This document shows, in pieces, positions 1 to 64,000 of a stretch of DNA of 64,000 bases; position 1 is the stretch's first letter, and each line of letters begins with the position of its first letter. The notes under the pieces are model-generated. The model was not told where the DNA came from and searched no databases. It saw only the letters and a program-made list of their open reading frames with translations. This DNA is from a virus. The stretch lies in IMG/VR virus record IMGVR_UViG_3300021963_000077, positions 1 through 64,000 of that record. The stretch is one strand, 5' to 3'. The position numbers and the translations under genes were made by a program.

Positions 1-407
1 TGCATGATGTCATTGACCGTCCGCGTCTTGCCACGATCAATGACGCTGAAAACATCATCATCAAGCTCGTCAACAAGAACAGTCGGGAATGGAACTCCAG
101 ACTCGATGCATGCCTGAAGGCGGTGTTGCCCGTCAATCAGACGCTTCTTGCCAGTTTGTGGATCCATTGCGCGCTTGATGGACTCGCCAGACAGCTTCCA
201 CTGTCCACGCTTCATTGCATCAATGTAGATGCGAACGCGAGCACGGTTCAGTGGGCGATTGCTGACATTTTCGCTCATCAGAGCTGTAGCAATTTCGGGT
301 GTGATTTCAATGATACGGACGCTGGGGCCGTCCTGGATTGCGGAGACCATTACAGGTTTCGCTTTCGCAGTCTTCCCCATGACCGTTGGGTGGTTTTTGC
401 TTTTCAT
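1..407 (-). CDS. ParB-like (DGQHR motif) protein, 3' end outside the window
   Basis: This reverse-strand frame is open from an ATG at 407 to the window edge, so the C-terminus is missing. The translation contains LIDGQHRLQACIESG followed by a stretch ending VIDRGKTRTVND. The motif is typical of ParB/sulfiredoxin-superfamily domains found in many phage genomes as stand-alone proteins. Such domains can bind or cut DNA or hydrolyse nucleotides, but the exact role here is unknown. No clear Shine-Dalgarno precedes the ATG; a second in-frame ATG at 380 is possible. A different ParB-like gene lies at the right end of the window (63544), so the phage carries at least two. Confidence 0.72.
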   Translation of the reverse strand, partial: MKSKNHPTVMGKTAKAKPVMVSAIQDGPSVRIIEITPEIATALMSENVSNRPLNRARVRIYIDAMKRGQWKLSGESIKRAMDPQTGKKRLIDGQHRLQACIESGVPFPTVLVDELDDDVFSVIDRGKTRTVNDIM

Positions 408-439
408 GTGTGGGAATCTACGTCATGAAAATGCAGTTG

Positions 440-979
440 TCAACCTTCTTCGTTGAAATTTTGCAGATAGCGATAAAAAGAATCCAGAATGAAAGCAACA
501 GCACCACCTTGAACGCCCTCAGTGACCTCTGGTTGGCCAAATACTGGCATTCCATCATCCCCGTAGCTGTATTCAACCAATCCGCCAGCATGCGACCCAT
601 CTCCAAAGACCGCAGAGGCAACAAGGATCTCCCTAACCGGCGCAGATGGGTCAGACCTGTGTTGCTGCTCAAGCGTTTGGGTTGACTCCTTGATGGTCTT
701 GATCATGTCTTCCTCGTTGTCAAACTCCATGCCAAAAGCATCCCCAACGAACCCAGCCTCAATGAATGGTCCATGCTGGTTATAGGCCTCCGTAAGCGCA
801 TTCATGAGCCACACATTGGGATCTGAATTCTCAAGCATTGGGATCACGGTATGACCATGCCCGTTTGAGTAATACAAGCATGACGGAATATCCGCTGGCC
901 CATTATTTTCAAAGCATTCTGACAATTTAACAATGACACCACTATCGAGCATCTTTTCAATAAAAGCTGTTTTTGACAT
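440..979 (-). CDS. hypothetical protein, 179 aa
   Basis: I do not recognise this protein. It is acidic and soluble, with no membrane segment or cysteine motif. The start at 979 is supported by an excellent promoter directly upstream: TTGACT, 17 nt, TATCTT, then exactly 6 nt to the ATG, with no Shine-Dalgarno. That predicts a leaderless transcript. The gene is divergent from the DUF932 gene at 1056. Confidence 0.75.
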   Translation of the reverse strand: MSKTAFIEKMLDSGVIVKLSECFENNGPADIPSCLYYSNGHGHTVIPMLENSDPNVWLMNALTEAYNQHGPFIEAGFVGDAFGMEFDNEEDMIKTIKESTQTLEQQHRSDPSAPVREILVASAVFGDGSHAGGLVEYSYGDDGMPVFGQPEVTEGVQGGAVAFILDSFYRYLQNFNEEG

Positions 980-985
980 ACCACA

Positions 986-1014
986 AAGATACTTGCGCCA
1001 AGTGGATTAGTCAA
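986..1014 (-). promoter_or_regulatory. sigma70-type promoter giving a leaderless mRNA
   Basis: Read on the reverse strand, -35 TTGACT (1009-1014) and -10 TATCTT (986-991) are separated by 17 nt. The -10 box ends 6 nt before the ATG at 979, so transcription should start at the start codon. Confidence 0.7.
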
Positions 1015-1055
1015 CCTGCCAGGATATGGAATAAATTAATCCAGAACGAGGGATC

Positions 1056-2081
1056 ATGAGTCACGATATTGAGATCAACAAGGACGGAACGGCAAGGTTC
1101 GCCTACTCAAGTCATGAGGTGCCTTGGCACAGGCTTGGCACCCCCATGAAGGGTCTCCAGACCATGGAGGCAATGCTTCAGGCCTCTAGGAGCGACTACG
1201 ACGTACTTATAACGAAAGTAGCTGCGATAGACGATGACGGCAATCTAATACGCAATCCAGACGGCTCAATAGTAACGATTGGCGACTCAAGAGCGACTGT
1301 ACGCCAGAATACGGATGGATCTTTTGATGCTCTTGCAACCGTCGGAACAAGGTACGAAGTACGGCAGAACAGGCAAGTTCTAGAAAGAGCCCTTGCGGTT
1401 GTTGGGGCTTCTGGTGGAGATGCCGTAATAGACACATGTGGAACGCTAAAAGGCGGAGCTCGCTTCTTTGCCACCATTGACCTTGGTGCCCTTGTTATTG
1501 ATCCCGCTGGCGTTGGGGACAAGGTAGGAAGATATCTCGTGGTGTCGTCTGGCCATGACGGAATCTGGCCAGTTCGGTATGCAAATACTGACATTAGAGC
1601 CGTATGTCGCAACACTGTGATCATGGGTCTGGAGCAGGCGCAACGCGTCTTCACTGCGCGCCATACCAGGAACATGGACGAGGCCTTGGAAGATGCAAGA
1701 ACAGTTCTTCATATCAGCACTCAATGGTCTTCAGAGTTTGAGAAGATGGCAGAGCGCATGCTCCGGATACATGTTGATCCACGATCTGGCGCAATAGATA
1801 AAGTTCTGAACAAGGTATTTCCAGCCAAGCCTCACGAAACAGAACGACAGAGGAAGCATAGGGAGCATGTCTTTGCCACAATTTTTGCTCTTTACGAAAA
1901 CTCGCGCAATGCTGGCCGTGTAGGTAGCAACGGATGGGCCTTATTCAATTCTGTTGTTGAGTATCTTGACCACTACAGAGAAACAACACCAGACGAGCGT
2001 GCGATTGCATCAATGGATGACAACTCAGTTGTTACGCGGAAGAAGATTGAAACGCAAGGTCTTGTGTTAGCATTGGCTTGA
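1056..2081 (+). CDS. DUF932 family phage/plasmid-like protein
   Basis: The 341-residue product opens with a MSHDIEINKDGTARFAY segment, then HEVPWHRLGTPM, the usual start of DUF932 (phage/plasmid-like TIGR03299) proteins. The central part with ATVGTRYEVRQNRQ and the later RHTRNM segment also fit. The family is common in actinobacteriophages and plasmids; its biochemical role is not established. The start is supported by a GAGGGATC Shine-Dalgarno just upstream. The stop overlaps the next start by 4 nt (ATGA), suggesting coupled translation with 2078-2554. Confidence 0.85.
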   Translation: MSHDIEINKDGTARFAYSSHEVPWHRLGTPMKGLQTMEAMLQASRSDYDVLITKVAAIDDDGNLIRNPDGSIVTIGDSRATVRQNTDGSFDALATVGTRYEVRQNRQVLERALAVVGASGGDAVIDTCGTLKGGARFFATIDLGALVIDPAGVGDKVGRYLVVSSGHDGIWPVRYANTDIRAVCRNTVIMGLEQAQRVFTARHTRNMDEALEDARTVLHISTQWSSEFEKMAERMLRIHVDPRSGAIDKVLNKVFPAKPHETERQRKHREHVFATIFALYENSRNAGRVGSNGWALFNSVVEYLDHYRETTPDERAIASMDDNSVVTRKKIETQGLVLALA

Positions 2082-2554
2082 TGGATCAGCCTGAATGGGA
2101 AGACGACGAGTTCCTTTCATCACCAGATGTTGATGAAAGCTTCTACGACCAAGATACAGATCATCGCTATGTCCGAGCTGAGGACATAGAAGACTTTCGG
2201 TCATTCCGTAGCAGAATTGCATTTGCGCGCGAGGTAGTTGCTGACGCATCCGATGTATGGGGCGATGCAGGGATACTCTCTCTAATCCACGCCATTGAGA
2301 GCCAAACTGGCTGGGCGCTTGAAATAATTGGAGAGCGTTCAGACATTGACAACATTCTTCTTGAGCGATATGGCATCTATGATGATGATGCATGGTTGAA
2401 ACTCAAGAGTTCAGAAGCGTGGATTGCGTTATCCACAGACATATTTGAGTTAACAACGAAGCGCATGCATATCGCCGCGCGACAAATTGCAAATGCGCAT
2501 CAAGTACCGCAGCCACAGAAAAAATCATTGTGGAATAGGTTGACTAAACGCTGA
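2078..2554 (+). CDS. hypothetical acidic protein, 158 aa
   Basis: No family is recognised. The N-terminus is very acidic (DQPEWEDDEF) and the C-terminus basic (KKSLWNRLTKR). The start overlaps the stop of the DUF932 gene (ATGA), so the two are probably co-translated and may act together. There is no membrane segment or metal-binding motif. Confidence 0.75.
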   Translation: MMDQPEWEDDEFLSSPDVDESFYDQDTDHRYVRAEDIEDFRSFRSRIAFAREVVADASDVWGDAGILSLIHAIESQTGWALEIIGERSDIDNILLERYGIYDDDAWLKLKSSEAWIALSTDIFELTTKRMHIAARQIANAHQVPQPQKKSLWNRLTKR

Positions 2555-2563
2555 TCGCTCTGT

Positions 2564-2881
2564 ATGGTTGAGCGCCATATGGAGGGGACAGATAAAACAG
2601 AAGCGCCACGTAACGGAGCCTGCAGTGGCAAGCCAGTTGATTGGTTCTACCCAATTGCGCCACGAACACGTGAGTCAATTATCAATAACCGAGCCGCTAT
2701 CAATCTTTGCAAAGAATGCGACATCCTTAATAATTGCTTAAACTATGCGCTTGAATTTGAGCTGCATGGCATTTGGGGTGCAACAATGCCGAGAGAGCGC
2801 GAAGAGATTAGACGCGCGCGCGGAATTGCTCTGCGGCATAGGCAGTACGATGCGCTCACCGGCGAAGTGACTATCAGGTAG
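2564..2881 (+). CDS. WhiB-like iron-sulfur transcription regulator
   Basis: This 105-residue protein has the hallmarks of the Wbl family, which is restricted to Actinobacteria and their phages: four spaced cysteines (GACSGKP, LCKEC, NNCLNY) that would hold a [4Fe-4S] cluster, the GIWGAT turn (usual form G[VI]WGG) and a basic tail (REREEIRRARG) for DNA contact. Phage WhiB proteins are known to interfere with host Wbl regulation. An alternative start is the ATG at 2579. The gene sits between the DUF932 block and the primase-helicase in one plus-strand run. It is the strongest clue to the host phylum. Confidence 0.88.
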   Translation: MVERHMEGTDKTEAPRNGACSGKPVDWFYPIAPRTRESIINNRAAINLCKECDILNNCLNYALEFELHGIWGATMPREREEIRRARGIALRHRQYDALTGEVTIR

Positions 2882-2895
2882 TGTTGCGTTAGATC

Positions 2896-4599
2896 ATGCC
2901 TGACTCAATTAGCACCGAAGTAGACAACTTTCTTTCACTTCTCAACGGAGTGAAGCGCAATGGCGCCAACTGGTCAGCACGATGCCCATGCAGGAATGAC
3001 GACGAGAATCCATCTTTGTCAATTGGGCAAGGAGATGACGGGCGCGTTCTTGTGACATGCCATAGAGGGGCAGGATGTGATGTCAAGGAAATATGCAAAT
3101 CCGTAGGCATTACGGTCAACGAACTGTATCCTCCCAACAAGGAAGCGAAACCAAAGAAACAGCTCGTCAAGGCCTACAAATACATTGACGAAAACGGTGA
3201 GCTTGTATATGAAAAGCTGAGGTACATTGATGAGCAAGGCCGCAAGAGTTTTGGTCAGCGTCGTCCTGATCCTGATCGCCCTCGCGAATATATCTATAAC
3301 CTGGATGGTGTTACAAAACTTCTTTACAACTTACCTGCGGTCATAAAAGCCGTTGCCAACGGTGATCCTGTTTGGTTAGTTGAAGGCGAGAAAGATGCCG
3401 ACACTCTCATCTCTAGGGGAATCGTTGCAACCACGCCTCCTAATGGAGCCGGAAAGTGGGAGGGGCGGTTTACAAAGTTTCTTGCTGGTGCGCACATTGA
3501 GGTAATTGCCGACAACGATGAGGTTGGAATTGCGCATGCTTGGGATGTCGCAGAAAAACTTACAGCAGCTGGATCCGTATGCCGTGTTTGGAAGTCGCCA
3601 AAGTTCAAGGACATTAGCGACCACCTTGGTGGAGGTCTTGAATTTGATGACCTTGATTTGATGGATACACGACCAATCCATGTCAAGTTTGAAGAAACTC
3701 AAATGGGCGTGCTTCTTGATCAAATCACTCAGATTCTCAGGAACGAAGCACTTGACGATGAGCAGAGGCTCAATCGTGTCAGTCTTGCAATTAATTCCAC
3801 AACAACAGAGAAGCCAGTAGATTCAGGACGACTTGTTGTCTGGGAAGAATTCCTGAAGGAAGCCGAAAAAGAGACCTATGAGTGGGTAATCCCGGACATG
3901 ATTGAAGTCGGGGAGAGGGTAATCGTGGTTGCTTCTGAGGGTGTCGGAAAGACAATGCTCGCACGCCAGGTTGCTCTTTGTTCCGCAGCTGGGATTCACC
4001 CATTCACATATCAGCGAATGCCACAGATTCGCACCCTCACCATTGACTTAGAGAACCCAGAGCGCATCATTAGACGCACATCTCGTAACATCCTGAATGC
4101 AGCCATGTCTCGTGGTTACGCCAAGAATGTTGATGCCCATCTTCTGATCAAGCCGTCTGGTATGGACTTAACAAAAGCAGCAGATAGGGCGCTTATTGAG
4201 CAGACTATTGAGCGGGTTAGGCCACAGTTGATCTGTCTTGGTCCTTTGTACAAAGCCTTTGAAGACAACGGAACACGAACCAGCGAAGCCTTGGCCGTTG
4301 AGGTTGCTAAGTACCTTGACATGATTAGAGATGTCTACAAATGCGCACTCTGGCTTGAGCACCATGCTCCACTTGGCTCAACCGGGCACACGCGTGAGTT
4401 GCGTCCATTTGGCAGTGCCGTATGGTCTAGGTGGCCAGAATTTGGTCTGGCTTTACAACCAGATCCAACAGCAACCGAGGGTTACGTATACGAAGTTAGA
4501 CACTTCCGTGGTGCACGCGATAAAAGGCCATGGCCAACTCGGATGAAGCGTGGCAAGATGTTCCCGTTTGAGGTAATTGAGTTCGCTAAAGTGGAGTGA
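2896..4599 (+). CDS. TOPRIM/RepA-type DNA primase-helicase
   Basis: The 567-residue protein has three parts. A CHC2-like zinc ribbon covers about residues 20-65 (Cys30, Cys32, His56, Cys61 region). A TOPRIM fold follows, with VEGEKDADT (162-170) and ADND (205-208) as metal-binding acids. A RepA/AAA_25 helicase-type ATPase is C-terminal, with Walker A ASEGVGKT (346-353) and a following TIDLENP segment. The combination is typical of phage primase-helicases that lay down primers and unwind DNA at the fork. The stop overlaps the next ATG (TGATG). Confidence 0.85.
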   Translation: MPDSISTEVDNFLSLLNGVKRNGANWSARCPCRNDDENPSLSIGQGDDGRVLVTCHRGAGCDVKEICKSVGITVNELYPPNKEAKPKKQLVKAYKYIDENGELVYEKLRYIDEQGRKSFGQRRPDPDRPREYIYNLDGVTKLLYNLPAVIKAVANGDPVWLVEGEKDADTLISRGIVATTPPNGAGKWEGRFTKFLAGAHIEVIADNDEVGIAHAWDVAEKLTAAGSVCRVWKSPKFKDISDHLGGGLEFDDLDLMDTRPIHVKFEETQMGVLLDQITQILRNEALDDEQRLNRVSLAINSTTTEKPVDSGRLVVWEEFLKEAEKETYEWVIPDMIEVGERVIVVASEGVGKTMLARQVALCSAAGIHPFTYQRMPQIRTLTIDLENPERIIRRTSRNILNAAMSRGYAKNVDAHLLIKPSGMDLTKAADRALIEQTIERVRPQLICLGPLYKAFEDNGTRTSEALAVEVAKYLDMIRDVYKCALWLEHHAPLGSTGHTRELRPFGSAVWSRWPEFGLALQPDPTATEGYVYEVRHFRGARDKRPWPTRMKRGKMFPFEVIEFAKVE

Positions 4600-5231
4600 T
4601 GGCGAACAATAAAGGCTTGACAAGAGAGTTCTTGGCAGAGCGTGATATGCGCATATTCAAGATGCGTCAAGCTGGTGTCTCACAGCAGGAAATAGCCAGA
4701 AGATTTAACATGACGCTAGCTGCCGTTAACGCAGCGATAGTCAGACAGCTCCAGAAGCTAAACCGCGAGGCCCTGATGGCCTACCCGGAAGTTTTGCGTC
4801 TTGAGCTTGAACGCTTGGATTCCTTACAGCAGTCAATCTGGCCACTGACTCAACACAGAAAGGTGCAGATGGATGACGGCACCGAAGTAATGGTTGAGCC
4901 AGACATGAAAGCAATACAGCAAGTGTTGTCAATTATGGATCGCAGGTCAAAGCTCCTAGGCATGGAGCAGACAAATGTAAATGTCCAGATGGATGTAACA
5001 AGCGGCCAAGAGCCAATTCGCGCATCTCTCGCAGGAACCGATGCTCAGCAAAACGCATTGAGCACATTCTCTCCAGAGGCAGAAGCAAAGAAGCTCCTAG
5101 AAATCATGGGACGATCTGGTGTACTGCCAACCAGTGTCGTAAATGAGCTAATGGGCTTGAAAGACGACAATATTATTGATGCAGAAATAGTAGAAGACAT
5201 CAAACAAGATAAGGTTGAAAATAATGAATGA
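4599..5231 (+). CDS. helix-turn-helix protein, small terminase subunit candidate
   Basis: An N-terminal HTH (about residues 14-45, MRQAGVSQQEIARRFNMTLAAV) is followed by a helical segment ending LSIMDRRSKLLGMEQ. That combination is often seen in small terminase subunits, which recognise packaging sites and hand DNA to TerL. I chose the ATG at 4599 (TGATG overlap with the primase gene); a GTG at 4596 is also possible. TerL lies far away at 58590, which is unusual, so a plain DNA-binding regulator is the main alternative. Confidence 0.6.
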   Translation: MANNKGLTREFLAERDMRIFKMRQAGVSQQEIARRFNMTLAAVNAAIVRQLQKLNREALMAYPEVLRLELERLDSLQQSIWPLTQHRKVQMDDGTEVMVEPDMKAIQQVLSIMDRRSKLLGMEQTNVNVQMDVTSGQEPIRASLAGTDAQQNALSTFSPEAEAKKLLEIMGRSGVLPTSVVNELMGLKDDNIIDAEIVEDIKQDKVENNE

Positions 5232-5535
5232 TCAAGACAATATTGATGCAGCGATGGACAAGGTAGCAGAGACGCTCGATATGTCAATCAATCGCAACCT
5301 TGAAGACGATGGTGAACCGTCTCAGAAGCAGGTTTTATTCCGAGCATCAGAACGCGAACATCGCAGATGGAAGGAAGCAGCGGCAAAGAACAATATTTCA
5401 ATGGCCGAGTTCATCCGTGAAACAATGAACAAGGCAGCTGAACTAACACTTGATTGCAATCATCCAATTAGCGCGCGCAAAATGTATCCATGGGCGAACA
5501 TCTGCACCTTGTGCAAGGCTCGCTTGCCGATTTAG
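5224..5535 (+). CDS. ribbon-helix-helix-like protein with C-terminal zinc knuckle
   Basis: The middle (QVLFRASEREHRRWKEAAAK, then NNISMAEFIRETMNKA) fits an Arc/CopG-type ribbon-helix-helix DNA-binding fold. The tail (CNH...ICTLCK) looks like a small zinc-binding site. I use the ATG at 5224, which overlaps the end of the HTH gene by 8 nt; a TTG at 5215 is less likely. The pairing with an HTH protein suggests a transcription or packaging regulator, but no specific role can be assigned. Confidence 0.65.
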   Translation: MNDQDNIDAAMDKVAETLDMSINRNLEDDGEPSQKQVLFRASEREHRRWKEAAAKNNISMAEFIRETMNKAAELTLDCNHPISARKMYPWANICTLCKARLPI

Positions 5536-5547
5536 TTATTGCTTGCG

Positions 5548-5889
5548 TTAACCTGTGTAGCTCTGCACAACGCCGTCTGGAATAATGGCAAATCTACACT
5601 TGCCTCCAGGTTCAACTTGGGTTTGCAAAATCTTGCATTCCGAACCGCCTTCATATAGAACACAGTTCGCACACTTAACACCAATTTTGGCAACTTCATT
5701 ATCTTCTGGCTTGTCATACCCAGCCCAGACTCCCTTGTAGTCTTCATTGAATTTGCCGTGACGCTTTGTGATGCGGATCAGGGCATATGCGAGCTCTTTC
5801 TCGTCCTCACTCAAGGTGTAGTCGCTGTTTTTAGCTATGTGAACATGCCCACCATTTAAGAGCATTTCTATCAATTTCATTTTGTCCAT
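5548..5889 (-). CDS. small cysteine-rich protein of unknown function
   Basis: The 113-residue product has a C-terminal Cys cluster (KCANCVLYEGGSEC, then GGKCRFAIIP) resembling the small CxxC...C...C modules that recur in phage proteins and recall high-potential iron-sulfur sites. Whether it binds iron-sulfur or zinc cannot be told from the sequence. AGGA lies just upstream of the ATG at 5889. The gene follows the thermonuclease gene with a 5-nt gap, so both are in one minus-strand unit. Confidence 0.65.
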   Translation of the reverse strand: MDKMKLIEMLLNGGHVHIAKNSDYTLSEDEKELAYALIRITKRHGKFNEDYKGVWAGYDKPEDNEVAKIGVKCANCVLYEGGSECKILQTQVEPGGKCRFAIIPDGVVQSYTG

Positions 5890-5894
5890 GATTC

Positions 5895-6308
5895 CTACTT
5901 TGTTTTGAATTCAGCCCAAGTCTTATCGCCTACGCCATAGTACTCACGAGCATAGCCAGACTGGATGATGTCCTTATTTAGGCATGCCGTTGTTTGCGCG
6001 TCAACTTCGTCTGATGAGTAGATACGTGCGAGTATGCGACCGTACTTATCATTCTTGTCTGGGATCGTGTTGATGTATACCCACTTGTGGTTTGTAAGCC
6101 AATCCTCGGTAAACTTCTTTGCCTTCAGGCCAAGCTCTTTCTCAGCTGCATCCTTAGTCCGAGACTCTGGAGTATTGACGCCGTATAGGCGCACCCTGAT
6201 CTTGTGATGGATGTTGAACCCAAGGTCAATCATCAGGTCAATTGTGTCGCCATCAATTACCTTTAAAACGGTTGCTCCATACCAAAAACGTTCACTCATA
6301 AGATCCAT
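5895..6308 (-). CDS. staphylococcal-nuclease-like thermonuclease
   Basis: The 137-residue protein matches the SNase fold: VIDGDTIDL (calcium-binding Asp), RVRLYGVNTPE (catalytic Arg and Glu) and DKYGRILARI (second catalytic Arg). It should cut DNA and RNA in a calcium-dependent way. No signal peptide is visible, so it probably acts in the cytoplasm, for host DNA breakdown or DNA processing. An alternative start is Met4. Confidence 0.85.
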   Translation of the reverse strand: MDLMSERFWYGATVLKVIDGDTIDLMIDLGFNIHHKIRVRLYGVNTPESRTKDAAEKELGLKAKKFTEDWLTNHKWVYINTIPDKNDKYGRILARIYSSDEVDAQTTACLNKDIIQSGYAREYYGVGDKTWAEFKTK

Positions 6309-6321
6309 TTTCCCATAGTGG

Positions 6322-6350
6322 TTGGTAATTCAGGGCACAAATGCTAGATT
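6322..6350 (+). promoter_or_regulatory. promoter giving a leaderless mRNA for the 6357 gene
   Basis: TTGGTA (6322-6327) and TAGATT (6345-6350) are 17 nt apart, and the -10 box ends 6 nt before the ATG at 6357. No Shine-Dalgarno is present. It lies between divergent genes. Confidence 0.55.
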
Positions 6351-6356
6351 GCCGTC

Positions 6357-6635
6357 ATGCAAGCCCTTAAGTACATCAAATATGGATCAGCTAAGAAAAC
6401 AGTCCTCTATTACCTCAAGATGAAGGACTCTCCGGTTTCTTTTATGTGTATCTACAACTTTGTCAAGCACTATCAGCAAAGGCCATTTCGCATCAAAGAA
6501 GGCCTTATTGCCATGCAGAGAGATGGTCTTGTAGAGCAGATTGGTGAAGAAAGCTGGAAGATCACGCCACTTGGCATTAAAGCGGTGTACGAACTCGGCA
6601 AGCGTGATAGTGATCGTGAAAAATCACGACTTTAA
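6357..6635 (+). CDS. small winged-helix-like protein
   Basis: The 92-residue sequence has the pattern of a winged helix (KTVLYYLKMKDSPVSFMCIY, then IKEGLIAMQRDGLVEQIGEE and an ITPLG wing). It may be a DNA-binding regulator. It stands alone behind its own promoter and converges on the H1-like gene. Confidence 0.6.
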   Translation: MQALKYIKYGSAKKTVLYYLKMKDSPVSFMCIYNFVKHYQQRPFRIKEGLIAMQRDGLVEQIGEESWKITPLGIKAVYELGKRDSDREKSRL

Positions 6636-6641
6636 TCAAGA

Positions 6642-7001
6642 TTAACGCTTAAACCACGCAAGCATGCGCTGACGTAGAGTCTTTTGCGCAACGTCCTGAA
6701 CACGCACCACAGTTGAGTCAACAGCATTCAACACAGACTCGGCAATTTGGTATGCAGTCTGGTTTGCGGTTGTGGTTATGTTGACCGGTGTAGGCGTGTA
6801 GGCAAATGTTATTTCTAGATCTGCCGTGTTAGCTGTGCTCGACTTTGGTTTCGCAGGCAACTTCTTTGCAGCTTGCTTCTTTGGTTGAGCCTTCTTAACT
6901 GCTGCCTTCTTTGCAGGCTGCTTCTTTGCAGTCTTTGCAGGCGACTTCTTAGCTGCCTGCTTTTTAGCTGGTTGTTTCTTTGCTGGTTTCTTGTTTGCCA
7001 T
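6642..7001 (-). CDS. histone H1-like lysine/alanine-rich protein
   Basis: The first 50 residues are made of KKPAKKQ/AAKK-type repeats, as in histone H1 C-terminal tails and bacterial H1-like proteins. The remaining 70 residues form a mixed domain ending in a basic QRMLAWFKR tail. Such proteins bind DNA non-specifically and may compact phage DNA or act on the host nucleoid. TATTGT lies 7 nt before the ATG and there is no Shine-Dalgarno, so the mRNA may be leaderless. The repeats at the DNA level are imperfect. Confidence 0.72.
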   Translation of the reverse strand: MANKKPAKKQPAKKQAAKKSPAKTAKKQPAKKAAVKKAQPKKQAAKKLPAKPKSSTANTADLEITFAYTPTPVNITTTANQTAYQIAESVLNAVDSTVVRVQDVAQKTLRQRMLAWFKR

Positions 7002-7061
7002 GCTTTACACAATAATCCAGCAGTTACAACCGTGGCGTAAGTGCTGATGTAATTTGTAGAT

Positions 7062-7694
7062 ATGGATATATACCCAACAACTCTTGACAAGCTGGCACTG
7101 GTAGTAACTGCCAGCACCATGGCTAAAGAGCAGTCAGTAAAGGAGTACGGCGTTGGGGAGGATCTCCCATTCAATGTCTATGGTTGGAGAAACCATAGGC
7201 TTGCAATAATGTGCCAAATTGATTCAGGGCTAATGAATATTGACCCTATGGAAAGATTTACAAAGCTTGCTAATGCGGCCTGCATTATGCGAAAGGGTTT
7301 CTGCGTAGATGGCTTCACATTGCTTGCAGAAGGATTTGTGAGTACTGACCCAGAGAATACGAAGGACAAGAAGCTAGCTGAGGCATACCTAGAGAAGGAC
7401 TCGCCAGTCAAAGAGTGCTTGACATTTACGCATGTTGACAATGGTCGCGTAACCTTTGTAACGAAGCCGTACATGTACACCGTTCCAAGAGGAGTTGAGT
7501 GGGAAGAAGAGATGCACTTCCCTGGTGGAACAATGTTTCGCTCAAAAGACGGAGCTATACCGATCATGTTTGACAAAGTTCTTGCACTTGAAACAGCAGA
7601 AGAACCAGAGGACGAAGAAGAATACGAGGAGTATCACGAAGCTCTCGGCCAAGGCCTACTTGCTGAAGGCTTCTATGCGCAATGGTTCGTGTAG
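7062..7694 (+). CDS. hypothetical protein, 210 aa
   Basis: I do not recognise this soluble protein; the C-terminal part is acidic (AEEPEDEEEYEEYHEALG). TAATTT at 7050-7055 lies exactly 6 nt before the ATG, compatible with a leaderless start, although the -35 box is weak. It is followed by the structured intergenic element at 7704. Confidence 0.72.
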   Translation: MDIYPTTLDKLALVVTASTMAKEQSVKEYGVGEDLPFNVYGWRNHRLAIMCQIDSGLMNIDPMERFTKLANAACIMRKGFCVDGFTLLAEGFVSTDPENTKDKKLAEAYLEKDSPVKECLTFTHVDNGRVTFVTKPYMYTVPRGVEWEEEMHFPGGTMFRSKDGAIPIMFDKVLALETAEEPEDEEEYEEYHEALGQGLLAEGFYAQWFV

Positions 7695-7703
7695 TATTGT
7701 CAG

Positions 7704-7817
7704 GACTGACTAGCCCTTTCCTTTCGGGGTGATGGGTGGCCTGCGCCTCAACAGTTTTAGTGGTTTCTGTTGCGCCGTTATTGAGGTAGTTGTTTCCTCA
7801 AAGGCCACCCGTCAGTC
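7704..7817 (+). ncRNA. candidate structured RNA, possibly a switch
   Basis: The gap between 7694 and the tRNA at 7870 holds nested perfect inverted repeats. P1 pairs GACTGAC (7704-7710) with GTCAGTC (7811-7817). P3 pairs GGGTGGCCT (7734-7742) with AGGCCACCC (7802-7810). The 3' arms of P1 and P3 are contiguous and could stack. A CCC/GGG hairpin fills 7713-7728. Inside P3, TTGAGG (7781-7786) can pair either with CCTCAA at 7746-7751 or with an identical CCTCAA at 7796-7801, giving two exclusive folds. CAG/CTG closes a further hairpin (7752-7769). No ORF fits. Function and transcribed strand are unknown. Confidence 0.5.
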
Positions 7818-7869
7818 GCCTATGCCACCCTTTGATGAATGACGTAAAGCTGTTAACGTATAACCATAA

Positions 7870-7950
7870 GGGCGAGTGGCGAAATTTGGCATACGCGCTA
7901 GGTTTAGGTCCTAGTTCCTCGGAGTGTGGGTTCGAGTCCCACCTCGCCCA
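7870..7950 (+). tRNA. tRNA-Leu (anticodon TAG)
   Basis: The acceptor stem GGGCGAG pairs with CTCGCCC, followed by discriminator A. The anticodon arm CTAGG-TTTAGGT-CCTAG exposes TAG. A variable arm is present, as expected for leucine, and the T-arm is GTGGG-TTCGAGT-CCCAC. CCA is not encoded. Confidence 0.95.
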
Positions 7951-7955
7951 CTTAT

Positions 7956-8189
7956 ATGGCATGGTTTGACACAAACATAGAAAATACACACCGCGAACTC
8001 GGTATCTTGATTGAGGAACTTGTTGACGACCGCAACAGACTCAGACGGATAATCATTGACTTCTACAATGCAGAGCGCGATTATCTGGATGCAGTACATG
8101 ATGCAGAGCTTGGTGATGTAGTTCTTATAACCGATGAATGGCGAATTGCCTGGGATGCATTAAAGAAGGAAGCAACAGATAATGGCTGA
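7956..8189 (+). CDS. hypothetical helical protein, 77 aa
   Basis: The start ATG lies 5 nt after the tRNA-Leu gene. The sequence is mostly helical (ELGILIEELVDDRNRLRRII) with no recognised domain. It overlaps the next gene by 8 nt and probably shares a transcript with the flanking tRNAs. Confidence 0.65.
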   Translation: MAWFDTNIENTHRELGILIEELVDDRNRLRRIIIDFYNAERDYLDAVHDAELGDVVLITDEWRIAWDALKKEATDNG

Positions 8190-8385
8190 GTACGAGTTCG
8201 GATCAACCGGCATACAAATCAAAGGTAGCGACTCATACCACGTCGTGAAGATTGACGAACAGGACGAATGGCTTCTGTTACGTAAACGCAATGGCTCGTA
8301 TTACCAAGCTGCCGTATTCTCTTCTGCTGACGAGGCCAGAGCATTTATTAACTCCTGCGATCTCACGCTGTCAAAACTTAAGTGA
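8182..8385 (+). CDS. hypothetical protein, 67 aa
   Basis: This is a small beta-rich protein (YHVVKIDEQDEWLLLRKRNG) with no recognised family. It overlaps the end of the previous gene by 8 nt and ends 4 nt before a tRNA-Leu gene. Confidence 0.65.
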   Translation: MAEYEFGSTGIQIKGSDSYHVVKIDEQDEWLLLRKRNGSYYQAAVFSSADEARAFINSCDLTLSKLK

Positions 8386-8389
8386 CTCC

Positions 8390-8473
8390 GGGGGATTGGC
8401 GGAACAGGCAGACGCTGGGGGCTTAAACCCCCTTGGTAGCAATACCGTGAGGGTTCAAGTCCCTCATCCCCCA
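8390..8473 (+). tRNA. tRNA-Leu (anticodon TAA)
   Basis: GGGGGAT pairs with ATCCCCC and the discriminator is A. The anticodon loop CTTAAAC gives TAA, the variable arm is long as expected for leucine, and the T-arm is GAGGG-TTCAAGT-CCCTC. Confidence 0.94.
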
Positions 8474-8482
8474 CTTAGGGCA

Positions 8483-8511
8483 TTGCGCTTTTCGTAGGTG
8501 GTACGTATGAT
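8483..8511 (+). promoter_or_regulatory. promoter giving a leaderless mRNA for the 8518 gene
   Basis: TTGCGC (8483-8488), a 17-nt spacer and TATGAT (8506-8511); the -10 box ends 6 nt before the ATG at 8518. No Shine-Dalgarno is present. Confidence 0.6.
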
Positions 8512-8517
8512 GTCGCC

Positions 8518-8703
8518 ATGGCTGAAGAGTACTCATACGAAGATATGCAAAAAGACCTTGACTTCCTTGTTAAGAAGGGACTCATTGAGATCGGTGGCAT
8601 CACCGAAGACGGGCAATGGCTCTACCGTGCAACTCAGATGTCACTTGAAATGACAGAAGAAGAGCGTGAGGCTTTCGTCATTTCAGAACTCGAAGGCGAA
8701 TAG
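8518..8703 (+). CDS. small acidic protein, 61 aa
   Basis: A helical acidic protein (EDMQKDLDFLVKKGLIEIGG, then TEEEREAFVISELEGE) of unknown function. The first half could be a small winged-helix fragment. It has its own leaderless-type promoter. Confidence 0.65.
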   Translation: MAEEYSYEDMQKDLDFLVKKGLIEIGGITEDGQWLYRATQMSLEMTEEEREAFVISELEGE

Positions 8704-8745
8704 CGCCCAATAAGCCGCGAAAGCGCCCTTACTTCATCCAAGTAA

Positions 8746-9171
8746 TCAGGGCTTCATTGGCACATTGGGATCCTTGAGTTTCAGCGTAAGGTCACTGACA
8801 AGTTGACCCCATGGGATCCACAGCGTGTAGTCGTAACATTCAAGATCCTCAGGAAAGAATGGCGACGAGAAGTCTTCTGGACATACCGTAAGGGCTTCTT
8901 TTGATAACGACTCAATAGCAACCCCAAACACTACGCATTCTTTAAACGCGTCAAAAGATGGAATGCTGTACTTCTTGTCTGTCGTTGTCACAACTTCATC
9001 CATACCCTTCCACCTCTTGCCACCCGTAAGGGCTATGAAGCCTGCTGAGTGAAATGGATTAGTAGTCAGGTGAATCAGGCCTTGCTCATTCGGCGCAATG
9101 CCTTCCTTCCTTATGCGCTCTGCATAATCTGGAAAAGTTGCGTGATACAGAATCTCAATGGTCTTTGGCAT
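8746..9171 (-). CDS. possible ADP-ribosyltransferase/Tpt1-fold-like protein
   Basis: The 141-residue protein begins ILYHATFPDYAERIRKEGI and continues GLIHLTTNPFHSAGFIA. The YHAT...EGI...GLIHLTT pattern recalls ADP-ribosyltransferase-like and tRNA 2'-phosphotransferase-like folds that bind NAD. The similarity is by eye and short, so function is tentative: the protein could modify host proteins or RNA. A -10 TAGTAT lies exactly 6 nt before the ATG. Confidence 0.55.
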   Translation of the reverse strand: MPKTIEILYHATFPDYAERIRKEGIAPNEQGLIHLTTNPFHSAGFIALTGGKRWKGMDEVVTTTDKKYSIPSFDAFKECVVFGVAIESLSKEALTVCPEDFSSPFFPEDLECYDYTLWIPWGQLVSDLTLKLKDPNVPMKP

Positions 9172-9177
9172 ATCTAA

Positions 9178-9206
9178 ATACTATTCCTTTCGTAGTTGCT
9201 TGACTA
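9178..9206 (-). promoter_or_regulatory. promoter giving a leaderless mRNA for the 9171 gene
   Basis: On the reverse strand, TAGTCA (9201-9206), 17 nt, TAGTAT (9178-9183), then 6 nt to the ATG. The -35 box is only a 4/6 match. Confidence 0.5.
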
Positions 9207-9230
9207 GATGCAACCGCAAGCCCTACCGCA

Positions 9231-9265
9231 AGAGAAAAGCCCCCCACCCTTTCGGGCAGGGGGCT
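9231..9265 (-). terminator. Rho-independent terminator of the 9280-9468 gene
   Basis: Read on the reverse strand, a GC-rich hairpin (AGCCCCC with GGGGGCT, 9238-9265) is followed by TTTTCTC. It lies 15 nt after the stop of the minus-strand gene. Confidence 0.75.
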
Positions 9266-9279
9266 CGCTCTCAGTGGTC

Positions 9280-9468
9280 TCAGTAGTTGAGTCCCCACAT
9301 TTCACGATGACGCTTAGCAACGAATTCTGCCTGCTCGTTGTCACGGCACACCAGATCAAGAATCTGGCTGTCACTGCTGTCTCCTGTCGGGCTTGCGAAC
9401 CAAAGGCTCACGATGTTTCCTGCGATGGTTGTGGCGACAAGGTCACCTTTCAGAATCAACTTGCTCAT
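9280..9468 (-). CDS. hypothetical protein, 62 aa
   Basis: A perfect-looking Shine-Dalgarno (GAGAGGAA, 7 nt before the ATG at 9468) sets the start, which shortens the longest open frame. The product (MSKLILKGDLVATTIAGNIV...) is a small beta-rich protein with no recognised family. A clear terminator follows, so it is a single-gene unit. Confidence 0.7.
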   Translation of the reverse strand: MSKLILKGDLVATTIAGNIVSLWFASPTGDSSDSQILDLVCRDNEQAEFVAKRHREMWGLNY

Positions 9469-9616
9469 TTCATTTCCTCTCTGTTTGGGGCTTTCTGCCC
9501 TTGTGAAATACATAGTAGTCAAATAAAAAGTAGTTGTCAACCTTTGCACGCAACTTTTTTGGATTTCTTTGTGAGCACTCTGCTGTCTCTAGTTAGCACT
9601 CTTTCCCTGCGTAAGG

Positions 9617-9692
9617 GTGGCACTAGGTCAAGGTAGTGACACTAGGTAGGCGTGGTGACACTCGCTCGTCGTCGTGCCACTATGTAGGCGTG
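9617..9692. repeat. four 19-bp tandem iteron-like repeats
   Basis: Four copies start at 9617, 9636, 9655 and 9674, each exactly 19 nt apart. The consensus is GTGNCACTAGGTAGGCGTG; the GTGNCACT core is kept in all four, while the rest is degenerate, most of all in the third. The surrounding gap (9469-9875) holds no convincing gene. Regular iterated repeats of this kind are typical of replication origins or multi-site regulator binding; which applies here is unknown. Confidence 0.65.
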
Positions 9693-9875
9693 ATGCGTGG
9701 CTATTACTGCGTCACGCTTGCGTCAGTAGCTTCGCTTATCTTTCTTAGACGCAGAATGAGTAGTAGCAGGGGTAGGAGTAATCGGCGCTTACGGGGCTTT
9801 GGAGGCGCCTTTCGGGGGGCGTGTGGGAGCACATGACGGCCTTAATGGCCCCATTTAGAATAGATTTATCTGGCC

Positions 9876-10304
9876 CTATTGCTCGCGGAAGCGACCCTCA
9901 ACCCAACGGGTGATGGCACTACGCAGGCCTTCTGGATCGCGACTGCCTTCAAGATATTCCTCAAGCGTTTCGGAATCGTTCTTGATGGACTCCGGGAGCG
10001 AAAGGATCACATGCTTGCTGTTGTCAATGATCTCTTTGAGCAGAGCTGCAACCTGGTTTGCGATGCGGAAATTGTCCCAGAGCTCTTCCTTTTGGTGCCC
10101 GCTCATGTTTGGCTTAGCCTGCTCATATTGCGCCAGAAGGCTCTGAGCGCTGAAATCAGCCTCTACAAACATCTTGATGAGGTATGAGGCCACAAGGGCT
10201 GTATCGAGCTTGTAGATGAGCGGAGTGAGGCCTCCTTCGCTATTAATTGCTACAAGATCTGGGTACAGCTCTACAGCTTTATGTACTGATTCGTGTGAGG
10301 ACAT
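9876..10304 (-). CDS. hypothetical helical protein, 142 aa
   Basis: The start at 10304 has a strong AAGGAGAG Shine-Dalgarno. The product is predicted mostly helical (KLDTALVASYLIKMFVEADF, then RIANQVAALLKEIIDN) and soluble. No family is recognised. Palindromic ATAGATTTATCTAG-type sites lie on both sides of the gene. Confidence 0.75.
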   Translation of the reverse strand: MSSHESVHKAVELYPDLVAINSEGGLTPLIYKLDTALVASYLIKMFVEADFSAQSLLAQYEQAKPNMSGHQKEELWDNFRIANQVAALLKEIIDNSKHVILSLPESIKNDSETLEEYLEGSRDPEGLRSAITRWVEGRFREQ

Positions 10305-10358
10305 TTTTACTCTCCTTATTTACTTGGCAGGGAATATTACAGAAGGCGTTAGTGTGTT

Positions 10359-10374
10359 GGATAAATTTATCTAG
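10359..10374. repeat. operator-like site upstream of the 10304 gene
   Basis: GGATAAATTTATCTAG lies 55 nt upstream of the 10304 start. It shares its core with the palindrome at 10690. The gap 10305-10490 also holds TAAATG-GGT-CATTTA (10417-10431), a perfect 6-bp inverted repeat, and another TTATCTAG (10432-10439). Confidence 0.5.
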
Positions 10375-10490
10375 AAAACGGTGACAAAAAACATATCATT
10401 AGTTGTGTATTAGTGGTAAATGGGTCATTTATTATCTAGTCATGGCCGCATTTTTTGCTGTTGCCCTGGCGCTTGCGCTTAAGGGAACAA

Positions 10491-10676
10491 TCAGAACTTC
10501 TTAAAACCTTTCCGGCGCTTAATTTTATAGCCGGCGTTATGCAGCTCCTCGATAATGTGCTCGGGGATGCCGCTCCATACAGTCACACCCTTGTGGATCA
10601 GGGCGCGAGCGATGGTTGCACGCTTTGGCCCCAGATCAGCGATGTCCTGATGGAAGTGCTCTACATTTTCACTCAT
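10491..10676 (-). CDS. small basic protein, 61 aa
   Basis: The product reads MSENVEHFHQDIADLGPKRA and ends KIKRRKGFKKF. The length and basic tail suggest a nucleic-acid-binding or regulatory peptide, but no family is recognised. The start lies 14 nt from the CTAGATAGATTTATCTAG palindrome, so repression from that site is plausible. Confidence 0.6.
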   Translation of the reverse strand: MSENVEHFHQDIADLGPKRATIARALIHKGVTVWSGIPEHIIEELHNAGYKIKRRKGFKKF

Positions 10677-10689
10677 AGGACGAGAGTAT

Positions 10690-10707
10690 CTAGATAGATT
10701 TATCTAG
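10690..10707. repeat. 18-bp near-perfect palindrome, operator candidate
   Basis: CTAGATAGATTTATCTAG differs from a perfect palindrome at only one central pair. Related half or full sites occur at 9857-9872, 10359-10374 and 10744-10753 (GATTTATCTA), all within 900 bp and next to gene starts. That distribution fits binding sites of a phage repressor or regulator. Confidence 0.55.
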
Positions 10708-10776
10708 TCAAGGGTATTAGCTCTGTATTCTACTCCTCGTACTGATTTATCTATTAAATGATAATATAAAGCAACA

Positions 10777-10809
10777 AAGGTCTGGATTGACCAAGACGTA
10801 TGCAACGGG
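10777..10809 (+). pseudogene. duplicated 5' remnant of the ferredoxin gene
   Basis: This stretch includes GTCTGGATTGACCAAGAC (10780-10797), which is identical to the 5' coding part of the ferredoxin gene at 11550-11567, and similarity continues past it. In frame it reads KVWIDQDVCNG, but the start codon is lost (ACA). It runs in frame into the 10822 gene, and its GGGAGA appears to serve as that gene's Shine-Dalgarno. Confidence 0.6.
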
Positions 10810-10821
10810 AGAAATTGGACT

Positions 10822-11541
10822 ATGGCTGATAAAAATGGCGACGGAATTGTTTATCATCGCTCGGACTGTAGTCTTGGCTACGTAAGGATGTATGGAGCAG
10901 GCGGAGATTTGCCTGGTTCAGCATGTGGTACTTGGGGGCTCAGCGATAGGGCAATACAGTACATCCACGATCACCCTGAAGAAAATCACAGGTTTGAAGA
11001 TGTAGTGGGGCGCGAGTGGGACGAAGAAGTTATGCCAGTACTCACACCCATAGTAGATTTAATAGGCTCTAACATAAAAGAAGGTTATGAAATAGTAGAA
11101 GCAGGCGTAATTGATGCGTATAACTGGGTAGATGCAAACGCCTGTAACCTAGCAGTAACAGCGGCAATCTCCGCAGGTGCCGTTGCCCTCTTTACACCAG
11201 CGCAACCTGAAGGTGCTGCAACATCAACCACGTTATCTCTTATGGCACAGCCAGTTCTTTGGGCCACGGACAAAGCACTTAAGGTAACCGCGGTAGCGGC
11301 GATGAGTACAGTTATAAAAGATGCGTTTTTACTCATACCAGAAGTTGCAAACAGTATTGACGAGACGCTGTTATACAACATAATTTCAAACTGTTTGGCC
11401 GTGAGCCTAGATTCAGCAGAACTATGGGCAACGCCAGCCGGCGTTGGTGTCGCAATCGCAGCAGCATTTGCACCCGTAATCGCAGATTTGATATGCAAAA
11501 AAACCTGCCCTGAAGGATTTACCAAAGCGTTTGGCGCATAA
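10822..11541 (+). CDS. orphan protein with hydrophobic C-terminal half, 239 aa
   Basis: The first 80 residues are polar and contain SDCSLGYVRMYGAGGD. The rest is alanine-rich and hydrophobic (CNLAVTAAISAGAVALF, then GVGVAIAAAFAPVIADLICK), suggesting membrane-active or amphipathic helices. No family is recognised. GGGAGA lies 9 nt before the ATG. The gene sits between two copies of the first codons of the downstream ferredoxin, as if inserted there. A bacteriocin-like or superinfection role is possible but unsupported. Confidence 0.65.
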   Translation: MADKNGDGIVYHRSDCSLGYVRMYGAGGDLPGSACGTWGLSDRAIQYIHDHPEENHRFEDVVGREWDEEVMPVLTPIVDLIGSNIKEGYEIVEAGVIDAYNWVDANACNLAVTAAISAGAVALFTPAQPEGAATSTTLSLMAQPVLWATDKALKVTAVAAMSTVIKDAFLLIPEVANSIDETLLYNIISNCLAVSLDSAELWATPAGVGVAIAAAFAPVIADLICKKTCPEGFTKAFGA

Positions 11542-11543
11542 AA

Positions 11544-11804
11544 TTGAGAGTCTGGATTGACCAAGACCTCTGCACCGGGGATGGCCTGTGCGCTGAAATT
11601 GCACCTGACGTATTCTTCGGTGGAAGCGACGGCCTGTTCTATGTCAAGGAGTCCGCGGAGCACTATGGAGCTGAGAAGCTCTTTGATGGCAAGACGAACT
11701 CGGCAATGGCTGAGGGTCTTGCGCGCATCCCTGACGGTCTCCTAGAGAGCGTTATTGAAGCCGCCGAGGAATGTCCAGGAGAATGCATTTTTATTGAGGA
11801 ATAG
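11544..11804 (+). CDS. small ferredoxin ([3Fe-4S] or [4Fe-4S])
   Basis: The protein opens MRVWIDQDLCTGDGLCAEIA and ends EECPGECIFIEE, the layout of actinobacterial single-cluster ferredoxins with CxxxxxC and a distal CP. These carry electrons to cytochromes P450 or reductases. The start is a TTG with no clear Shine-Dalgarno, perhaps because the original start region was displaced when the 10822 gene arrived. The electron acceptor is unknown. Confidence 0.8.
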   Translation: MRVWIDQDLCTGDGLCAEIAPDVFFGGSDGLFYVKESAEHYGAEKLFDGKTNSAMAEGLARIPDGLLESVIEAAEECPGECIFIEE

Positions 11805-11838
11805 CCGATTGCAATATTTCCGCACAATTATTTATTTT

Positions 11839-12069
11839 TTAGGTGCGTTTTATCCACTTGATCATGTTACGCCAGTGAACTAACTGCCACAAGAGCCACA
11901 TTGCCATAAAACCTGGTTTATTAAATATAATTGCGTATGCAAACCACGGAAAAGAATGCAGGGCAATAATTAAGTGCCCGTACCATTTTTTACTCCCTAC
12001 CAGATAACTACCAGACACTCCTATGAGTTCCATAGCAAACAAGAGCCATGTCCAAGTTGACTCGCTCAT
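11839..12069 (-). CDS. small membrane protein, 76 aa
   Basis: Three hydrophobic segments are visible (WTWLLFAMELIGVSGSYLVG, then HLIIALHSFPWFAYAIIF and GFMAMWLLWQLVHW). The pattern recalls small PnuC/YgjV-like inner-membrane proteins, but similarity is weak. Its ATG overlaps the stop of the tiny upstream ORF (ATGA). Confidence 0.65.
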   Translation of the reverse strand: MSESTWTWLLFAMELIGVSGSYLVGSKKWYGHLIIALHSFPWFAYAIIFNKPGFMAMWLLWQLVHWRNMIKWIKRT

Positions 12070-12152
12070 CGGGTTTTGCTTTGTTTTTTATACAGATAGA
12101 TGGTGACGGCAAGATTGATTATGCCGATTAACCAACCAATGTAGTATTTCAT
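12066..12152 (-). CDS. 28-residue single-span membrane peptide
   Basis: A very short ORF (begins MKYYIGWLIGIINLAVTIYL, ends KKQSKTR) whose stop overlaps the ATG of the next membrane protein (ATGA). It has one hydrophobic span and a basic tail. GATAGGG lies about 5 nt upstream of the ATG. The coupling supports that it is real, but expression is unproven. Confidence 0.5.
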   Translation of the reverse strand: MKYYIGWLIGIINLAVTIYLYKKQSKTR

Positions 12153-12214
12153 CAAAACCCTATCTCATGTCGTAAAAGTATTTACTGTTAATTGGTTTAA
12201 CATTATCTTATTGG

Positions 12215-12287
12215 TACCCCCAGCAGGGCTCGAACCTGCGACACGCGGATTAAAAGTCCGCTGCTCTACCAACTGAGCTATAGGGGC
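12215..12287 (-). tRNA. tRNA-Lys (anticodon TTT)
   Basis: On the reverse strand the acceptor GCCCCTA pairs with TGGGGGT (two G-U pairs), the discriminator is A and the anticodon loop CTTTTAA gives TTT. D- and T-arms are canonical. Confidence 0.95.
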
Positions 12288-12292
12288 CTTGG

Positions 12293-12365
12293 CGCCTCGG
12301 GTAGGACTCGAACCTACAACCTACAGATTAGAAGTCTGGTGCTCTATCCATTGAGCTACCGAGGC
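12293..12365 (-). tRNA. tRNA-Arg (anticodon TCT)
   Basis: The acceptor GCCTCGG pairs with CCGAGGC, the discriminator is G and the anticodon loop CTTCTAA gives TCT. The cloverleaf is canonical. It lies 5 nt from tRNA-Lys in the same orientation. Confidence 0.95.
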
Positions 12366-12373
12366 AATAATTG

Positions 12374-12402
12374 TTGACACAATATACACACCAGAGTATT
12401 GT
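12374..12402 (+). promoter_or_regulatory. consensus promoter giving a leaderless mRNA
   Basis: TTGACA (12374-12379), a 17-nt spacer and TATTGT (12397-12402), then exactly 6 nt to the ATG at 12409. This is the best match of the leaderless-type promoters in the window. Confidence 0.75.
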
Positions 12403-12408
12403 GGTGCA

Positions 12409-12756
12409 ATGAACTTGATTGAAGAAATTCGCGCCGAGGCGCATAACGAGAGTGGCCGTGGCGAACTTAATGGCGTTCACAAGACATTGATGCTTGTAGC
12501 TGCCCATGAAATTGAAAGACTTTCTGAGCTTGTCTGGGATCTGAAAACCGAAATCCTGCAGTGGGCAAGTGATATTCCTGAAATCTTTGATAGCTTGGAT
12601 CACAATCGCAATTGCGCATATGTACCAGACGAGGACAAGTGCGACTGCGGGCTCCATGATGCCGAAAAAGCATTCAGCGAACTTTCCAAGGGAGCAGATG
12701 ATGTACTTAGCCGGTGCAATAACTATGACATCTCAATCGGCCTGAGGAAGGCATAA
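12409..12756 (+). CDS. hypothetical protein, 115 aa
   Basis: The N-terminal half is helical (LMLVAAHEIERLSELVWDLK), followed by a Cys-containing stretch (DEDKCDCGLHDAEKAF). No family is recognised. It is the first gene of a plus-strand run (12409-13914) driven by the leaderless-type promoter just upstream, leading to the dCMP deaminase. Confidence 0.72.
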   Translation: MNLIEEIRAEAHNESGRGELNGVHKTLMLVAAHEIERLSELVWDLKTEILQWASDIPEIFDSLDHNRNCAYVPDEDKCDCGLHDAEKAFSELSKGADDVLSRCNNYDISIGLRKA

Positions 12757-12758
12757 TC

Positions 12759-13025
12759 ATGAGCGATAAAGAGACCAACGTTTGGGAGTACTACGCAGAC
12801 CCCGCACCCAGCTTCTTGCGTCCAGAAAACAATGAGACATCACTTGTTGACAGGCTGAAGAATACGGGTCCAATTAAGGATGAGAACGATAATTGGACTG
12901 GGCGCTTTCCCAGTTGGCAAGATGCCCACGAAGCGGCAATACGCATTGAGCGTCTTGAGCGAGTAGTCCAAGAGTACGAAGAAACTATTCGTTACCTCAC
13001 GAATCAACTTAGCAAGACTCTGTGA
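12759..13025 (+). CDS. hypothetical protein with C-terminal coiled coil, 88 aa
   Basis: The last 40 residues (AAIRIERLERVVQEYEETIR and onward) form a likely coiled coil. The N-terminus is polar. The stop overlaps the GTG start of the dCMP deaminase gene. Confidence 0.68.
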   Translation: MSDKETNVWEYYADPAPSFLRPENNETSLVDRLKNTGPIKDENDNWTGRFPSWQDAHEAAIRIERLERVVQEYEETIRYLTNQLSKTL

Positions 13026-13501
13026 GTTCAGTTGAGAGAAACGAGCTTCAATGGTTAATTAGCCTTGAGGTTCTTGCTGCAAACTTTTCAACATGCGCAA
13101 AACGCCAGTATGCAGCTGTTGTTTTAGCTCCAAATAAACGCGTTGTTGGTTTTGGGTACAACGGATCACCGCCGGGCATGGCGCATTGTGTTGATGGAGC
13201 ATGCCCTCGTCTGCAAGAGAATTCGGCAAATGGATCCGTCTACGACACATGCATTTCTCAGCATGCTGAAGCCGGCGCCTTGCTGTGGTCTGATGCTTCA
13301 TTGAGGATTAGCGGAACTCTTATTGTTAACGGCCCACCATGTATGGGATGTGCAAAATTAATAGCTAGTTCTGGAATAAAACGCTTAGTTTTTAAACAGG
13401 ATTCATCATACAAAAACTGGCCCGATGTTGAGTCGTTTTTGATAGCCGCTGGTATAGTCGCAATCGGTGTGAACGTGGCGCTTGCGACCAAGGAGGGTTA
13501 A
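13022..13501 (+). CDS. dCMP deaminase (deoxycytidylate deaminase)
   Basis: The 159-residue enzyme shows the zinc site of the cytidine/dCMP deaminase family: HAE at 81-83 and PCMGC at 106-110. GYNGSPPGMAHC is the substrate loop of dCMP deaminases. It converts dCMP to dUMP, the substrate of thymidylate synthase; a ThyX gene is at 21838. The GTG start overlaps the previous stop (GTGA). Confidence 0.9.
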   Translation: MSSVERNELQWLISLEVLAANFSTCAKRQYAAVVLAPNKRVVGFGYNGSPPGMAHCVDGACPRLQENSANGSVYDTCISQHAEAGALLWSDASLRISGTLIVNGPPCMGCAKLIASSGIKRLVFKQDSSYKNWPDVESFLIAAGIVAIGVNVALATKEG

Positions 13502-13503
13502 AA

Positions 13504-13914
13504 ATGGAAGATACTTGCGTAAAGAAGCCAATGCATAAACACATCTTGGTGAGAGCGATGGTTAAAAACCCGCCGCAGGACGAACCTTCGGTTATTTTAT
13601 GGCTCGCAGGACTTGTTCAATTTCTCGGAATGAAGGTCGTTAAAGGGCCGTTTGCTTCTTACATTAATGCGCCTGGAAATAGGGGAATGACCGCAACAGT
13701 GATGATTGAAACATCACATATTGCGTTCCATGTCTGGGATGAGCAGGATCCATCTCTTTTGCAGTTTGATATATACACATGCGGAAGCTTGAACACAGAA
13801 GGCGTGCTCAAACAAATTAATAAATATTTTGAATGCGAGTCGTATGAGTATATCGTTTACGACAGGGAGCATTCATTTGACAAAGTTGATTCAGGGAAAC
13901 ACATAAGCAACTAA
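13504..13914 (+). CDS. SpeD-like (S-adenosylmethionine decarboxylase fold) protein
   Basis: The 136-residue protein aligns by eye with prokaryotic SpeD proenzymes: TSHIAFHVWDE (70-80) matches ESHISIHTWPE, and YTCG (91-94) matches FTCG. Ser71, His76 and Cys93 correspond to the pyruvoyl serine and the two catalytic residues. The residue before the serine, normally Glu, is Thr, so self-cleavage may differ or be lost. SpeD makes decarboxylated AdoMet for spermidine. A strong AAGGAGGG Shine-Dalgarno precedes it. Activity is uncertain. Confidence 0.7.
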   Translation: MEDTCVKKPMHKHILVRAMVKNPPQDEPSVILWLAGLVQFLGMKVVKGPFASYINAPGNRGMTATVMIETSHIAFHVWDEQDPSLLQFDIYTCGSLNTEGVLKQINKYFECESYEYIVYDREHSFDKVDSGKHISN

Positions 13915-13917
13915 ATG

Positions 13918-14005
13918 GGAAGGGTGGCAGAGCGGACGAATGCACCTGTCTTGAAAACAGGCGTGGGGTTGCACCCCACCGGGGGTTCAAATCCCTCCCC
14001 TTCCG
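13918..14005 (+). tRNA. tRNA-Ser (anticodon TGA)
   Basis: The acceptor GGAAGGG pairs with CCCTTCC and the discriminator is G. The anticodon loop CTTGAAA gives TGA. A long variable arm (GTGGGGTTGCACCCCAC) is present, as expected for serine. Confidence 0.95.
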
Positions 14006-14012
14006 CAAGACT

Positions 14013-14549
14013 ATGAACGACTCAAACTACTATTTCAATGACAAAGAAAAAGGGACAGCATTTTTTGTGTCTCAACTTTCGCAAGGCCATAAGTGGGCGC
14101 GTTATGTAGCAAAGTGCCTCAATGACCTTGATATCACATGCCATGTGAACGACATGGAGGTCGCTGACACTGTTGAAGAAAGACAGAAGTTCCATAACGA
14201 AAAAGATGTCATTTTCACCAGTATGTCTGGATGCCTTGAAGTCAAGTCTCAAAGCTGTGAGTTCACTAATGATCCAAGCAGCTGGCCGTATCGTCGCTCA
14301 ATAGTAGATACAGCACTTGGTTGGTCGCGCAAAACTCCAAAGCCATTGGCAACGGTTCTTGTGTGTATCCACAATGGAAGCATGCTCGTTATCCCATCAA
14401 GTACTCAGGATCAATGGCGTATTGAAGAAAAGTACGACAGGTACAGGCAGATCACTGATAATTTTCTGACAATTGACGCTCGCCTTCTTCGGCCATTTGA
14501 TGAACTCGCTGACTGGCTTCGTGTAAGACAATCAAAGGCAGTAGCTTGA
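14013..14549 (+). CDS. predicted PD-(D/E)xK nuclease paired with a DNA methyltransferase
   Basis: The segment EKDVIFTSMSGCLEVKSQ (about 67-84) has the D...ExK spacing of restriction-endonuclease-like nucleases. The following DTALGWSRKTPKPLATVLVC also suits such a fold. Its stop overlaps the start region of a C5-cytosine methyltransferase gene, the usual arrangement of a type II restriction-modification pair. Whether it restricts DNA or instead nicks host DNA is not known. It starts 8 nt after tRNA-Ser. Confidence 0.6.
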   Translation: MNDSNYYFNDKEKGTAFFVSQLSQGHKWARYVAKCLNDLDITCHVNDMEVADTVEERQKFHNEKDVIFTSMSGCLEVKSQSCEFTNDPSSWPYRRSIVDTALGWSRKTPKPLATVLVCIHNGSMLVIPSSTQDQWRIEEKYDRYRQITDNFLTIDARLLRPFDELADWLRVRQSKAVA

Positions 14550-14551
14550 CT

Positions 14552-15970
14552 ATGGGTGCAGAAGCGCGTATCATTCCAAACGTGTCAAAAAAATTTGGAA
14601 GTTTGTTTGCCGGCGTTGGAGGTTTTGATATTGGCCTCGAATCAGCTGGATGGGAATGTGGTTGGCAGGTTGAGTGGGATCAAAATTGCCAGCAAGTCCT
14701 TTCGTACCACTGGCCAGAATGCCCAAAGTGGCTTGACGTTTGTGATGTCAATGGCGCAGAGCTGCCACCTGTAGATGTCATTACGTTTGGCAGTCCATGT
14801 CAAGACCTCTCAGTTGCCGGCAAGAGAGCTGGCCTTGATGGTGGACGATCTGGTCTGTTTTTTGAAGCAACACGAATCATTAGGGAGATGAGAAATGCAA
14901 CAGGAAATGCTTTTCCAAGATGGGCAATTTGGGAAAATGTCGTCGGAGCTCTGTCAAGCAGAGGTGGTGACGACTTTGAGGCAGTCCTCAGGGAAATGGC
15001 TGACCTCGGGTGCAATCACATTGAATGGGCAGTCTTGGACGCACAGTTCTTCGGAGTCCCCCAAAGGCGTAGACGAGTGTTCGTCATCGCTCGCCTTGAT
15101 TCTCCAGAGCCCTTCAGAGGTGGCCCCAAAATACTCGCTGTCGGTGAAGGCCGCGCAAGGAATTCTGCGAAGGGCAAAAAACAGGGGAAAGAATCTCCCG
15201 GAGAAATTAGTCTCAGCTTTGGAGATGGTCGCAGCTGGGCCGACACGGAACAAGTAGATGACTTTATTGACTCGTTCACCCCATCTAGTCACGCATCCTA
15301 TGCGCCTGGTGTTGGAACGGTCAGAGCAAATGGTGGAGACATTGGTGGCGGAAGTGAAACTCTCGTAGTTTCCGCTATTGCGCCAACTCTTAGGAGCGGT
15401 GGCGACGGAGGTGTTCCATCCAGTAGAGGAGAGCATCTTGTTATCGTTGCCGAGAAGAAAGAAGAAATACTCCTTATTGATGGCCGTAGAAATGATGATG
15501 TGCGAATCACGACGGAGCCAGTCAGAACACTTGAAGCACGAATGGGTACTGGAGGGGGTAATGTTCCAGTTCTTGCAATACCAATTCAAGACGGCCGCGA
15601 AATTGAGAAAAAACAGAATGGCCTCGGTGTTGGTTCAGACGGAGACCCTTCTTATACGCTTGATCAAACTGGTGCTCAGTCCGTAGCGGTAGAAGCGTAT
15701 GATGAATTCAATGACTCACTTGGTGGCAATGTTCATCATGCCCTGAGGGCTGGTACACGTCAATCAACTGGGGTGCTGGTTCCATTAATGAGCGTTAGGC
15801 GTCTCACTCCGATTGAATGCGAGCGATTGATGGGCTGGCCAGATAATCACACCCTTCATCGCGCAGACGGAAAACTGAATAGTGACACAATTCGCTACAA
15901 GATGTGCGGAAACGGTGTAGCATCTCCAGTTGCAAAGTGGATTGCGGAACAAATCAATCTTTGCGAGTAA
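14552..15970 (+). CDS. DNA (cytosine-5) methyltransferase
   Basis: All core motifs are visible: FAGVGGFDIGLE (motif I), GSPCQDLSVAGKR with catalytic Cys83 (motif IV), WENV (motif VI) and QRRRRVFVIA (motif VIII). The C-terminus has TPIECERLMGWP and KMCGNGVASPVA (motifs IX-X). A long glycine-rich variable region (about 200-400), which holds the target recognition domain, has an unusually repetitive look. The ATG at 14552 is preferred over a TTG at 14546. It probably protects phage DNA or pairs with the upstream nuclease. Confidence 0.92.
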   Translation: MGAEARIIPNVSKKFGSLFAGVGGFDIGLESAGWECGWQVEWDQNCQQVLSYHWPECPKWLDVCDVNGAELPPVDVITFGSPCQDLSVAGKRAGLDGGRSGLFFEATRIIREMRNATGNAFPRWAIWENVVGALSSRGGDDFEAVLREMADLGCNHIEWAVLDAQFFGVPQRRRRVFVIARLDSPEPFRGGPKILAVGEGRARNSAKGKKQGKESPGEISLSFGDGRSWADTEQVDDFIDSFTPSSHASYAPGVGTVRANGGDIGGGSETLVVSAIAPTLRSGGDGGVPSSRGEHLVIVAEKKEEILLIDGRRNDDVRITTEPVRTLEARMGTGGGNVPVLAIPIQDGREIEKKQNGLGVGSDGDPSYTLDQTGAQSVAVEAYDEFNDSLGGNVHHALRAGTRQSTGVLVPLMSVRRLTPIECERLMGWPDNHTLHRADGKLNSDTIRYKMCGNGVASPVAKWIAEQINLCE

Positions 15971-16042
15971 GCCCGGATAGCTCAGTGGTAGAGCAACCGC
16001 CTTGTAAGCGGTAGGTCGTCAGTTCAATCCTGACTCTGGGCT
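15971..16042 (+). tRNA. tRNA-Thr (anticodon TGT)
   Basis: The acceptor GCCCGGA pairs with TCTGGGC (one G-U) and the discriminator is T. The anticodon loop CTTGTAA gives TGT. Its 3' 19 nt overlap the end of the opposite-strand gene 16024-16650. Confidence 0.93.
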
Positions 16043-16650
16043 CTGGTTACTGAGCCAATGCGCGGCGTAACGCGGACTGAGTTTGACCAAGCTGCCCTCA
16101 AGGTTTCACCATCTTGTGTCGTAATATCTCCGCCATTTAAAAAATGTCCGTTCCAATCTGGATCTGAAACAATAAGCAGATCAGCAACAGAAATGATCTG
16201 TGTTGATATTCGCTTTCTTCTGTGCTCTGGAGCAACAAAGATCTGTTGGATCCTAGAATCTGGGGCAATCCACCTAACAAAACCAGCTGATTTATTAAGT
16301 GAAATATTTTTATCACTGATGTCTTCTGGATTCAAGACTGTTCCGTTTGGGTACCTCTGATCGGCAAATGCGATCACTGACCTTAACGGGGGAGTAAGAA
16401 GTGCTCCATCAAGAAATACGTACCATAATGATTCACAACCAACGAAGTCATCGCTTACAAGACTGACGACCATATTGCCGGACTCATCTACATAATTAAA
16501 CGAGTGACAAGCCGAATGATCTGGCGATTTTATTCCTGATATTAAGCTAGGCTTTTGATACTTGTCATCAAAAAAAGACATGACATGTTTTCTGCCATTT
16601 TGCAGAATATGCCCAGAATCCCAAAACCATACTGTTTTGAATTTGCTCAT
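16024..16650 (-). CDS. GNAT-like acetyltransferase candidate, 208 aa
   Basis: The segment IQQIFVAPEHRRKRISTQII resembles the V-x-P-x-x-R-x-x-x-I acetyl-CoA binding motif of GNAT enzymes. The rest is not conserved enough to name a substrate. I use the ATG at 16650 (a TTG at 16653 is also open). The stop codon lies inside the T-loop of the opposite-strand tRNA-Thr, so the last residues are encoded antisense to that tRNA. Confidence 0.6.
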   Translation of the reverse strand: MSKFKTVWFWDSGHILQNGRKHVMSFFDDKYQKPSLISGIKSPDHSACHSFNYVDESGNMVVSLVSDDFVGCESLWYVFLDGALLTPPLRSVIAFADQRYPNGTVLNPEDISDKNISLNKSAGFVRWIAPDSRIQQIFVAPEHRRKRISTQIISVADLLIVSDPDWNGHFLNGGDITTQDGETLRAAWSNSVRVTPRIGSVTRAQSQD

Positions 16651-16662
16651 CAAGCAAATCTA

Positions 16663-17355
16663 TCAGTCGTTGTACCATGCTGTCCAAGGCTTTGCTGTTG
16701 CAGATGCTTTATCTTCGGCGTGCATGCCAGTGTAGGCAACCGAGATTGTGACCTTTGCGTCATTTTCGTATCCTGTCCAGTCGCCACTGTGGGCGTAGAC
16801 AAACAATTGAAGGATTTCGTCAGTATGCATGACTGCAACATCTGCGAGGTAGGTGTTTGCATTGAACTCCGATTCGTTCCAATTTGAGTTAAGTGCACTT
16901 GATTTTTCTATAAGTGCCACTGCGGTACTACGAAGGTCAAGTACGCCGTTGCCATAGTATGGCTGTGTGCCGAATGCTCCAATTCTTCCAGCAGCATCGT
17001 CTGGGTTTCCAAGCCACATTGTTGGCTTGAGGTCTTCATCTAAGGTGCCGTAGTATCCAACATCCTCAAAGCCAAACATATAGTCTGTTGGGTTGTCAGT
17101 CGCATTGTGCTGTGTCTTGGAGTTCTTGGTTTTGATGGCCGCAAGGGAGAGTCGTCGCTCGGTTGTCTCTCTATCTACCATGCCACTGTCTGTAGTCCCC
17201 CAAAGACCATTGGTTACGCCCATAATTTGCTGAGTGGTGAACCAGATTGACTCAATCTTGACACGGAATGGGAAAGACACATTGAGGTAAGAAGTGTCAC
17301 CCTGCCTGACGGTCCAGTCATAATTAACGATTGATGGGGGTGTAATTCCAGACAT
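16663..17355 (-). CDS. hypothetical protein, 230 aa, possibly structural
   Basis: A soluble, Trp/Tyr-rich protein (SIWFTTQQIMGVTNGLWGTT, and WTAWYND at the end). Its composition recalls virion or receptor-associated proteins but no family is recognised. A strong GAGGAGAT Shine-Dalgarno precedes the ATG. It lies downstream of a glycosyltransferase gene and upstream of the GNAT-like gene, perhaps one unit. Confidence 0.68.
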   Translation of the reverse strand: MSGITPPSIVNYDWTVRQGDTSYLNVSFPFRVKIESIWFTTQQIMGVTNGLWGTTDSGMVDRETTERRLSLAAIKTKNSKTQHNATDNPTDYMFGFEDVGYYGTLDEDLKPTMWLGNPDDAAGRIGAFGTQPYYGNGVLDLRSTAVALIEKSSALNSNWNESEFNANTYLADVAVMHTDEILQLFVYAHSGDWTGYENDAKVTISVAYTGMHAEDKASATAKPWTAWYND

Positions 17356-17391
17356 TTTATCTCCTCGATGTGATTTACAGCACTAATTTTA

Positions 17392-18159
17392 TCATTTTGG
17401 ATACATGTCTATAGGTATGCGTTTAAAATGGCCAACAACTATTTGTGGATCAACATAGACTGATCTGCCAGATTCTCGCACTCTTTGGCAAAACGAGCCA
17501 TCTTCAGATATCTGTTTGCCGGCTATGACGCTTCCATCTGGCATCTGCCATGTGTAGTCTGTTTGGAAATATATTGGTCTTTGTAGTGATTCATAAACGC
17601 CATATCGCACTTTCATAAAACCAAATCCAACAGAAAATACTTCAATCAAACCATTATTTGTTTTTTTGCGAAGTGTTTCAATTTGATTTATGCTTGTCAT
17701 TGAAGATGGGTGTATGTGTACTACGAATTCAGTAGCATTGGCAGCTAGGTATAATCCAGATACAACATCTTCTGGATGGTTTAGCAACTTGATAATGTCT
17801 TCGGCAACCCAGTAAATATCATTATCTATCCATACAATTTGATCATATGTAAATTGTCCATCAAAAGCCCGCCATTCCGACCAATATTCGTCATCCGCAA
17901 ATGGACGGTAGCCTCCATTCCCAGCCGAGCCGCCGTTTACTATTATGTCGCGTAGCTCGTGGATACTTGGCCCAGCATCAGCTGCAACATATACAGACAT
18001 TCCAAGGTGCGTCAAATACTGGACTGTTGATAATAGCGACATAACACATGGTAGGTAGTAGTGAAGACCAGTTATACAAAACACAACATCGTAATGAGGA
18101 ACTTGACGATTATCATTAGCTATGTGGAAGCCATGGCTTTGTGGTTTGATTGTTGCCAT
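17392..18159 (-). CDS. GT-A-type glycosyltransferase
   Basis: The 255-residue protein has the layout of a GT-A fold enzyme: VFCITGLHYYLPCVMSLL near the N-terminus, VWIDNDIYW as the DxD metal/nucleotide-sugar motif, and SEDGSFCQRVRESG with VYVDP near the C-terminus. It may glycosylate phage DNA, virion proteins or host surface sugars; the acceptor is unknown. No close nucleotide-sugar synthesis genes are seen. Confidence 0.75.
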   Translation of the reverse strand: MATIKPQSHGFHIANDNRQVPHYDVVFCITGLHYYLPCVMSLLSTVQYLTHLGMSVYVAADAGPSIHELRDIIVNGGSAGNGGYRPFADDEYWSEWRAFDGQFTYDQIVWIDNDIYWVAEDIIKLLNHPEDVVSGLYLAANATEFVVHIHPSSMTSINQIETLRKKTNNGLIEVFSVGFGFMKVRYGVYESLQRPIYFQTDYTWQMPDGSVIAGKQISEDGSFCQRVRESGRSVYVDPQIVVGHFKRIPIDMYPK

Positions 18160-18182
18160 ACTGATAGGCTAATCCAAATTAA

Positions 18183-18256
<74 letters not shown>

Positions 18257-18259
18257 CCA

Positions 18260-18391
18260 CTCACATACGCCAGCGTTGACCGCTTGAGTGAGGCTCTGTA
18301 CAGGGCGCTGGCTAGGGCCGGTTAGTGTAGGACAAGCACGTTCATCTTCGGGTTGAAAAGAGCGGGGGAGGCACCCGCACCGGTCTGCACC
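18260..18391. other. GC-rich non-coding spacer between two tRNA genes
   Basis: This 132-nt stretch is markedly more GC-rich than its surroundings and has no convincing ORF. CAGCG...CGCTG (about 18272-18312) and GCGGG...CCCGC (about 18363-18378) could form hairpins. It could be a processed spacer RNA or a small RNA; it does not fold as a tRNA. Confidence 0.35.
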
Positions 18392-18464
18392 CCAAACGTA
18401 GCTCAATTGGTAGAGCGCCGCTTTCATATGGCGTCGGTTGCAGGTTCGAGTCCTGCCGTTTGGA
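18392..18464 (+). tRNA. tRNA-Met (anticodon CAT)
   Basis: CCAAACG pairs with CGTTTGG and the discriminator is A. The anticodon loop TTCATAT gives CAT, with one mismatch at the base of the anticodon stem. The lack of initiator features (no C1-A72 mismatch) suggests the elongator form. Confidence 0.88.
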
Positions 18465-18487
18465 CAATATGAATGAAGGAGACATGA

Positions 18488-18775
18488 ATGAACAAATTTA
18501 TGCGCAACATTGCTGGCGCTGTGAAGACGATGAGTTCTCGGTCGTACTGGAATGCACCCAACACGGTAGAGGCATGGGGATTCGCAACAAAGATCGCTAT
18601 TATTTTTCCAGGCCTACTGTTTGGTAAGCAGTTCTGGTGGCTTTATATTTTTGCCATCATCTCAAGCGTTGCGCTCATATGGTCGTCAACAAAGAAGACA
18701 CTGCCGACTATTATTCTCTTTAATGTTTGCTGGATTGTTCTTGCGTCAACCGCAATTATTAAGCACTTTGCCTAG
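18488..18775 (+). CDS. small membrane protein, 95 aa
   Basis: Three hydrophobic segments cover most of residues 30-92 (ATKIAIIFPGLLFG, LYIFAIISSVALIWS, TIILFNVCWIVLASTAII). No family is recognised. An AAGGAGAC Shine-Dalgarno lies just upstream. It converges on the ribonucleotide reductase gene with a 4-nt overlap. Confidence 0.68.
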   Translation: MNKFMRNIAGAVKTMSSRSYWNAPNTVEAWGFATKIAIIFPGLLFGKQFWWLYIFAIISSVALIWSSTKKTLPTIILFNVCWIVLASTAIIKHFA

Positions 18776-20697
18776 CGAACTGGACAAGCTCCAGTTGCAC
18801 ACCCATCAATATCAAGAAGATCTGTAACTACAGACTGGAGTGGCACAGAGAAGTCAATCTTTGAGAACAGCTTTGTGTACTGATCTTTTGTGATCTCTTC
18901 ATATGGTGGCAGCGGGAAGTTGTGATCAGTGTGAAGCAAGAACGAAACTGATTTAACACTGCTGTCATAGTTTGATGCAAGCCATTCCTTAATCGTTGGC
19001 AACTCTTCCTTGCGGTAATAAACGGTAACCGAAACTGCATTGTCTGCCCATTCGGTTTGCATCTTTTTCACCCATTCAAGCTGTTCAACAGCCGTCATCT
19101 CGGAAGCGAGAATAGATCCTTCTGGTGACTCGCATGGAAACTCAACTACATAGCGAGTGTGATCCTCGCGACCGTCCAGGCCAATATCCCACTGGACCTT
19201 GTACCCGCGCTTGCGACAAGCGTCAACGAGCGGATCGGCAGCTCCAAAACGCACACGCCTAATGTAGTAGCGAGCGTATGCTGGGTGGATACCTGGTGTT
19301 ACACCTGGCAGAAGTGACAGTGTTCCAGATGGTTGAACAGTTGTAAGGCGAACAGACTCTGGCCATCCATTCTTCTTTGAGTAATCAGCGTCAAGGCCAC
19401 GGAGGTACTCGTATGCTGGCGAGAGCCAAGAGAGCTGATCATCCGAACACTGAAGAATGCCCGTAACGCTTTGCCCAAGTCGTGCATTTTTGCGAACAAT
19501 TTCAGTCGTCTTATCGTATGGATAGTTCATGCGAGTGATTTGCTTTTGAACCATATAAAGCAGTTTTGAGATTTCCTTGAATTGCTCAAGTGACTCAACA
19601 TTTGGAAGGAAAATGGTTGAGAGATTACATGACTCACCATCTGCAAGACCAATCTCTGCACATGGGTTGAATCCATCAATTGAGTTATCTACACGCACTT
19701 CTCCGAGACGTCCAAAGCGTCGGGTAAGGCGCCGATTGAGGAGACCATATGGCTCACCCGAGCCGTCGTATCCCTTCCAGAGCTCAGACATAATTTCTTC
19801 ATAGTGATCTGCATAAATGCTGTTGTTTGAGTTTGCGCGCCATGCCGGCACATTTCCAGATGACCAGTTTTTGGCCCGTAAGAACAGGATGTCATCAGGA
19901 TCGCCAATTGCAATCTGCGCAGAACGACGTGATGATCCAGACACAACAATGCGTCCGATGATATTGCAGATATCAAGAACATCAATTGAGCGAAGCTTCT
20001 TGCCTTCGCGGTTTTTCATAACCTTACAAATGTCTTCAACGCCCTCAATGAGGGCGCCAGGACCACTGGCTGTACCACCAAATGTCTTAAGCGGTGCGCC
20101 AAATTCACGAACAAGAATCGTGGAGTACGTAAAAGACTTTCCTGTCTCAAAATAAGACTTGAGAACGCTGTGGAGCAAACGCTTCCATCCTGTACGACTA
20201 TCGGGAACAATAATGTCTGCGTCGTTACTGCGCTCGTGCGTAATTGAAACTCCAGACTTCACTTTTGGAAGATCATGGATCTTTGAACGCTCAACGGAAA
20301 ATCCAACTCCACCACCAAGCATCAGGTACTCAAAGAGGAGTTCAAAATCTTCAATTTTTTCAATGTTCGTGAAGTAGCAGTTGTTAAGCGATGTTGCATT
20401 AAATTTTTTTACAAGTGGAGTTCCAAGCTGCCACAATGCGCGGCCAGAGAAGGAGCAACGCAAATTGAACATATGATCAAACAGCGCCTCGGCTTCCTTT
20501 GTTGTGTACGGAACACCAATTTCACCAGCGCCCTCAATCACGCGTGAAAGAGTTTCAACCCATGTCTCAGAACGCTCCTCGCTTTCAACAGGACGGCTAT
20601 ATGTGCGGAGGAAAACAACCTCGCCCATGCCGCCAAATCCCCAAGGTGGGAGTTTTTGAGAATACGAAGCTAAGAATTCTGAAGACAAAAGAGTCAT
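18772..20697 (-). CDS. nrdJ: class II (B12-dependent) ribonucleoside-triphosphate reductase
   Basis: The 641-residue protein keeps the RTPR active site: Cys107 (SLNNCYF), the radical cysteine in FNPCAEIG (Cys346, Glu348) and Cys357 in GESCNLST, the last two 11 residues apart as in Lactobacillus RTPR. TVQPSGTLSLLPGVTPG is the phosphate/substrate loop. The redox pair is C-terminal (Cys633 and Cys638, GCATGACPVR). It reduces NTPs to dNTPs with adenosylcobalamin, independent of oxygen. No subunit partner is needed. The Shine-Dalgarno is AGGGG. Confidence 0.92.
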   Translation of the reverse strand: MTLLSSEFLASYSQKLPPWGFGGMGEVVFLRTYSRPVESEERSETWVETLSRVIEGAGEIGVPYTTKEAEALFDHMFNLRCSFSGRALWQLGTPLVKKFNATSLNNCYFTNIEKIEDFELLFEYLMLGGGVGFSVERSKIHDLPKVKSGVSITHERSNDADIIVPDSRTGWKRLLHSVLKSYFETGKSFTYSTILVREFGAPLKTFGGTASGPGALIEGVEDICKVMKNREGKKLRSIDVLDICNIIGRIVVSGSSRRSAQIAIGDPDDILFLRAKNWSSGNVPAWRANSNNSIYADHYEEIMSELWKGYDGSGEPYGLLNRRLTRRFGRLGEVRVDNSIDGFNPCAEIGLADGESCNLSTIFLPNVESLEQFKEISKLLYMVQKQITRMNYPYDKTTEIVRKNARLGQSVTGILQCSDDQLSWLSPAYEYLRGLDADYSKKNGWPESVRLTTVQPSGTLSLLPGVTPGIHPAYARYYIRRVRFGAADPLVDACRKRGYKVQWDIGLDGREDHTRYVVEFPCESPEGSILASEMTAVEQLEWVKKMQTEWADNAVSVTVYYRKEELPTIKEWLASNYDSSVKSVSFLLHTDHNFPLPPYEEITKDQYTKLFSKIDFSVPLQSVVTDLLDIDGCATGACPVR

Positions 20698-20759
20698 TAT
20701 TTACCCCTGTGGTTTATCTGTGATTGACGATTTTACTATGAGCTGACTTTGCTCAGGTG

Positions 20760-21050
20760 TTAAGCGATGCCAAGTTCTTTTGCTTTTTCAAGTGTCACAT
20801 AGGTGCCCTTGGTCGCAAGTATCACCTTAGCAGTTGTAAACGGAGAAATTTGTCTCTCTCCGTAAATTGTTTCTTCAACCAAAATCATTTGAGAAGACTT
20901 AATTGTTTCAACAACTGAGTCTGCTCCAAAAATATGATGAGGAGTCGCAAGATCAACGGAACAGTCGCCAGTTGGGTGTCCGCAAACAGGGCACGGTTCG
21001 CGATTGGCTCTAGTTAACTCAATGTCGCCAAAAATGTATTCTTTATCCAC
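20760..21050 (-). CDS. small zinc-ribbon protein, 96 aa
   Basis: The start is a GTG at 21050 that overlaps the end of the methyltransferase-like gene. The product has CPVCGHPTGDC near the N-terminus, a single zinc knuckle, then LATPHHIFG. It resembles small uncharacterised actinophage proteins; role unknown. Confidence 0.65.
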   Translation of the reverse strand: MDKEYIFGDIELTRANREPCPVCGHPTGDCSVDLATPHHIFGADSVVETIKSSQMILVEETIYGERQISPFTTAKVILATKGTYVTLEKAKELGIA

Positions 21051-21639
21051 AGGCGAGCCCCCACTGCGCGGCCATGGCATCAGCAATTCCTTGGAATGTT
21101 TTGCTTCGTATCTTCCACCTGTCTTCAGACGGTGGTAGGTAAAACAGTCTTTGACTCTCGGCTTTGTTTGAGGATATGTCAACAGTGTTCGTTGGTGAAA
21201 GCTTCGGCAGGCCGCGAAGCCAGAAACATGTCGCTTTTGTCTCGGGATGACCAAACATCCACGGCTGAACTATTTGGTCTGGCTTTCTAAATGTTGACGA
21301 CATGATCCCAATAGGGTTCTCAACAGCAACATGGTCGGCATTAGCGTTATAACAAGCCATAAAAAATTTTATCGCTTCTTCACGTTGCTTGGGTCTATCT
21401 GGGAATCTATCCCTGTACTCAGGTTTCATCCATTTGTTTCCAGAGACCGTCAAATATGTACACGGCGGATGGGCGACGACCAGATCCCACCGATCAAGCA
21501 TTACTTCGGTCACGTCGTCTTGTATGTGGGGTCCAGGTTTGTCGCTTGGCAGGAGGTCGCAAGATATCGCATCATGGCCAGCCTTGATGAACGCATCACG
21601 GACTGTTCCAGAGAATTCGCAAGCCACCAAGACGCGCAT
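21043..21639 (-). CDS. DNA methyltransferase-like (Dcm-related) protein
   Basis: The 198-residue protein begins MRVLVACEFSGTVRDAFIKA (SAM-binding-like), then VVAHPPCTYLTVSGNKW with a PPC active-site-like motif, and VENPIG. These match a short phage family often annotated as cytosine methylase-related. It lacks the target recognition part of full C5 methylases, so it may modify nucleotides or act with another protein. The ATG at 21639 follows the previous stop by 1 nt, which decides the start. Confidence 0.72.
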   Translation of the reverse strand: MRVLVACEFSGTVRDAFIKAGHDAISCDLLPSDKPGPHIQDDVTEVMLDRWDLVVAHPPCTYLTVSGNKWMKPEYRDRFPDRPKQREEAIKFFMACYNANADHVAVENPIGIMSSTFRKPDQIVQPWMFGHPETKATCFWLRGLPKLSPTNTVDISSNKAESQRLFYLPPSEDRWKIRSKTFQGIADAMAAQWGLACG

Positions 21640-21640
21640 T

Positions 21641-21841
21641 TCAGTTAGCTTTCTGCTCGAGCAGGTAGATACGAGAGCGAAGTTCTTCATTATCCAGACG
21701 AAGTCTCTTAATCTCCTCAACTGCACGCTCTAATGCGCTCAGTGACCTGGGAACGCCCTCAAAGGCCTTGTAGCGGAGCTTTGATATCATCTCAAGCTCG
21801 TTCACAACGTCTGTTTTGCTTTGTTCATTTTCGGAAATCAT
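21641..21841 (-). CDS. short coiled-coil protein, 66 aa
   Basis: Residues 36-64 (LSALERAVEEIKRLRLDNEE and onward) form a clear coiled coil. The start overlaps the ThyX stop by 4 nt (ATGA). No family is recognised. Confidence 0.65.
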   Translation of the reverse strand: MISENEQSKTDVVNELEMISKLRYKAFEGVPRSLSALERAVEEIKRLRLDNEELRSRIYLLEQKAN

Positions 21842-22518
21842 GGCGTGACCCTACCATAGTCAACCCATGCTGTATAGGTCTGTGGCATAACTTGACTGAA
21901 AAGAGACTCAACTGCCTCTGCGTAAACGCGTATCTCGTACTGAGCTGCATCATCATTGCGAAGACTGAGAAAGTTCATCAACGCGCGAGCATTCACAGTC
22001 CAGTAAAACTCCGTGTATGAACCGAGTGGAAGAATCATCCGAGCGACTTCTTTAGCCACCCCACGCTCAACAAGTGATTCATAAAGTGAGAAAGCGCCTT
22101 CATTACATTCATGCATGAGCGACGCAACTTCCGTTGCCGTGGCTTCCTCAATCGGCTCAAATGTATAGCTTCCTGGTTTTCCAACTTGTGTTCTCATGTT
22201 CCTTGGGTCTGGAACATAGTGCTCAGTTGGCATGACTGCATACCTACCGGAGTATTCGTTAAATGATCCAATGCGATGTCTAAACCATTCACGGGCAACA
22301 AAAATTGGTGCTTTTACATGGAATCGGAACGAGTTGTGCTCAAACGGCGTTCCGTGGCGCGAGCGCATAAGAAAGCGGATGAGCCCAGAATCTGCGTCAC
22401 CGATCACTTCCGTTCTTTTACCAAACGACACACGCGCTGAGTTGACTACAGAAATGTCATCGGCCATATGCCCATCAAGGCGTACAAATCCATTATTGAA
22501 TACTGAGATGCTATCCAT
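21838..22518 (-). CDS. thyX: flavin-dependent thymidylate synthase
   Basis: The signature RHRIGSFNEYSGRY (80-93) matches the ThyX motif RHRxxSxNxxSxRY, and SRHGTPFEH (53-61) and the C-terminal RNDDAAQYEIR (substrate-binding) also fit. The 226-residue length is typical. The enzyme makes dTMP from dUMP using FAD and methylenetetrahydrofolate, linking to the dCMP deaminase at 13022. It is the first gene of a group of short overlapping genes. Confidence 0.95.
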   Translation of the reverse strand: MDSISVFNNGFVRLDGHMADDISVVNSARVSFGKRTEVIGDADSGLIRFLMRSRHGTPFEHNSFRFHVKAPIFVAREWFRHRIGSFNEYSGRYAVMPTEHYVPDPRNMRTQVGKPGSYTFEPIEEATATEVASLMHECNEGAFSLYESLVERGVAKEVARMILPLGSYTEFYWTVNARALMNFLSLRNDDAAQYEIRVYAEAVESLFSQVMPQTYTAWVDYGRVTP

Positions 22519-22527
22519 CTCGCGATA

Positions 22528-22773
22528 CTACATTGTCTCCGTTTTTTCTGGCGAATTGGATTCTGCGTTAAGCAAGATATGAGAAAGTTCTATGCAATTA
22601 GTTCTATGTGTATGAAGAATGTCTGCAATTTTGCCAGACTTTATCCAGTCGCGTGATGCCAGTGCCTCAAAGTAGTCATACTCCAGTTCGCACAGAAGTA
22701 GCCATTCGTTTATGGCCGCTTTGTAGGCATCATTCTCCGTTATAGTATGAGACTTCTTCTTGAACCACGCCAC
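22528..22773 (-). CDS. hypothetical helical protein, 81 aa
   Basis: I chose the GTG at 22773 because it has a strong Shine-Dalgarno (GGGGAGG, 6 nt upstream), although the frame is open further. The product (AWFKKKSHTITENDAYKAAI...) is helical and soluble, of unknown function. It overlaps the previous gene in another frame. Confidence 0.6.
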   Translation of the reverse strand: MAWFKKKSHTITENDAYKAAINEWLLLCELEYDYFEALASRDWIKSGKIADILHTHRTNCIELSHILLNAESNSPEKTETM

Positions 22774-22930
22774 TGTTGTCCTCCCCGATGTATCGCTGAA
22801 CCATCTCTTCAACTCTTGCGAGAGCTGATGCTGTTTGATCGTCTAAATAAAGAAACCTAAAGTCTTCTTGGCAGCGAATGGAGGTTGTCAATTTCCTCAC
22901 AGTTTCAGCAAATTGAAACAGTTCAGTCAT
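22730..22930 (-). CDS. hypothetical protein, 66 aa
   Basis: The start at 22930 overlaps the stop of the zinc-knuckle gene, which makes it more likely than upstream starts. The product (MTELFQFAETVRKLTTSIRC...) is helical and ends in an acidic tail. No family is recognised. Confidence 0.6.
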   Translation of the reverse strand: MTELFQFAETVRKLTTSIRCQEDFRFLYLDDQTASALARVEEMVQRYIGEDNSGVVQEEVSYYNGE

Positions 22931-23189
22931 GCTCAAGGCTATATACATCAGCAAGCTCTCCGTACTCAAAGAGAGGCTGAAACTTAGACGAATCATGTGC
23001 CCCAAACCTCAGGTATTCAAGACCACCATCTACAAAGATGCGTGTATGTTTCGCCGGAGGGAGAAGCTCATCCGTTTTCCAGCACGAACAAGATACGAAG
23101 TCATGCCTATGGCGCGACTCAATAGTCTCTTCACATACCAAACATTTAGCTGCGTTCCGAATTATCTTTCTCCGCGTTCCAGTAGTCAT
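22923..23189 (-). CDS. small CxxC...HxH...CxC zinc-knuckle protein, 88 aa
   Basis: The sequence CLVCEETIESRHRHDFVSCSC followed by FVDGGLEYLRFG matches a small family common in phages and plasmids (a metal site with two CxxC/CxC pairs and histidines, then a VDGGxxYLR motif). Its role is unknown. The start at 23189 has GGAGGA a few nt upstream; 23210 is an alternative. Confidence 0.7.
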   Translation of the reverse strand: MTTGTRRKIIRNAAKCLVCEETIESRHRHDFVSCSCWKTDELLPPAKHTRIFVDGGLEYLRFGAHDSSKFQPLFEYGELADVYSLEHD

Positions 23190-23316
23190 TCTTCCTCCAT
23201 GACCATACATACATCACTTCTTTGATCAGAAGATATGCCATCTGAACAAGGCATGCAATAACCAAAACAATTAAAACTAACCCAATGCAAAAGGCAACCC
23301 CCACAGAAAAAGACAT
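23146..23316 (-). CDS. small membrane protein, 56 aa
   Basis: One hydrophobic stretch fills residues 4-34 (SVGVAFCIGLVLIVLVIACL and onward), followed by a charged tail (RKNDYWNAEKDNSERS). It overlaps the start of the zinc-knuckle gene in another frame by 44 nt. No Shine-Dalgarno is visible, so expression is uncertain. Confidence 0.5.
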   Translation of the reverse strand: MSFSVGVAFCIGLVLIVLVIACLVQMAYLLIKEVMYVWSWRKNDYWNAEKDNSERS

Positions 23317-23328
23317 ACAGTTTAATTA

Positions 23329-23415
23329 TTATTTATCGTCAAGATAATGACTATGTGAATCAAGAATTTTATGTCCCACACCATACAGGATAAACACTGC
23401 AACTACATACAACAT
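23329..23415 (-). CDS. 28-residue membrane peptide
   Basis: A very short ORF (MLYVVAVFILYGVGHKILDS and a polar end) with a good Shine-Dalgarno (GGAGG, 4 nt before ATG). It lies directly upstream of the 56-aa membrane protein. TTGACA on the reverse strand at about 23467-23472 could be its -35 box. Confidence 0.5.
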   Translation of the reverse strand: MLYVVAVFILYGVGHKILDSHSHYLDDK

Positions 23416-23459
23416 AATGCCTCCAGTAACTATTCTACATATATTGAATATCCTGGATG

Positions 23460-23471
23460 TGACATATGTCA
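23460..23471. promoter_or_regulatory. perfect 12-bp palindrome between divergent genes
   Basis: TGACATATGTCA lies in the divergent gap between the membrane peptides (minus) and the 23586 regulator-like gene (plus). On the reverse strand it forms a consensus TTGACA -35. It is a plausible operator. Confidence 0.5.
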
Positions 23472-23507
23472 AGCCCTAAAAAGTCATAACAAAATTCGCT
23501 ACAGAGG

Positions 23508-23537
23508 TTGACTGGGTGCATTCTTTGGTCATATATT
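23508..23537 (+). promoter_or_regulatory. sigma70-type promoter of the 23586 gene
   Basis: TTGACT (23508-23513), an 18-nt spacer and TATATT (23532-23537). Unlike the leaderless genes, the transcript would carry a leader of about 40 nt with GGAG before the ATG. Confidence 0.65.
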
Positions 23538-23585
23538 TACCAACGGCTAGAAGCCATCAAACCACTAGAACACGGAGTTACACAC

Positions 23586-23807
23586 ATGAGTGAGTATCAA
23601 AAGATTATTTCCAGCGGAAAGAGCAATAGAGGGCGCAAGCCACTTCCCGCAGACGAAAAGGCACGCCGTGCCGAGGTCCAGAAGGAACAGAACCGGAAGC
23701 GCTCCGAGGCCCGTCGTCGCGCCGCGCTCGTCCTCCAGCATCGTCACGCTGACGAATTTGAAGAACTCTACAAGTCGGAGTTCACGACCATCATGAACTC
23801 TAAGTAA
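23586..23807 (+). CDS. small basic protein, possible DNA-binding regulator, 73 aa
   Basis: The sequence has an AT-hook-like GRKPLP segment and a highly basic helix (QNRKRSEARRRAALVLQHRH). The gene has its own promoter and a strong terminator, and the ATG at 23586 is set by GGAG 8 nt upstream. Single-gene units of this kind are often regulators, but no fold is identified. Confidence 0.7.
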   Translation: MSEYQKIISSGKSNRGRKPLPADEKARRAEVQKEQNRKRSEARRRAALVLQHRHADEFEELYKSEFTTIMNSK

Positions 23808-23821
23808 GAGTTCAAAAAAGG

Positions 23822-23856
23822 AAAGACCCTCAGCCGGACGCTGGGGGTCTTTTTTT
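23822..23856 (+). terminator. strong Rho-independent terminator
   Basis: AAAGACCCTCAGC and GCTGGGGGTCTTT form a long stem with a CGGAC loop, followed by a run of seven T. It closes the 23586 gene and abuts the tRNA-like element. Confidence 0.9.
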
Positions 23857-23933
23857 ACCCCTGTATCCCCTCACTCTTATAAAGTGTAGAAAGGGTAGTT
23901 GGTGACACGTGGGTTCAAGTCCCACCAGGGGTA
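23857..23933 (+). tRNA. aberrant tRNA-like element (possible tRNA-Ile, TAT)
   Basis: This 77-nt stretch has perfect tRNA ends: acceptor ACCCCTG with CAGGGGT plus A, and a T-arm GTGGG-TTCAAGT-CCCAC. The middle does not fold as a cloverleaf. An anticodon-like hairpin CACT-CTTATAA-AGTG begins only 15 nt in, where the D-arm should be. A D-loop-like GGGTAGTTGGTGACAC follows instead. It may be a decayed, permuted or mis-assembled tRNA gene. Confidence 0.4.
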
Positions 23934-23979
23934 CAAGTTCTCACAAACTGAGAAGTATTGTCCATTTAGTGGATATATC

Positions 23980-24051
23980 GGGCGCTTAGCTCAGCGGTAG
24001 AGCAACTCGTTTACACCGAGTAGGTCGGGGGTTCGAGACCCTCAGCGCCCA
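23980..24051 (+). tRNA. tRNA-Val (anticodon TAC)
   Basis: GGGCGCT pairs with AGCGCCC and the discriminator is A. The arm ACTCG-TTTACAC-CGAGT gives anticodon TAC. Cloverleaf canonical. Confidence 0.95.
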
Positions 24052-24053
24052 CT

Positions 24054-24272
24054 ATGAAGCATATTATTCATGTACATCAGCAAAAAATTCGCAAGGGCCT
24101 TGACGCAATAATTGATCGCACATACAAGGGATCAAAGCACTATAGGAAGCTTGATATTGTTTGCCCTTCTTGCAATTGCGTGGCAGCGACAGTTGTCCAG
24201 AGCGATACTCCAGACTCGTGCGGTGCTCGCGTTTGGATTGAGGCATCAGGGACTAATCCAACTAGTATCTGA
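24054..24272 (+). CDS. small Cys-containing protein, 72 aa
   Basis: It begins 2 nt after tRNA-Val. The centre has DIVCPSCNCVAATVV, with CPSC as half a zinc ribbon, and a further Cys later. Function is unknown. It would share a transcript with the flanking tRNAs. Confidence 0.58.
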   Translation: MKHIIHVHQQKIRKGLDAIIDRTYKGSKHYRKLDIVCPSCNCVAATVVQSDTPDSCGARVWIEASGTNPTSI

Positions 24273-24279
24273 TTAATTA

Positions 24280-24352
24280 GGGCCTGTAGCTCAGTGGTCA
24301 GAGCAGGGGACTCATAATCCTTTGGTCGTGGGTTCAATCCCCACCGGGCCCA
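24280..24352 (+). tRNA. tRNA with CAT anticodon, likely tRNA-Ile2
   Basis: GGGCCTG pairs with CGGGCCC and the discriminator is A. The GACTCATAATC anticodon arm and the TTGGTCG variable region resemble bacterial tRNA-Ile2 (CAU, read as k2CAU by lysidine) more than tRNA-Met, so it probably decodes AUA. The 3' part overlaps the 24334-24735 gene on the other strand. Confidence 0.85.
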
Positions 24353-24735
24353 CTTTTCTTGCGTGGATCAAGAACCCATTTGCCATCCCTTGTGCCGAGG
24401 TATGTTTGAAGTTCGTTTGTATCTGGGTGACGCTTGAAAGTCCACGAGAACTCGCAACAAGGAGTATCTTCGCTACACGGGTGATGCCCAAAGCCGCCAA
24501 GGGCCTTGGCAATGGACGCAAAAGAACGTACAAGTCGCAAGCAACAGTCGTGGCAGAGCCTCACATAATCATCGTCGGTAACCGGATCACATGGAAAGTT
24601 GTCAGTAAATCCGCCGTAATACCCAAACGATCTGGGGTCAAAAGTCATCCCCCCATCAGGGAGTAAGGTTGATGTCTGCTGGGTGGCTGGGAAAGTATTT
24701 CCGCACTCGGAACAAATTGGGGCTTTTTCTGTCAT
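24334..24735 (-). CDS. Cys-rich double zinc-knuckle protein, 133 aa
   Basis: Two Cys sites are visible: ICSECGNTF with LCHDCCLRL, and HPCSEDTPCCEF. The product may be a small zinc protein of unknown role. Its stop codon lies in the T-loop of the opposite tRNA gene, so it overlaps that tRNA by 19 nt. Confidence 0.65.
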   Translation of the reverse strand: MTEKAPICSECGNTFPATQQTSTLLPDGGMTFDPRSFGYYGGFTDNFPCDPVTDDDYVRLCHDCCLRLVRSFASIAKALGGFGHHPCSEDTPCCEFSWTFKRHPDTNELQTYLGTRDGKWVLDPRKKSGPGGD

Positions 24736-24807
24736 AGCCTGCCAACGCTATAGGCTAACAATCATAGCCACAACCTCAAAAACCATATTTTTTGATATTA
24801 TCCAATT

Positions 24808-24984
24808 ATGGGAAAGAAAAAGAAGTCAGCTGGAGTTAGATCAGGATCTAGGACAAGGATCAACCCCTTGACTGGTCAAGTTGAGACAGTAACTGGAACC
24901 AAAGCAGGTAAAAAGCGTACGCGTTTGCCTTTTGGTGACAAACTAAGAACTCACGACCTAGATCAGCAGACAAAAAAGCGCTAA
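24808..24984 (+). CDS. very basic small protein, 58 aa
   Basis: The product starts MGKKKKSAGVRSGSRTRINP and ends QQTKKR. It is strongly basic and may bind nucleic acid. TATTAT at 24796-24801 lies exactly 6 nt before the ATG, with no Shine-Dalgarno and no clear -35. It has no recognised relatives. Confidence 0.55.
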   Translation: MGKKKKSAGVRSGSRTRINPLTGQVETVTGTKAGKKRTRLPFGDKLRTHDLDQQTKKR

Positions 24985-24994
24985 CATTTACGGC

Positions 24995-25147
24995 ATGTTC
25001 AAGATACCGCAAATGTGGAGACCAGCGCGCCGAGGCATGGCAGGCCTTGCCATTGTGGCTATAGTTTCTTTTGCATCTTGGGTGACGGGATTTGTTATGT
25101 TCTCAGTGCTCGCTTTATACGGCTACTGGAGAAGCACGAAGCGCTAA
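24995..25147 (+). CDS. small membrane protein, 50 aa
   Basis: Residues 15-43 (MAGLAIVAIVSFASWVTGFV and onward) are hydrophobic, with basic ends (MWRPARRG and YWRSTKR). TAACAT lies 7 nt upstream of the ATG. It overlaps the convergent 25144 gene by 4 nt. Confidence 0.52.
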   Translation: MFKIPQMWRPARRGMAGLAIVAIVSFASWVTGFVMFSVLALYGYWRSTKR

Positions 25148-25326
25148 CCCTTAACGATTTGCGATACAGAAGGCGTGTAAGAGCTAATAGTGCCACCTTT
25201 GATGTATACGACATCACTCACCCTGCTTGTGCTTTTAGTTTGATTAACAAGCAGCTCTATTGATTTCTCAATATTTGATAGGCGCTGGTTTATGTGTGCA
25301 ATCTGCATTTCAAGCGATTGATCCAT
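25144..25326 (-). CDS. short coiled-coil protein, 60 aa
   Basis: The start at 25326 has a perfect GGAGGAAA Shine-Dalgarno, which excludes the longer open frame. The product (MDQSLEMQIAHINQRLSNIE...) has a coiled-coil N-terminal half. Function unknown. Confidence 0.68.
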   Translation of the reverse strand: MDQSLEMQIAHINQRLSNIEKSIELLVNQTKSTSRVSDVVYIKGGTISSYTPSVSQIVKG

Positions 25327-25403
25327 AGTTTCCTCCACGCAAAGATTTCCACAAGTATTACACATATTATACCCATAAACGCAAAATTTCAGATACTTCT
25401 ATG

Positions 25404-25446
25404 AAACAAGAAACCCCCCGCCTTCAAAACAAGGACGAGGGGTTTC
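25404..25446 (-). terminator. bidirectional-looking terminator
   Basis: AAACCCCCCGCCTT (25411-25424) and AAGGACGAGGGGTTT (25431-25445) pair imperfectly around a CAAAAC loop. On the reverse strand the hairpin is followed by TTGTTTC, so it ends the 25490 gene. The gap 25327-25489 holds nothing else. Confidence 0.7.
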
Positions 25447-25489
25447 CTGGATTAGCCCTAAGGTAGGCATGTTTTAATTGTCTCACATT

Positions 25490-26086
25490 TCAAATGGCAT
25501 CTACGATTAGGTGTACTCGGTCTTTATCGCCATTGTTTTCTACACTGTGATATCTATTAGTATTGTCTATAATCCAAATCTGACCTGCTTCTAGATTCAG
25601 GGATTCTTCTCCTACGCTGAATATACAAAACGGGTTTGTTATCACCGGTATATGTATGCGGTGCGTTTTGGCCGTCAACTGGCCCTTGTCCCTGTGTCTC
25701 GGTATAACGGTATGGGCTTTAAGTCGAGTGAGCATTGCTTGTTGTACTTTTACTTCACCAATGTGTTGCCTTGCAAAAAGGACAACCTCGTTTGTGTATG
25801 CACTAAACCGCTCATAGTTTTCGTGCAAAATGCCTGAGTTAAGCCGATGCTTTAAGTCGTACATCAAGGGAATTGTGTCGGAGTTATATGATGCTGCTCC
25901 TCCCGTCTTTTTGCGGTCTTTATATTTAGACCAGTCTTCTTGCGTTAGGGAAAGGACTTCTTTAAGTAGATCATCAAACGATGGCATATATCCCAAGAAT
26001 AAAAATGCTTCATTTTTTTCATACTCAACCCTACCCAGAGTGTTTGTGCAACTTTTTATTCCCTTTTTCGGGCTCGTTTGCTTCAC
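25490..26086 (-). CDS. aspartyl/asparaginyl beta-hydroxylase-like protein
   Basis: The C-terminal half contains VIPRHRDKG (HxD iron ligands), RIHIPVITNPF and a distal WIIDNTNRYHSVENNG with RVHLIVD, the ligands and 2-oxoglutarate Arg of the Fe(II)-dependent Asp/Asn hydroxylase family. It may hydroxylate a protein or small molecule; the substrate is unknown. The start is a GTG without a clear Shine-Dalgarno. The gene sits directly after the cysteine-rich 26100 gene. Confidence 0.75.
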   Translation of the reverse strand: MKQTSPKKGIKSCTNTLGRVEYEKNEAFLFLGYMPSFDDLLKEVLSLTQEDWSKYKDRKKTGGAASYNSDTIPLMYDLKHRLNSGILHENYERFSAYTNEVVLFARQHIGEVKVQQAMLTRLKAHTVIPRHRDKGQLTAKTHRIHIPVITNPFCIFSVGEESLNLEAGQIWIIDNTNRYHSVENNGDKDRVHLIVDAI

Positions 26087-26099
26087 TAGTTAATCTTTT

Positions 26100-26561
26100 T
26101 TAGCTGCGCTTTTTATTCTGTTTATTGCTCGTTATAGGTCCACCGGCTACCCACGCCCTGCATGTTCTTTGAGCGGCACACTTGAAGTCAAATGCTTCGC
26201 AATAACCCAATTCCCCTGCGGAATCAATCGCACCCCATTCATCCGCACGTTCACCACGAGTTACGCCAGTCTTGATGCACGACTTCATTTCAGGAGTAAC
26301 AATAAACATGACGCAGTTGCCACATCTTTGCTTCTTTGCGGACGCAATATCTACGTCCCATTCTTTTGCAATGTCTTGCCAGTAATCACTGTTTGATTCT
26401 GCTGGATTGAGCGGACCATACATCGCTGTTTTTATTGCGTTCCCTCTATTTTTGAGGTTTACTGCAATATCCTTAGTTGCTTTTGGACAAGAATCTGCTT
26501 CTTTAATATCAAAAGATACTTGCTGATTGAGGATTAGTTCAGTGAATTTCATGCTTAACAT
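26100..26561 (-). CDS. cysteine-rich protein, 153 aa
   Basis: The C-terminal half has RCGNCVMF...SC and GYCEAFDFKCAAQRTCRAW, a spacing seen in an uncharacterised phage family with CxxC...C...C...C that recalls iron-sulfur proteins. It may be a virion or accessory protein. It lies downstream of the capsid gene and its terminator, in the same orientation. An alternative start is the Met at residue 4. Confidence 0.65.
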   Translation of the reverse strand: MLSMKFTELILNQQVSFDIKEADSCPKATKDIAVNLKNRGNAIKTAMYGPLNPAESNSDYWQDIAKEWDVDIASAKKQRCGNCVMFIVTPEMKSCIKTGVTRGERADEWGAIDSAGELGYCEAFDFKCAAQRTCRAWVAGGPITSNKQNKKRS

Positions 26562-26574
26562 TATCTCATAAATG

Positions 26575-26612
26575 CAAAAACCCCGCCCACCCCCGAAGGT
26601 GTGAGCGGGGTT
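26575..26612 (-). terminator. Rho-independent terminator after the major capsid gene
   Basis: On the reverse strand AACCCCGC...GCGGGGTT (26579-26612) forms a GC-rich hairpin followed by TTTTT, 15 nt beyond the capsid gene stop. Confidence 0.85.
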
Positions 26613-26626
26613 CCGCTTAGTTGTTA

Positions 26627-27931
26627 TTAGGCTTCTGGAGCGGCGTCAAATGTGACGCTGACAAATGCCTCTGGGCGCTTGACTGCGAGAGCCAGTCTCT
26701 GTTCTGCGAGAACAACGATTGCGTTGCGGACGAAGAAGTCTGCATGCTGTTCGCTCACGCGGATAGTTGCCTGCTCGCGGTCATACAGCTGAGCACCGGT
26801 GCCGAAGGCGCCGACGAGAGCTGTACCCTCTGGCATTGCTGGTGTGTCAATGACCGGAATTCTCCACAGCTTCGGCTCGCCACCCATGGCAACCGAAACA
26901 GCGATGAGGTACTGGCCGTTGAGGTCCTTGGTCAGCTCGATGTCTTCCCAGTCGTTCGGGTTAAGAACGATACCGGTTGGCTCGTAGTAAGCGAGCAACG
27001 ACAGCGTAGCTGCACGACGGAGTGCATCTGCCTTTGTGTCTGGTACTGGAGTTGCTGCGCCATCTGACCAGTCGTAGGTCTGGATGCCAGGTGTCTGAAG
27101 AACACCCTGCAGGTTTTCACCAGTGCCGTCACCGTTGAGGATTTGATCATCCTCTTCAAGGCGCAAGCCGTACATGAGCTCGTTGTCAATGATTGAGCGG
27201 AGCTGTGGCTCGTCAGCAAGGACGTTGCGGTGAGCAGCTTCCCAGTGAGCGAGTGTACGTACAGGAGCCTGCTCACCAACGAAGGTGAACGATGACTGTG
27301 GCTTAGCAGTGAATGCTGCACCAGTGCGCTCTGCTACAGGAGCAGCGTTGTTCGTGAAGCCAGTCATGCGGAAGTACTCAATGACAGCAGCTGTCGTGGT
27401 ACGAGCCGGGAACAAGTCACGGACGCGACGTGTGCGCATCGGTGGGATGACAATCGGATCACGCTGAATGGTGCCGAATGAGCCAGGTGTGCCGGTTGGA
27501 AGCGCTGAGTAAACATCCTTCACTCCGTAGGAGGTGATGTTTGAAGCGTTCAAAACGAACGGTGCTGGCATGTTTGCGCCATTCTTGCCACCATTGAGTG
27601 ACTTGAACTCTGGTGAATCTACGAATGCCTGACCGACAGACGATTTGTGGACTGGTGCAAAAGACTGACCAGCAGCAAAAGCGGCAGCTGCTGAATCGCC
27701 AGCTGGCTGCGTGCCCCACTCGTCAACCTTCTTCATCTGCTCAAGACCCTCGATGAGGCCCTTGATTTCACGGATGTCTGACATGTTGCGGTCAAAGGCT
27801 GACTTCTGATCAGCATTGACGATAACGGTGCCATCTTCTACACGGAATGAATCGGCAATTTGCTTATTCTCCGCCATTTTTGAACGAAGCGCGCCCTGGA
27901 GCTCACTTAGTCTTGATTCGTCAAAAGACAT
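26627..27931 (-). CDS. HK97-fold major capsid protein
   Basis: The 434-residue protein has the HK97 MCP pattern: a helical N-terminal delta-domain-like region with a polar DESRLSELQGALRSKMAENK start, then VIPPMRTRRVRDLFPART, WEAAHRNVLADEPQLRSIID, and an ILNGDGTGENLQGVL loop typical of the E-loop/P-domain region. It forms the icosahedral shell. The ATG at 27931 has a GGGAGAAAG Shine-Dalgarno. The N-terminal 100 residues may be removed by the prohead protease. It is the last gene of the head operon and ends at a strong terminator. Confidence 0.93.
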   Translation of the reverse strand: MSFDESRLSELQGALRSKMAENKQIADSFRVEDGTVIVNADQKSAFDRNMSDIREIKGLIEGLEQMKKVDEWGTQPAGDSAAAAFAAGQSFAPVHKSSVGQAFVDSPEFKSLNGGKNGANMPAPFVLNASNITSYGVKDVYSALPTGTPGSFGTIQRDPIVIPPMRTRRVRDLFPARTTTAAVIEYFRMTGFTNNAAPVAERTGAAFTAKPQSSFTFVGEQAPVRTLAHWEAAHRNVLADEPQLRSIIDNELMYGLRLEEDDQILNGDGTGENLQGVLQTPGIQTYDWSDGAATPVPDTKADALRRAATLSLLAYYEPTGIVLNPNDWEDIELTKDLNGQYLIAVSVAMGGEPKLWRIPVIDTPAMPEGTALVGAFGTGAQLYDREQATIRVSEQHADFFVRNAIVVLAEQRLALAVKRPEAFVSVTFDAAPEA

Positions 27932-28025
27932 TTCTTTCTCCCTTGAGAAAAATTTATGGATTGGTATTTTGAGCGACACAGGCGGCTTAGGTAAGCACCC
28001 AGCCCTTACGTCAAATAACAATCTA

Positions 28026-28045
28026 ACAGACTTTATATAGTCTGT
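28026..28045. promoter_or_regulatory. inverted repeat upstream of the major capsid gene
   Basis: ACAGACT-TTATAT-AGTCTGT is a perfect 7-bp inverted repeat with an AT-rich loop, in the 133-nt gap between the 28065 gene and the capsid start. It may be an operator or an mRNA hairpin that lets the capsid gene be expressed apart from the long upstream operon. I see no convincing -35/-10 pair. Confidence 0.45.
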
Positions 28046-28064
28046 AGTGAAAGGTAATAGATAT

Positions 28065-28253
28065 TTATGATGGGAATTCTATAATCTGACCAGATTTCTC
28101 TGCTTCGTCAATCAAAATCAATGCTTCTTTGAGCAATTGACGATTTTTAGGAGTATCTGGTACTTCAACTTCTTCAAGTGTGTCATCAAACATCGCAGCC
28201 ATCAATATCTGCTGGTAGGTGTTGAAATCAACTTCTGATTTTTGATCTTTCAT
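28065..28253 (-). CDS. small acidic protein, 62 aa
   Basis: The product (MKDQKSEVDFNTYQQILMAA...) is acidic and helical. The ATG overlaps the stop of the 28250 gene (ATGA), so the two are coupled. Position between a head-associated polyprotein and the capsid suggests a head-related helper, but function is unknown. Confidence 0.68.
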   Translation of the reverse strand: MKDQKSEVDFNTYQQILMAAMFDDTLEEVEVPDTPKNRQLLKEALILIDEAEKSGQIIEFPS

Positions 28254-31200
28254 GGTTCCTCACCTATGCGCATTGTGGTATTTAGGTTACTAGTGCTTAG
28301 GTACTGTTTTGTGCGATCATCAAAGATTTCCACAACCCAATTACCATTAGGACTCATGGCCTTGCGTGCTAGTAGCACTGGTTCACCGTCTGAATCATTA
28401 GCCCACAGGCTGAACTCATTAAAGTTACTCATTTCCATAGCCATAATATTTCGGAGATTTGCTTGAATTATGTCTACGTACTCTTCTGGCACTGATCTTC
28501 CAGTTTCTTGCTTTCTATTTCTTATGCGCGATAGCAAAACATCTCTATCACCAACGAAATAGTGCGCTTCAATTTTGTATCCAGCACGAGTCAGTCTGTC
28601 TAAAGTTCCTGGATCGTTGTTGAATTGACCACTTGAGTCAAAGACAACATCAAGCTCTTTTCTGATGGCTTCCTGGATGGTTGCGAATGCAATGTTTTGA
28701 GATTCCGTATGTGTTGCACCAGCAGCCGATGAGTTGCCTCTTGATATATAGCCGTTGTACTCAGGTATTAATTGTTTCATTTCGTCAATGTCAACATGAG
28801 CTGCTTCACGACGAGAAGGAATTCTCCCATCAAAACCATTAAGGCGTTGAGTTGTTTTTCCAGAACCTGGGGCGCCCCCAATGATAATCGCACGCTTTCT
28901 TAGCGTTGTCGGGTCGGTGCTATCTCTTTTCTTTGTTACGTAGTCAGTTATGCCACGCATAATTTCACGCCATACATTGTCGTAGCGCGAATCAGTAACT
29001 TTTCTTCCTCCAGCGCCATACTTTCCCATAGTGTGCTGACCACTCTGGTAGTCGCGTTCACTGAAGGTACTAGGCATCCTCTTGTCAATGTCAAGCATTT
29101 CATTGAGTTTGTAAGACGGCTGTGCCTGCATGGATCCAGATGGCCGACGTCCAGATGGTGTAACTATTGAACCCTTTGGAACAGAGCCACCAATTTTGTC
29201 TAGATAAGCCAGCGCGCTAATTTCTACAGGTGTAATTGACGATGTGCGCGTTCTTGCAGTTGACGCCATTGGCTTACTTGAGTAGTTACGCGTAGACATT
29301 GCACCAGATATAAATCTGCGATACATGGGGTTATCAAGAAGTGCTTGATCTTGTGCTTTTCTAGCCTGAATAGCTTTTCTGTATTCAGTTGGCGACAGTG
29401 CCCTAACCGCACCATCTGCTCGTTCCTCTGCGCGCTTGCGCATTTCCTCAAGCTTTGTCTTTTCATCTCTTAGTCTGTCAACTTTGGTATCTAGGCCATG
29501 GAATAAACCTCTTGTGCCACTACCAACTTCAGCATACTCATCAAGTTGCTGAATTAACTTCATAAACGTCGGGTTAGTATCTACTGCCCACTGATACATC
29601 CTAAAAGCAAAATCTTCCGACGACTCCCCATCTCCGCGGACTGGTTTTGTCTCGTAGAGCCAAGATCCAAGAACCATTGCCCGTGTGTATGCACGACGCG
29701 AAGCTTGATATTCAGCCGATGCTTGATTGCGCGCATTTTTTACTCTGTCAAGCTTCCTATTTAGGCGACGGATCTTTTCATCAATTGCCTTTATTGAGCG
29801 AGGAACAGTTGCTCCTAAAGCATCAATCTCGGCATCAATCTCAGCATTTGCCTTGTTCACCTCATATGCATCACGGCGCTTGATCCATGAACGCTCAGCT
29901 GCATTTATTGCACGTTCAACGTCATCCTTGTCCATTCCGGACTCTTGTCCAGCTTTAAGCAAGGCGCTGCGAAGGATGCTACGTGGTGTTGAATACTCAT
30001 CAGCTAGCTCTTGCAACCAAACATCTTCAGATGTGAATTGATTCCACAGATCTGCTCGCTTCTGTTGCGATGCCTTTGACCTTCCACTCCACGCATTTCT
30101 AAGTTGCTTGCGTTTTTCTTGGCTTGTAGAAATCTCGTCCGAGATGTCATCCCATGTTCGGTCATCATCGTCAAGGTCGCTATCAATGGCCGCCAACATT
30201 TTGTCCCAGTCAATTGACTCTGGATCCTTTAATTCTGGTGGCTCCGGTGCATATCTGTTTGGCTGATCCTCTATCCACTCACGCTCAACCCATGTTGGAT
30301 TTGCAAATGGTGAGTCTTTCCAAATATCGTATGAATTAATTGCGTCATCAAAGAATGATTCATCGTCTTTAGCGGCTTGCTCGACTGATTCAATTAGCTC
30401 TTCATAAGCACGCTCGTACTCATCCTCAACCAGACGCTCCAAGGCATCGTCCCATGGATCTTGATCGGAGCTTGGTGGAGGCGTTACCGACATTGCTCCA
30501 GCTATGCGACGCTTAGACATTGACCCACTGACATTTTTGTTTTTTCGTGGTTCGCGTAGGTCTTCATCTTCATACCGAGCTGCAACCGCATCACCAAACG
30601 ATTGAGCAACAAGGGAGCGCAATGAATTCTTATCGTCTTCACTGAGGTCATATATTGCTGCTAGCTTTGAAAAGCTATCAAAGTCTTCAGGAAGATTAAG
30701 TTGACCGCTCTCTGGATCAAGGTATCCAGAACGTAACTCGTTTATTATTGAATAAAGCTTTGATTGTTGTGCTTTTTGTTGCTCTGGACTTAACGCATCT
30801 TCACCATCAGGATTATCAATCCTTCTAAGACTTGCTCGCATTTCGTCAGGCGTAGCGCTCAATATTTCTTTGGGTGACCTAAAACCAAATACTGCCTCCA
30901 ACCTAGAAGCAGGAAGACTTTCAAGTTTTTCAGACGATACAAAACCAATGGCTTCAAATTGGCTCTCTATGTTTTTGAGTTTTCTATTGTCGCCTGGTTT
31001 ACCGCTAAAAATTGATGGCTCATCAATATATGGAGAATGCATCCATACTTCACCCTTTTGCGAATGGGTGATTGTAAAGCCTTGATCAATTGCTTCATTA
31101 ACCCATTTCTTAAGCTTTGGATCTTGAATACGTTTCATTGCTTGGGCGGTTGTTTCTGGCTGTGGAGTCGTTCGTGTTCCACGACGCAGCTGTGCAATAT

Positions 31201-31855
31201 CTTCAACCCTCAGAGCACCAGATATACGGCGAGGCCGTACCGCTGATGGTATTACTCTTGGCGTTGATGGGCGCTCAAATGCAGTTCCCTCTTGCACTAG
31301 ACCATCTGAATCACCATCAACAGCATTTGGATCATATGGTTCAGTATTTCTAGATATACGGCGAAGCTTTCTTCCCAGTGCTTTAGTATCCTGCGTTTGA
31401 CCAGACTTTGAAGATTTGCTCTTCCATGGGTGACCTTCAGGCAGCAGGTCCGAATCTCCAACATAACGAAGATTTGTTGGTTTACCCTTATCAAGCATTT
31501 TGAGGAATGCGTTTACGCGTCCGTATGCCCACTGGTTGCGAGACATGCCTGGTCTGTGTGAGCTTGAATAAGCACCAGCGCCGCGCCTAAATACCGCCTT
31601 TAGCGTACCAACGCTTGCCATGGCGTGACTTGGCCGGCCAAGTTCAGACATCTTCTTGTTGTGGATACGTACTTTTACCTGAAGTGCTCTAACTATGTCT
31701 TGTGACAGATCTATATCTTTTGCGCTTGACGCAGAAGACGCTGAACCTCTCTGGTTTTTAGAGGATCCAACGATTCGTTCGGATGGTTTTGATGGGGTTG
31801 CAGCTAGGCGGTCTTTTCTAGCCTTGCGCATTTTTTTGTTATTTTCACTCATCAT
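28250..31855 (-). CDS. head-associated polyprotein with C-terminal zeta-toxin-like kinase domain, 1201 aa
   Basis: The N-terminal part (65-145) has the LKAVFRRGAGAYSSSHRPGM region seen in phage structural proteins. A DGDSDGLVQ linker (about 170-196) follows, then RRISGAL (209-215). A middle charged helical part is flanked by RRIAGAM and FISGAM motifs. The C-terminus (about 985-1190) holds a P-loop with GGAPGSGKTT, DSSGQFNN and RNRKQETGRSVPEEY, as in zeta toxins and related kinases. Such kinases phosphorylate sugar nucleotides or other substrates. Whether it is a host effector or a maturation factor is unknown. Confidence 0.75.
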   Translation of the reverse strand: MMSENNKKMRKARKDRLAATPSKPSERIVGSSKNQRGSASSASSAKDIDLSQDIVRALQVKVRIHNKKMSELGRPSHAMASVGTLKAVFRRGAGAYSSSHRPGMSRNQWAYGRVNAFLKMLDKGKPTNLRYVGDSDLLPEGHPWKSKSSKSGQTQDTKALGRKLRRISRNTEPYDPNAVDGDSDGLVQEGTAFERPSTPRVIPSAVRPRRISGALRVEDIAQLRRGTRTTPQPETTAQAMKRIQDPKLKKWVNEAIDQGFTITHSQKGEVWMHSPYIDEPSIFSGKPGDNRKLKNIESQFEAIGFVSSEKLESLPASRLEAVFGFRSPKEILSATPDEMRASLRRIDNPDGEDALSPEQQKAQQSKLYSIINELRSGYLDPESGQLNLPEDFDSFSKLAAIYDLSEDDKNSLRSLVAQSFGDAVAARYEDEDLREPRKNKNVSGSMSKRRIAGAMSVTPPPSSDQDPWDDALERLVEDEYERAYEELIESVEQAAKDDESFFDDAINSYDIWKDSPFANPTWVEREWIEDQPNRYAPEPPELKDPESIDWDKMLAAIDSDLDDDDRTWDDISDEISTSQEKRKQLRNAWSGRSKASQQKRADLWNQFTSEDVWLQELADEYSTPRSILRSALLKAGQESGMDKDDVERAINAAERSWIKRRDAYEVNKANAEIDAEIDALGATVPRSIKAIDEKIRRLNRKLDRVKNARNQASAEYQASRRAYTRAMVLGSWLYETKPVRGDGESSEDFAFRMYQWAVDTNPTFMKLIQQLDEYAEVGSGTRGLFHGLDTKVDRLRDEKTKLEEMRKRAEERADGAVRALSPTEYRKAIQARKAQDQALLDNPMYRRFISGAMSTRNYSSKPMASTARTRTSSITPVEISALAYLDKIGGSVPKGSIVTPSGRRPSGSMQAQPSYKLNEMLDIDKRMPSTFSERDYQSGQHTMGKYGAGGRKVTDSRYDNVWREIMRGITDYVTKKRDSTDPTTLRKRAIIIGGAPGSGKTTQRLNGFDGRIPSRREAAHVDIDEMKQLIPEYNGYISRGNSSAAGATHTESQNIAFATIQEAIRKELDVVFDSSGQFNNDPGTLDRLTRAGYKIEAHYFVGDRDVLLSRIRNRKQETGRSVPEEYVDIIQANLRNIMAMEMSNFNEFSLWANDSDGEPVLLARKAMSPNGNWVVEIFDDRTKQYLSTSNLNTTMRIGEEP

Positions 31856-32870
31856 TCAGAACCATTCCAATACTGGTAGAAACAAAGCGCCTACCATCGA
31901 GCATCCTTGACTGAACCTCAATAAATTGAATTACAGAATTGTTTCTTTGAGACTTTTCTAATATAGCAATACCAGCAGACTTACCACGCATCATTCTTGT
32001 GACTCGCCTAGCAATTCTCTCTTCCGTAGCTCTTTCTCTTCGGTTGCGATCCCTCTGTGCTTGAGGTCCAATTCCTCGCCTACGACGATAATCGGATTCA
32101 TTTGTGCACGGCATCCAAGCAACGCCACCACTAGTAGTTGAATATCTACGAATACCAATGCACCCGAGCTCGCGCGACCTCTTCAAGGCCGATGTCTGAT
32201 TATCAAACACATCAGGATCCCCAGGACGGATTATCATAGGAACACCAAGAGAGTCCTTAACGTTGACAACCGTGCGAGTCGGCCATGCTGATTTCTGCGA
32301 ACCCCTAGAGCGCCTATTTGGAAGATTGTCCCTCATTGCATCAAGATGTCGGATGCCTTCAACATCTTGTTCCTTTAGCACTCTGAGTACCGTTCTTAAC
32401 CTCTTTATGCCTTCTTCGGTGAAGTTCATTGAGAGAGTTTCATCATCCTTTTTTACTGCGCCAGCTTGCTTGATTGCCGCAATTGCGCGCATCAGTGAGC
32501 GCCGGCGTTCTCGAGACTGGGTTTTGGAGTCTCCATACTCAAATTTCGGATCATTTAGAGCATCTTGCAGATACACCATCATGTCCGTGGAAAACTCATT
32601 CCATTCTCGCATTGATATTCCAGATACATTAAATGTCTCTGGTTTGGCCGGCGAACGCGAATATAAGTCCTCATCAGGCTCACTATCTAGGTCCAAGTCT
32701 CCTAGAGCATCACTTAGTTGAGGCTTTGGCGGGTTAAATCTACCCCAAGACATTGCTCCAGAAACTCTTGGTTTAGCAGGTCTTTGAAAAGGGGTTGCAT
32801 CCTGAACTAGTCCGTCATTGTCACCATCAATGGCGTTTGGATCATATCTTTCAAAAATGCGACGTTTCAT
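31845..32870 (-). CDS. head-associated protein beginning with the DxDxDG linker, 341 aa
   Basis: It starts MKRRIFERYDPNAIDGDNDG, so the linker is at the extreme N-terminus, followed by KPRVSGAM (33-40). A later segment ELGCIGIRRYSTTSGGVAWM then PC resembles the LGCSGAH...WMPC module of the 33151 protein. The ATG overlaps the stop of the 95-residue gene upstream in the -1 frame, so the two may once have been, or may still be, expressed as one product. Confidence 0.72.
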   Translation of the reverse strand: MKRRIFERYDPNAIDGDNDGLVQDATPFQRPAKPRVSGAMSWGRFNPPKPQLSDALGDLDLDSEPDEDLYSRSPAKPETFNVSGISMREWNEFSTDMMVYLQDALNDPKFEYGDSKTQSRERRRSLMRAIAAIKQAGAVKKDDETLSMNFTEEGIKRLRTVLRVLKEQDVEGIRHLDAMRDNLPNRRSRGSQKSAWPTRTVVNVKDSLGVPMIIRPGDPDVFDNQTSALKRSRELGCIGIRRYSTTSGGVAWMPCTNESDYRRRRGIGPQAQRDRNRRERATEERIARRVTRMMRGKSAGIAILEKSQRNNSVIQFIEVQSRMLDGRRFVSTSIGMVLNDE

Positions 32871-33154
32871 TGTTTTTTAGCACCGTTTTGTTTGCCCTTA
32901 TTGTTGTCTGGTCTTTTGAGTACACCAGCTGCAATAAGAGTGTCAATATAAAGCTTCCCGACTCCAGCAGGCAATGTTGAAGCAATTTGCTGCACATTCA
33001 TTATACGCATTTGCTCTGATTGCGTGTGGTTTGAGTGGCGCGAGCCAGATTCTGGCCAGTTATTTATTTCATCACATTCTGCAATATTTTGGAAAAATAA
33101 TTCACGTTTTTGTGGGTCAAACGAGTTAACTATTTTCATAATTTCTGAGTTCAT
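32867..33154 (-). CDS. small protein, 95 aa, coupled to the linker protein
   Basis: The ATG at 33154 overlaps the stop of the 33151 gene (ATGA). The product begins MNSEIMKIVNSFDPQKRELF and ends in a basic KGKQNGAKKQ tail, like the tails that precede the DxDxDG linker in other proteins of this set. The next gene begins in the -1 frame at the stop. Confidence 0.65.
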   Translation of the reverse strand: MNSEIMKIVNSFDPQKRELFFQNIAECDEINNWPESGSRHSNHTQSEQMRIMNVQQIASTLPAGVGKLYIDTLIAAGVLKRPDNNKGKQNGAKKQ

Positions 33155-35904
33155 TTGTACCACCTAAACATTTCTGGAGTTGTTTTTATATATTGAAGTA
33201 ATTCCGAGTACTCGAACATCATTGATAGATTTGCGTCAGTTAGGCCATTCATTCCGGACTGAGCTCCATAGATGAAGTTAATGTGATGGCGGGCTGCCTC
33301 AAACCCAAGAAGCTCAGCGGCAGCTACTCCGTTTCGCCACTCACCATCTCGGTCAAAACTTAAACCAAAAATGAAATGATTGAGGTCGTGTATATGCTCA
33401 AATGGAGCTGCACCACCAGACGAAAGCAACTTAAACTCTGGATCGCGCATCCAGTCAAGAGCGATATCTAGATATGTACCACTGTCGGATATGCCGTATC
33501 GTTCCGATGTTTCTGGCAATCCAAGCTTTTCACGAATAGCCTTAATAATTGGGTTGTAATACTGAGCCAACTCATTCAGTTTATCTGAGTATGCAATTAT
33601 TGAATCAGTTTGTTCTTTTGCGAATCGCCCTGCCTCGGTATCCGCAAACTCAATGTCTAAATTATTGAGCAATCCACGAGGCGTTGTGTCGTAGGGCGGA
33701 TTTTCCTTTACGTACCGATCATGCTCTTCCTTGTCATAGACAGGCGTTATTGGGGTTAGATATTTCATAAGAAAGGTCAAACCTATTCCTAGCCGGTCTG
33801 ACTTTGGTGCATTGTTTATTGTGTAGACATCTTCGCCATCTTTTGTTCTTGCTTTTAGAGTCTTACCATCCTTACTTCTTTCGGGTCTCCAAAATTCAGC
33901 AAGTTCTGTATCTTTTATTACTTGGTTGAGTATGGCTTCGCTAATTTCACGAGCCTCGTCATCATCGGGCTGGAAAACTTCAGTCTTTATCCTGTCACGG
34001 TTTGGGCCAAATTTATCGGCTAGGCCAGGTATTTCTGGAAGGCTCATAATTACGGACCCAGAAGGGCCTTCAGCTAGCTCAACCTCTGAAATGCGTTGCT
34101 CAGGTTTTTCAAATACTGGAAAAGCTTTTTCAAAAGCATCTTTTTGCTCTTCGTTCAGTTTTGAGAATGCAGACATTGATGCGGTTACCGCTAGTGGTCG
34201 TTCAAATGCTGTTGAGTCTTGAACTAATCCATCACCATCGCCATCTTCAGCATCTTGATCAAAGCGATCCGTTAGTGATTTTTTCTGAAGAGGAAGTTTT
34301 CTATCATCTGGACATGGTCCGGGATTGTCCCAATAATCCAAATGACCGACATAATGCTTTGTATGAGCCCTGTAGCTTTCAATCATGAACCTTACAGAAT
34401 TGAACTCTTTACAAAGACCAAGAACCTGGAGAGATCTTGCCATTTTCCATATACGCGTTCCATAAACCGAGCTTGGTGACTGACCGTTTGCAAAGTCTGG
34501 ATTATCAATCCATTCTTCCTTGTCTAGATCCCACGCCAAGGCAGATGTATAAAGTCTGGCAGCTTCAGCTACAGAGTCAGTAAACTCTTTGTTTTTGCGG
34601 AGTTTTTTAATGTTGGTTTTGGCTAGGTTGTAGCGTTCTCCATACGCTATTGATCCGCGGTCAATGGGAAATGTCCACCAGTCATAATGCTCTGAGTGAA
34701 ATTTTTTCCAGTTTGAATTATTAGCATATTCTTTGAATTTAGCAACTTGTGCTTTTTGATCTTTTATTACTGATTCATCTCCACCATATGGAGCATCATT
34801 CCAATAGCGTTTTTTCTTCTTTTTTGCTCTGAACTTAGAGAGCCAGTTTGACCCAGTTTTTTTCCGTTTTGCTGGTGAGGAAGGGCCTTGTGCGCCAAAA
34901 TCAAGCGTCATCTGCACGGGTTTTGATGGACGAGAGTTTGGAGCATCGGCGGAGCCAAGGGAGTCAATAAATGACTCATCTAGCGCTGTCTCCTCGAGCG
35001 CATCGTAGTCTTCCTGTAGTTCTTTTAACTCTTCTATGGATAGACCCGCAAAATGCGGATACATCCTATTGAGCGTATCTTCACTAATAGATGGGTCAAA
35101 ACGGTCTGAGACATAGTCTTCAAAGTCAATCAAGTCATCTGTAGAAAAAGCATCAATCAGCCTGAATGGCTGAGCAAAATCATCAAGCTCATCTGTTCCA
35201 AAAGAATCATCCGGTAGCAAGTTTCGGTCAAGAATGTAACCGCGCACAAGATCTGCATGCTGTGAGTCTGGAAGACTTGCTAGATTTGGATAGTAATCAG
35301 CTAGAGATTCTCTATTTTCCCCAGATAATATTGCCTCAACATACTCAGGCACTACATCAAAATCGTCTGAATTTAATTTTGATAGTATCTTTTTATATGC
35401 TTTTAAGGCTGACTCATCCTCGTCATTTATTCTTGCCATTGCCCCGACGATGCGCCTATTTGATGAAGGTCTTTTACCCATACGAGGTTTATCTGGTCTT
35501 TGCCAAGATGTTCCATCTTGAACAAAGCCATCTTCATCACCGTCAATAGCATTTGGGTCAAACCGCTGATTCAGGTTCCGTATGCGTGGAAGAGCCTTTC
35601 CAGAAACCTCAGCACTGACTAGTCCTCCACCTGGGAGGGTATCAATACCTAAAGGGCCACGCTCCGAAAGATTCTCCCAGTTGGAACCACGTTTTTTGCG
35701 TTTGGTTTTGCGATATACCTGATCAGGTATATCGTCGGTAGCCTTGTATTCGCGCTTTGGGTTTGACGTTTCAGCTTCGTTTGAGATTCGCTGAAGAGTT
35801 TCGTGCGAATCGCACGGCATCCAGTTGCCGTCACCGTCTTGGTGAGCACCAGAGCAGCCTAGATACCCTGCAACCTTAAGAGCTTCCTCTTTACTGCTTG
35901 CCAT
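33151..35904 (-). CDS. head-associated polyprotein with two DxDxDG linkers, 917 aa
   Basis: Residues 13-35 hold GYLGCSGAHQDGDGNWMPC. The first linker is at 115-136 (DPNAIDGDEDGFVQD), followed by RRIVGAM (150-156). A second linker (about 548-570, DGDGDGLVQDSTAFERP) is followed by TASMSAF. Between them lies a lysine-rich segment (KRKKTGSNWLSKFRAKKKKK). The last part contains HIHDLNHFIFGL and HHINFIYGAQ, an unnamed helical domain with histidines that could bind a metal. Repeated linkers and changing domains suggest a processed, modular virion protein. Confidence 0.72.
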   Translation of the reverse strand: MASSKEEALKVAGYLGCSGAHQDGDGNWMPCDSHETLQRISNEAETSNPKREYKATDDIPDQVYRKTKRKKRGSNWENLSERGPLGIDTLPGGGLVSAEVSGKALPRIRNLNQRFDPNAIDGDEDGFVQDGTSWQRPDKPRMGKRPSSNRRIVGAMARINDEDESALKAYKKILSKLNSDDFDVVPEYVEAILSGENRESLADYYPNLASLPDSQHADLVRGYILDRNLLPDDSFGTDELDDFAQPFRLIDAFSTDDLIDFEDYVSDRFDPSISEDTLNRMYPHFAGLSIEELKELQEDYDALEETALDESFIDSLGSADAPNSRPSKPVQMTLDFGAQGPSSPAKRKKTGSNWLSKFRAKKKKKRYWNDAPYGGDESVIKDQKAQVAKFKEYANNSNWKKFHSEHYDWWTFPIDRGSIAYGERYNLAKTNIKKLRKNKEFTDSVAEAARLYTSALAWDLDKEEWIDNPDFANGQSPSSVYGTRIWKMARSLQVLGLCKEFNSVRFMIESYRAHTKHYVGHLDYWDNPGPCPDDRKLPLQKKSLTDRFDQDAEDGDGDGLVQDSTAFERPLAVTASMSAFSKLNEEQKDAFEKAFPVFEKPEQRISEVELAEGPSGSVIMSLPEIPGLADKFGPNRDRIKTEVFQPDDDEAREISEAILNQVIKDTELAEFWRPERSKDGKTLKARTKDGEDVYTINNAPKSDRLGIGLTFLMKYLTPITPVYDKEEHDRYVKENPPYDTTPRGLLNNLDIEFADTEAGRFAKEQTDSIIAYSDKLNELAQYYNPIIKAIREKLGLPETSERYGISDSGTYLDIALDWMRDPEFKLLSSGGAAPFEHIHDLNHFIFGLSFDRDGEWRNGVAAAELLGFEAARHHINFIYGAQSGMNGLTDANLSMMFEYSELLQYIKTTPEMFRWYK

Positions 35905-35906
35905 GG

Positions 35907-36296
35907 CTACACCATGAAATTATCTATAACTAAATTGGAACTCTTATTATCTTTGATATAAGCTTTTGTTGCTTCTTCTGGGGATTTGTACCTCGACGCA
36001 TACATCTCGGCTTCTGCTATTTCTGTTTCAAGATCCTTCATAAACTTGTCAAGGAAGTTGTCTGAAAATGTTTTGGAACGATTAATAGCTTTTTGTGCAT
36101 CAGTGATTGCTTGAACAAATGCTGATCTGATCTTTGACAATTTCTCATCGCCGCCAATTTCATAGTTCAGTGGCGGAAAGTTGGATACTCGATGAAGCTC
36201 AGCGAGACGTGCGTTGAGCTCTGCCTGTTTTTCAAGTTCGTCTTGGCTCAACGATTCTTCTTCAAGCCAGTCTGCTGAAATGTATGTAGCTGCCAT
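35907..36296 (-). CDS. small helical protein, 129 aa
   Basis: The ATG at 36296 follows the stop of the 36299 gene by 2 nt. The product (ISADWLEEESLSQDELEKQA...) is helical and charged, perhaps a chaperone or scaffold for the large neighbours; no family is recognised. Confidence 0.68.
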   Translation of the reverse strand: MAATYISADWLEEESLSQDELEKQAELNARLAELHRVSNFPPLNYEIGGDEKLSKIRSAFVQAITDAQKAINRSKTFSDNFLDKFMKDLETEIAEAEMYASRYKSPEEATKAYIKDNKSSNLVIDNFMV

Positions 36297-36298
36297 GA

Positions 36299-39200
36299 CT
36301 ATCTCCAAACTCTATCGCCGTTTTCGTCAGCAATTCTAGCCAAGAAATTCGTTATATCTTGATAACTCCGAACACCTGGAATGGTTGCTGCCCCAGTACG
36401 ATTTAGAATAACAACAATATCTCCGTTGCTACCCATATTTACCGATGTAATTGCTTCGGTAAATTGGTCATCAGTAGTTTTATAAGAGTCATCATAAGTT
36501 GTCATTGCGTCAAAACCGCCAAATACTGAAATTGTTGATGCATTTGCGTGCATTATGACCTGTTGGGCCTTGCGGATCTCGTCATTATATTCTGTTTCAT
36601 CGTCGTTACGCGGGTTTGGTATTCTTGACATTTCTAACTGTAGCCAGTAATCAACAAACGCGTCAACATAAAGATTTAATCTATTTCTTACTTCATTACT
36701 AAAGTTTGTATCAAGTTGGTTAGATTTCTTTAAAGAAGCTATTTTGTCTGTAACCGCTTCAAAATCATTAATGTCAAGAGTTTGAGATGCTTGGCTGCCA
36801 TACCTTCCGCTTCTTCCAACAGCTTGTTCAAGCTCGCTAACGATTGTTTGTATCGTATTTGAGGCTGCTGTCATTTGGCGATAGTCAGCAAAGCGTGTGT
36901 TTCTTGGAAGAAGAATAACCATGCCAGCTGCGCCGTACCCACTGAGTCCAGGACCCGTAGCGAAATAATCTCCCCAGCCATAAGCTGTTCCGCCCTGACC
37001 AGCAGCAAAGCGTTCACCAGTTTGCCACTGCTGAACCATGTCGTCACCAGTTACTCCGGAAGATGGGCTCATGTAGCGGCTCAGGATTACCCACTTATGT
37101 TTCCCATTATCGTCTTTTTCAGCAAGCATGTTCGCTGCTTCTTCTTCGGTTACCTGAACAGGAAGGTCGCTGTAGCCGTTGACTGTAAACAAGGCAGCCA
37201 TCTGAGCTGCTCCGCCAGAAGAAGCTTCCTTAGTTGATCCCGGCAATTTTTTGGATTCATATGCATCCTTCATCGCAACGAGCAACTTTTTCTCGTCGTC
37301 GGTGATGGCTGGAGTTGGATTTAATGGCGAGACGTCGCTAAATAGTTTTCCAGATTTGTGTTGATCAACTATTTTTGTTATTTCGTCTGGTGTTCTGGTT
37401 ACATCAGGTACAACACCGAGTTCTGTCGGGTCAAGCCCTCCACCGACACGCGATTTGCCAGCTTTTCTGTCAATAGCTTTCTTTATTTGAGTGTTTGACC
37501 AATCAACATAGCTCTTGTATGACTTGCGTGCTGACTTTTGAACTTCTTCAAGAATTTTATCTTCCGAGAAAACTTCAGAAGCAATTTTTTCAAGTGATTC
37601 AACAAATTCACCATGACGTACTAACTCGCGTTTTTCAGACTCTTTGAACCCAGCCCCGGGTGTTTGGAATCTCTTTATTAAGTTATTCCGCGTTGAGAGT
37701 GAAGATGCATGAAGTGATTTGAGTTCTTCAAAAGCATCAACATAATCAGTACCGTCGCCAGAAAGGACTGCTTTGTTTATCTTGTTTATCAGTGATCTAA
37801 GGGTCATTTCACCGTAGTAATTTGATGCATGCTGACCTCGCGGCCCGCGCCAATCGTACAGATTACGCGCGCGTGTGCGAACTATTTGCTTCCACCCAGA
37901 TGGCAAAATAATGTTATTGTCCTTAAATAGTTTATCTAAGTACTCATCAATTGTTTTTGGTGGGTTTGCATCATCCCAAGCGCTGTCTACTGCAGTAGAA
38001 CTTAGATTGGCAACTGCAGAAATAGCGTTTGAATATCCAACGTCTGAGATATCAAAGCTAGGCGCATAAGCCAAAACAGTTGGAAGGCTGACACCGCGAC
38101 CACCTGAACCAAAAACAAAAGATGTAGCGGCGCCTTTTGATAGCGGTTCATCTTTTGGAAATAGGTATTCAAGCAAATCACCAATTGTGGTTATACCTTT
38201 CATGTCATTTAACCAGCCTGGCCGACTGTAGGCATTTTTGGCTAATTGACTGTCAACTAAAAAGTCTACGGACTCAGACCAGGTCTTAAATGCTGGATTA
38301 GAGCTGGTGCCGACACCTGGGACAAGTGACTGGTTTTTACCATCAACCCTGACAGATGGGTACTTGACCTGACCTGGCCCACGGCTAGAAACTATTTGCG
38401 GAAGTGGTTGAGCTTTTGCAGAAAGCGCAACATCCACCGAGTCAACAACAATTTGATCTGAAACATCAACTGCGAATCCAGTATCTGGGTCAACCCATAG
38501 AACCGTACCCTTCGGATCACCCTTAGGAATCAAGCCAGTTACATCAGCGCCACGCCAGGTAGAAGGTGATCCACTTGCTGGCTTGCGTTGTGCAGGAGGT
38601 GCAGGAGGTGCAGGAGGTTGCGGCGGAGCAACGGGGGTTTTACCCGTAGCCGAAGGCTTTAAAGCCTGTTGTGTAGTTGTTGGTGAGGTCGTTTTCTTAT
38701 ATGTAACCCAGTTAACAGTCGGGTCATCTTGGCCTGCATCAGCAACTATACGATGAGCAACGAGCTCGTCATTTTCAACGATTCGGTAAGTCCTACCCAG
38801 CTTACGATCATCTTTTGGACCGTACTCATATTCCCACATTTGAATGTATGTGTCACCAGAATCATTCTTCTTATCAAATATACCAAGAACTGTTACGTCG
38901 TCATCTCCAGCACCTTTTGGAGCAAGTGTTGGAATATTATTTTGTGCCTCATCTGAATCAGTTAGATCGTTCCATCCACCAGTCGCCCGCAGGATTGCTT
39001 TAAACCTATCTTGTAGGTCAGACCATTCAGCAGCGTCAAATAATTCCATTATCACGCTGTCTACGGAATAGCCAAGGCTTTCTGCTTCCGCTGTATCAAC
39101 AAACCTAAGCGGGTACGCCCTATTGGCGGGATCTTTCACGGCTTCAGAAACGTCTTGTGTTTCTGGCGTAGCTACGGCGTTGTCTTTTTTCCTATTTGAA

Positions 39201-42200
39201 ACCGATATAAATGCATGCAGCAAATCATCTTCGCTGAGCGGTTCATCGTCATCATCCTTAGGTATGAAAGGAAATACTTTTATTAGGCCAATTTCAACCT
39301 CAACCTCAACATCATCTTCATTAAACTGGCTGACCCTAACCAAGTATGCCCGCGACTTCCCACCATTAATGGAATCAAAATCAACCATAATCATGCGCTG
39401 ATCGGGTGAAAGCATTACCTTTACTGGCTTTTGTCCATCTTCTGCGTTGGGCGGAACAAGAGCTCCAATAAGCTCATATTCTTGCGGAGTCAAATCCTGT
39501 TCGTCGTTGGAGTTATACGCATCAGTAATATCTTTCCAATATCTCGGAGGTTTTCCAGTCCTAGACATGTCTGCCAGGTCTCTTGTCTCCTGTGCCATCC
39601 CATCAAAGTCATCATTATCTCTCACGTAATTATTTGATGGTATTGATCCGCCCCTATTGACAAGACTTGAAGATACGCCATTTACTTCAAATGTGCTGTC
39701 TTTATCTTTTACATACGATTCGCTTAAGAATGGAGTCTTGGCATTGGCCCTAGCTTCTGTGTAGCTTGTCATTATGTCGCCAAAAAACTTTTCAGCTTCT
39801 TTATCATCTTCGTCTGCTGGTGTGGGAGATTTTGGTGTCAGCGCAATAAAGAAATGAGGTAGGTCGCTATCTTTACCAGCGTCTCGTATCGCCATACCGT
39901 TTTCATCAACTGGAACATCTGGAACGATGCGTAGACCAAGGCGTTCAGTATTGTCAGTTTCATCATATATGTCGTATATGCGTGCTGTCTTTCTATTTCC
40001 ATCAGCGTCGTCATACTCGATTACATAGAGATTTATGCCCTTAAGGGTGTTGGCAGCAAGTAGCACCTCACTATTTTTTAGGCGAATTCCGGTAAGTTTT
40101 TCAAGTTTATCGGTATCGTAAAAATCATCCAACCATTTTGATATTGCTCCGAAGTCTGGATCACGACTTACCTGGGCATCAAAGTCCCTGACACTGTTTT
40201 TGAATAAATCGGTCTCTGGCGAGTAATTGAGTACATCATCAATTTGTAGACCCAAATCGTCTATTGCTGTTTCTGAAATGAAATCAGCAGGATCATACTC
40301 TTTATCGGAGTCTGTATCTTTTGGGGTAGGTGGAGCCGGGGGAGCAGGGGGAGCCGGAGGAGCCTTCGGAGTCCTTGTGGGCTTTGGAGTTGATGGAGCC
40401 TGCGGAGCAGGTGTTTTATTCGCATCGTCATCACTAGTGCTTGTCGCAGAAATGTTAGCTGCATCCAATATTGCTTTACGCAGTTTTGGCTTTATGTCGT
40501 TGAACTTGGAGAAGTCGTCATTCTCCTCTATGTCGCTAAGCACTAAGAAGTTATGGAGATATGTTTTTAAGATCCCAGCCCGTTGACCATCTGTTTTCTC
40601 TAGTTCAGCCAAGAAATCAAGAATTTCGTCTTCGCTGAGTTCATCCTTTTTCTTCTTGCCGAGGCGCTTGCGCCAGCCCTTATCTAGTGAATCTAAAGCA
40701 AGAAGCGCCTCACTCTTAACTGAAGATTTTTGATCATCCGAGAGCGTGTCCCAGTCAGGAAGTAGTTCACCTTTTTGTTTTACTGTCTGCTTATTTGCTG
40801 GAAAGAAAAGCCCGGATCGGTTTGTTTTAGATAGAGCTACCCTGCGACGCCGCGAACGATCAGAGTCTTTTTTGGGTCTGACAAATCTAAAGCGTCTCTT
40901 CTTGGGGGCATCGGTGGTATCTGGAACATCTACATCAGGAGCATTTGTTGGCGTTGGTGCCTTTGGCTCTGTGTATGTTTCGTCAAGTACTTCTGATGCT
41001 GTTTCGCCAAGGCGCCTAGCAACTCTGTCACGGAGCCTATCGGTATTACGAGGCTTGCGACCCTTAATCTTTCGTTCCTTCTTTACCTTCGGTTCTTTTG
41101 GCGGCTTGGGGGTACGATCTTCAATATCGCGAACCATGTCTCTGGCCAAGCGTCTACGACTCTTTGGTACACGCCTCTTTTCGGCACGATCAACCGCTGG
41201 GGGTGTTTCTGGCTTTGAGCCACGCACTTTGCGAGGGGTTTTGCGCTTACCTCTAGGTAGTTTGGTAACTGAATCTTTGGGAGTCTCTCGTAGCTCTGCG
41301 CTACGTACTCGCCTGCCACGACGACGCTTTTTGGCTGTGGCTTCTATTTCTTGCGTTGCTTCTCTGATGCGCCTCGCTTGACGACGCGACTGACCAGAAG
41401 GTTTATCTCCGATATCTCGCAGCTTGCCCGCTCCGGACTCTAAGCTTTCAGCTATGCGTGATGCGACTATCTGAGTGCGTGTTTTATCAGCGTTTGCAGC
41501 CCGACGCGCATAACGACGACCATACTTATCAAGTCGCCCCTGTTGTCTACGTTCTCCAGCTGACTCAAGAGTTTGTCCTAGCTTTCCCAGCTTTTGCAGG
41601 TCATCCCCAGAAGCAGCGATTAAGCCACGGCCAATTCTTCTAGTTGCACCCAGTGTGCACCCACGCCCAAATCTGTTTGTAAATTGACCAGCCGTGTCCC
41701 CAGCGTTAGGAGGACATCTCCATCCACCACCTGGCTTGGCATCTGGATCCCAGACTGCACGCACGCCCTTCACATGTAGCAATAGTGAAGAAATGTCCTT
41801 ATCAAGAATAAACGCCTTGACTTTGTAGTCAATTAGGTGCTGCTTGTAGGTGACATCTATTGATGCAATTAGTGCATCAGTAACTGGCCACATATCAATT
41901 TCGTCGCCGTCTTCCTCAAACTCGTCATAGATAGACGAAATGAACTCATCGTCTGGAAGACTTTTTGACTCAATTATTAGGACTTTACTTTCTTGGCTAT
42001 CAACTATTGATGTTGGCAAAAAGTTTGAATATTCAGAGTTTGCCGAAGTTACAACTGTCGGCTTAGAGCTAAATAGATGAGATGGCAGAATTGAATCAAG
42101 ATCACTGATGTCAATATCTTGATTGTTGAACCACCTAGCAAATGTTTTAGAGCGATCAGTATTGCCATAGGCAACATATTTGTTATTCACATTAAGCAGT

Positions 42201-42253
42201 ACAGCGAATAGCGAATCTGATTCAGAATCTCTAATATCAATAACTTTAGCCAT
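36299..42253 (-). CDS. giant modular head-associated protein with ADP-ribosyltransferase-like region, 1984 aa
   Basis: An N-terminal domain (1-165) is followed by GGGWRCPPNAGDTAGQFTNR (175-194) with GC at 198-199, then a very basic low-complexity stretch (about 200-480) rich in RR and KK. A helical LEKTDGQ...LHNFLVL module is shared with the 45360 protein. Proline-rich linkers separate three diverged beta-rich repeats (about 690-1190). Near 1717-1780 lies WVILSRYMSP...GTAYGWGDYFATG, which recalls ADP-ribosyltransferase folds (Arg, G-x-G-x-YF). It is the largest gene here. The start overlaps the previous stop (TAATG). Confidence 0.75.
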   Translation of the reverse strand: MAKVIDIRDSESDSLFAVLLNVNNKYVAYGNTDRSKTFARWFNNQDIDISDLDSILPSHLFSSKPTVVTSANSEYSNFLPTSIVDSQESKVLIIESKSLPDDEFISSIYDEFEEDGDEIDMWPVTDALIASIDVTYKQHLIDYKVKAFILDKDISSLLLHVKGVRAVWDPDAKPGGGWRCPPNAGDTAGQFTNRFGRGCTLGATRRIGRGLIAASGDDLQKLGKLGQTLESAGERRQQGRLDKYGRRYARRAANADKTRTQIVASRIAESLESGAGKLRDIGDKPSGQSRRQARRIREATQEIEATAKKRRRGRRVRSAELRETPKDSVTKLPRGKRKTPRKVRGSKPETPPAVDRAEKRRVPKSRRRLARDMVRDIEDRTPKPPKEPKVKKERKIKGRKPRNTDRLRDRVARRLGETASEVLDETYTEPKAPTPTNAPDVDVPDTTDAPKKRRFRFVRPKKDSDRSRRRRVALSKTNRSGLFFPANKQTVKQKGELLPDWDTLSDDQKSSVKSEALLALDSLDKGWRKRLGKKKKDELSEDEILDFLAELEKTDGQRAGILKTYLHNFLVLSDIEENDDFSKFNDIKPKLRKAILDAANISATSTSDDDANKTPAPQAPSTPKPTRTPKAPPAPPAPPAPPTPKDTDSDKEYDPADFISETAIDDLGLQIDDVLNYSPETDLFKNSVRDFDAQVSRDPDFGAISKWLDDFYDTDKLEKLTGIRLKNSEVLLAANTLKGINLYVIEYDDADGNRKTARIYDIYDETDNTERLGLRIVPDVPVDENGMAIRDAGKDSDLPHFFIALTPKSPTPADEDDKEAEKFFGDIMTSYTEARANAKTPFLSESYVKDKDSTFEVNGVSSSLVNRGGSIPSNNYVRDNDDFDGMAQETRDLADMSRTGKPPRYWKDITDAYNSNDEQDLTPQEYELIGALVPPNAEDGQKPVKVMLSPDQRMIMVDFDSINGGKSRAYLVRVSQFNEDDVEVEVEIGLIKVFPFIPKDDDDEPLSEDDLLHAFISVSNRKKDNAVATPETQDVSEAVKDPANRAYPLRFVDTAEAESLGYSVDSVIMELFDAAEWSDLQDRFKAILRATGGWNDLTDSDEAQNNIPTLAPKGAGDDDVTVLGIFDKKNDSGDTYIQMWEYEYGPKDDRKLGRTYRIVENDELVAHRIVADAGQDDPTVNWVTYKKTTSPTTTQQALKPSATGKTPVAPPQPPAPPAPPAQRKPASGSPSTWRGADVTGLIPKGDPKGTVLWVDPDTGFAVDVSDQIVVDSVDVALSAKAQPLPQIVSSRGPGQVKYPSVRVDGKNQSLVPGVGTSSNPAFKTWSESVDFLVDSQLAKNAYSRPGWLNDMKGITTIGDLLEYLFPKDEPLSKGAATSFVFGSGGRGVSLPTVLAYAPSFDISDVGYSNAISAVANLSSTAVDSAWDDANPPKTIDEYLDKLFKDNNIILPSGWKQIVRTRARNLYDWRGPRGQHASNYYGEMTLRSLINKINKAVLSGDGTDYVDAFEELKSLHASSLSTRNNLIKRFQTPGAGFKESEKRELVRHGEFVESLEKIASEVFSEDKILEEVQKSARKSYKSYVDWSNTQIKKAIDRKAGKSRVGGGLDPTELGVVPDVTRTPDEITKIVDQHKSGKLFSDVSPLNPTPAITDDEKKLLVAMKDAYESKKLPGSTKEASSGGAAQMAALFTVNGYSDLPVQVTEEEAANMLAEKDDNGKHKWVILSRYMSPSSGVTGDDMVQQWQTGERFAAGQGGTAYGWGDYFATGPGLSGYGAAGMVILLPRNTRFADYRQMTAASNTIQTIVSELEQAVGRSGRYGSQASQTLDINDFEAVTDKIASLKKSNQLDTNFSNEVRNRLNLYVDAFVDYWLQLEMSRIPNPRNDDETEYNDEIRKAQQVIMHANASTISVFGGFDAMTTYDDSYKTTDDQFTEAITSVNMGSNGDIVVILNRTGAATIPGVRSYQDITNFLARIADENGDRVWR

Positions 42254-44268
42254 TACTTTAGTCCAATAACCTTCAAGAACTGTTCTTTTGACTTACCAAG
42301 GCGTGTTACGCGAGATTTGTATATCTGCTCAACAATGGAAAGATGTTGTTTTTCATTTGAACTCAATTCGCCGTCAAACATCAATTTTTTACGGAACTCG
42401 TCAAACTGAAAGTTTTTGGCTCGTTCAAGCAGCCTCTCCAACAACATAATAACATTCCTGCGTTGTAGTGCAGAAAGTTTCTCAAAATGCGCCAATATTT
42501 CCTGCTGTCTTCTGTCAAAGTATTCATTAATGGCACTCATTGAGTCCGAACTAGCTCCTGCTCCATCGGACATATTTGCGACCGCTGTTAGGCGGCCACC
42601 ACGCCTATAAATATCGAGTGACTCCGGGTTTCTGGGCTTTGAGTTCGTCAGGTAATCACTCACGGCTATTGATATAAGGCTTTGTGGATCAACGTCACTA
42701 AGTTTTGCATCAACTAACTCATCATCATCACCCATTACGGTGCTAGTCGCTTCTGTTAAGTATGGTGCTCTTGGGCCCTGGCCGAGACGCCATGTTCTCG
42801 GTGACTTGATTCCAAGTGCAGAGTCTAGCTCTGACCTAAACCGCTGATTTACATACTCAAACTGGCTTACTTTTGAGTGCTCAAAATATCTAGCATTAGC
42901 TCCACCATCGTGAAGAATTATTCCATTTTTAATCTTGCCAGTTCTATACAAAGAACTGCGCTTTAAAGCAGCAGCCAATATTAAGGAAGAAACTCTGTCA
43001 ATTGATCCACCGTTGTTTAAGTGGCGGACAGCTGCGGCTAGATCGCTTATCCTTTCACCAAATTCTGGCTCGTTGTTTGAAATTGAACCGCGCTCAATCT
43101 TTGGGCGTTTGCCTCCCTTTGCGCGCAGTAGCGTCTCGTAATACCAGCGACGAATCATTTTCTTATTTTTTGATCCGGGTAGTGAAACTTCAACTAGTTC
43201 ATTTGGGTTTGTAATGTTCTTAAAATCTTCTTCATATTTTATGGCGTCGCCCATTTCGGCAGCTATTGCTTTCATTCGTGCTGCTGGGTCAGAAGCCGTG
43301 CTAACGCTATTGACAGATCTTACAGTTCTGCCTAGTTTCCTACGCTCACCAATCGTTAATGGACGAGCTTTTGAAATAGATAAAGTTGCACCCTTTGGAA
43401 GAATGTATTTTAGTTGCAAAATACCAGTATTGGACAGAAGGCCCAATTCGTCTTCGGGGGCTACATCGCTGAGCGCAACAACGGATGTTATGTATGTTGC
43501 GCCTTCCATGTCTCTATTGTCTGGAACTGTCCTCAGCACTGCAGGAGATACAACTGGTGTCAGAACAAAACCATCACGACGGATCATTCTCGTATTTTTT
43601 CCAGGCACACCAGCCATAGCTGTTGTTATTGAATCAATTGAACGGCGTGACGCGCGGGAGTTTGATGCTGAAACTTTTGGAATCTGTGGATCACGGACAG
43701 ATGTAACTTGTCCCTGTGTTGCAATGCCTCTAACGATTCGTCCAGAAACGCCATCGCCAATACCCCTACGCCTATCTGTTGGGGTAGTTATTTGAGCAAT
43801 TGACTCTCCAAGTTGCTTGGCAATTTCAAACAACTTCTTGCCACATGTTGAAAACCGCGAATCAGTGAACCGTCCGCCATATTGATAGCCTTCTGGACAC
43901 CTGTAGCCTCGATCTGGTTTTACGAAACCAGCACCAGGGAGATTGCCTCCGCCTGGAGTTAATGCCGATGTTACTCCAGAACGTATGGGGCTTCTGTATT
44001 TTGAGATGTTCCCAGGGGTAATAAATCCACCAAGCGCCTGTACTCCTTGTAGGTAGCGACTTGATGAGCCGGTAAGGCCAACCTTGTAGTAAATGGATTT
44101 ATGATTTCCATTTCTTTTCGCCAGACACTTGTAGTCAATGACGTCTTGAGTTTTGCCAGCAGTATCCAGCGGGAGCTTGTATACCTGCGCTTGCTTTACG
44201 GCAAGAGCTGGCATGTATGTGCGCTTCTTTAGACCACGCGGTTTATCGCAATCTTCACAACATGCCAT
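42253..44268 (-). CDS. RCP-module head-associated protein, 671 aa
   Basis: The ATG at 44268 sits 1 nt after the preceding stop, so I reject the longer frame. The N-terminus has MACCEDCDKPRG (zinc-knuckle-like). At about 160-185 is GYRCPEGYQYGGRFTDSRFS followed by TC, the shared RCP...GGxFT...C module, then a beta-rich domain (LQLKYILPKGATLSISKARP) that could be another ART or capsid-binding fold. The C-terminal part is helical and charged. No enzyme motif is evident. Confidence 0.72.
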   Translation of the reverse strand: MACCEDCDKPRGLKKRTYMPALAVKQAQVYKLPLDTAGKTQDVIDYKCLAKRNGNHKSIYYKVGLTGSSSRYLQGVQALGGFITPGNISKYRSPIRSGVTSALTPGGGNLPGAGFVKPDRGYRCPEGYQYGGRFTDSRFSTCGKKLFEIAKQLGESIAQITTPTDRRRGIGDGVSGRIVRGIATQGQVTSVRDPQIPKVSASNSRASRRSIDSITTAMAGVPGKNTRMIRRDGFVLTPVVSPAVLRTVPDNRDMEGATYITSVVALSDVAPEDELGLLSNTGILQLKYILPKGATLSISKARPLTIGERRKLGRTVRSVNSVSTASDPAARMKAIAAEMGDAIKYEEDFKNITNPNELVEVSLPGSKNKKMIRRWYYETLLRAKGGKRPKIERGSISNNEPEFGERISDLAAAVRHLNNGGSIDRVSSLILAAALKRSSLYRTGKIKNGIILHDGGANARYFEHSKVSQFEYVNQRFRSELDSALGIKSPRTWRLGQGPRAPYLTEATSTVMGDDDELVDAKLSDVDPQSLISIAVSDYLTNSKPRNPESLDIYRRGGRLTAVANMSDGAGASSDSMSAINEYFDRRQQEILAHFEKLSALQRRNVIMLLERLLERAKNFQFDEFRKKLMFDGELSSNEKQHLSIVEQIYKSRVTRLGKSKEQFLKVIGLK

Positions 44269-44269
44269 T

Positions 44270-44962
44270 TCAGAATCCCGAGCACTTCCCGCATTCACAT
44301 TCAGATTGCTCTGGTTTCCACCACTCATGCGGAACTTCAGTTTCTTCGTCAGCATCACCAATATGTATCCAGTTGCTGTCATCTGCTATGTACATAGCAA
44401 ATTGCGGCTCCATTTCAACAAAATCACGCAATACTAGGTTTGCGTGCTCAAAGTCTGCGTCTGTGATCACTGGAACAAACGGCTCGTTTGGTGCAATTAC
44501 TCCCGACCACTCCATCTCTTTACGTCCTTGGCGAGATGTGAGCTTCCTCAGCCTGTCATCAAATTCGCGATCAGACCATACACTGCCCCTCACGACGCCT
44601 TTCATTTTGCGACGGCAGTTCTTCATTCCTGGATGGTGACATCCCTCATTTGGCCATAGTCCAGTAGTCTCGTGGTGTAGCCAGGCGCAAATATTATTCA
44701 GGGGGTATAGCTCTGGGTGGTCAGCAAGAATCACACGACAGCGCCTAAAACCACCTGGCTTTTTCATTATCGGACGCCAATAGCGCAGCAGTCTCTCTAG
44801 GTTGCCTCTTCTTGGGCCATATCCACGAAGCACATCACCAGTAACTGCCTCTTGGGCAACAACATCTATGCCTGAAGCATTCTGTAGAGCGTTTAGCTGA
44901 GATGCGCCTGGCGCTTTTTTAATAACTATATTGTTTATCTCTGCAAAGTGTTCAAATGTCAT
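44270..44962 (-). CDS. conserved-looking hypothetical protein, 230 aa
   Basis: Contains GYGPRRGNLERLLRYWRPIM, a Trp- and His-rich centre (ICAWLHHETTGLWPNEGC) and a Cys-rich end (SECECGKCSGF). It resembles unnamed proteins found between protease and capsid genes in other phages, but no function is known. It overlaps the 44959 gene by 4 nt. Confidence 0.7.
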   Translation of the reverse strand: MTFEHFAEINNIVIKKAPGASQLNALQNASGIDVVAQEAVTGDVLRGYGPRRGNLERLLRYWRPIMKKPGGFRRCRVILADHPELYPLNNICAWLHHETTGLWPNEGCHHPGMKNCRRKMKGVVRGSVWSDREFDDRLRKLTSRQGRKEMEWSGVIAPNEPFVPVITDADFEHANLVLRDFVEMEPQFAMYIADDSNWIHIGDADEETEVPHEWWKPEQSECECGKCSGF

Positions 44963-45363
44963 TGCTCATCCAGTTCTTTCAATAATTTTTCAAGCTGTTT
45001 GCGGGAACCATCTGGGAGGTTTTTGGCAATTTGGCGCAATTTAGCAAACTGTTCTGGCGATGCTTTTATCGAGTTAAGCTCCGTATTTCTAAGCTCAGAA
45101 CTTGGACTAACTGCGAATACATCTTTTATTCCACTCACTACATTAGCATCTTCAATAATCCCAGAAATGTCAGAAGCAGACATTGGCCTAGATCTCGCGC
45201 GATCTGAAATTTGTGGCTTGAAGCGATCCATTGAGTCATTGAATCCAGACTTATTAGGCTCGTATCCACCGCTCTTTACGCTCTTTGGCGGCTTAACACT
45301 TACCAAGGAGTCTTTTGAACTAGACAGTTCCTCGTAAAGTTTTTCATGTGCTCTGCTACTCAT
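44959..45363 (-). CDS. hypothetical protein, 134 aa
   Basis: The start ATG at 45363 overlaps the stop of the 45360 gene (ATGA). The product is Ser/Lys-rich at the N-terminus, with a helical end (FAKLRQIAKNLPDGSRKQLE). Possibly a small head or scaffold helper. Confidence 0.67.
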   Translation of the reverse strand: MSSRAHEKLYEELSSSKDSLVSVKPPKSVKSGGYEPNKSGFNDSMDRFKPQISDRARSRPMSASDISGIIEDANVVSGIKDVFAVSPSSELRNTELNSIKASPEQFAKLRQIAKNLPDGSRKQLEKLLKELDEQ

Positions 45364-48300
45364 TTGATACCCAACACTTCTATTGCGTCTGGATGAATCG
45401 TATTGACCCAACGACGACCACGATACGCCCAGTCAAGCCACTTTACAATGTTTTGCTTGACAAGTTCTGGGATCATGTAATCCTTTATGCCGTGGCCCGA
45501 CATTAGGAGAGCATGTAGTTCGGCAAATATTTCCTGTGGTTCAATATCGCCTGGCTCAACCATCAGACCGCCATAATACGGTCGTTTTGATCCGTAAGAA
45601 CTAAATAATTTAGCTACATCTAATAAAGCCCGGCGATCAATTGGATCAGTAATTCCGTCCCATGTCCTTTGGCTTATTTCCCTGAAAGCTGCGCCTTGAT
45701 AGCCGTCAACTCCTAATTGAGTTGAAGGATCATAGAACATTGCAATGTCAAGATCGTAGCTGTAAGCCTCGTATGAATTTGATGGTGCTAGTTGCACATT
45801 TGTAACGGGATCATCAGGGAAGAATTCTTTATATATGTCTGATTCACGGATGTCTTCCATGAAAATTGGATCAGTAAGTATTGCCATTACTTCGTCTACA
45901 ACTCGCTCGTCGGCAATATTCTTCTTGCCATCTGGACCCATGTCTTTTCCGTAAAGTGAATGATCAGCTTCAAATGGAACAACAGTATAAATAATTTCTG
46001 AGTTCATAATAAAATCACGCAGATCAATCATATTCCGACCCGTGATTCGTTCTGCTTTTAGATTTGCTAGAGCATTGATGTACTCTGTTCTTTTTTGCTG
46101 AAGTGCTTTAGCGATTGATACATCTTTTGTCTGGCCTAAAGAAACTTCAAGTTTTGCAATCTCTAGTGGCAAATCTAGTATTGCGTCTTCAATCTTGGGA
46201 AGCAATGCTTCATAACGATCCGCTTGAATTTTTATAGTCGGCAGTATTTCTCTAGTAATTGTTCCAGTAAATATTTGTTTAGCATAACGCTTAGCCTTTG
46301 ATCTAACGGTATCAACAATTGCTTTGTCGCGTTCTAGTGCAGTTGTTCCAGACATTGACTCGTCATATGACAGAGATTCGGCCAAAGCATGGGCCATTTC
46401 ATGGTGTGCAATGTTCATGACTGCACCCGTTTGCGCAAGAGAGTGAATTTGACGGCGCTCAGCCTTGCTCATTCCACTATTTCCGGAAGAGTAAGCTGTT
46501 TTCATTATCTGTGTACCAATATTGTCGCTTGTTGAGTCTTTGTTGGATATGTAAACAGGCACAGTTTGTCCTGTTCGCGGGTCTACGTACATACGCATTG
46601 AATCACCGGAATGCTGACGAACAAGAGCTCCATCTGTGGCCAATTCCATAAGAAGCCACTTTGCTCCAGTTGAAGTGGAGCGATCAACGCCACCACTCCT
46701 ATCAAACTTGGAAACATTGGATTCAACAACGCCAGTCACTCCACCAAGAGAATCGCTTTGCTCGCGTATTGCGTAGCCCCAATCCTTTAATTCTGGTACT
46801 TGCATTGCTACTGAAATAACGCCAGCAAAAGCTGATATTTCTTCATTTGTTAAATCTCGATCATTACTACCAAAACCGGTGAATTTGATTTCTCTAAATA
46901 TTTGCGCCAATGCGCTCTTTGCGTCGCTCACTTTTCGCAGTGGGCCATATTTTGATTCAACGCTTAATATTGTGTCATCAACATATTTTCTGACATTATC
47001 AGCAGACATGCTTGGAGTTTGCTTGATTCTGTCATTATCTGCAATACTCCAATCTTTTATTTTGCCAGTCATTTCATCAATCATGTCGCGCAGTAATTGC
47101 TCAATATCGTTGAATGATGATCCTTCTGATTTTTTAGGTACAGGCCTTGACGTAGAACCTTGCTCAACGTCTCTCAACTTCTCGCTTACCGATGCAACAC
47201 CTACTGGGCGCTCAAACTGCGTTGAATCTTGCACCAAGCCGTCGCCATCACCATCTTCAGCTCTTGGATCAAACCTGGCCGTTAAAAGCCTGCCGATGCG
47301 ACGCATCTTTCGCGGCATCGCTTTTGCCTCTATCTCAACAAAATGTTCTTTTGTCTGTCCGACATTAAGTCCCATGAGCCTAAATACTTTGTATCTGCCG
47401 TCGCGTTTTACATCGTTGATTAAGTTCAATTGACCGCTACTCATAAGCCTGTCAAGAATGATCATATTATGAAGATCTGCAGCCCATACACCAAACTGCT
47501 TGCCGTCAGTTTTTTCAAACCCAGCCATGCTGTCTAGGATTTCGTCAATACCAATATTGTCGCCGGCAGACAAACCCATTCGCTGTCTAAAGATCTGCTT
47601 AAGTTGACCAAGGTATGTATCAGCTGCGTCAACTAAAATATCTTTCGCACTATCCTTGAGGCCGATGGTGTCTAGTTCTTGTCCTTTTTCTTTAGGGCTT
47701 TGCGGTCTGCTTGCGTAGAACTCCCCAGTGCGACCATCTTGCCTTACGTTATTTACAGTTGAAATATCTGATGTGTAGTTATTGATCTTTGGTGACCTGT
47801 ATCTACTGCCCTGATTTCTGAGTCGTGATTGATCTCTACGCTCAAGTGAATCAGACAAGAGCGCTCCAGCGCGTCTCTTGGCTCTGTTTACACGTCCACC
47901 TTGCTGTGGTGAAAAACGTGGACCACCAAGACTGCGTGGAACTCCATCAGCATCAACTGGAACATTGAAACGATCCGCAAATTCTTGTTGAATTATTTTC
48001 TCTAGGGTATTTTTATCTACTGCACCGATAAGGCTGGGATCTGCGTCTGCCAGCAATGAGTAGATCATTTTATAAGCTGCATAAAACTCAGCATTTGCTT
48101 CTATGCCAAAATTGCCACTTTTGTCAGTTGCGTGTGAATATTCCGACCCGACGATGTTGGCAAGGTTTTTAAGATTATCCTGTATCCCTTGGCTTGGATT
48201 TACGAGATCGTATAGCTCACTATATATTGCTTCAACGATTTGCTCACGTTTAGTTTCATCAGTTTCTAGTGGAAGTGCATCCACTAAAGGCTTGATATTG

Positions 48301-49697
48301 GGATGTGAACTTATATCTAGAACTTTACGATTTACTAGTTCGCCAGTTGCTGTATCAAGAACTTGCATATCCTTGGTTTCAGTGATTCCTGCCTGGTTTA
48401 GCTTTGCTCTAAAGTCAGCAAAATGACCGAACTCATGAGTTCCTACTTCATGTCCAAATGTCCGCATATCTGGAGGTGTTGCAAAAAGGTGCCTAGGATT
48501 GTCACCCGATACATATTGATATGTACCTCGTAGTTGCTCTGGTGCCATCAGGAGCCCAAACATTCCATCGCCATCAATTGTTAATTGAGCTAAGTCGCCA
48601 CCAATCTCCTGTGCGTCAACTAGCTTCATTGAGCCAAGCATTTGAGACCACTCGCGATTATCGTAGGCTTCTAGTAGAAATGCCTCAATAAAACCCCACC
48701 TAAACTTCACATAGTCAGCAACTTCTTCGGCGTCAGAAAATTTTTCCAAAGGAATATTCAGAAAGTCATCTATTTCTTTTTCTGGCACATTAGGAAATGA
48801 CTCCCTCATTGCTTTTTTCATCTGACGAGCAGAGCGAAGGCTGCGACGGCCAGAGATTAAGCTGCGTCTTCCAAGACCTTGGTAAGCAGCTTTGCGTCTA
48901 AGGGCAGCGCTTTCCTTGAGAAGCCGTTTGCGTAGGCTCAGCTCTTCGTCACCAACGACCATATCGCCGTTTGGCGTAGTGGCACGTAGACCTACTGCAA
49001 CAGATCCATTTATTGATTGTTTTGCGACCCGAGCTGCTCCACGCGCAGCTCCACCAGCAACAGTTCTAGCTGAAGGAATCATGCAATTTGATAACTGTAG
49101 GTCAGTGAACTGACCGCCGCCTGGGGTTTCCTCTGGACACCTCAAACGCCCTTGATCGTCAAATGGGATGTTCCTTGATCTAGCAATTCGCAGCAACAGG
49201 TTGGGGAGTTTTGAATCATCCCCGAGTGTCATTCCCAAAACGCCTTTAGCGTTAAAAGTCTGACCGTTAACGACAAACTTATCTGGGTCTTTTATTAGGC
49301 CATAACCAGTTTCGTCATTATTTGGGCCGAGGCGACATACGACCATTTTGTGCCCAGGCGGAACTAGTGGTACTGGATCACCTTTTTTGAATGTTGATAC
49401 AAAGTGATCGTAGGGGTGTAGTTTTTTTTCTGCCTTAGCTTTTGGCGTGGCATCGGTAATCGTCTTCTCTGGCTGCTTTTCTGCTTTGTGGCGCATGCCA
49501 AAGGATGATCCTTTAGCTGCAAGTATGCGCGATTCGGCCCACCGAGCTGTGTCTACTGCGGTACTTAATTCGCTCGCTTCAAAACTCATTTTTATATGCG
49601 AGCCAACAGACTTGGTGCTAAGGCGCCAAGCGTCAGTAGACGCCGTGTTGCCATCATTGCTATCCGCCGGCGAGCCCTCATGAATACCATCAGGCAC
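45360..49697 (-). CDS. giant modular protein with two HExxH metalloprotease-like motifs, 1445 aa
   Basis: The N-terminal part contains the RCP module (RLRCPEETPGGGQFTDLQLS, then NC). Near residue 416 is FGHEVGTHEFGHFADF (HExxH), and a second, NIAHHEMAHALAESL, lies near 1091. Both look like zinc-metallopeptidase sites. A helical LHN-type module (about 700-790), shared with the 36299 protein, precedes the DxDxDG linker (about 808-830, DPRAEDGDGDGLVQD). The protein may cleave cell wall, host or virion proteins, or the HExxH motifs may be structural. No start other than 49697 is better supported. Confidence 0.75.
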   Translation of the reverse strand: MPDGIHEGSPADSNDGNTASTDAWRLSTKSVGSHIKMSFEASELSTAVDTARWAESRILAAKGSSFGMRHKAEKQPEKTITDATPKAKAEKKLHPYDHFVSTFKKGDPVPLVPPGHKMVVCRLGPNNDETGYGLIKDPDKFVVNGQTFNAKGVLGMTLGDDSKLPNLLLRIARSRNIPFDDQGRLRCPEETPGGGQFTDLQLSNCMIPSARTVAGGAARGAARVAKQSINGSVAVGLRATTPNGDMVVGDEELSLRKRLLKESAALRRKAAYQGLGRRSLISGRRSLRSARQMKKAMRESFPNVPEKEIDDFLNIPLEKFSDAEEVADYVKFRWGFIEAFLLEAYDNREWSQMLGSMKLVDAQEIGGDLAQLTIDGDGMFGLLMAPEQLRGTYQYVSGDNPRHLFATPPDMRTFGHEVGTHEFGHFADFRAKLNQAGITETKDMQVLDTATGELVNRKVLDISSHPNIKPLVDALPLETDETKREQIVEAIYSELYDLVNPSQGIQDNLKNLANIVGSEYSHATDKSGNFGIEANAEFYAAYKMIYSLLADADPSLIGAVDKNTLEKIIQQEFADRFNVPVDADGVPRSLGGPRFSPQQGGRVNRAKRRAGALLSDSLERRDQSRLRNQGSRYRSPKINNYTSDISTVNNVRQDGRTGEFYASRPQSPKEKGQELDTIGLKDSAKDILVDAADTYLGQLKQIFRQRMGLSAGDNIGIDEILDSMAGFEKTDGKQFGVWAADLHNMIILDRLMSSGQLNLINDVKRDGRYKVFRLMGLNVGQTKEHFVEIEAKAMPRKMRRIGRLLTARFDPRAEDGDGDGLVQDSTQFERPVGVASVSEKLRDVEQGSTSRPVPKKSEGSSFNDIEQLLRDMIDEMTGKIKDWSIADNDRIKQTPSMSADNVRKYVDDTILSVESKYGPLRKVSDAKSALAQIFREIKFTGFGSNDRDLTNEEISAFAGVISVAMQVPELKDWGYAIREQSDSLGGVTGVVESNVSKFDRSGGVDRSTSTGAKWLLMELATDGALVRQHSGDSMRMYVDPRTGQTVPVYISNKDSTSDNIGTQIMKTAYSSGNSGMSKAERRQIHSLAQTGAVMNIAHHEMAHALAESLSYDESMSGTTALERDKAIVDTVRSKAKRYAKQIFTGTITREILPTIKIQADRYEALLPKIEDAILDLPLEIAKLEVSLGQTKDVSIAKALQQKRTEYINALANLKAERITGRNMIDLRDFIMNSEIIYTVVPFEADHSLYGKDMGPDGKKNIADERVVDEVMAILTDPIFMEDIRESDIYKEFFPDDPVTNVQLAPSNSYEAYSYDLDIAMFYDPSTQLGVDGYQGAAFREISQRTWDGITDPIDRRALLDVAKLFSSYGSKRPYYGGLMVEPGDIEPQEIFAELHALLMSGHGIKDYMIPELVKQNIVKWLDWAYRGRRWVNTIHPDAIEVLGIK

Positions 49698-49714
49698 GTC
49701 GCCTCCAGTTTTAA

Positions 49715-49936
49715 TTACTCAGAAATGATTTCTTCTGATGCAGAGGTTTCTTCTGTAGCAACTTCTTCAACTGCATCCGCAACTTGTGGCTCCGCAACTG
49801 CCTCTGCGACCGCCTCTTCAACAGCTTCAACCTTAGGTTCACGACGCTTTCTCGTCTTAAATTCCTTTAGTTCTTCTGCCTTATTTTCAACAGCGATCAT
49901 AAATCCAGCGGGTCCTGGTTGTGACTTCTTCTTCAT
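49715..49936 (-). CDS. small acidic Ala/Glu-rich protein, 73 aa
   Basis: The ATG at 49936 overlaps the previous stop (TGATG). A basic start (MKKKSQPGPAG) is followed by a run of AVEEAVAEAVAEPQVADAVE. Such tails are typical of scaffold or assembly helpers. No motif is recognised. Confidence 0.65.
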   Translation of the reverse strand: MKKKSQPGPAGFMIAVENKAEELKEFKTRKRREPKVEAVEEAVAEAVAEPQVADAVEEVATEETSASEEIISE

Positions 49937-51348
49937 CACTTCTCCGTTTCGTCAACGCCGTGCTCAGTTGCGAGCATTTCAAATTCCATTAGAGATGCAA
50001 GGAAGCTTGCTTCTTCAGACTTTTCTCCGCCAGAGAACTTCTTCTTAACATCTTCTGGCACCCAATTACTAGGAATGAGTTCGTCAAGACCGAGCGACAT
50101 GGCTCGCTTCATGATGTGAGCCTTCGTGGCTTCTTTGTCCTTTGCGCGGCCATATGCCTGAACTGCGTTCCTAAGGTCGGCTTCATCCTTAATTGGGTAT
50201 GAACCATCTGGTAAGGCATAGCCTTGCTTGGCCATTGACATTCTTGACTCTTCGCTGTAAGCACGCTTGAGCGCAATCTCCGCTGCCTCTGCTTCTATTT
50301 CTGAAGCTTCTTCCTGCGTGTACTCGTCGTAACCAAGAATTTCGCCAGACAATGAAACAAAGACATCATATGACTTTCCGTCAATGCCCTCTATCTCAAC
50401 TGCATAGCTGTCGTATCCCTCAAAGATGTCTGGCTCAATTGCAACAACATCGCCCATAACGCTCTTTGTTGCGATATCTGCTGCTTCCTCAAAGCCAATC
50501 ATCTTGTTGCCCTCAAGGGCCGACTTGACTTGAAGTACATCCTGATTCAAAAGCTGCCATCCGAGGCACTCACCGGTCTCGCCGTCAAAAAATGCCTCAA
50601 CAGGACGACCGTCTTTGCGCTCAATGTCAACAACAAATAGGTCAGCCTTGTCGGAGAATCCAGAATCAAGGACTTTGCCACTAAACATATCTTCAGCAAT
50701 TCCTTCAATTTCAAGAAGACCAGGCATTGAACCCTCAGATACGCAGCCGCCTGGGCAGTTATCGCAAACCGAGGACCCACCAGGATAAACCTTGCGCTCA
50801 AATGCGCACATGAAAGCTTCCTCGTCAAAGTCAGCTGACTTATAGCCCATTGAGTTCATACGGCGCATACGCATCTTCTTGCGCATGGCGACCATGTCTA
50901 CTTCTTCTTCTTCTTCTTCGTCTTCGTCTTCGTCTTCTTCTGACATTTCATCAGATTCTTCTTCAGACTCGGCATCCATGGACTCGTCGTCCATCTCTTC
51001 CTCGTCGTCCATCTCGTCTTCGTCTTTTTCGGCCATGAACTCAAGGATCGCTTTTACATAAGCATCATCGTCCATATCTTCATCGTCAAGTTCTTCACCC
51101 ATGGCCATGTAGTCTTCAACCATTTTCTTTGGGGTCTTCTTCTTGCGGACTGGAGCCATTGGCATTGCGTCCTCATCGTCCTCGTCTGAGCCCCACATGT
51201 ATCCACCCTTGACAGATGTAGCCATAGCTCCGCACTTTCCGCAGACCTTTGCGCCGGGCTCATAGCCACATTCAGATAGATCTAGACCCTTGGCACACTG
51301 GATGATTTCACCGTCTGCATCTAGTTTGACTATAGCTTTTTCGTCCAT
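49936..51348 (-). CDS. acidic PepSY-like protein, scaffold candidate, 470 aa
   Basis: Residues 28-45 contain a CxxC zinc-like site (VCGKCGAM), followed by a long run of acidic residues (about 60-170). Two beta-rich repeats, with FVVDIERKDGRPVEAFFDG and SYAVEIEGIDGKSYDVFVSL, resemble PepSY domains. The C-terminus has AHIMKRAMSLGLDELIPSNW, found at the ends of other phage head-region proteins. Position next to the protease suggests a scaffold or chaperone. The ATG at 51348 has a GGAGTCGTA Shine-Dalgarno. Confidence 0.7.
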   Translation of the reverse strand: MDEKAIVKLDADGEIIQCAKGLDLSECGYEPGAKVCGKCGAMATSVKGGYMWGSDEDDEDAMPMAPVRKKKTPKKMVEDYMAMGEELDDEDMDDDAYVKAILEFMAEKDEDEMDDEEEMDDESMDAESEEESDEMSEEDEDEDEEEEEEVDMVAMRKKMRMRRMNSMGYKSADFDEEAFMCAFERKVYPGGSSVCDNCPGGCVSEGSMPGLLEIEGIAEDMFSGKVLDSGFSDKADLFVVDIERKDGRPVEAFFDGETGECLGWQLLNQDVLQVKSALEGNKMIGFEEAADIATKSVMGDVVAIEPDIFEGYDSYAVEIEGIDGKSYDVFVSLSGEILGYDEYTQEEASEIEAEAAEIALKRAYSEESRMSMAKQGYALPDGSYPIKDEADLRNAVQAYGRAKDKEATKAHIMKRAMSLGLDELIPSNWVPEDVKKKFSGGEKSEEASFLASLMEFEMLATEHGVDETEK

Positions 51349-51542
51349 TACGACTCCTTGTATTGCATTGACTTTGTCAGGCAACCTTTGGGATTAGTGC
51401 ATCCTCCACATGGTTGCATTCTTTTTTCGCCTGTAACCATGCAGTGATACTTATGTTGAAGATTGTTTGAACCTATTGGTTTAGAATAACCCATTTGAGC
51501 CCCACTCTGTGGGTACTTTGGTGATTTCTTATTCTTTGCCAT
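51348..51542 (-). CDS. small zinc-knuckle protein, 64 aa
   Basis: The C-terminal half holds HCMVTGEKRMQPCGGCTNPK then GC, four closely spaced cysteines that may bind zinc. The N-terminus is basic. The stop overlaps the ATG of the acidic PepSY-like gene. Confidence 0.63.
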   Translation of the reverse strand: MAKNKKSPKYPQSGAQMGYSKPIGSNNLQHKYHCMVTGEKRMQPCGGCTNPKGCLTKSMQYKES

Positions 51543-51586
51543 GTGGATCAAAATCCTAATCTGTATAACGACTGGATCATTTTATA

Positions 51587-52513
51587 CTAACCCGAATACC
51601 GTAGCTTTGGTGGCTTCTTGATCCGAGGTCTAGCTTTTTCAGCATTCCTCAATGCTTCGAGCATTTTGGCTCTGTTGATCTTGACATCCACGATTCGCAT
51701 ACCAAATTTTTCAGCTGCTTCCGCCTCGGAGTGATTGCTGAGGTAGAGCAAGAAGCTTTTCGCATTGGGTGTCAATACTTGTGGATGATTATTAATTAAA
51801 TTAATGATTTCTGTATTAACGCCTTCTAGTTTCTGATCTGCTTCAGTATCAATGATGCGATTGTCTGGAGTGTTGAGATTAAATTCTTCGTTATATCGTT
51901 TAATAAATTTACCGACTAACGCTTGGCTAACTTTTAAAGCCTCAGCAATTTTTTCGTATGATATTCCGTACTGTGAAAAAGTGTACATTAATTGACCTTT
52001 TTCCAGAGACGATAAATCACTTAACCCAATGTCAAAATCCCTTACAGATCTGTCCACGGTTGATTTGTCTACACCGAATGCCTTGGAAACTTCATCTTTG
52101 CTAAATCCATATTTTCTAGCAACTGAAATAATTTTACGCTTTTGCTTAAAAACGCTTCTAGCAGAAATGTTATTTTTTTTCAAAACGACAGAAACATAGT
52201 CGCTTGTCACTCCAACATCCTGCGCAATTTGATTTGGCCCAATGCCGAGTCTTGCCTGTCTTACGATTTCTTTGATGCGCCCGCTGCGATCCACATTTGA
52301 AGTGCTTACATTTCCTAGCTTTTGTTTATTACGTGAGGCGCGCCTAACGGTCGCAATGCTTACTCCATATTTCTTAGCTAGGGCTTTTGCTATCTCGGCT
52401 CGCTCTTTTGGAGTTTTGCCTTTGGCTATTTCTTCGGCCATTTCGTTGCTTCTACGCTCAAATTCAGCTACAGAAGATGCTTGGTTTACAGTTCTTCCCA
52501 CTCCTGTAGTCAT
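51587..52513 (-). CDS. multi-HTH protein of the head block, expressed as -1 frameshift fusion (ATG-only part)
   Basis: This 308-residue frame holds about five helix-turn-helix-like units (YGVSIATVRRA, VGVTSDYVSVVL, YGFSKDEVSKAF with VDKSTVDRSV, YGISYEKIAEALKVSQALVG, EAAEKFGMRIVDVKI). The open frame runs another 49 codons upstream, without ATG/GTG/TTG, into a DGDGDGLIQD linker and VSGSM. That upstream part can be translated only by a -1 frameshift at 52660-52666 in the preceding gene, or from a CTG. The first ATG alone would lose the linker. Confidence 0.7.
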   Translation of the reverse strand: MTTGVGRTVNQASSVAEFERRSNEMAEEIAKGKTPKERAEIAKALAKKYGVSIATVRRASRNKQKLGNVSTSNVDRSGRIKEIVRQARLGIGPNQIAQDVGVTSDYVSVVLKKNNISARSVFKQKRKIISVARKYGFSKDEVSKAFGVDKSTVDRSVRDFDIGLSDLSSLEKGQLMYTFSQYGISYEKIAEALKVSQALVGKFIKRYNEEFNLNTPDNRIIDTEADQKLEGVNTEIINLINNHPQVLTPNAKSFLLYLSNHSEAEAAEKFGMRIVDVKINRAKMLEALRNAEKARPRIKKPPKLRYSG

Positions 52514-52619
52514 GCTTCCGGAGACCGCGCGACGAACTGAGGGTCGTTCAAACTGTGTTGCGTCTTGAATTAGGCCGTCGCCGTCACCATCAAATGCGTT
52601 TGAATCAAACCTATCGGTA

Positions 52620-52666
52620 AGGCGCCCTAGGCGGCGTGCGTCGCCTGTGCGCCTCAGGCTTTTAAA
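52620..52666 (-). promoter_or_regulatory. predicted programmed -1 ribosomal frameshift signal
   Basis: The zero-frame codons GAT TTA AAA GCC TGA contain the slippery heptamer T TTA AAA (52660-52666) in the correct X XXY YYZ phase, 3 nt before the stop. After a 5-nt spacer, AGGCGC (52649-52654) pairs with GCGCCT (52620-52625), with an inner GGCG/CGCC stem, a stimulator-like hairpin. The -1 frame continues without a stop into the multi-HTH ORF and encodes the shared linker. Confidence 0.72.
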
Positions 52667-53013
52667 TCAAGACCGCTAGCAACAGACTTGACTACAGCAC
52701 TAATTGCATCTATTGCGTCTTCGTCCAGGTAATCCATATCCTCGATAACTAAAGACTTTGTTTCCTGCTGTATGGAAACACCGTAGTAATCAAGCACGGG
52801 CTCAAGAAAAGATTTAGCCCCCATCAGGGCCTCGTCGTCGCCAGTAATCACAAGGTTTACCTTGTTCTTGCCGCCATCAGATGAATCTATGACTTCCGCC
52901 AAAAGCTCTAAGGCTTGTCTTAATTTGCCCATATTCCTGTTGCTAATAACGCGACCACTCTTTACGTCAATGTCGTTTCCATATGGTGTTGAAAGAAAAA
53001 TTTTAGTTTCCAT
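52654..53013 (-). CDS. small protein, zero-frame part of a frameshift fusion, 119 aa
   Basis: The ATG at 53013 overlaps the stop of the protease gene (TAATG). The product (METKIFLSTPYGNDIDVKSG...) resembles, in size and position, the domain that precedes the linker in the protease protein (LEDGLVVPNSDSMSEEGYEA). Termination gives 119 residues. A -1 shift after Lys118 would give a fusion of about 475 residues with the linker and multi-HTH part. Confidence 0.75.
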   Translation of the reverse strand: METKIFLSTPYGNDIDVKSGRVISNRNMGKLRQALELLAEVIDSSDGGKNKVNLVITGDDEALMGAKSFLEPVLDYYGVSIQQETKSLVIEDMDYLDEDAIDAISAVVKSVASGLDLKA

Positions 53014-55970
53014 TATCGCCTGTTCCCATAATCTCGCCATAACTGTTGAAGTCTGTTTAAATCAGCTGTTGATATTTGACCATTGTCAAAGCGCTCTAAA
53101 ATTCTCTGAACTATTTGAAATCCGCGATTTTTCCTAGCCCAATCAATTGATTGATTCTGCTGTCTTGTGAGAACCCTTTTGCCTATTTTTCCACTTTGCA
53201 GTTGCTTAAGCATGTCGTCTAGCCCTTGGCCAGATCTGGCCCCAAACTGTTTTGCGGTGTCATAGTCGAGTTCATACTGCTCAACACTGCCATCACCCAT
53301 ATTGAATATGACGCGGTTTGTCTGTGGGTCATATGCGGCATCCGATACTCGCCTGCTACCTCGAGTATCAAACTTCATTAAATAACTAGGAATTGCTGGC
53401 CTGTCTGGATTATCTTGACCCGATCCAGTCATTGACCCAGACACGGAGCGCTTGTTCTTGCGACTACGAAGAACGTCTAGGAAATCTTCCACGGCATTGG
53501 CTGGGCGAGGCTCCAAAACTGAGTTTGCGTGGATCCTCTCAGCTTCGCTTTCGCTAACTTTATGTTCTTCCGTCCTACCATTAATCAATGTAAAACGAGC
53601 AGTACCAGACTCTTTGTCGTAGGTAGCGTCTTTTAGGATTCTTGAACCACGCGTGTCAAATGATGGAGTTTTGTTATCTTTGCTCCATCCAAACTTTTCT
53701 AGGTGTTTTCTAGCCTCTTCGCTAAACCCTGAATATTGCGGCTTGGGGCGATTTGAAATAGATCCAGATACGCGAGGAGTTTTATCTTTTGGGTTATCAC
53801 CCTCAGTACGACGTTTCATAGAGGCAATTCGCATTTCAATTTGCCTAACTTGAGCACGTGTCATATTCATGCGTTGCGATACGTCATCGAGCGACATACC
53901 GTCCTCTGTGCGCATTTTCCAAATTTGATCACGAATTTTCTTGGCTTGGCGCATTTCAGATTGTCTCACCTCTTCACGCGTGATGCCAAAATTCTTCGCA
54001 ACTTCATCCAGCGACATGCCGCCTTCTGTGCGCATTTTCCAAATCTTCTCTGGTGTCGGCTTGCCCTTTGCCATTGAACCAGATATCCGCGACCCAACTG
54101 GTACTGGTCTTTCTGGCCGTGGCCCAGGCGTTGGCGTTGGTGCAGGGCTAGGAACCGATGGTCTGACTGGTGGGCGAATTGGCTCTCTTGCTGGCTCCGG
54201 AACCTTTCGCGGTGGATTCATTGGGGGCATCATGCGAGGCGCATTTGGGCGCTCAAATGATGTGCTGTCTTGCACTAAACCGTCTTCGTCCCCATCAATT
54301 GCATTAGGATCAAAACGATCTGTTGCCATTCTCCCCATACGTCTGAGTTTGCGACCAACAGCCTTCTCTTCTAAGAAGTTAATTGCCGTCAGTAGCGCCT
54401 CGTAGCCCTCTTCTGACATGGAGTCACTGTTTGGAACAACAAGACCATCTTCAAGACTCTTGACATCAAATCCATGATATTTAGCTACAGCACTAGCTAC
54501 CTCTAGCAATTCATCAATTTCGCTTTCGGATTGGATAAATAGATGAATTCCAGGGTTTTCACTCTTGAAAGCATCCCATGACGGCATGTCATCAATGACA
54601 TATGATTTCCCACCACCACATCCACAACCACAATCATCCTTAGCCGGCTTCATGGCCACTCCGCCAAATGCCGCTCCAAAGTCATCATTGTCGTCGCCTA
54701 CATATGCATTTCCTGGAGCGCTTTGTGGCTTGCCAACAGGCATGTAAATTGTCTCTGGCTTCACCGTTTCAGCATTTCCAAACATGAATTCGCCATCTTC
54801 GTAGTGATAGCCGACTCGGATTGTCTGCATATCTCCGAAGTCGTTCATGAGGTCAAAAATAACCATGTTTTTATCTGCTGTACGGATTTTTACTTTGCCG
54901 CCAAACCGTTGAGAAATAGCCTTGGCAAGGTCGTTAACACGCCCAAATGCTGGATTCATCTCCTCGTCGCCAGTATAGATACGGGATGTGTCGTAGCTAG
55001 GGTGGCCTTTTTTCTTCACATTCTGGTATCTCTCAAGGAGTCGCCGGCCTTTAGCTGCAAGCTCTGCTGCATCGGATGCATTTTTAGGAACTGGTTCACC
55101 CCATGCAGCGGCAGCTAGCGCTAGACGAGTCGGCTTGCCATTTTTGCCGACAAGTGGGCCAGATGGGTTTGTATAGAATCGCGTCAAGAACGAGCCTTTA
55201 CGACGCATTTTCTCTGGTGTGTCAGCTGGGCCCTTGACGCCTGGCTTTAGATTTGCGCCTTCCTTCTGCTTAAAGTACTTGCGCCCTGCTGGCGTCAGGC
55301 CACCCTTTGGATCCCTCAAATTTGCTGATTTGCCTTCAGGCTCAGAAGGCACGCAATTTGGCACCATTTTGCCGTTTTTGCCCTTCTTCATTCCTACCTG
55401 CTGGTAACCGGGCCAGCAAGGACTACCTGCCTTGCTTTCCGGATCGTCGGATTTGATTGAAATTGTGCCAGTCAGCTGATTGGCTCCGTGGAGAACTGGG
55501 GAAACCTCATAGAGTTCAACCTCTTTAAGGAGATTTGCTTGCTGAACTGGGTCAAATACTGCGTCAAGGGTCTTGTAACCAATTGACCACTCTTGCTCTT
55601 CGCCAAAGAAGGCAACATTATTGAAAGCCTCACGACCACGCTCAGAACGCAAATTAAATTGCACTCTTGCATAAAGTCCACCAATTCCGGCTTTTTTCAT
55701 CTTTAGCGGTAGGCGTGGATCATTCGGTGGCACCTCATATATTTCCAGAACCTTACCGATTGGCTCATTCCAGTTATGACCCCAAACAACTCTCGGCTTA
55801 CGTCTTTTAAGACTTGCTCCAAAACAGTTCGGGAGGCAAATATCGCCAACAGAATCTTTATTGCCGATGCCAGCAACGAAGCATTCAACGATGCCCTGCG
55901 CTTCGTCAACCCCGATTTGAGCTGGAATTGACTTGTATTCTGTTGCAAATAGCGATGATTGGTCAGACAT
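53013..55970 (-). CDS. HK97-type prohead protease fused to DxDxDG-linked accessory domains, 985 aa
   Basis: Residues 1-170 are an S78-type prohead protease: RVVWGHNW (His65), EWSIGYKT (Ser129) and an acidic residue near 150. A DUF6321-like region (GGLTPAGRKYFKQKEGANLK) follows, then a GCGCGGGKS spacer and the linker (about 551-573, DPNAIDGDEDGLVQD). After a Pro-rich stretch and ISGSM come two HTH units (MSLDEVAKNFGITREEVRQ and MSLDDVSQRMNMTRAQVRQI), SGSI and SGSM motifs, and KTSC-like repeats (FDTRGSRRVSDAAYDPQTNR). Typical proteases are about 200 residues. GGAGGAAAA precedes the ATG. Confidence 0.85.
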   Translation of the reverse strand: MSDQSSLFATEYKSIPAQIGVDEAQGIVECFVAGIGNKDSVGDICLPNCFGASLKRRKPRVVWGHNWNEPIGKVLEIYEVPPNDPRLPLKMKKAGIGGLYARVQFNLRSERGREAFNNVAFFGEEQEWSIGYKTLDAVFDPVQQANLLKEVELYEVSPVLHGANQLTGTISIKSDDPESKAGSPCWPGYQQVGMKKGKNGKMVPNCVPSEPEGKSANLRDPKGGLTPAGRKYFKQKEGANLKPGVKGPADTPEKMRRKGSFLTRFYTNPSGPLVGKNGKPTRLALAAAAWGEPVPKNASDAAELAAKGRRLLERYQNVKKKGHPSYDTSRIYTGDEEMNPAFGRVNDLAKAISQRFGGKVKIRTADKNMVIFDLMNDFGDMQTIRVGYHYEDGEFMFGNAETVKPETIYMPVGKPQSAPGNAYVGDDNDDFGAAFGGVAMKPAKDDCGCGCGGGKSYVIDDMPSWDAFKSENPGIHLFIQSESEIDELLEVASAVAKYHGFDVKSLEDGLVVPNSDSMSEEGYEALLTAINFLEEKAVGRKLRRMGRMATDRFDPNAIDGDEDGLVQDSTSFERPNAPRMMPPMNPPRKVPEPAREPIRPPVRPSVPSPAPTPTPGPRPERPVPVGSRISGSMAKGKPTPEKIWKMRTEGGMSLDEVAKNFGITREEVRQSEMRQAKKIRDQIWKMRTEDGMSLDDVSQRMNMTRAQVRQIEMRIASMKRRTEGDNPKDKTPRVSGSISNRPKPQYSGFSEEARKHLEKFGWSKDNKTPSFDTRGSRILKDATYDKESGTARFTLINGRTEEHKVSESEAERIHANSVLEPRPANAVEDFLDVLRSRKNKRSVSGSMTGSGQDNPDRPAIPSYLMKFDTRGSRRVSDAAYDPQTNRVIFNMGDGSVEQYELDYDTAKQFGARSGQGLDDMLKQLQSGKIGKRVLTRQQNQSIDWARKNRGFQIVQRILERFDNGQISTADLNRLQQLWRDYGNRR

Positions 55971-56063
55971 TTTTCCTCCGAGTCATAGTAAATAATAACT
56001 AAGCAAACACTGGCCTAGCGGAAGTTTATGATGAGTTTTATTAAAGTCTACTGATGACTTTTA

Positions 56064-58304
56064 TTAATCTCTGTCAAAACGCAACTTACATCTGCAATTG
56101 ATTGTCAAATGTGGCGGTGCAATGGGGTCTCCTGGGAAGCGGAGCGTATTGTTCCCCACCTCAAATTCTTCAAGCAAATCAATCGTCTTGCCTTGGAGTA
56201 TTAGATGTTCTGGTCGTACACGCGTATCTTTGCGTGTAACCCAAGTCTTTGTCATTCCGCCAACTTGCTTTCCAGCAAAGTATGTTCCTGCGTTAAAAGC
56301 TGTTTGAGACTCGTGTTCAGCAATGACCCTACGGCGCTTCATAAGAAGATTAATAAATATTGCTGCAAGAGCTGCTTTGAGCATGCCCGAGCGATCCTCA
56401 TCTTCCGAAAGCGCCAGCGCTATGAGAACTGCAGCTGCGATTTCTTCTTTTGTCGTCGCATTTATTTTCTGCATTCGCTTTATTTGTTCATCAAGGTATT
56501 CATTTACTTCTTCATCATCAAGCTCAGCAGGCATGTTGGCCTTTTGCGAAGCCAAAGATGCTGCATCAGAAATTATTCCTTGAATGACAGGGCGCATGTC
56601 GTCTGATAGTTGCTTGTCCCATACTTCCGAGTCAAAGATTGCATCTATGTCCAGAGATCCAGACTGCAGGCCTTTCTTAGCCTTTGCCCCACTTGATTTT
56701 TCTAAAACGACACGCTGTTGACGCTCAATAAATCGCTCAAGGCTACGATCAAGAATTTCTGCCCATCTATTCGAGCTTTCGTCAGCCTTAACTTCCCACT
56801 CGTCGTCCATTTTATTTTCAGACTTGAATTGCATACCACCGTCGTATGCCGACAACAGTCCCTCTGGAGATGGTGGCATTGCTGTTTCAACTGGTGGCGC
56901 ACCAGCTTCTGCTGCAAGGGCTGCAGTCATGCCCTCTTGTGGCATAGGTGGCATACCTGCTTGGCCAGCTAATGGCTGCTGAGGTGTAACCATTTGCTCG
57001 GTTCCAGGAATCATTCCTGGTATTGCACCAGGGGCACCCATCATGTCAATTTGCTGTTGCTGCGTTGAGTCAAATGGCTTATTCGTGTAACCAATTGGCG
57101 TCAGGTTTGGATTGGCAAGCATTGCATCCATTAAGTCGGACTCAACTGCTTTCTTACCAGTTCCTTTGCGATATTCGTTGCCACTTATGAGGCCATTTTG
57201 GAACTCATCAAGCAAGTAACGCTCTCTTTCCTGCTTATATAGAATCAGTACAGGAACGTCTGATGTATCAAAGTCAATGTAGTATTGCTCATCAAGCTCG
57301 TCCAGTCCGCGCGCCAAAGAGTCAAGATGTGGAAGCATTGTTTCGTTCCAGAAAACGCGTAATTCTTCATTTGCGTTATTAAATGTGCGGCCAGCTGCGT
57401 TGCCTATGACTGACTCAGGAACGCCAAATGCTGCAAGGATTTCTTCTTTTGTTATTTGGCGCATCTGTATGTAGTTAGCGTCACGCGGCGATGAGCCAGT
57501 GTCTACGAAGTCAACACCCTCATCTGAGGAAAGTACAGTTACAGCTCCAGCCCTATTGAGGTTGCCACGGAATCTGTTTCTAATTTCGTCTTTATCGTCA
57601 TCATCAACTTCGCCACGTAGAACTATTAATCCACCTGGACGACCGTCATTAAGCAAAAAGTTTCTGTTATATACCTTCGCCAAGTTTTCAATTTCAATTG
57701 CTATGCCAGCAGCTTCCATTGGCGTAAGTGATAGATATGGGTCTAGTGGGTGTGGACGCCTAACCCAAATGACATCCTGAGGCTTCAGTAAGACTTTTGT
57801 GCCGTTGCGCATGTCAACTTCAAAGCCAGATACAAATGTTCTAGGATCTGGTATTGGCGCCGTGTGTTGTGGCGGTAGCAACTGAAGAGCAATTACTTTT
57901 CCATTACGCCCGCGTACCTTTTCAATGAAAGCACCACGGCTCGACATCAAAAGTTGTGATGAAAGCCTGTATCTGAATATGAACGAGTTTTCGCCCATGT
58001 TCGCTTTCGTATTAAGTATTCTGAGCAGGTCGTTATCGCTACTGCGTAAAATCTGACCGTCTGGCGAATTGTTCTTGCGCAACATGGCTGGCAGCCGTGC
58101 TTGGTTGCCGGCGATAGCGTCAATGCAGCGATTAACCCATGTTACTTTTTGAAAGCCTTCGCGGTATGCGCGCTCAATGTCCCACGAGTCCTTGTACGGC
58201 TTTCCAGCAAGACCAGGATTGAAGGCAATTGGTGCACCAGGGGTCAGGATTGACTTGGCCTCTGGTGAATACAAAGACTTATTATCAGATGAGTTCCAAG
58301 GCAT
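56064..58304 (-). CDS. portal protein fused to MuF-like head morphogenesis domain, 746 aa
   Basis: The N-terminal two-thirds match phage portal proteins (KVTWVNRCIDAIAGNQARLP, LLPPQHTAPIPDPRTF, PQDVIWVRRPHPLDPYLSLT, EEILAAFGVPESVIGN). The last 90 residues (TWVTRKDTRVRPEHLILQG, then FPGDPIAPPHLTINCRCKLRFD) match the MuF/SPP1-gp7 domain, usually a separate gene. The portal forms the dodecameric DNA gate and connector; MuF proteins are minor head proteins that enter the host. The fusion makes each portal carry a MuF copy. No strong Shine-Dalgarno is seen. Confidence 0.9.
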   Translation of the reverse strand: MPWNSSDNKSLYSPEAKSILTPGAPIAFNPGLAGKPYKDSWDIERAYREGFQKVTWVNRCIDAIAGNQARLPAMLRKNNSPDGQILRSSDNDLLRILNTKANMGENSFIFRYRLSSQLLMSSRGAFIEKVRGRNGKVIALQLLPPQHTAPIPDPRTFVSGFEVDMRNGTKVLLKPQDVIWVRRPHPLDPYLSLTPMEAAGIAIEIENLAKVYNRNFLLNDGRPGGLIVLRGEVDDDDKDEIRNRFRGNLNRAGAVTVLSSDEGVDFVDTGSSPRDANYIQMRQITKEEILAAFGVPESVIGNAAGRTFNNANEELRVFWNETMLPHLDSLARGLDELDEQYYIDFDTSDVPVLILYKQERERYLLDEFQNGLISGNEYRKGTGKKAVESDLMDAMLANPNLTPIGYTNKPFDSTQQQQIDMMGAPGAIPGMIPGTEQMVTPQQPLAGQAGMPPMPQEGMTAALAAEAGAPPVETAMPPSPEGLLSAYDGGMQFKSENKMDDEWEVKADESSNRWAEILDRSLERFIERQQRVVLEKSSGAKAKKGLQSGSLDIDAIFDSEVWDKQLSDDMRPVIQGIISDAASLASQKANMPAELDDEEVNEYLDEQIKRMQKINATTKEEIAAAVLIALALSEDEDRSGMLKAALAAIFINLLMKRRRVIAEHESQTAFNAGTYFAGKQVGGMTKTWVTRKDTRVRPEHLILQGKTIDLLEEFEVGNNTLRFPGDPIAPPHLTINCRCKLRFDRD

Positions 58305-58316
58305 CTTTACTCATTT

Positions 58317-58523
58317 TTACTCTAGTCCCAGAAGGAAGCCGAAAAGACCGCATGTAACGCCGGCGATGAGAAAACCCACCGCTGGAGCTATCATAAAACC
58401 GCCAATTGATGTCATAATTATAAATGAAAGCATCATTGTATTGGCGGTTGAGCGCCTATTAATGCGCCCACGAACAATTGCCAATGGCGATCTGCGTTTT
58501 TGTTTGTCATCGTTTGTAGCCAT
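58317..58523 (-). CDS. small membrane protein, 68 aa
   Basis: Two hydrophobic segments (TANTMMLSFIIMTSIGGFMI and PAVGFLIAGVTCGLFGFLLG) follow a basic N-terminus (KQKRRSPLAIVRGRINRR). It is the first gene of the minus-strand head operon and is divergent from TerL. Holin-like by shape, but position argues for another role. Confidence 0.65.
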   Translation of the reverse strand: MATNDDKQKRRSPLAIVRGRINRRSTANTMMLSFIIMTSIGGFMIAPAVGFLIAGVTCGLFGFLLGLE

Positions 58524-58589
58524 ATTTTCCTATACAACCATAGCCGATAAAGGCATACTAGTGTATGAGCACTCGAAGTGAGCAGGTTT

Positions 58590-59894
58590 ATGACTGATTG
58601 GAACAAAGTTCTTGAATACTTACAGCCAAAGGTTCCTCCATACTGCCCTGAGGAACCTTCTATTACCCAAAAAGTATTTCTGAGGACATACGGACTAGAA
58701 GCTCTATTTGGCGGAGCTGCTGGTGGTGGTAAATCTTCTGCACTTCTAATGTCGGCGCTTCAGTATGTTGATATCCCTGGATACTCAGCAATTCTTTTCC
58801 GTAGAACCTACGCAGACTTGTCCCTCCCCGGTGCCCTAATGGATCGTTTTAGGGAATGGATGAAGAATTATGACGAAGTTAGTTGGAACAATAATAGCTA
58901 TACAGCTACATTTCCTTCAGGTGCAAGAATTTCTTTTGGATATTTGAATAATACAAACGACTATTTGCGCTACAAGGGTTCCGAGTTCCAGTTCATAGGA
59001 ATGGACGAAGTTACGGAAATCCGCGAACAGGACTATCGCTACCTTTTCTCCCGCTTGAGACGCCCCTCCAACGGAGAACTAGCAACCGTTCCGTTGAGAA
59101 TGAGATGCGCCTCAAACCCTGCTCCGAACTGGGTTAGGCAGAGATTTATAGTTGAAGGACTTGAGTCTGGCCGAGTATTTGTTCCATCCCTACTAACCGA
59201 CAACCCTGGAATTGATGCCGACTCGTACCGTCTGGCACTGGCTGCCCTTGATCCAGTTGAGAGAAGAAGGCTCGAAGAAGGCGATTGGTGGAGCACAACT
59301 CTGGGAACGCTCTTTGACAGGACTTCTTTTGTGCTCATTGATCCTGTTGAGGTTCCTCAAGTTACTGGCTCCGCTAGAGCAGTTAGGTTTTGGGACTTGG
59401 CGGCGACTGAGCCATCATCAACAAACCCAGATCCAGACTGGACGGTTGGCACATTGATGCTTTTTGACCAAGGCATTGCTTATGTTCTTGATGTCAGAAA
59501 AGCCCGTGTCAAGGGAGACAAGGTAGAACACCTGATTGCGCAGACAGCCGCAGAGGATGGGCATGCCGTGGCGATAAGAATGGAGCAGGAGCCTGGTTCC
59601 TCAGGAAAGGCTTTAGTGGATCAATATGCTAGGTATATTCTTCCTGGCTATGATTTTAGTGGAATAAGGTCAACTGGAGATAAGTTGACCAGGGCACGCC
59701 CATTTGCCGCTGCCGTGGCCAACGGCAATGTTCGCGTAGTTAGAGGATCGTGGTTAAGCGATTGGCTAGACGAGTTCTCATCATTCCCGGAAGCATGTAA
59801 TCACGACGACCAAGTTGACTCTGCAGTAAGTGCATTTACACATTTAGCTGGATTGGGCTTGCCACAACGCAGACCACTTGCTATTTTAGTTTGA
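58590..59894 (+). CDS. terL: terminase large subunit
   Basis: The protein has the TerL ATPase (Walker A GGAAGGGKS at 41-49, adenine-binding region, Walker B FIGMDEV at 135-141) and RNase H-like nuclease (FWDLAATEP at 267-275, EQEPGSSGK, and HDDQVDS near 408). It cuts concatemers and pumps DNA through the portal. I prefer ATG 58590 (GAGCAGG just upstream) over GTG 58578. It begins the plus-strand operon, divergent from the head genes; the small-subunit candidate lies 54 kb away. Confidence 0.93.
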   Translation: MTDWNKVLEYLQPKVPPYCPEEPSITQKVFLRTYGLEALFGGAAGGGKSSALLMSALQYVDIPGYSAILFRRTYADLSLPGALMDRFREWMKNYDEVSWNNNSYTATFPSGARISFGYLNNTNDYLRYKGSEFQFIGMDEVTEIREQDYRYLFSRLRRPSNGELATVPLRMRCASNPAPNWVRQRFIVEGLESGRVFVPSLLTDNPGIDADSYRLALAALDPVERRRLEEGDWWSTTLGTLFDRTSFVLIDPVEVPQVTGSARAVRFWDLAATEPSSTNPDPDWTVGTLMLFDQGIAYVLDVRKARVKGDKVEHLIAQTAAEDGHAVAIRMEQEPGSSGKALVDQYARYILPGYDFSGIRSTGDKLTRARPFAAAVANGNVRVVRGSWLSDWLDEFSSFPEACNHDDQVDSAVSAFTHLAGLGLPQRRPLAILV

Positions 59895-59921
59895 CAAAAC
59901 TAACTACTGCTAGGAGAACAA

Positions 59922-60431
59922 TTGAATAACAGTAACTGGCCCGATCTTGTTGACGCTTTGGCCAAGGCCATGGCTGACATTGATGCTGCTATTTATGAAA
60001 TCAAAGGGTCAGATGACCCGGAGACTGCGTGCGCAAAACTTGTTGACATCCATCGCCTGAAAGGCGATATGGCAATGGTTTATGATTCCGCAACAAACGC
60101 CGTATCTGAAGTGATGCGCGAAATGAGTGAAGTTTCGCTTTCAAATGGTATGCGCATTGAGAAGAAGACTGCGTCCTCTCGTAAAACATGGAATCACAAA
60201 GATCTTGCGAATGTCGTCGCAAAGCGCATCGTTGAATCATCCGTTGACCTTGGAACTGGAGAGGTTGTTCTGTCCACGGAGCAGATGATTGAGAACATGC
60301 TCGTTTATGTTCAGCCGTCATATTGGCGTGTCAAGGAACTCTCCGCTATCGGAATTAACGCAGATAGGTTCTGCGAAGTTGACGAACCAAAAACCAGCAT
60401 CATTGTACGAAAGGGATCAAACAATGGCTAA
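59922..60431 (+). CDS. hypothetical protein, 169 aa, linked to recombination genes
   Basis: A strong AGGAG Shine-Dalgarno precedes a TTG start. The sequence contains ASSRKTWNHKDLANVVAKRI and WRVKELSAIGINADRFCEV, which resemble an unnamed actinophage protein found near Rad52-type genes. It may assist DNA recombination or replication. It overlaps the annealing protein gene by 8 nt. Confidence 0.72.
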   Translation: MNNSNWPDLVDALAKAMADIDAAIYEIKGSDDPETACAKLVDIHRLKGDMAMVYDSATNAVSEVMREMSEVSLSNGMRIEKKTASSRKTWNHKDLANVVAKRIVESSVDLGTGEVVLSTEQMIENMLVYVQPSYWRVKELSAIGINADRFCEVDEPKTSIIVRKGSNNG

Positions 60432-61098
60432 ATCAACAGAATCAGCAGAAATGAAAGCTCTTTACGAGCCGTTTCCACCAGAGATGGAGCGCACCCTCAC
60501 TAAAGGTGGAGCTGCCCTCACATATATTCCTGTCAGCGAAGTCATCAATCGTCTTAACAAGGTAATTGGCCTTGATAAATGGAGCTTCGTAATTAATTAC
60601 TGCGAGCGCGACAAGACGGATACAGACTTCATTGTTGCGCATGTTACATTCACCGCAACATTCGGAACCGGTGAAGATGAGCGGAAGATCTCGCGCGATG
60701 GAATCGGCGGTCAGAAGATCAAACGTACACGCGCTGGAGACATTGTTGATCTCGGTGATGAGATGAAGGGTGCTGTTTCTGACGCACTTAAAAAAGCAGC
60801 TCAGACTCTCGGCATCGGCCTCTATCTTGCTAGGTCAGAAGAGGCCATGGAGGTTGAGGTTGCTAGTGAAATTCCACAAGTTAGCCCTGAGATTGAAACT
60901 CTTTGGAATAACTTCGTTGGCCTTTCAAAGAGCCTGAATGCAACTGCAAAAGGTATCCTCAACGATCATTGGGTTGAATTTTCTGGCGGTAGGCCAAAGC
61001 CAACCAAAACAACCGCAACAGTCCAGGATCTGGAAGCACTGATTGCAAAATGTGTTGAACTTAAGTTCACCGACACAGACAGCGGAACAAATGACTGA
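60424..61098 (+). CDS. Rad52-family single-strand annealing protein
   Basis: The 224-residue protein matches the Rad52/22 phage annealing family: YEPFPPEMERTLTKGGAALT, then INRLNKVIGLDKWSF, RISRDGIGG-type loop and DEMKGAVSDALKKAAQTLGI, the segment that binds ssDNA and forms rings. It anneals complementary strands during phage recombination or repair. The ATG at 60424 is set by AAAGGGATC. The next gene is a Cas4/RecB-like nuclease, a common partner. Confidence 0.85.
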   Translation: MAKSTESAEMKALYEPFPPEMERTLTKGGAALTYIPVSEVINRLNKVIGLDKWSFVINYCERDKTDTDFIVAHVTFTATFGTGEDERKISRDGIGGQKIKRTRAGDIVDLGDEMKGAVSDALKKAAQTLGIGLYLARSEEAMEVEVASEIPQVSPEIETLWNNFVGLSKSLNATAKGILNDHWVEFSGGRPKPTKTTATVQDLEALIAKCVELKFTDTDSGTND

Positions 61099-61864
61099 GC
61101 TCAAACCGCCTGATTATCTCTCACCTTCGTCAATTTCTACATTCCAGCAATGCCCGTTACGGTTCAAGCTGAGTCGTATTGACAAAATGGAAGAATTACC
61201 AACAGAAGCAACTCTGCTTGGCAACTTTGTTCACGATGTTCTTGAGCTGCTCTATAAGGTGCCAGCCGAGGATCGGAGCTTAGGAGTTGCCAGAAGCCTC
61301 AGCACAACAGTGTGGAATGAGAGTGGCTGGGAAGAAAAAGTTCAGCCATTCCTCAAGAGCTACACCATGAATACATTTAGATGGAACGCATGGTGGTGTA
61401 TTGAGAATCTTTTTGGCATGGAGGATCCGCGTCTCGTGAATCCAAATGGGGTTGAGCACGAGCTGAACGGCAAAATTGGTGGAGTCCAGATGCGAGGCTT
61501 CATTGACCGTTGGTCAGTAAACAACAATGACGAAATTGTCATCTCCGACTACAAAACTGGCAAGTCACCAGCGCCACGCTTTGCCGGATCAAAGTTTTTC
61601 CAGTTAACTGTTTATGCTCATTTGCTGGCTCAGGAAAAGCAACAACCTGTTGGCTACCTTGAATTACTCTTTCTCAAAGAAGGAGTACGTCTTGATAAGC
61701 ATCCGACACCGTCTGATTTTTCTCAAGTTGAGGAAGTTGTGGTCACAGTAAAGCAAAATATTGACAAATTGTGCTCTGGAGGCGAGTGGGAAGCTGTGCC
61801 AACGAGGCTTTGTGACTGGTGTTCATACAAAAAAACTATTTGTAGCTATTGGAGCAGTAAATGA
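61091..61864 (+). CDS. Cas4/RecB-like PD-(D/E)xK exonuclease with Fe-S cysteines
   Basis: Residues SPSSISTFQQCPLRFKL (Cys21), GNFVHDVLELL, GFIDRW...VISDYKTG (D...DxK) and the C-terminal CDWCSYKKTIC match PD-(D/E)xK nucleases with a four-cysteine iron-sulfur clasp, as in Cas4 and AddB C-terminal domains. It likely makes 3' tails for the annealing protein. The ATG at 61091 overlaps the previous gene's end. It has no CRISPR context. Confidence 0.85.
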   Translation: MTELKPPDYLSPSSISTFQQCPLRFKLSRIDKMEELPTEATLLGNFVHDVLELLYKVPAEDRSLGVARSLSTTVWNESGWEEKVQPFLKSYTMNTFRWNAWWCIENLFGMEDPRLVNPNGVEHELNGKIGGVQMRGFIDRWSVNNNDEIVISDYKTGKSPAPRFAGSKFFQLTVYAHLLAQEKQQPVGYLELLFLKEGVRLDKHPTPSDFSQVEEVVVTVKQNIDKLCSGGEWEAVPTRLCDWCSYKKTICSYWSSK

Positions 61865-62373
61865 ATGATGATGTATTTGCCCGTCTTGTTGCGGAAGATG
61901 TGAAGAACAAAACCTCGCATACTCAGAGAAAGATTCTTCGTCAGCCGCAGAACTATGATCGCTGGAAACGTGCTCTTCTTGCTCTTTTGCGTAATGTTGA
62001 AGAACAGATTGATGACATCAAATACGACATGAATGCCGACTGTGGGCGCTATGAAGCCCTGGGTGGCGATGGCAAGGCACTGTTAGAGCACGCAAGGAAT
62101 GATTACGAGGCCAGGCTCAAAAAGATTGAGCGCTTCAAGTTCCATGTGTCAAAGCGCCTTGATGAGGTTGCAACAATGATTGAAGAGGATGATCAAGGCG
62201 GATCAATTGATCTTGATGCCGACATTCTTGCGTCTGCAATCAGGAAGCATAAGGCAATGATGATTGAAATGGATATGGAGGCAACGCCAATTGACAAGGC
62301 TCTGTGGTCAGTCTTGGAAAATGAGTGGCTCTTTGATTCAATCAGCCAAGACGAGCTTGCTTCATACCAGTGA
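61861..62373 (+). CDS. hypothetical helical protein, 170 aa
   Basis: The product is helical and charged (LLRNVEEQIDDIKYDMNADC, then YEARLKKIERFKFHVSKRLD). The ATG overlaps the nuclease stop (ATGA), and its stop overlaps the GTG of the HNH gene. Role unknown, perhaps linked to recombination. Confidence 0.7.
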   Translation: MNDDVFARLVAEDVKNKTSHTQRKILRQPQNYDRWKRALLALLRNVEEQIDDIKYDMNADCGRYEALGGDGKALLEHARNDYEARLKKIERFKFHVSKRLDEVATMIEEDDQGGSIDLDADILASAIRKHKAMMIEMDMEATPIDKALWSVLENEWLFDSISQDELASYQ

Positions 62374-62696
62374 GACACCGCTCCAAGAAGAAAGAAGCTG
62401 AGTACAGGCTCCGGCGACCACTTGTGGAGCGTCTTCTTGGTGAACGGCCATGGTGTGAAGCGTGTCCAGTGTTTGCGCAGCATGATGGTGTATTTACATA
62501 TACGCGAAATCAATCCGTTGATGTTCACGAGTTGGTAAGACGATCTCAAGGCGGATCAATACTTGAAGAGTCAAACCTGATGTGCGTGTGTAGGAAGTGC
62601 CATACAAGAATCGGGAACCATCCAGCATTAGCATTTGATTTAGGGCTTGCGAAACGCGGGTGGGAGGGCAGATCAAATGATAACAATGGGAATTGA
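62370..62696 (+). CDS. HNH endonuclease-like protein, 108 aa
   Basis: The segment CEACPVF, VDVHELVRRSQGGSILEESN, LMCVCRKCHTRIGNHP has the HNH layout with four cysteines for zinc and a catalytic His-Asn-His set. It may be a resolving or packaging-related nuclease. The GTG at 62370 overlaps the previous stop. Confidence 0.8.
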   Translation: MRHRSKKKEAEYRLRRPLVERLLGERPWCEACPVFAQHDGVFTYTRNQSVDVHELVRRSQGGSILEESNLMCVCRKCHTRIGNHPALAFDLGLAKRGWEGRSNDNNGN

Positions 62697-63207
62697 TCCG
62701 TCGCTCACGTCAACCGGGATCTCACAGAATGGTAAAACTGGCGTAATAACAACTAAACTGACTGGCATTCCGCGCCTTGACTTTATATCAGGGGTTATAG
62801 TTGAGTTTGTTAACGTAAACCATGTTGAGTGCGTCTCTATTGAAGGTTATTCCTTTGCTTCAAAGAACTCACAAGCTCACAGTATTGGTGAGCTCGGTGG
62901 CGTGATTCGCCATGGGCTGTGGAAAATGGGCATTCCAATAATAGAAATACCACCAACAAGTAGAGCCAAGTTCGCTACCGGGCGAGGCAATGCCAGTAAA
63001 GGCGAAGTCATATCTGCTATTTCTGCAAGGACTGGAATAGTTTTTGCTGGAGGTGGAGGAAATGACGAATGTGATGCATGGGTAATAGAAGAAATGCTGA
63101 GATACAAACTAGGTCAAAGCATCATTGAATGGCCAAAATCATCAACTGATGCATTAGACAAGATTGACTGGTCTCCTTTAGAAAGGGCTACTAATGAATG
63201 TAAATAG
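62677..63207 (+). CDS. RuvC-like Holliday junction resolvase
   Basis: The 176-residue protein has the acidic RuvC active site: MGIDPSLTSTG (Asp), CVSIEGYSFASKNSQA (Glu), and NDECDAWVIEEM (Asp/Glu). It resolves branched DNA before packaging. The ATG at 62677 has GGGAGGG upstream, which overrides an earlier in-frame start. Confidence 0.87.
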   Translation: MITMGIDPSLTSTGISQNGKTGVITTKLTGIPRLDFISGVIVEFVNVNHVECVSIEGYSFASKNSQAHSIGELGGVIRHGLWKMGIPIIEIPPTSRAKFATGRGNASKGEVISAISARTGIVFAGGGGNDECDAWVIEEMLRYKLGQSIIEWPKSSTDALDKIDWSPLERATNECK

Positions 63208-63547
63208 AACGCAACCAATTAGTCAAGTTGATGTTGAGAATGAGCTTATGCGCCTTCTCTCAATTCTTGAAGAGGAAACCGAAGCCTACGAATCGCTGGC
63301 TGAAGACGCGGCAAAAAAGGAAGCTCTGTATAAATCAAATTGGGCCAAGGAGTACCTTTCCGCAAAGGGTTCAATCAAGGAGCGCGAAGCGTGGGCGGAC
63401 TACAAACTGTCCGAAGAGATTTTTGATCATAAAATTGCCGAGGCAATGGTTAAGTCAAAAAGAGAGTTGCTCACATCGCTGAGAACTAGTATTGACGCCC
63501 TTAGAACGCTTAATGCAAACATTAGATTCCAGGTTGGTAACTCATGA
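63194..63547 (+). CDS. hypothetical coiled-coil protein, 117 aa
   Basis: The product is helical with a likely coiled coil (NELMRLLSILEEETEAYESL, then VKSKRELLTSLRTSIDALRT). It overlaps the RuvC-like gene and the ParB-like gene by 14 and 4 nt. Function unknown. Confidence 0.68.
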   Translation: MNVNRTQPISQVDVENELMRLLSILEEETEAYESLAEDAAKKEALYKSNWAKEYLSAKGSIKEREAWADYKLSEEIFDHKIAEAMVKSKRELLTSLRTSIDALRTLNANIRFQVGNS

Positions 63548-64000
63548 AAATACACCCAAGTTTAATCGAGTTTGAAATTGAAGTAGACCTGCTTGTCCCT
63601 CTGCCAGGTAATCCCCGAGTTGGCAATGTGGACGCAATCATGGCTTCATATTCTGAATTCGGGCAGGTAAAACCGATAGTAATTAAAGACAACGGCGATG
63701 GTTCTTTTACGGTAATTGCTGGAAATCACCAACTTGAAGCTGCACGGCGTCTTGGGTGGCAAAGAATTGCTGCGGTGAAGCTTGATGCAGATGATTCGCG
63801 AGCAATTGCATTTGCCCTTGCTGATAACAGAACAATGGAGCTCGGACACACTGAGCCAGATTTATTGAATGAAATGCTTTCTCAGGTTACTGATTTTTAT
63901 CCAGAGTTAATGGAAGACCTTGGGTGGGACGATTTTGAGATGGCCGCAATAAACGAGCAAGTTAAGCGTTTGTCTGCTAGCGATATTCTTTCAGAAGGTT
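63544..64000 (+). CDS. ParB-like nuclease domain protein, 3' end outside the window
   Basis: The frame is open to the window edge. The product starts MKIHPSLIEFEIEVDLLVPL and has AGNHQLEAARRLGWQRIAAV followed by FALADNRTME, the core of ParB-type N-terminal domains associated with phage methyltransferases. The start overlaps the previous stop (ATGA). The missing C-terminus could hold a methyltransferase; the sequence does not show it. Confidence 0.75.
   Translation, partial: MKIHPSLIEFEIEVDLLVPLPGNPRVGNVDAIMASYSEFGQVKPIVIKDNGDGSFTVIAGNHQLEAARRLGWQRIAAVKLDADDSRAIAFALADNRTMELGHTEPDLLNEMLSQVTDFYPELMEDLGWDDFEMAAINEQVKRLSASDILSEG

What the first reader, a model, noticed from the sequence alone, without database searches (positions are those of the whole stretch)
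7704..7817. Candidate structured RNA with two exclusive pairings
Perfect stems of 7 and 9 bp (7704-7710/7811-7817 and 7734-7742/7802-7810) enclose TTGAGG that can pair with either of two identical CCTCAA segments (7746-7751, 7796-7801). Contiguous 3' arms suggest coaxial stacking. Such a switch between alternative folds upstream of tRNA genes could be a riboswitch-like or regulatory RNA.
Basis: seen in the sequence. Interest (0 to 1): 0.72.

Follow-up and report, generated by a model that had tools for sequence, protein, structure and literature searches.

The report
Conserved phage structured RNA, not switch
A freshwater bacteriophage carries a 114-base folded RNA-like element, kept almost unchanged between related phages whose neighbouring genes have diverged strongly; it is probably a small stable RNA of the phage, but nothing supports it being a two-state switch.

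Summary
The window is an 89.5-kb IMG/VR phage record. The element recurs in three other contigs: two with the same element sequence (L002/L003) and one more distant (L004). Between window and L004, third codon positions in neighbouring genes are only 46-57% identical, yet 75 of 75 element bases outside two hairpins (H0, H2) are identical. The variable hairpins keep most pairing: a paired insertion and U-G to U-A in H0, changes on both strands of H2. Shuffles fold less well (z = -4.3). It is a real, constrained element, best read as RNA.

The switch fails: the alternative pairing costs 5.3-12 kcal/mol and keeps 6, 5 and 4 of 6 pairs. The tRNA/riboswitch context fails: L004 has no tRNA downstream. 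What is constant is the position 9 nt after one gene's stop codon. In relatives that slot holds tRNA-Ile(UAU) or a different structured RNA sharing a UUUCCUUUC loop. No Rfam family or GenBank phage matches. Best reading: a new phage small RNA, comparable in setting to T4 RNAC/RNAD; its mechanism is inferred, not shown.

The parts
7704..7817 (+). whole structured element
   Evidence: fold z = -4.3; 75/75 bases outside H0 and H2 identical to L004, although third codon positions nearby are 46-57% identical
7704..7710 (+). stem A, 5' arm (pairs with 7811-7817)
   Evidence: invariant in 3 distinct sequences
7811..7817 (+). stem A, 3' arm, directly adjacent to stem B
7713..7730 (+). hairpin H0: stem 7713-7717/7726-7730, loop UUCCUUUC 7718-7725
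   Evidence: L004 has one extra base on each strand (GCCCTT/GGGGGT, 6 bp), L002 has U-A in place of U-G
7734..7742 (+). stem B, 5' arm (pairs with 7802-7810)
   Evidence: invariant
7802..7810 (+). stem B, 3' arm
   Evidence: invariant
7743..7775 (+). hairpin H1: GCG/CGC + CAACAG/CTGTTG with a CCT bulge, loop UUUUAGUGGUUU
Evidence: fold; fully invariant in all copies.
7781..7801 (+). hairpin H2: TTGAGG 7781-7786 / CCTCAA 7796-7801, loop UAGUUGUUU
   Evidence: pair probability 0.95; in L004 replaced by AAGGA/UCCUU
7062..7694 (+). upstream gene (210 aa, no known family); its stop codon lies 9 nt before stem A in every copy
7870..7951 (+). tRNA-Leu(UAG) downstream; context only, absent in L004

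Best explanation
The element is a small structured RNA encoded by the phage, about 114-117 nt. It is probably transcribed with the upstream gene and trimmed or left as a stable 3'-end RNA. Stems A and B stack into a 16-bp rod, off which hairpins H0, H1 and H2 project. It would act in trans through its exposed, sequence-conserved loops. The pyrimidine loop UUCCUUUC of H0 resembles the 3' tail of 16S rRNA, so it could mask purine-rich ribosome-binding sites. The U/G-rich loops of H1 and H2 could be protein-binding sites. Shown: real element, constrained sequence, one preferred predicted fold conserved in relatives, fixed position behind one gene. Inferred: transcription as a discrete RNA, coaxial stacking, trans action, and the loop as a seed.
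For: Window versus L143/L004: element core 75/75 identical while third codon positions are 0.46, 0.47 and 0.57 identical in three neighbouring genes, and 7818-7869 is 0.45. H0 and H2 vary but mostly keep their pairing. The same fold is predicted in all three distinct sequences, z = -3.8 to -4.3. G-U pairs (G7713-U7730, U7717-G7726, and a G-U in H2 of L002) fit the plus strand as RNA. Not coding: the ORF from the ATG at 7732 has no synonymous change in its first 16 codons and is frameshifted by 2 nt in L004 (read). A hairpin with a UUUCCUUUC loop lies at the same locus in other clades. One such clade (G2) shares two exact 9-mers and a 7-mer in the same order; at least two shared 9-mers occurred in 0.25% of shuffles.
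Against: Only three distinct sequences are known, so covariation is thin: two pairs change on both sides, and column shuffles match that in 112 of 500 trials. A recent exchange of this short segment between the phages could also make it look unusually conserved. No promoter, terminator or transcript is shown. Most phage genes have no GAAAGG-type ribosome-binding site. The one good candidate target, the start of the gene at 8746-9171 (-), loses complementarity in L142, and no other phage site has more than 11 nt of perfect complementarity.
Confidence: 0.5

Rival explanations
1. A cis-acting 3'-end element of the upstream gene's mRNA: an RNA structure that ends or protects the transcript, with no function in trans.
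For: Always 9 nt after the same gene's stop codon. In L004 a promoter-like TTGACT-17-TAGGGT sequence follows it (read by eye). Relatives also have strong hairpins there, in G2 in front of an oppositely directed ORF.
Against: No U-tract and no terminator-like site found at the element. Loops and unpaired bases are as conserved as the stems, which a simple terminator or end-protector does not need.
Confidence: 0.25
2. One reading: TTGAGG alternates between CCTCAA 7746-7751 and CCTCAA 7796-7801, controlling the tRNA-Leu gene downstream, like a riboswitch.
For: Both CCTCAA copies are present, and tRNA-Leu follows in the window and in L002/L003.
Against: The alternative costs 5.3-12.2 kcal/mol and is broken in L004. 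L004 has no tRNA downstream. No Rfam riboswitch matches even at E = 10.
Confidence: 0.03
3. A DNA element (replication, recombination or packaging site) whose inverted repeats act as double-stranded or cruciform DNA.
For: Extreme base-level conservation including loops; L187/L189 carry a hairpin with the same loop in the opposite orientation.
Against: G-U (T-G in DNA) pairs are kept in H0, including a paired insertion that adds another one in L004. The position directly behind a stop codon fits an RNA better, and there is a single copy per record.
Confidence: 0.15
4. A tRNA-derived or tRNA-like RNA: 7-bp acceptor-like stem, U8-A9, a D-arm-like H0, and an unpaired R-C-C after the stem, in a locus that holds tRNA-Ile(UAU) in relatives.
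For: The locus holds tRNA-Ile(UAU) in many relatives. The bases after stem A are RCC in all copies. T4 rnaC, a stable RNA beside the T4 tRNA genes, has a T-arm-like hairpin in its fold.
Against: No T-arm or anticodon arm. ARAGORN and the Rfam tRNA model do not see it, even at E up to 10.
Confidence: 0.07

Closest known systems
T4 RNAC and RNAD (species 1 and 2 RNA)
   Same: Phage-encoded small RNAs (139 and 119 nt) next to tRNA genes, function unknown (PMC3014915, PMC9697503).
   Different: No covariance-model similarity. rnaC has a tRNA-like T-arm in its fold, which this element lacks. T4 infects E. coli, whereas this phage probably infects an actinobacterium.
SD-masking small RNAs with C/U-rich loops (RsaE/RoxS-type, from own knowledge)
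   Same: An exposed UCCUUUC-type loop that could pair with ribosome-binding sites.
   Different: No target shown here. Those RNAs are chromosomal in Firmicutes, and no Rfam match was found.
G2 structured RNA at the same locus in related phages (found here)
   Same: Same upstream gene, about 117 nt, loop UUUCCUUUC, two shared 9-mers and one 7-mer in the same order.
   Different: Different layout: three abutting hairpins closed by a short stem. Models R1 and R2 do not find each other's RNA.

Membership tests
Any Rfam 15 family | covariance-model match | tested here: not met
   No match over 7704-7817, at gathering scores or at E up to 10
Riboswitch / two-state switch | two mutually exclusive, comparably stable, conserved pairings | tested here: not met
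   Alternative costs 5.3-12.2 kcal/mol; loses pairs in L002 and L004
Riboswitch / two-state switch | conserved downstream regulated gene | tested here: not met
   tRNA-Leu follows in the window and L002/L003; in L004 no tRNA follows and the downstream sequence is different
Intrinsic terminator | GC-rich hairpin followed by a U-tract | tested here: not met
   No terminator-like site at the element; 7818 onwards reads GCCTATGCC
tRNA / tRNA-like | cloverleaf with anticodon and T arms | tested here: not met
   no T-arm consensus in the sequence
T4 RNAC/RNAD | sequence or structure homology | tested here: not met
   R1 with filters off on the T4 tRNA region gives only chance scores, best 8.2 bits and outside rnaC/rnaD
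Phage-encoded small RNA (functional class) | discrete stable transcript | not testable with these tools
   needs RNA-seq or a Northern blot
Phage-encoded small RNA (functional class) | non-coding sequence and fold under selection | tested here: met
   strong for sequence and fold stability; covariation alone is inconclusive with three sequences

The most novel reading that the evidence does not exclude
A previously undescribed RNA family of freshwater phages, in a 'slot' behind one conserved phage gene that has been filled repeatedly by tRNA-Ile(UAU) or by different structured RNAs. The structured RNAs share a UUUCCUUUC hairpin loop that copies the anti-Shine-Dalgarno tail of 16S rRNA, so the phage would use an RNA mimic of the ribosome's own mRNA-recognition tail to steer translation.
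Probability: 0.12. Interest if true: 0.75.

Novelty: new member of a known kind. Interest (0 to 1): 0.42.

Why it matters
Some phage small RNAs, such as T4 RNAC and RNAD, still have no known role (PMC3014915, PMC9697503). This is a well-delimited new candidate with strong evidence of selection, and a second conserved RNA at the same locus in related phages (G2) gives an independent set of sequences. The shared UUUCCUUUC loop gives a concrete, testable hypothesis about how such RNAs could act on translation.

Tried and rejected
Rfam at gathering scores and at E up to 10: nothing on the element, and only a chance hit on the G2 RNA. blastn in GenBank phages and plasmids: only short chance pieces. 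R1 on loci or records of about 75 related phages: no further copies. Coding hypothesis: rejected, frameshift and no synonymous change. Antisense target in the phage: the best, the start of gene 8746-9171, does not co-vary in L142, and nothing else exceeds 11 nt. Self-cleaving ribozymes and packaging RNA: no Rfam match.

Full report
What is there. The window is the first 64 kb of an 89.5-kb IMG/VR virus record, a tailed phage with portal, terminase, major head protein, a primase/helicase and ribonucleotide reductase and ten tRNA genes. Its primase/helicase is closest, among GenBank phages, to those of Arthrobacter phages at about 30% identity, so an actinobacterial host is likely but not shown. 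'Freshwater' is likewise an inference, not a tool result. The full fold is: stem A (7 bp), hairpin H0, stem B (9 bp), and inside B hairpins H1 and H2. A and B have contiguous 3' arms and should stack. The element folds far better than shuffles (z = -4.3, 0 of 200).

Constraint. The upstream gene (7062-7694) led to three contigs with the element: L002, L003 and L004. L002 and L003 carry the same element sequence and L004 is more distant. Between the window and the L004 contig, third codon positions are 0.46, 0.47 and 0.57 identical in three neighbouring genes, and the bases after the element are 0.45 identical. All 75 element bases outside H0 and H2 are identical. H0 and H2 differ but mostly remain paired. 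H0 gains one base on each strand in L004, and U-G becomes U-A in L002. H2 changes on both strands in L004, and in L002 gains a G-U and one C-A mismatch. Formal covariation is weak because there are only three distinct sequences; the case rests on the contrast in conservation. A reading frame starting at 7732 is not the reason: no synonymous change in 16 codons and a 2-nt frameshift in L004 (read).

The switch. TTGAGG pairs with the nearer CCTCAA (H2) with mean probability 0.95, and with the other copy 0.0002. Forcing the alternative costs 5.3, 5.7 and 12.2 kcal/mol in the three sequences, and it keeps 6, 5 and 4 of 6 pairs. The second CCTCAA lies inside H1, which never varies. The switch is therefore not supported.

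The context. In L004 no tRNA follows, so the tRNA neighbourhood is not part of the element. What is constant is the position 9 nt behind the stop codon of one gene of unknown function. Homologues of that gene were found in 123 IMG/VR stretches, 80 of which were kept. Behind it, many relatives have tRNA-Ile(UAU) on either strand. One clade (G2: L144-L148, L168-L182) has another conserved structured RNA, in which three pairs have changes on both sides. L187 and L189 have a 13-bp hairpin on the opposite strand. Among all loci held (2.7 Mb), the five distinct hairpins with at least 7 bp and a TTTCCTTTC loop all lie at this locus, in G2 and L187; H0 of the window has nearly the same loop on a 5-bp stem. 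The held loci are enriched for this locus, so this is suggestive only. G2 and the window element also share two 9-mers and a 7-mer in the same order; two or more shared 9-mers occurred in 0.25% of shuffles. Covariance models R1 and R2 do not detect each other's RNA, so distant homology is possible but not shown.

Function. The best reading is a small phage RNA acting through its loops. The H0 loop contains UCCUUUC, which equals part of the 16S rRNA tail (CCUCCUUUCU; from own knowledge) and suggests masking of ribosome-binding sites. But few phage genes have such sites, and the one candidate target is not conserved, so the target, if any, may be in the host. A cis-acting 3'-end role is the main rival.

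Known relatives. Nothing in Rfam, GenBank phages or plasmids matches. The nearest known kind is T4 RNAC/RNAD: small stable RNAs beside the T4 tRNA genes whose roles are unknown (PMC3014915; PMC9697503; PMC12685909). Model R1 finds no likeness to them.

Noticed in passing
L169:5672-5788 (+), and L168, L170, L173, L175, L176 at the same place: A second conserved structured RNA (three abutting hairpins, two with 10-12 bp stems, some compensated changes) behind the homologue of the 7062-7694 gene in related phages; no Rfam match.
   Followed up: partly
L192, L194, L198-L200, L202-L206, L214, L216, L220, L225, L227-L229, just after the homologue of gene 7062-7694: tRNA-Ile(UAU) gene in the same slot, on either strand depending on the phage.
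   Followed up: partly
L187/L189, about 5630-5670, - strand: A 13-bp hairpin with loop AATTTCCTTTCCTTTCG at the same locus but in the opposite orientation.
   Followed up: partly
window 6642-7001 (-): A 119-aa protein with a long Lys/Ala/Pro-rich repeat (KKPAKKQPAKKQAAKK...), like the tail of a histone H1-like or nucleoid protein.
   Followed up: no
window 5895-6308 (-): Staphylococcal-nuclease-like protein (Pfam PF00565, E = 3.5e-14).
   Followed up: no

What the first reader, a model, noticed from the sequence alone, without database searches (positions are those of the whole stretch)
28250..55970. Modular head-block proteins joined by a repeated DxDxDG (EF-hand-like) linker
Seven copies of a linker (consensus RFDPNAxDGDxDGLVQD, then xTxFERP) occur in six products between the prohead protease and the capsid gene, near 31301-31333, 32785-32850, 34195-34260, 35500-35562, 47212-47275, 52540-52607 and 54246-54315. 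Flanking domains differ from protein to protein. The DxDxDGxV core resembles a calcium loop, although the usual final Glu is absent. I infer a reused connector in a family of virion polyproteins, possibly used for calcium-dependent folding or release. I know of no description of such a system.
Basis: partly seen in the sequence, partly recalled or inferred. Interest (0 to 1): 0.88.

Follow-up and report, generated by a model that had tools for sequence, protein, structure and literature searches.

The report
Portable calcium-loop tag on phage proteins
Uncultured aquatic phages carry the same 23-residue, calcium-loop-like peptide on dozens of otherwise unrelated head, neck, tail and lysis-cassette proteins (seven copies in this phage), so it looks like an undescribed portable tag and not just a connector, although what it binds is unproven.

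Summary
Seven copies of [FY]xPxAxDGDxDGLVQDxTxFERP lie in six head-block products of a contractile-tailed phage, and nowhere else in its 89.5-kb contig. The copies are conserved as protein, not DNA. Among 206 distinct tagged ORFs (up to 47 sequence clusters) it sits at the C-terminus (78), N-terminus (55) or internally (73), so it is not specifically a connector. Three carriers have tag-free homologues in public phage genomes, one showing near-clean insertion. Contigs selected only on the VQ[DE]GTxFERP half still keep Asp at loop positions 1, 3 and 5; with Asp/Glu at position 10 the spacing matches the Excalibur motif DxDxDGxxCE, not an EF-hand. Window-specific extras: a second motif, [IV][STAV]G[AS]M, occurs eight times, only in tagged proteins (candidate prohead-protease site); and one tag is reachable only by a probable −1 frameshift (T_TTA_AAA plus hairpin). 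Best reading: a metal-loop docking tag recruiting diverse proteins to phage assembly. Metal binding, partner and function are untested.

The parts
54246..54314 (-). tag copy 1 (FDPNAIDGDEDGLVQDSTSFERP) in the prohead protease product
   Evidence: boundary position in AF2 model
52541..52609 (-). tag copy 2 (FDSNAFDGDGDGLIQDATQFERP), upstream of and in frame with the HTH ORF; reached only by -1 frameshift or a non-standard start
47205..47273 (-). tag copy 3 (FDPRAEDGDGDGLVQDSTQFERP) in the 1445-aa product
35494..35562 (-). tag copy 4 (FDPNAIDGDEDGFVQDGTSWQRP) in the 917-aa product
34195..34263 (-). tag copy 5 (FDQDAEDGDGDGLVQDSTAFERP) in the same 917-aa product
32778..32846 (-). tag copy 6 (YDPNAIDGDNDGLVQDATPFQRP), N-terminal in the 341-aa product
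31268..31336 (-). tag copy 7 (YDPNAVDGDSDGLVQEGTAFERP) in the 1201-aa product
53013..55970 (-). prohead protease polyprotein (Peptidase_S78, DUF6321, tag, HTH modules)
   Evidence: Pfam; AF2
52660..52666 (-). T_TTA_AAA slippery heptamer, one codon before the stop of ORF 52654-53040
   Evidence: sequence; conserved in L111, L119, L120
52618..52656 (-). predicted hairpin 3 nt after the heptamer (-22.6 kcal/mol; relatives -23.5 and -23.8)
52654..53040 (-). zero-frame ORF (128 aa) that the -1 frameshift would fuse to tag + HTH protein
51587..52513 (-). HTH-repeat protein downstream of tag copy 2
   Evidence: Pfam HTH_23
45360..49697 (-). 1445-aa tagged product; zincin-like HEFGH and HEMAH motifs seen by eye, no Pfam or PDB sequence match
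33151..35904 (-). 917-aa product with two tags and an N-terminal DUF3721-like segment
31845..32870 (-). 341-aa product with N-terminal tag
28250..31855 (-). 1201-aa product: DUF5824-like N-terminus, tag, C-terminal zeta-toxin-type kinase
   Evidence: Pfam
54072..54086 (-). ISGSM motif between tag and HTH of the protease product
53430..53444 (-). VSGSM motif, protease product C-terminal part
52511..52525 (-). VSGSM motif after tag copy 2 (VSGGV in relatives)
35437..35451 (-). IVGAM motif after tag copy 4
32751..32765 (-). VSGAM motif after tag copy 6
30518..30532 (-). VSGSM motif in the 1201-aa product
30491..30505 (-). IAGAM motif in the 1201-aa product
29297..29311 (-). ISGAM motif before the kinase module of the 1201-aa product

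Best explanation
The repeated segment is a portable, virus-specific 23-residue tag, [FY]-x-P-x-A-x-D-x-D-x-D-G-x-V-Q-[DE]-[GS]-T-x-[FWH]-[EQ]-R-P. SHOWN: it is grafted at the N-terminus, C-terminus or inside many unrelated phage proteins and is absent from some of their homologues. INFERRED, strong: its acidic loop binds Ca2+ (or another divalent cation) through Asp 1/3/5 and Asp/Glu 10, as in Excalibur-type loops, and becomes ordered when loaded. INFERRED, moderate: the ordered tag docks on a shared partner of phage assembly, so that cargo (in this phage: protease, HTH, kinase and zincin-like modules) is brought into or onto the prohead. It would work like a T4 capsid targeting sequence or a dockerin without being either. 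In this phage, the [IV][STAV]G[AS]M motifs found only in tagged proteins would then be prohead-protease sites that free the cargo after assembly.
For: Seven tags, all in the head block. Up to 47 sequence clusters among 206 distinct tagged ORFs, in all three positions. Near-clean insertion: phiPsal1 gp007 (53 aa, between prohead protease and MCP) against 76-78-aa tagged homologues with conserved flanks, one of them (L103) shown between protease and MCP. Tag-free neck homologues in phages Salgado and Mae-JY09, next to or near the major tail protein; tag-free MSRFSDLFQ homologue in phage DSL-LC03. In loci sampled for several small carriers, neighbours are portal, head protease, MCP, major tail, tail sheath and connector genes. 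Selecting only on VQ[DE]GTxFERP, loop position 1 is D 71/73 (else N), position 3 D 73/73, position 5 D 74/74. AF2 of the tag with a 63-row alignment: pLDDT 87-88 in the core, LV pairing with RP. [IVFA][STAV]G[AS]M: 8 observed against 0.09 expected in tagged products, none in other genes tested. Codon identity near codon-usage expectation.
Against: No partner was identified and no virion proteomics exists for these phages. Some carriers sit near lysis or non-virion genes: one-TM proteins beside a CHAP endolysin, PG-binding or LysM proteins beside holin-like genes, a 52-aa protein between ATPase and peptidase genes, so 'virion' may be too narrow. In protease relatives the loop drifts (DADGDR, NADGDL, DGNSNM) or is replaced by another DxDxDG loop, so a unique receptor may not be needed there. 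The cytoplasm is Ca-poor, so Ca-dependent docking during assembly is not obvious. The [IV][STAV]G[AS]M motif is absent from this phage's MCP and is clade-specific; matches outside the protease position were not surveyed.
Confidence: 0.45

Rival explanations
1. Calcium-responsive structural switch without a receptor: the tag is loose in the Ca-poor cytoplasm and folds when the particle meets Ca-rich water, stiffening or protecting the chain; it unfolds again when ejected into a new host.
For: Loop Asp triad conserved without being selected for; Excalibur-like motifs in disordered chains bind Ca2+ at about 100 uM and compact (PMC8391695); flanks are somewhat richer in disorder-promoting residues; two different DxDxDG loops occupy the same position in protease relatives.
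Against: Conservation extends well beyond the loop (A, VQ[DE]GT, FERP), more than a simple metal switch needs; carriers predicted to stay in the cell also have it.
Confidence: 0.23
2. Processing signal: the tag itself is the recognition or cleavage element of the prohead protease, separating modules.
For: In this phage tags sit at module boundaries and the protease itself carries one; T4 gp21 removes short propeptides in the same way (PMC9026906).
Against: Terminal tags on 52-190-aa proteins, and tags on proteins near lysis genes, have no obvious need for cleavage; most of the 23 residues are conserved, whereas known prohead-protease sites such as L/I-x-E are short; the separate [IV][STAV]G[AS]M motif is the better site candidate.
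Confidence: 0.13
3. The tag binds a host component (membrane, wall or cytosolic protein) and not a phage structure, localising phage proteins during infection or lysis.
For: Recurrent pairing with PG-binding or LysM-like domains and with one-TM proteins near endolysins.
Against: Carriers in the head block and between protease and MCP; the range of carriers suggests more than one host group, though hosts are unknown.
Confidence: 0.1
4. Chance or compositional similarity of acidic segments.
For: Asp/Gly-rich segments are common.
Against: 0 in 2000 shuffles; residues outside each search pattern are conserved; 7 true hits in 84,980 genomes against saturated viral scans.
Confidence: 0.01

Closest known systems
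phrog_7924 (PHROGs v4, function unknown)
   Same: Its profile ends in this tag (positions 83-112); all eight diverse tagged proteins tested matched it, the unrelated ones presumably through the tag, and three window products match it through the tag.
   Different: It is one carrier family, a small neck-region protein, not a description of the tag; no function recorded.
Excalibur calcium-binding motif DxDxDGxxCE
   Same: Same loop spacing with the acidic residue at position 10 (DxDxDGxVQ[DE]); motif definition from PMC8391695.
   Different: Q in place of the Cys, virus-only, extra conserved [FY]xPxA and GTxFERP flanks; no Pfam Excalibur match among the tagged proteins scanned.
EF-hand and type I dockerin
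   Same: DxDxDG start of a calcium loop; a dockerin is likewise a graftable docking module.
   Different: No flanking helices in the tag model, no acidic residue at position 12, usually a single copy, no cohesin found; no Pfam match.
Phage T4 capsid targeting sequences (CTS)
   Same: A short sequence on diverse internal head proteins that brings them into the prohead and is processed by the prohead protease (PMC9026906).
   Different: CTS is an N-terminal peptide of about 10 residues cut at L/I-x-E; this tag is 23 residues, in any position, with an acidic loop.
Polyvalent proteins of phages (Iyer et al. 2017, PMC5512222)
   Same: Large multidomain products with peptidase, enzyme and DNA-binding domains beside head genes, predicted to be packaged and injected.
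   Different: No linker, calcium or EF-hand element is mentioned there; the tag also occurs on small single-domain proteins.

Membership tests
EF-hand | 12-residue loop with acidic residue at position 12 | tested here: not met
   Position 12 is T or S; the acidic residue is at position 10
EF-hand | Helices flanking the loop | tested here: not met
   AF2 of the tag shows no helix within the 48-aa model; no Pfam EF-hand match
Excalibur (DxDxDGxxCE) | Loop spacing with acidic residue at position 10 | tested here: met
   DxDxDGxVQ[DE]; Asp at 1, 3 and 5 nearly invariant without selection
Excalibur (DxDxDGxxCE) | Cys before Glu, and similarity to the Pfam domain | tested here: not met
   Q in place of Cys; no Excalibur match at E up to 0.1
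Excalibur (DxDxDGxxCE) | Binds Ca2+ | not testable with these tools
   needs ITC or NMR on the peptide
T4-type capsid targeting sequence | Directs its carrier into proheads | not testable with these tools
   only gene position is available: tagged genes between protease and MCP, after MCP, and in the head block
T4-type capsid targeting sequence | N-terminal position | tested here: not met
   C-terminal 78, N-terminal 55, internal 73 of 206
Polyvalent proteins (carriers in this window) | Several unrelated domains in one product encoded with head genes | tested here: met
   S78 protease + DUF6321 + HTH; zeta-toxin kinase + DUF5824-like
Polyvalent proteins (carriers in this window) | Packaged and injected | not testable with these tools
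   no virion proteomics
Programmed -1 frameshift (52654 + HTH product) | X_XXY_YYZ heptamer, short spacer, downstream structure, conserved -1 frame | tested here: met
   T_TTA_AAA, hairpin z -2.0, -3.9 and -3.5, frame and linker kept in three contigs; those contigs are close relatives and expression was not measured

The most novel reading that the evidence does not exclude
Aquatic phages share a virus-only, metal-dependent docking tag that can be grafted onto many late proteins, with one conserved partner that sorts tagged proteins into capsids, necks and membrane sites.
Probability: 0.3. Interest if true: 0.9.

Novelty: new variant of a known kind. Interest (0 to 1): 0.72.

Why it matters
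If the tag recruits proteins to phage particles, it would give a sequence-only way to predict virion and injected proteins in uncultured phages, where most genes have no known function, and a small portable handle for loading cargo into capsids. If it is instead a calcium switch, it would tie phage particle state directly to water chemistry. The many unrelated carriers and the tag-free homologues make either idea easy to test.

Tried and rejected
Direct tblastn of the isolated tag against phage records found nothing; the query is too short to be informative. PDB sequence profile and Foldseek gave no convincing match. Internal translation starts as the reason for the Met in SG[AS]M: rejected because the codons before it vary with no consistent Shine-Dalgarno and relatives have GTG or variant residues. 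A recent DNA duplication or mobile cassette: rejected, codon identity is near codon-usage expectation. The tag as a host gene: rejected, only 7 true hits among 84,980 genomes, on MAG contigs, at least L325 and L329 with phage head-block genes; the other hits lack the tag's flanks. The strict-pattern genome scan gave zero hits, which the looser scan qualifies. Known relatives (Gordonia phages GMA6 and DalanDe; DSL-LC01, itself metagenome-assembled, PMC10611076) lack the tag in the regions read. PDB searches for the zincin-like and C-terminal modules found nothing. Deeper relatives L123, L145, L188 and L197 keep TTTAAAA before the stop but no tag or HTH there, so the frameshift use is clade-specific and the heptamer alone is not proof.

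Full report
CHECK. All seven segments are present on the - strand, in six products; composition-preserving shuffles of the head-block proteins gave none in 2000 trials. The window is the first 64 kb of an 89,510-nt virus contig, and no further copy occurs in it. Between copies, shared residues use the same codon 50% of the time against 41% expected from codon usage, so selection acts on the peptide. The products are the S78 prohead protease (53013-55970; Pfam), an HTH protein, a 1445-aa protein with two zincin-like motifs seen by eye, a 917-aa protein with two copies, a 341-aa protein, and a 1201-aa protein ending in a zeta-toxin-type kinase. The portal, with a MuF domain, lies upstream and the HK97-type capsid gene downstream.

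WIDER DISTRIBUTION. The two scans test each other. Contigs chosen for the loop keep A(-2) (103 of 105), T/S(+11), R(+15) and mostly F/Y(-6), none of which was in the pattern. Contigs chosen for the second half keep Asp at loop position 1 in 71 of 73 (the rest Asn), position 3 in 73 of 73, position 5 in 74 of 74, and Gly 6 in 67 of 74. So this is one 23-residue element. A looser pattern in 84,980 bacterial and archaeal genomes matched 12 contigs. Seven (L324, L325, L326, L328, L329, L331, L334) hold true tags; they are metagenome-derived contigs, and at least L325 and L329 show the same phage head-block genes; the other five lack the flanking residues or the frame.

NOT JUST A CONNECTOR. Across fetched loci, 239 tagged ORFs (206 distinct) fall into up to 47 sequence clusters after the tag is masked; some singletons are divergent or truncated members of one family. 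The tag is C-terminal in 78, N-terminal in 55 and internal in 73; some carry two in tandem. Carriers include a neck-region protein, a 78-aa protein between protease and capsid gene, a protein just after the capsid gene, a protein before the tail sheath, proteins with PG-binding domains (E 1.7e-7 in one; weaker PG-binding or LysM matches in others), one-transmembrane proteins beside a CHAP endolysin, and the N-terminal regions of 1000-3300-aa products. Several single records hold three or four copies tens of kilobases apart.

TAG-FREE HOMOLOGUES. Phage phiPsal1 of Pontimonas has a 53-aa protein between protease and capsid gene that matches tagged proteins of 76-78 aa in both flanks, with the tag missing. 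The neck-region protein has tag-free homologues in Arthrobacter phage Salgado, immediately before the major tail protein, and in Microcystis phage Mae-JY09, in the neck/tail gene run. Synechococcus phage DSL-LC03 (metagenome-assembled) has a tag-free MSRFSDLFQ protein. In relatives of the protease at about 50-57% identity, the same position carries drifted tags (DADGDRLVQEGT, NADGDLLVQDGT, DGNSNMRVQDGT) or a different DxDxDG loop, KPSxFDGDGDGxRTGPDGRDNIP.

STRUCTURE. The tag alone, with a 63-row alignment, is predicted with pLDDT 87-88 in its core: an acidic loop and a short bridge between LV and RP, no helices. Foldseek found no PDB match. In the protease model the folded part ends at residue 546, the tag follows, then a low-confidence Pro-rich stretch, then HTH domains from 640. 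The tag itself scores low (about 50) in that model, whose alignment holds few tagged rows. The spacing DxDxDGxVQ[DE] equals that of Excalibur (DxDxDGxxCE), and Excalibur-like motifs in disordered chains bind Ca2+ at about 100 uM and change compaction (PMC8391695). Metal binding here is inferred.

SECOND MOTIF. [IVFA][STAV]G[AS]M occurs eight times in the tagged products against 0.09 expected, zero times in the six untagged head-block products tested and in 13 other window genes, and nowhere else in the contig in ORFs over 100 codons. It lies between modules, and protease relatives keep a related [IVLFA][STAV]GxM, mostly at the end of their Pro-rich stretch, in 17 of 48 sequences. Codons vary. 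I infer a prohead-protease site; this is untested.

FRAMESHIFT. Tag copy 2 has no standard start codon in frame before it. The upstream 128-aa ORF ends GAT TTA AAA GCC TGA, a canonical T_TTA_AAA heptamer, followed 3 nt later by a hairpin of -22.6 kcal/mol (z -2.0; relatives -3.9 and -3.5). The -1 frame leads into the tag, and the arrangement is kept in L111, L119 and L120. Deeper relatives lack the tag and HTH there.

MECHANISM. The facts fit a graftable docking tag better than a spacer: it is conserved well beyond a metal loop, occurs at any position, and is optional on a given carrier. In this phage the carriers resemble phage polyvalent proteins (PMC5512222), predicted to be packaged and injected, and the tag would play the part of T4's capsid targeting sequences (PMC9026906), with the [IV][STAV]G[AS]M sites releasing modules. 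The main doubt is the carriers near lysis and other non-head genes. By the positive-inside rule the tag of the one-TM proteins would face the cytoplasm, which could still fit an assembly partner; this is inference. A receptor-free calcium switch is the main rival.

NOVELTY. No matching family was found in Pfam or NCBIfam; PHROGs holds it only as the tail of the unannotated phrog_7924. Literature searches found no description, within an open-access library. It works like known tags but is not a member of any family tested.

Noticed in passing
window 52618-52666 (-): Probable programmed -1 frameshift: T_TTA_AAA plus hairpin fuses the 128-aa ORF 52654-53040 to tag + HTH protein.
   Followed up: partly
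window 49104-49142, 43864-43902 and the N-terminal part of 36299-42253 (-): A further reused element, RCPxGxxxGGxFTDxxxSxCG, in three head-block products (a variant in the third); 14 distinct copies seen in relatives.
   Followed up: partly
window 44270-44962 (-): Strongly conserved domain (GPRRGNLERLLRYWRPIMKKPGGFRRC...HHETTGLWPNEG) that is fused to the prohead protease in relatives such as L185, L173 and L175.
   Followed up: partly
L121-L188 protease ORFs: Alternative DxDxDG loop (KPSxFDGDGDGxRTGPDGRDNIPYxP) replaces the tag at the same protease position; one per locus.
   Followed up: partly
L013:6046-6408 (-): Truncated NDP-sugar-epimerase-like protein ends in the tag.
   Followed up: no
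L063, L078, L098, L102: 52-54-aa proteins with one transmembrane segment followed by the tag; beside a CHAP endolysin in L078, near an endolysin-like gene and an HslV-like peptidase gene in L102.
   Followed up: partly
L222 tag ORF, L208, L258, L018, L028: Repeated pairing of the tag with peptidoglycan-binding or LysM-like domains in unrelated small proteins (only L222 above the Pfam cut-off).
   Followed up: partly

What the first reader, a model, noticed from the sequence alone, without database searches (positions are those of the whole stretch)
52620..52666. Canonical -1 frameshift signal that alone restores a shared linker
T TTA AAA is in phase just before the stop of the 52654 gene, followed after 5 nt by AGGCGC...GCGCCT with an inner GGCG/CGCC stem. 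The -1 frame has 49 sense codons before its first ATG, and these encode RFDSNAFDGDGDGLIQD plus VSGSM, the same order as in the protease fusion. No ATG, GTG or TTG could start that region. The fusion would be about 475 residues against 119 for the terminated product.
Basis: partly seen in the sequence, partly recalled or inferred. Interest (0 to 1): 0.85.

Follow-up and report, generated by a model that had tools for sequence, protein, structure and literature searches.

The report
Frameshift fuses phage head-gene modules
Near a phage's capsid-protease gene, a short signal most likely makes some ribosomes slip back one letter and so build a long fusion protein from two reading frames; related phages carry the same kind of signal at equivalent joints or encode the same fusion in one frame.

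Summary
Confirmed and strengthened. On the minus strand, T TTA AAA (52666-52660) lies in phase one codon before the UGA of a 119-aa gene, followed 5 nt later by the most stable 40-nt stretch in the surrounding 3 kb. The -1 frame has no ATG/GTG/TTG for 49 codons, yet encodes the linker RFDxNAxDGDxDGLxQD.

New evidence. (1) Two relatives (about 90% identical) keep heptamer, stop and stem and hold the -1 frame under purifying selection. (2) At least 30 other viral contigs encode the same domain-plus-linker module in one continuous frame; the slip point falls exactly at that joint. (3) Similar cassettes occur in three further lineages: a stand-alone homologue (T TTA AAA + perfect 10-bp hairpin), a protease gene at the same joint (A AAA AAA + 7-bp stem) and another head-region gene (C CCA AAA + hairpin). 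(4) At 2,205 ORF ends, structured in-phase -1 cassettes number 8 (four plausible lineages, one probable artefact); off-phase and +1 controls give 0-1.

Best reading: programmed -1 ribosomal frameshifting yields a minor 475-aa fusion (domain-linker-HTH array) beside a major 119-aa protein. Main rival: coupled re-initiation at the overlapping CTG. No expression data exist; efficiency and function are inferred.

The parts
52657..53013 (-). 0-frame gene: 119-aa domain protein (METKIFL...GLDLKA, stop 52656-52654), starting at ATG 53013 that overlaps the protease stop
   Evidence: homologous to the domain before the linker in the protease gene and to stand-alone 116-aa genes in G002/G034/L271
52660..52666 (-). 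slippery heptamer T TTA AAA, in phase
   Evidence: invariant in both relatives; 1 of 14,986 codon pairs by background
52654..52656 (-). 0-frame UGA stop, one codon after the heptamer; overlaps a -1 frame CTG (CTGA)
52620..52654 (-). stimulatory stem-loop: AGGCGC/GCGCCT plus inner stem, 5-nt spacer after the heptamer
   Evidence: most stable of 987 local 40-nt windows; changes in relatives fall in the loop or keep pairs (A.C to A-U, G-C to G.U)
51587..52666 (-). -1 frame: SLRRTGD...RFDSNAFDGDGDGLIQDATQFERP linker, then VSGSM and an array of helix-turn-helix units; 357 residues after the slip
52541..52612 (-). shared linker (RFDSNAFDGDGDGLIQDATQFERP), reached only through the -1 frame
53013..55970 (-). 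prohead-protease polyprotein: protease, DUF6321, paralogous domain + linker in one frame, HTH pair, SGSM repeats

Best explanation
The site is a programmed -1 ribosomal frameshift signal. Most ribosomes finish the 119-aa protein at UGA 52656. A fraction, paused by the stem-loop with Leu-tRNA on UUA and Lys-tRNA on AAA, slip to UUU AAA and continue SLRR... through the linker and the HTH array to 51587, giving a 475-aa fusion. The two proteins share an N-terminal domain, so the virus gets a fixed minor share of that domain carrying a linker plus a probable DNA-binding array, next to the prohead protease and portal genes. Shown: the anatomy, conservation, purifying selection in the -1 frame, and the same module in one frame or behind comparable slip sites elsewhere. 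Inferred: that slipping happens, its efficiency, and the head-assembly or genome-binding role.
For: Canonical heptamer, 5-nt spacer, strong stem. Heptamer, UGA and outer stem invariant in two relatives; pre-ATG -1 frame shows 10 synonymous against 6 non-synonymous codon changes, control frames 5/12 and 0/16; post-ATG 56/31 against 10/75 and 11/72 (window vs L001). Relatives replace ATG 52513 by GTG yet keep the upstream linker. Domain and linker are contiguous in one ORF in at least 30 other contigs and the window's own protease. Of 145 distinct linkers scanned, only this gene's and L158's lack a start codon. Independent cassettes: L158 lineage A AAA AAA GUC UGA + 7-bp stem at the same joint; G002/G034/L271 T TTA AAA UGA + perfect 10-bp hairpin inside a conserved stretch of about 45 nt; L139/L272/L273 C CCA AAA GCC UAA + hairpin. 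Control scan: 8 structured in-phase -1 sites against 0-1 off-phase or +1. The virus encodes tRNA-Leu(UAA) and tRNA-Lys(UUU), matching the two slip codons.
Against: No expression data. The close family is three sequences, two of them nearly identical to each other. In E. coli U_UU.A_AA.A is not among the most efficient heptamers, although 61 of 64 were shift-prone with a strong stimulator (PMC4066793). The CTG overlapping the UGA copies the ATGA-type overlaps used by neighbouring genes, many of which lack a Shine-Dalgarno, so re-initiation is not excluded. The window's fold alone is only moderately significant against shuffles.
Confidence: 0.84

Rival explanations
1. Coupled re-initiation: ribosomes terminating at UGA restart at the overlapping CTG (CTGA) and make a separate linker-HTH protein (M-RRTGDARRLGRL...) with no fusion.
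For: ATGA/TAATG overlaps without Shine-Dalgarno are common here. The window's 32870 gene begins MKRRIFERYDPNAIDGDNDG with ATGA. 17 of 145 linkers sit within 30 codons of an ATG start.
Against: CTG is a poor start codon (established knowledge) and no other gene in the module was seen to need it. CTG lies at the base of the stem. It does not explain the in-phase heptamer or its retention with a hairpin in a 33%-identical homologue. The comparable L139 joint reads CTA, not CTG. The residues K-S-L-R across the slip match K-A-L-R in one-frame homologues.
Confidence: 0.1
2. The 0-frame and -1 frame are two genes with a degenerate joint; the real downstream product starts at ATG 52513 and the upstream linker is an untranslated relic.
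For: ATG 52513 exists in the window and the HTH array follows it.
Against: The ATG is GTG in both relatives, with no well-spaced ribosome-binding site; the pre-ATG -1 codons are under purifying selection and keep the linker.
Confidence: 0.03
3. A sequencing or assembly indel, or a recent inactivating frameshift mutation, split one continuous gene.
For: Many relatives encode domain and linker in one frame; the L158 site is an A8 run, where indels are common.
Against: The same disposition is present in three contigs, two of them from different metagenomes, with about 10% divergence from the window and -1 frame selection. T TTA AAA is not a long homopolymer. Heptamer and stem recur in other lineages.
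Confidence: 0.03

Closest known systems
C-terminal extensions of phage structural proteins made by -1 frameshifting (T7/T3 gene 10, Lactobacillus phage A2, Listeria A118/A500; PMC5009743)
   Same: Same layout: a shorter product and a longer product sharing its N-terminus, in phage structural genes; extension modules attached in frame in some phages and by frameshift in others, as discussed there for Ig-like domains
   Different: The extension here is a DGDxDG-type linker plus HTH array on a small protein beside the prohead protease, not an Ig-like domain on the major capsid protein; the carrier gene family matched nothing in Pfam or PHROGs
Lambda-type tail assembly chaperone G/GT frameshift (PMC5009743)
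   Same: -1 frameshift near the end of a small gene giving a minor fusion at a set ratio
   Different: Located in the head region next to the protease, not before the tape-measure gene; products unrelated
IS1/IS3-family -1 frameshift cassettes (PMC4066793)
   Same: X XXY YYZ heptamer plus a structure starting 5-8 nt downstream
   Different: No transposase; different gene and purpose

Membership tests
Bacterial/phage -1 programmed ribosomal frameshift site | X XXY YYZ heptamer in phase with the 0 frame | tested here: met
   T TTA AAA 52666-52660
Bacterial/phage -1 programmed ribosomal frameshift site | Stimulatory structure 5-8 nt downstream | tested here: met
   Stem begins 5 nt after heptamer
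Bacterial/phage -1 programmed ribosomal frameshift site | Overlapping -1 ORF conserved and under coding selection | tested here: met
Bacterial/phage -1 programmed ribosomal frameshift site | Heptamer conserved in homologues | tested here: met
   Both close relatives and the 33%-identical G002/G034/L271 homologues
Bacterial/phage -1 programmed ribosomal frameshift site | Trans-frame product observed at a measurable rate | not testable with these tools
   needs reporter or mass spectrometry
Bacterial/phage -1 programmed ribosomal frameshift site | Upstream Shine-Dalgarno-like stimulator (optional, not defining) | tested here: not met
   No SD-like motif in the 22 nt upstream of the CTG in the window; the feature is optional in known sites
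Ig-like-domain capsid/tail extension by frameshift | Extension is an Ig-like domain | tested here: not met
   Extension matches HTH families
Tail assembly chaperone G/GT | Position upstream of the tape measure gene, tail region | tested here: not met
   Site lies directly after portal and prohead protease genes

The most novel reading that the evidence does not exclude
This group of uncultivated phages uses -1 frameshifting repeatedly as a joining device between modules of its head-region proteins: slip cassettes at module joints arose several times (T TTA AAA, A AAA AAA, C CCA AAA), so that the same linker or DNA-binding module is supplied in a fixed minor share in some viruses and in one frame in others.
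Probability: 0.5. Interest if true: 0.72.

Novelty: new variant of a known kind. Interest (0 to 1): 0.58.

Why it matters
It would add a frameshifted gene family to phage head regions, with natural controls: close relatives that keep the cassette, distant ones that encode the fusion in one frame, and ones that have only the terminated form. That makes it possible to ask what fixes the ratio of short to long product and why a head-region protein should carry a linker plus an array of DNA-binding units. Gene callers drop the linker or start the second gene at ATG 52513, so such fusions are probably missed in viral databases.

Tried and rejected
Protein searches of P0001 against Pfam and PHROGs gave nothing. 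Megablast of the region and tblastn of P0002 against annotated phages gave nothing; the protease matched Gordonia, Arthrobacter, Streptomyces and Brevibacterium phages at about 30-42% over its N-terminal 175 residues. A linker scan of bacterial genomes gave only two weak loci. A second in-phase heptamer, T TTA AAC, near the end of the window's protease gene and opening the -1 frame into P0001, was rejected: both relatives' translations begin LKQTS instead of FKQTS, so the first base is changed. L117/L119/L120 matched the search pattern by chance; L240-L244, L249 and L250 are in-frame. L053 in the control scan is probably an antisense artefact (inference). The AlphaFold model of the 119-aa domain is too poor to interpret (mean pLDDT 55); the HTH-array model is moderate (64) and its PDB matches are non-significant sigma-factor-like helices. 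Rfam found no known element. No paper in the library contains the linker string.

Full report
What was checked. The minus strand of 52600-53013 reads ...GGT CTT GAT TTA AAA GCC TGA GGCGCACAGGCGACGCACGCCGCCTAGGGCGCCTTACC.... The window lies in an 89,510-base virus record in which the neighbouring genes are a portal, a prohead protease and further long module-rich proteins.

Chance. In-phase canonical heptamers occur at 40 of 14,986 codon pairs in the window's long genes and T TTA AAA at one; none of the 40 is followed by as stable a 40-nt fold. The 40 nt after the site rank first of 987 local windows. Shuffle z-scores are -1.5 to -2.5 for the window and about -3 to -4 for the relatives.

Close relatives. 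Two contigs from other metagenomes (L001/L008 and L002/L009) keep heptamer, stop and the outer stem unchanged; four positions vary in the 57-nt cassette, and those inside the stem-loop are in the loop or preserve pairing. Comparing window and L001 in the -1 frame before the ATG, 10 codons changed synonymously and 6 non-synonymously, against 5/12 and 0/16 in the control frames; after the ATG 56/31 against 10/75 and 11/72. The ATG at 52513 is GTG in both relatives while the linker before it persists, which argues against a product starting there.

The linker. K-x-RR-x-GR...RFDPNAxDGDxDGLVQDxTxFERP occurs at seven places in the window and in hundreds of viral stretches (286 confirmed). Among 145 distinct instances in the DNA held, 120 are deep inside ORFs, 17 lie close behind an ATG, 5 run off a contig end, and only this gene's and L158's have no start codon (near-identical copies collapse). 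In at least 30 other contigs, and in the window's own protease, the domain homologous to the 119-aa protein is followed by the linker in one continuous frame. The slip therefore rebuilds a module that exists in one frame elsewhere, at the same joint.

Other cassettes. (a) L158 and four further assemblies of the same virus: the protease frame ends ...SIFGETEKKV* at A AAA AAA GUC UGA, a 7-bp stem follows after 6 nt, and the -1 frame gives KKSLRGRAQSFDPNAVDGDEDG. These five assemblies are one population, and the A8 run leaves transcriptional slippage or an indel possible there. (b) G002, G034 and L271: a stand-alone homologue of the 119-aa gene (about 33% identity) with no linker after it ends TAT TTA AAA TGA, followed after 7 nt by a perfect 10-bp hairpin. 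About 45 nt are almost invariant although the gene itself has 26 synonymous and 15 non-synonymous codon changes between G002 and L271, and the downstream gene differs by indels. The -1 frame there enters the next gene, which also has its own ATG. (c) L139/L272/L273: a relative of the 482-aa gene ends C CCA AAA GCC UAA with a strong hairpin, and the -1 frame continues without a start codon into a region conserved with in-frame homologues. A scan of 2,205 ORF ends found 16 in-phase heptamers with an open -1 frame, 8 of them strongly structured, including all of these; off-phase and +1 controls gave 0-1, the off-phase ones being the same A8 run. About 10% of comparable ORF ends have such structure by background (72 of 717).

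Mechanism. The simplest account is -1 frameshifting that yields 119-aa and 475-aa proteins sharing a domain. The extension adds the linker and an array of helix-turn-helix units. The virus also carries tRNA-Leu(UAA) and tRNA-Lys(UUU) genes, the tRNAs expected on the two slip codons. That slipping occurs, and at what rate, is not shown. In E. coli this heptamer is not in the most efficient group, but nearly all heptamers shift with a strong stimulator (PMC4066793). A role in head assembly or genome binding is an inference from gene neighbourhood and HTH content.

Rival. CTG re-initiation stays the main rival because neighbouring genes use ATGA/TAATG overlaps without Shine-Dalgarno and because N-terminal linkers with ATG exist. 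It does not explain the heptamer, its persistence in distant homologues, or the comparable L139 joint where the codon is CTA.

Novelty. Phage structural genes that make a C-terminal extension by -1 frameshifting, with extension modules attached in frame or out of frame in different phages, are known (PMC5009743). What is different here is the gene family, the linker-HTH extension, and the recurrence of cassettes at module joints of head-region genes.

Noticed in passing
L158:1340-1420 (also L245, L246, L247, L251): Second -1 cassette, A AAA AAA GUC UGA + 7-bp stem, at the same domain/linker joint but inside a protease gene; five near-identical assemblies, one virus population.
   Followed up: yes
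L271:3318-3365; L111 and L112 equivalents: T TTA AAA UGA + 7-nt spacer + perfect 10-bp hairpin at the end of the stand-alone homologue; -1 frame enters the next gene, which also has an ATG.
   Followed up: yes
L139 (minus strand, about 13133-13200 of the reverse complement); L272, L273: C CCA AAA GCC UAA + hairpin at the end of a relative of the 482-aa gene; the -1 frame continues without a start codon into a MAGSKGG-type domain.
   Followed up: partly
window 31318, 32828, 34245, 47255, 52591, 54296 (-) and the 33151-35904 gene: The DGDxDGLVQD linker recurs at least seven times among the head-region proteins of one virus; it resembles a calcium-binding loop and its role is unknown.
   Followed up: partly
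window 32867-32890 (-): Gene 31845-32870 begins with the linker behind an ATGA overlap preceded by TAAAAAAC; a normally started N-terminal linker, useful as a contrast.
   Followed up: partly
window 53013-55970 and 28250-31855 (-): Repeated SGSM/SGAM motifs between modules, possibly processing sites of the prohead protease.
   Followed up: no
window 8390-8474 (+) and 12212-12287 (-): Virus-encoded tRNA-Leu(UAA) and tRNA-Lys(UUU), the decoders of the two slip codons, among ten tRNA genes.
   Followed up: no
window about 53050-53060 (-): In-phase T TTA AAC near the end of the protease gene would open the -1 frame into the 119-aa gene, but it is not kept in relatives.
   Followed up: yes
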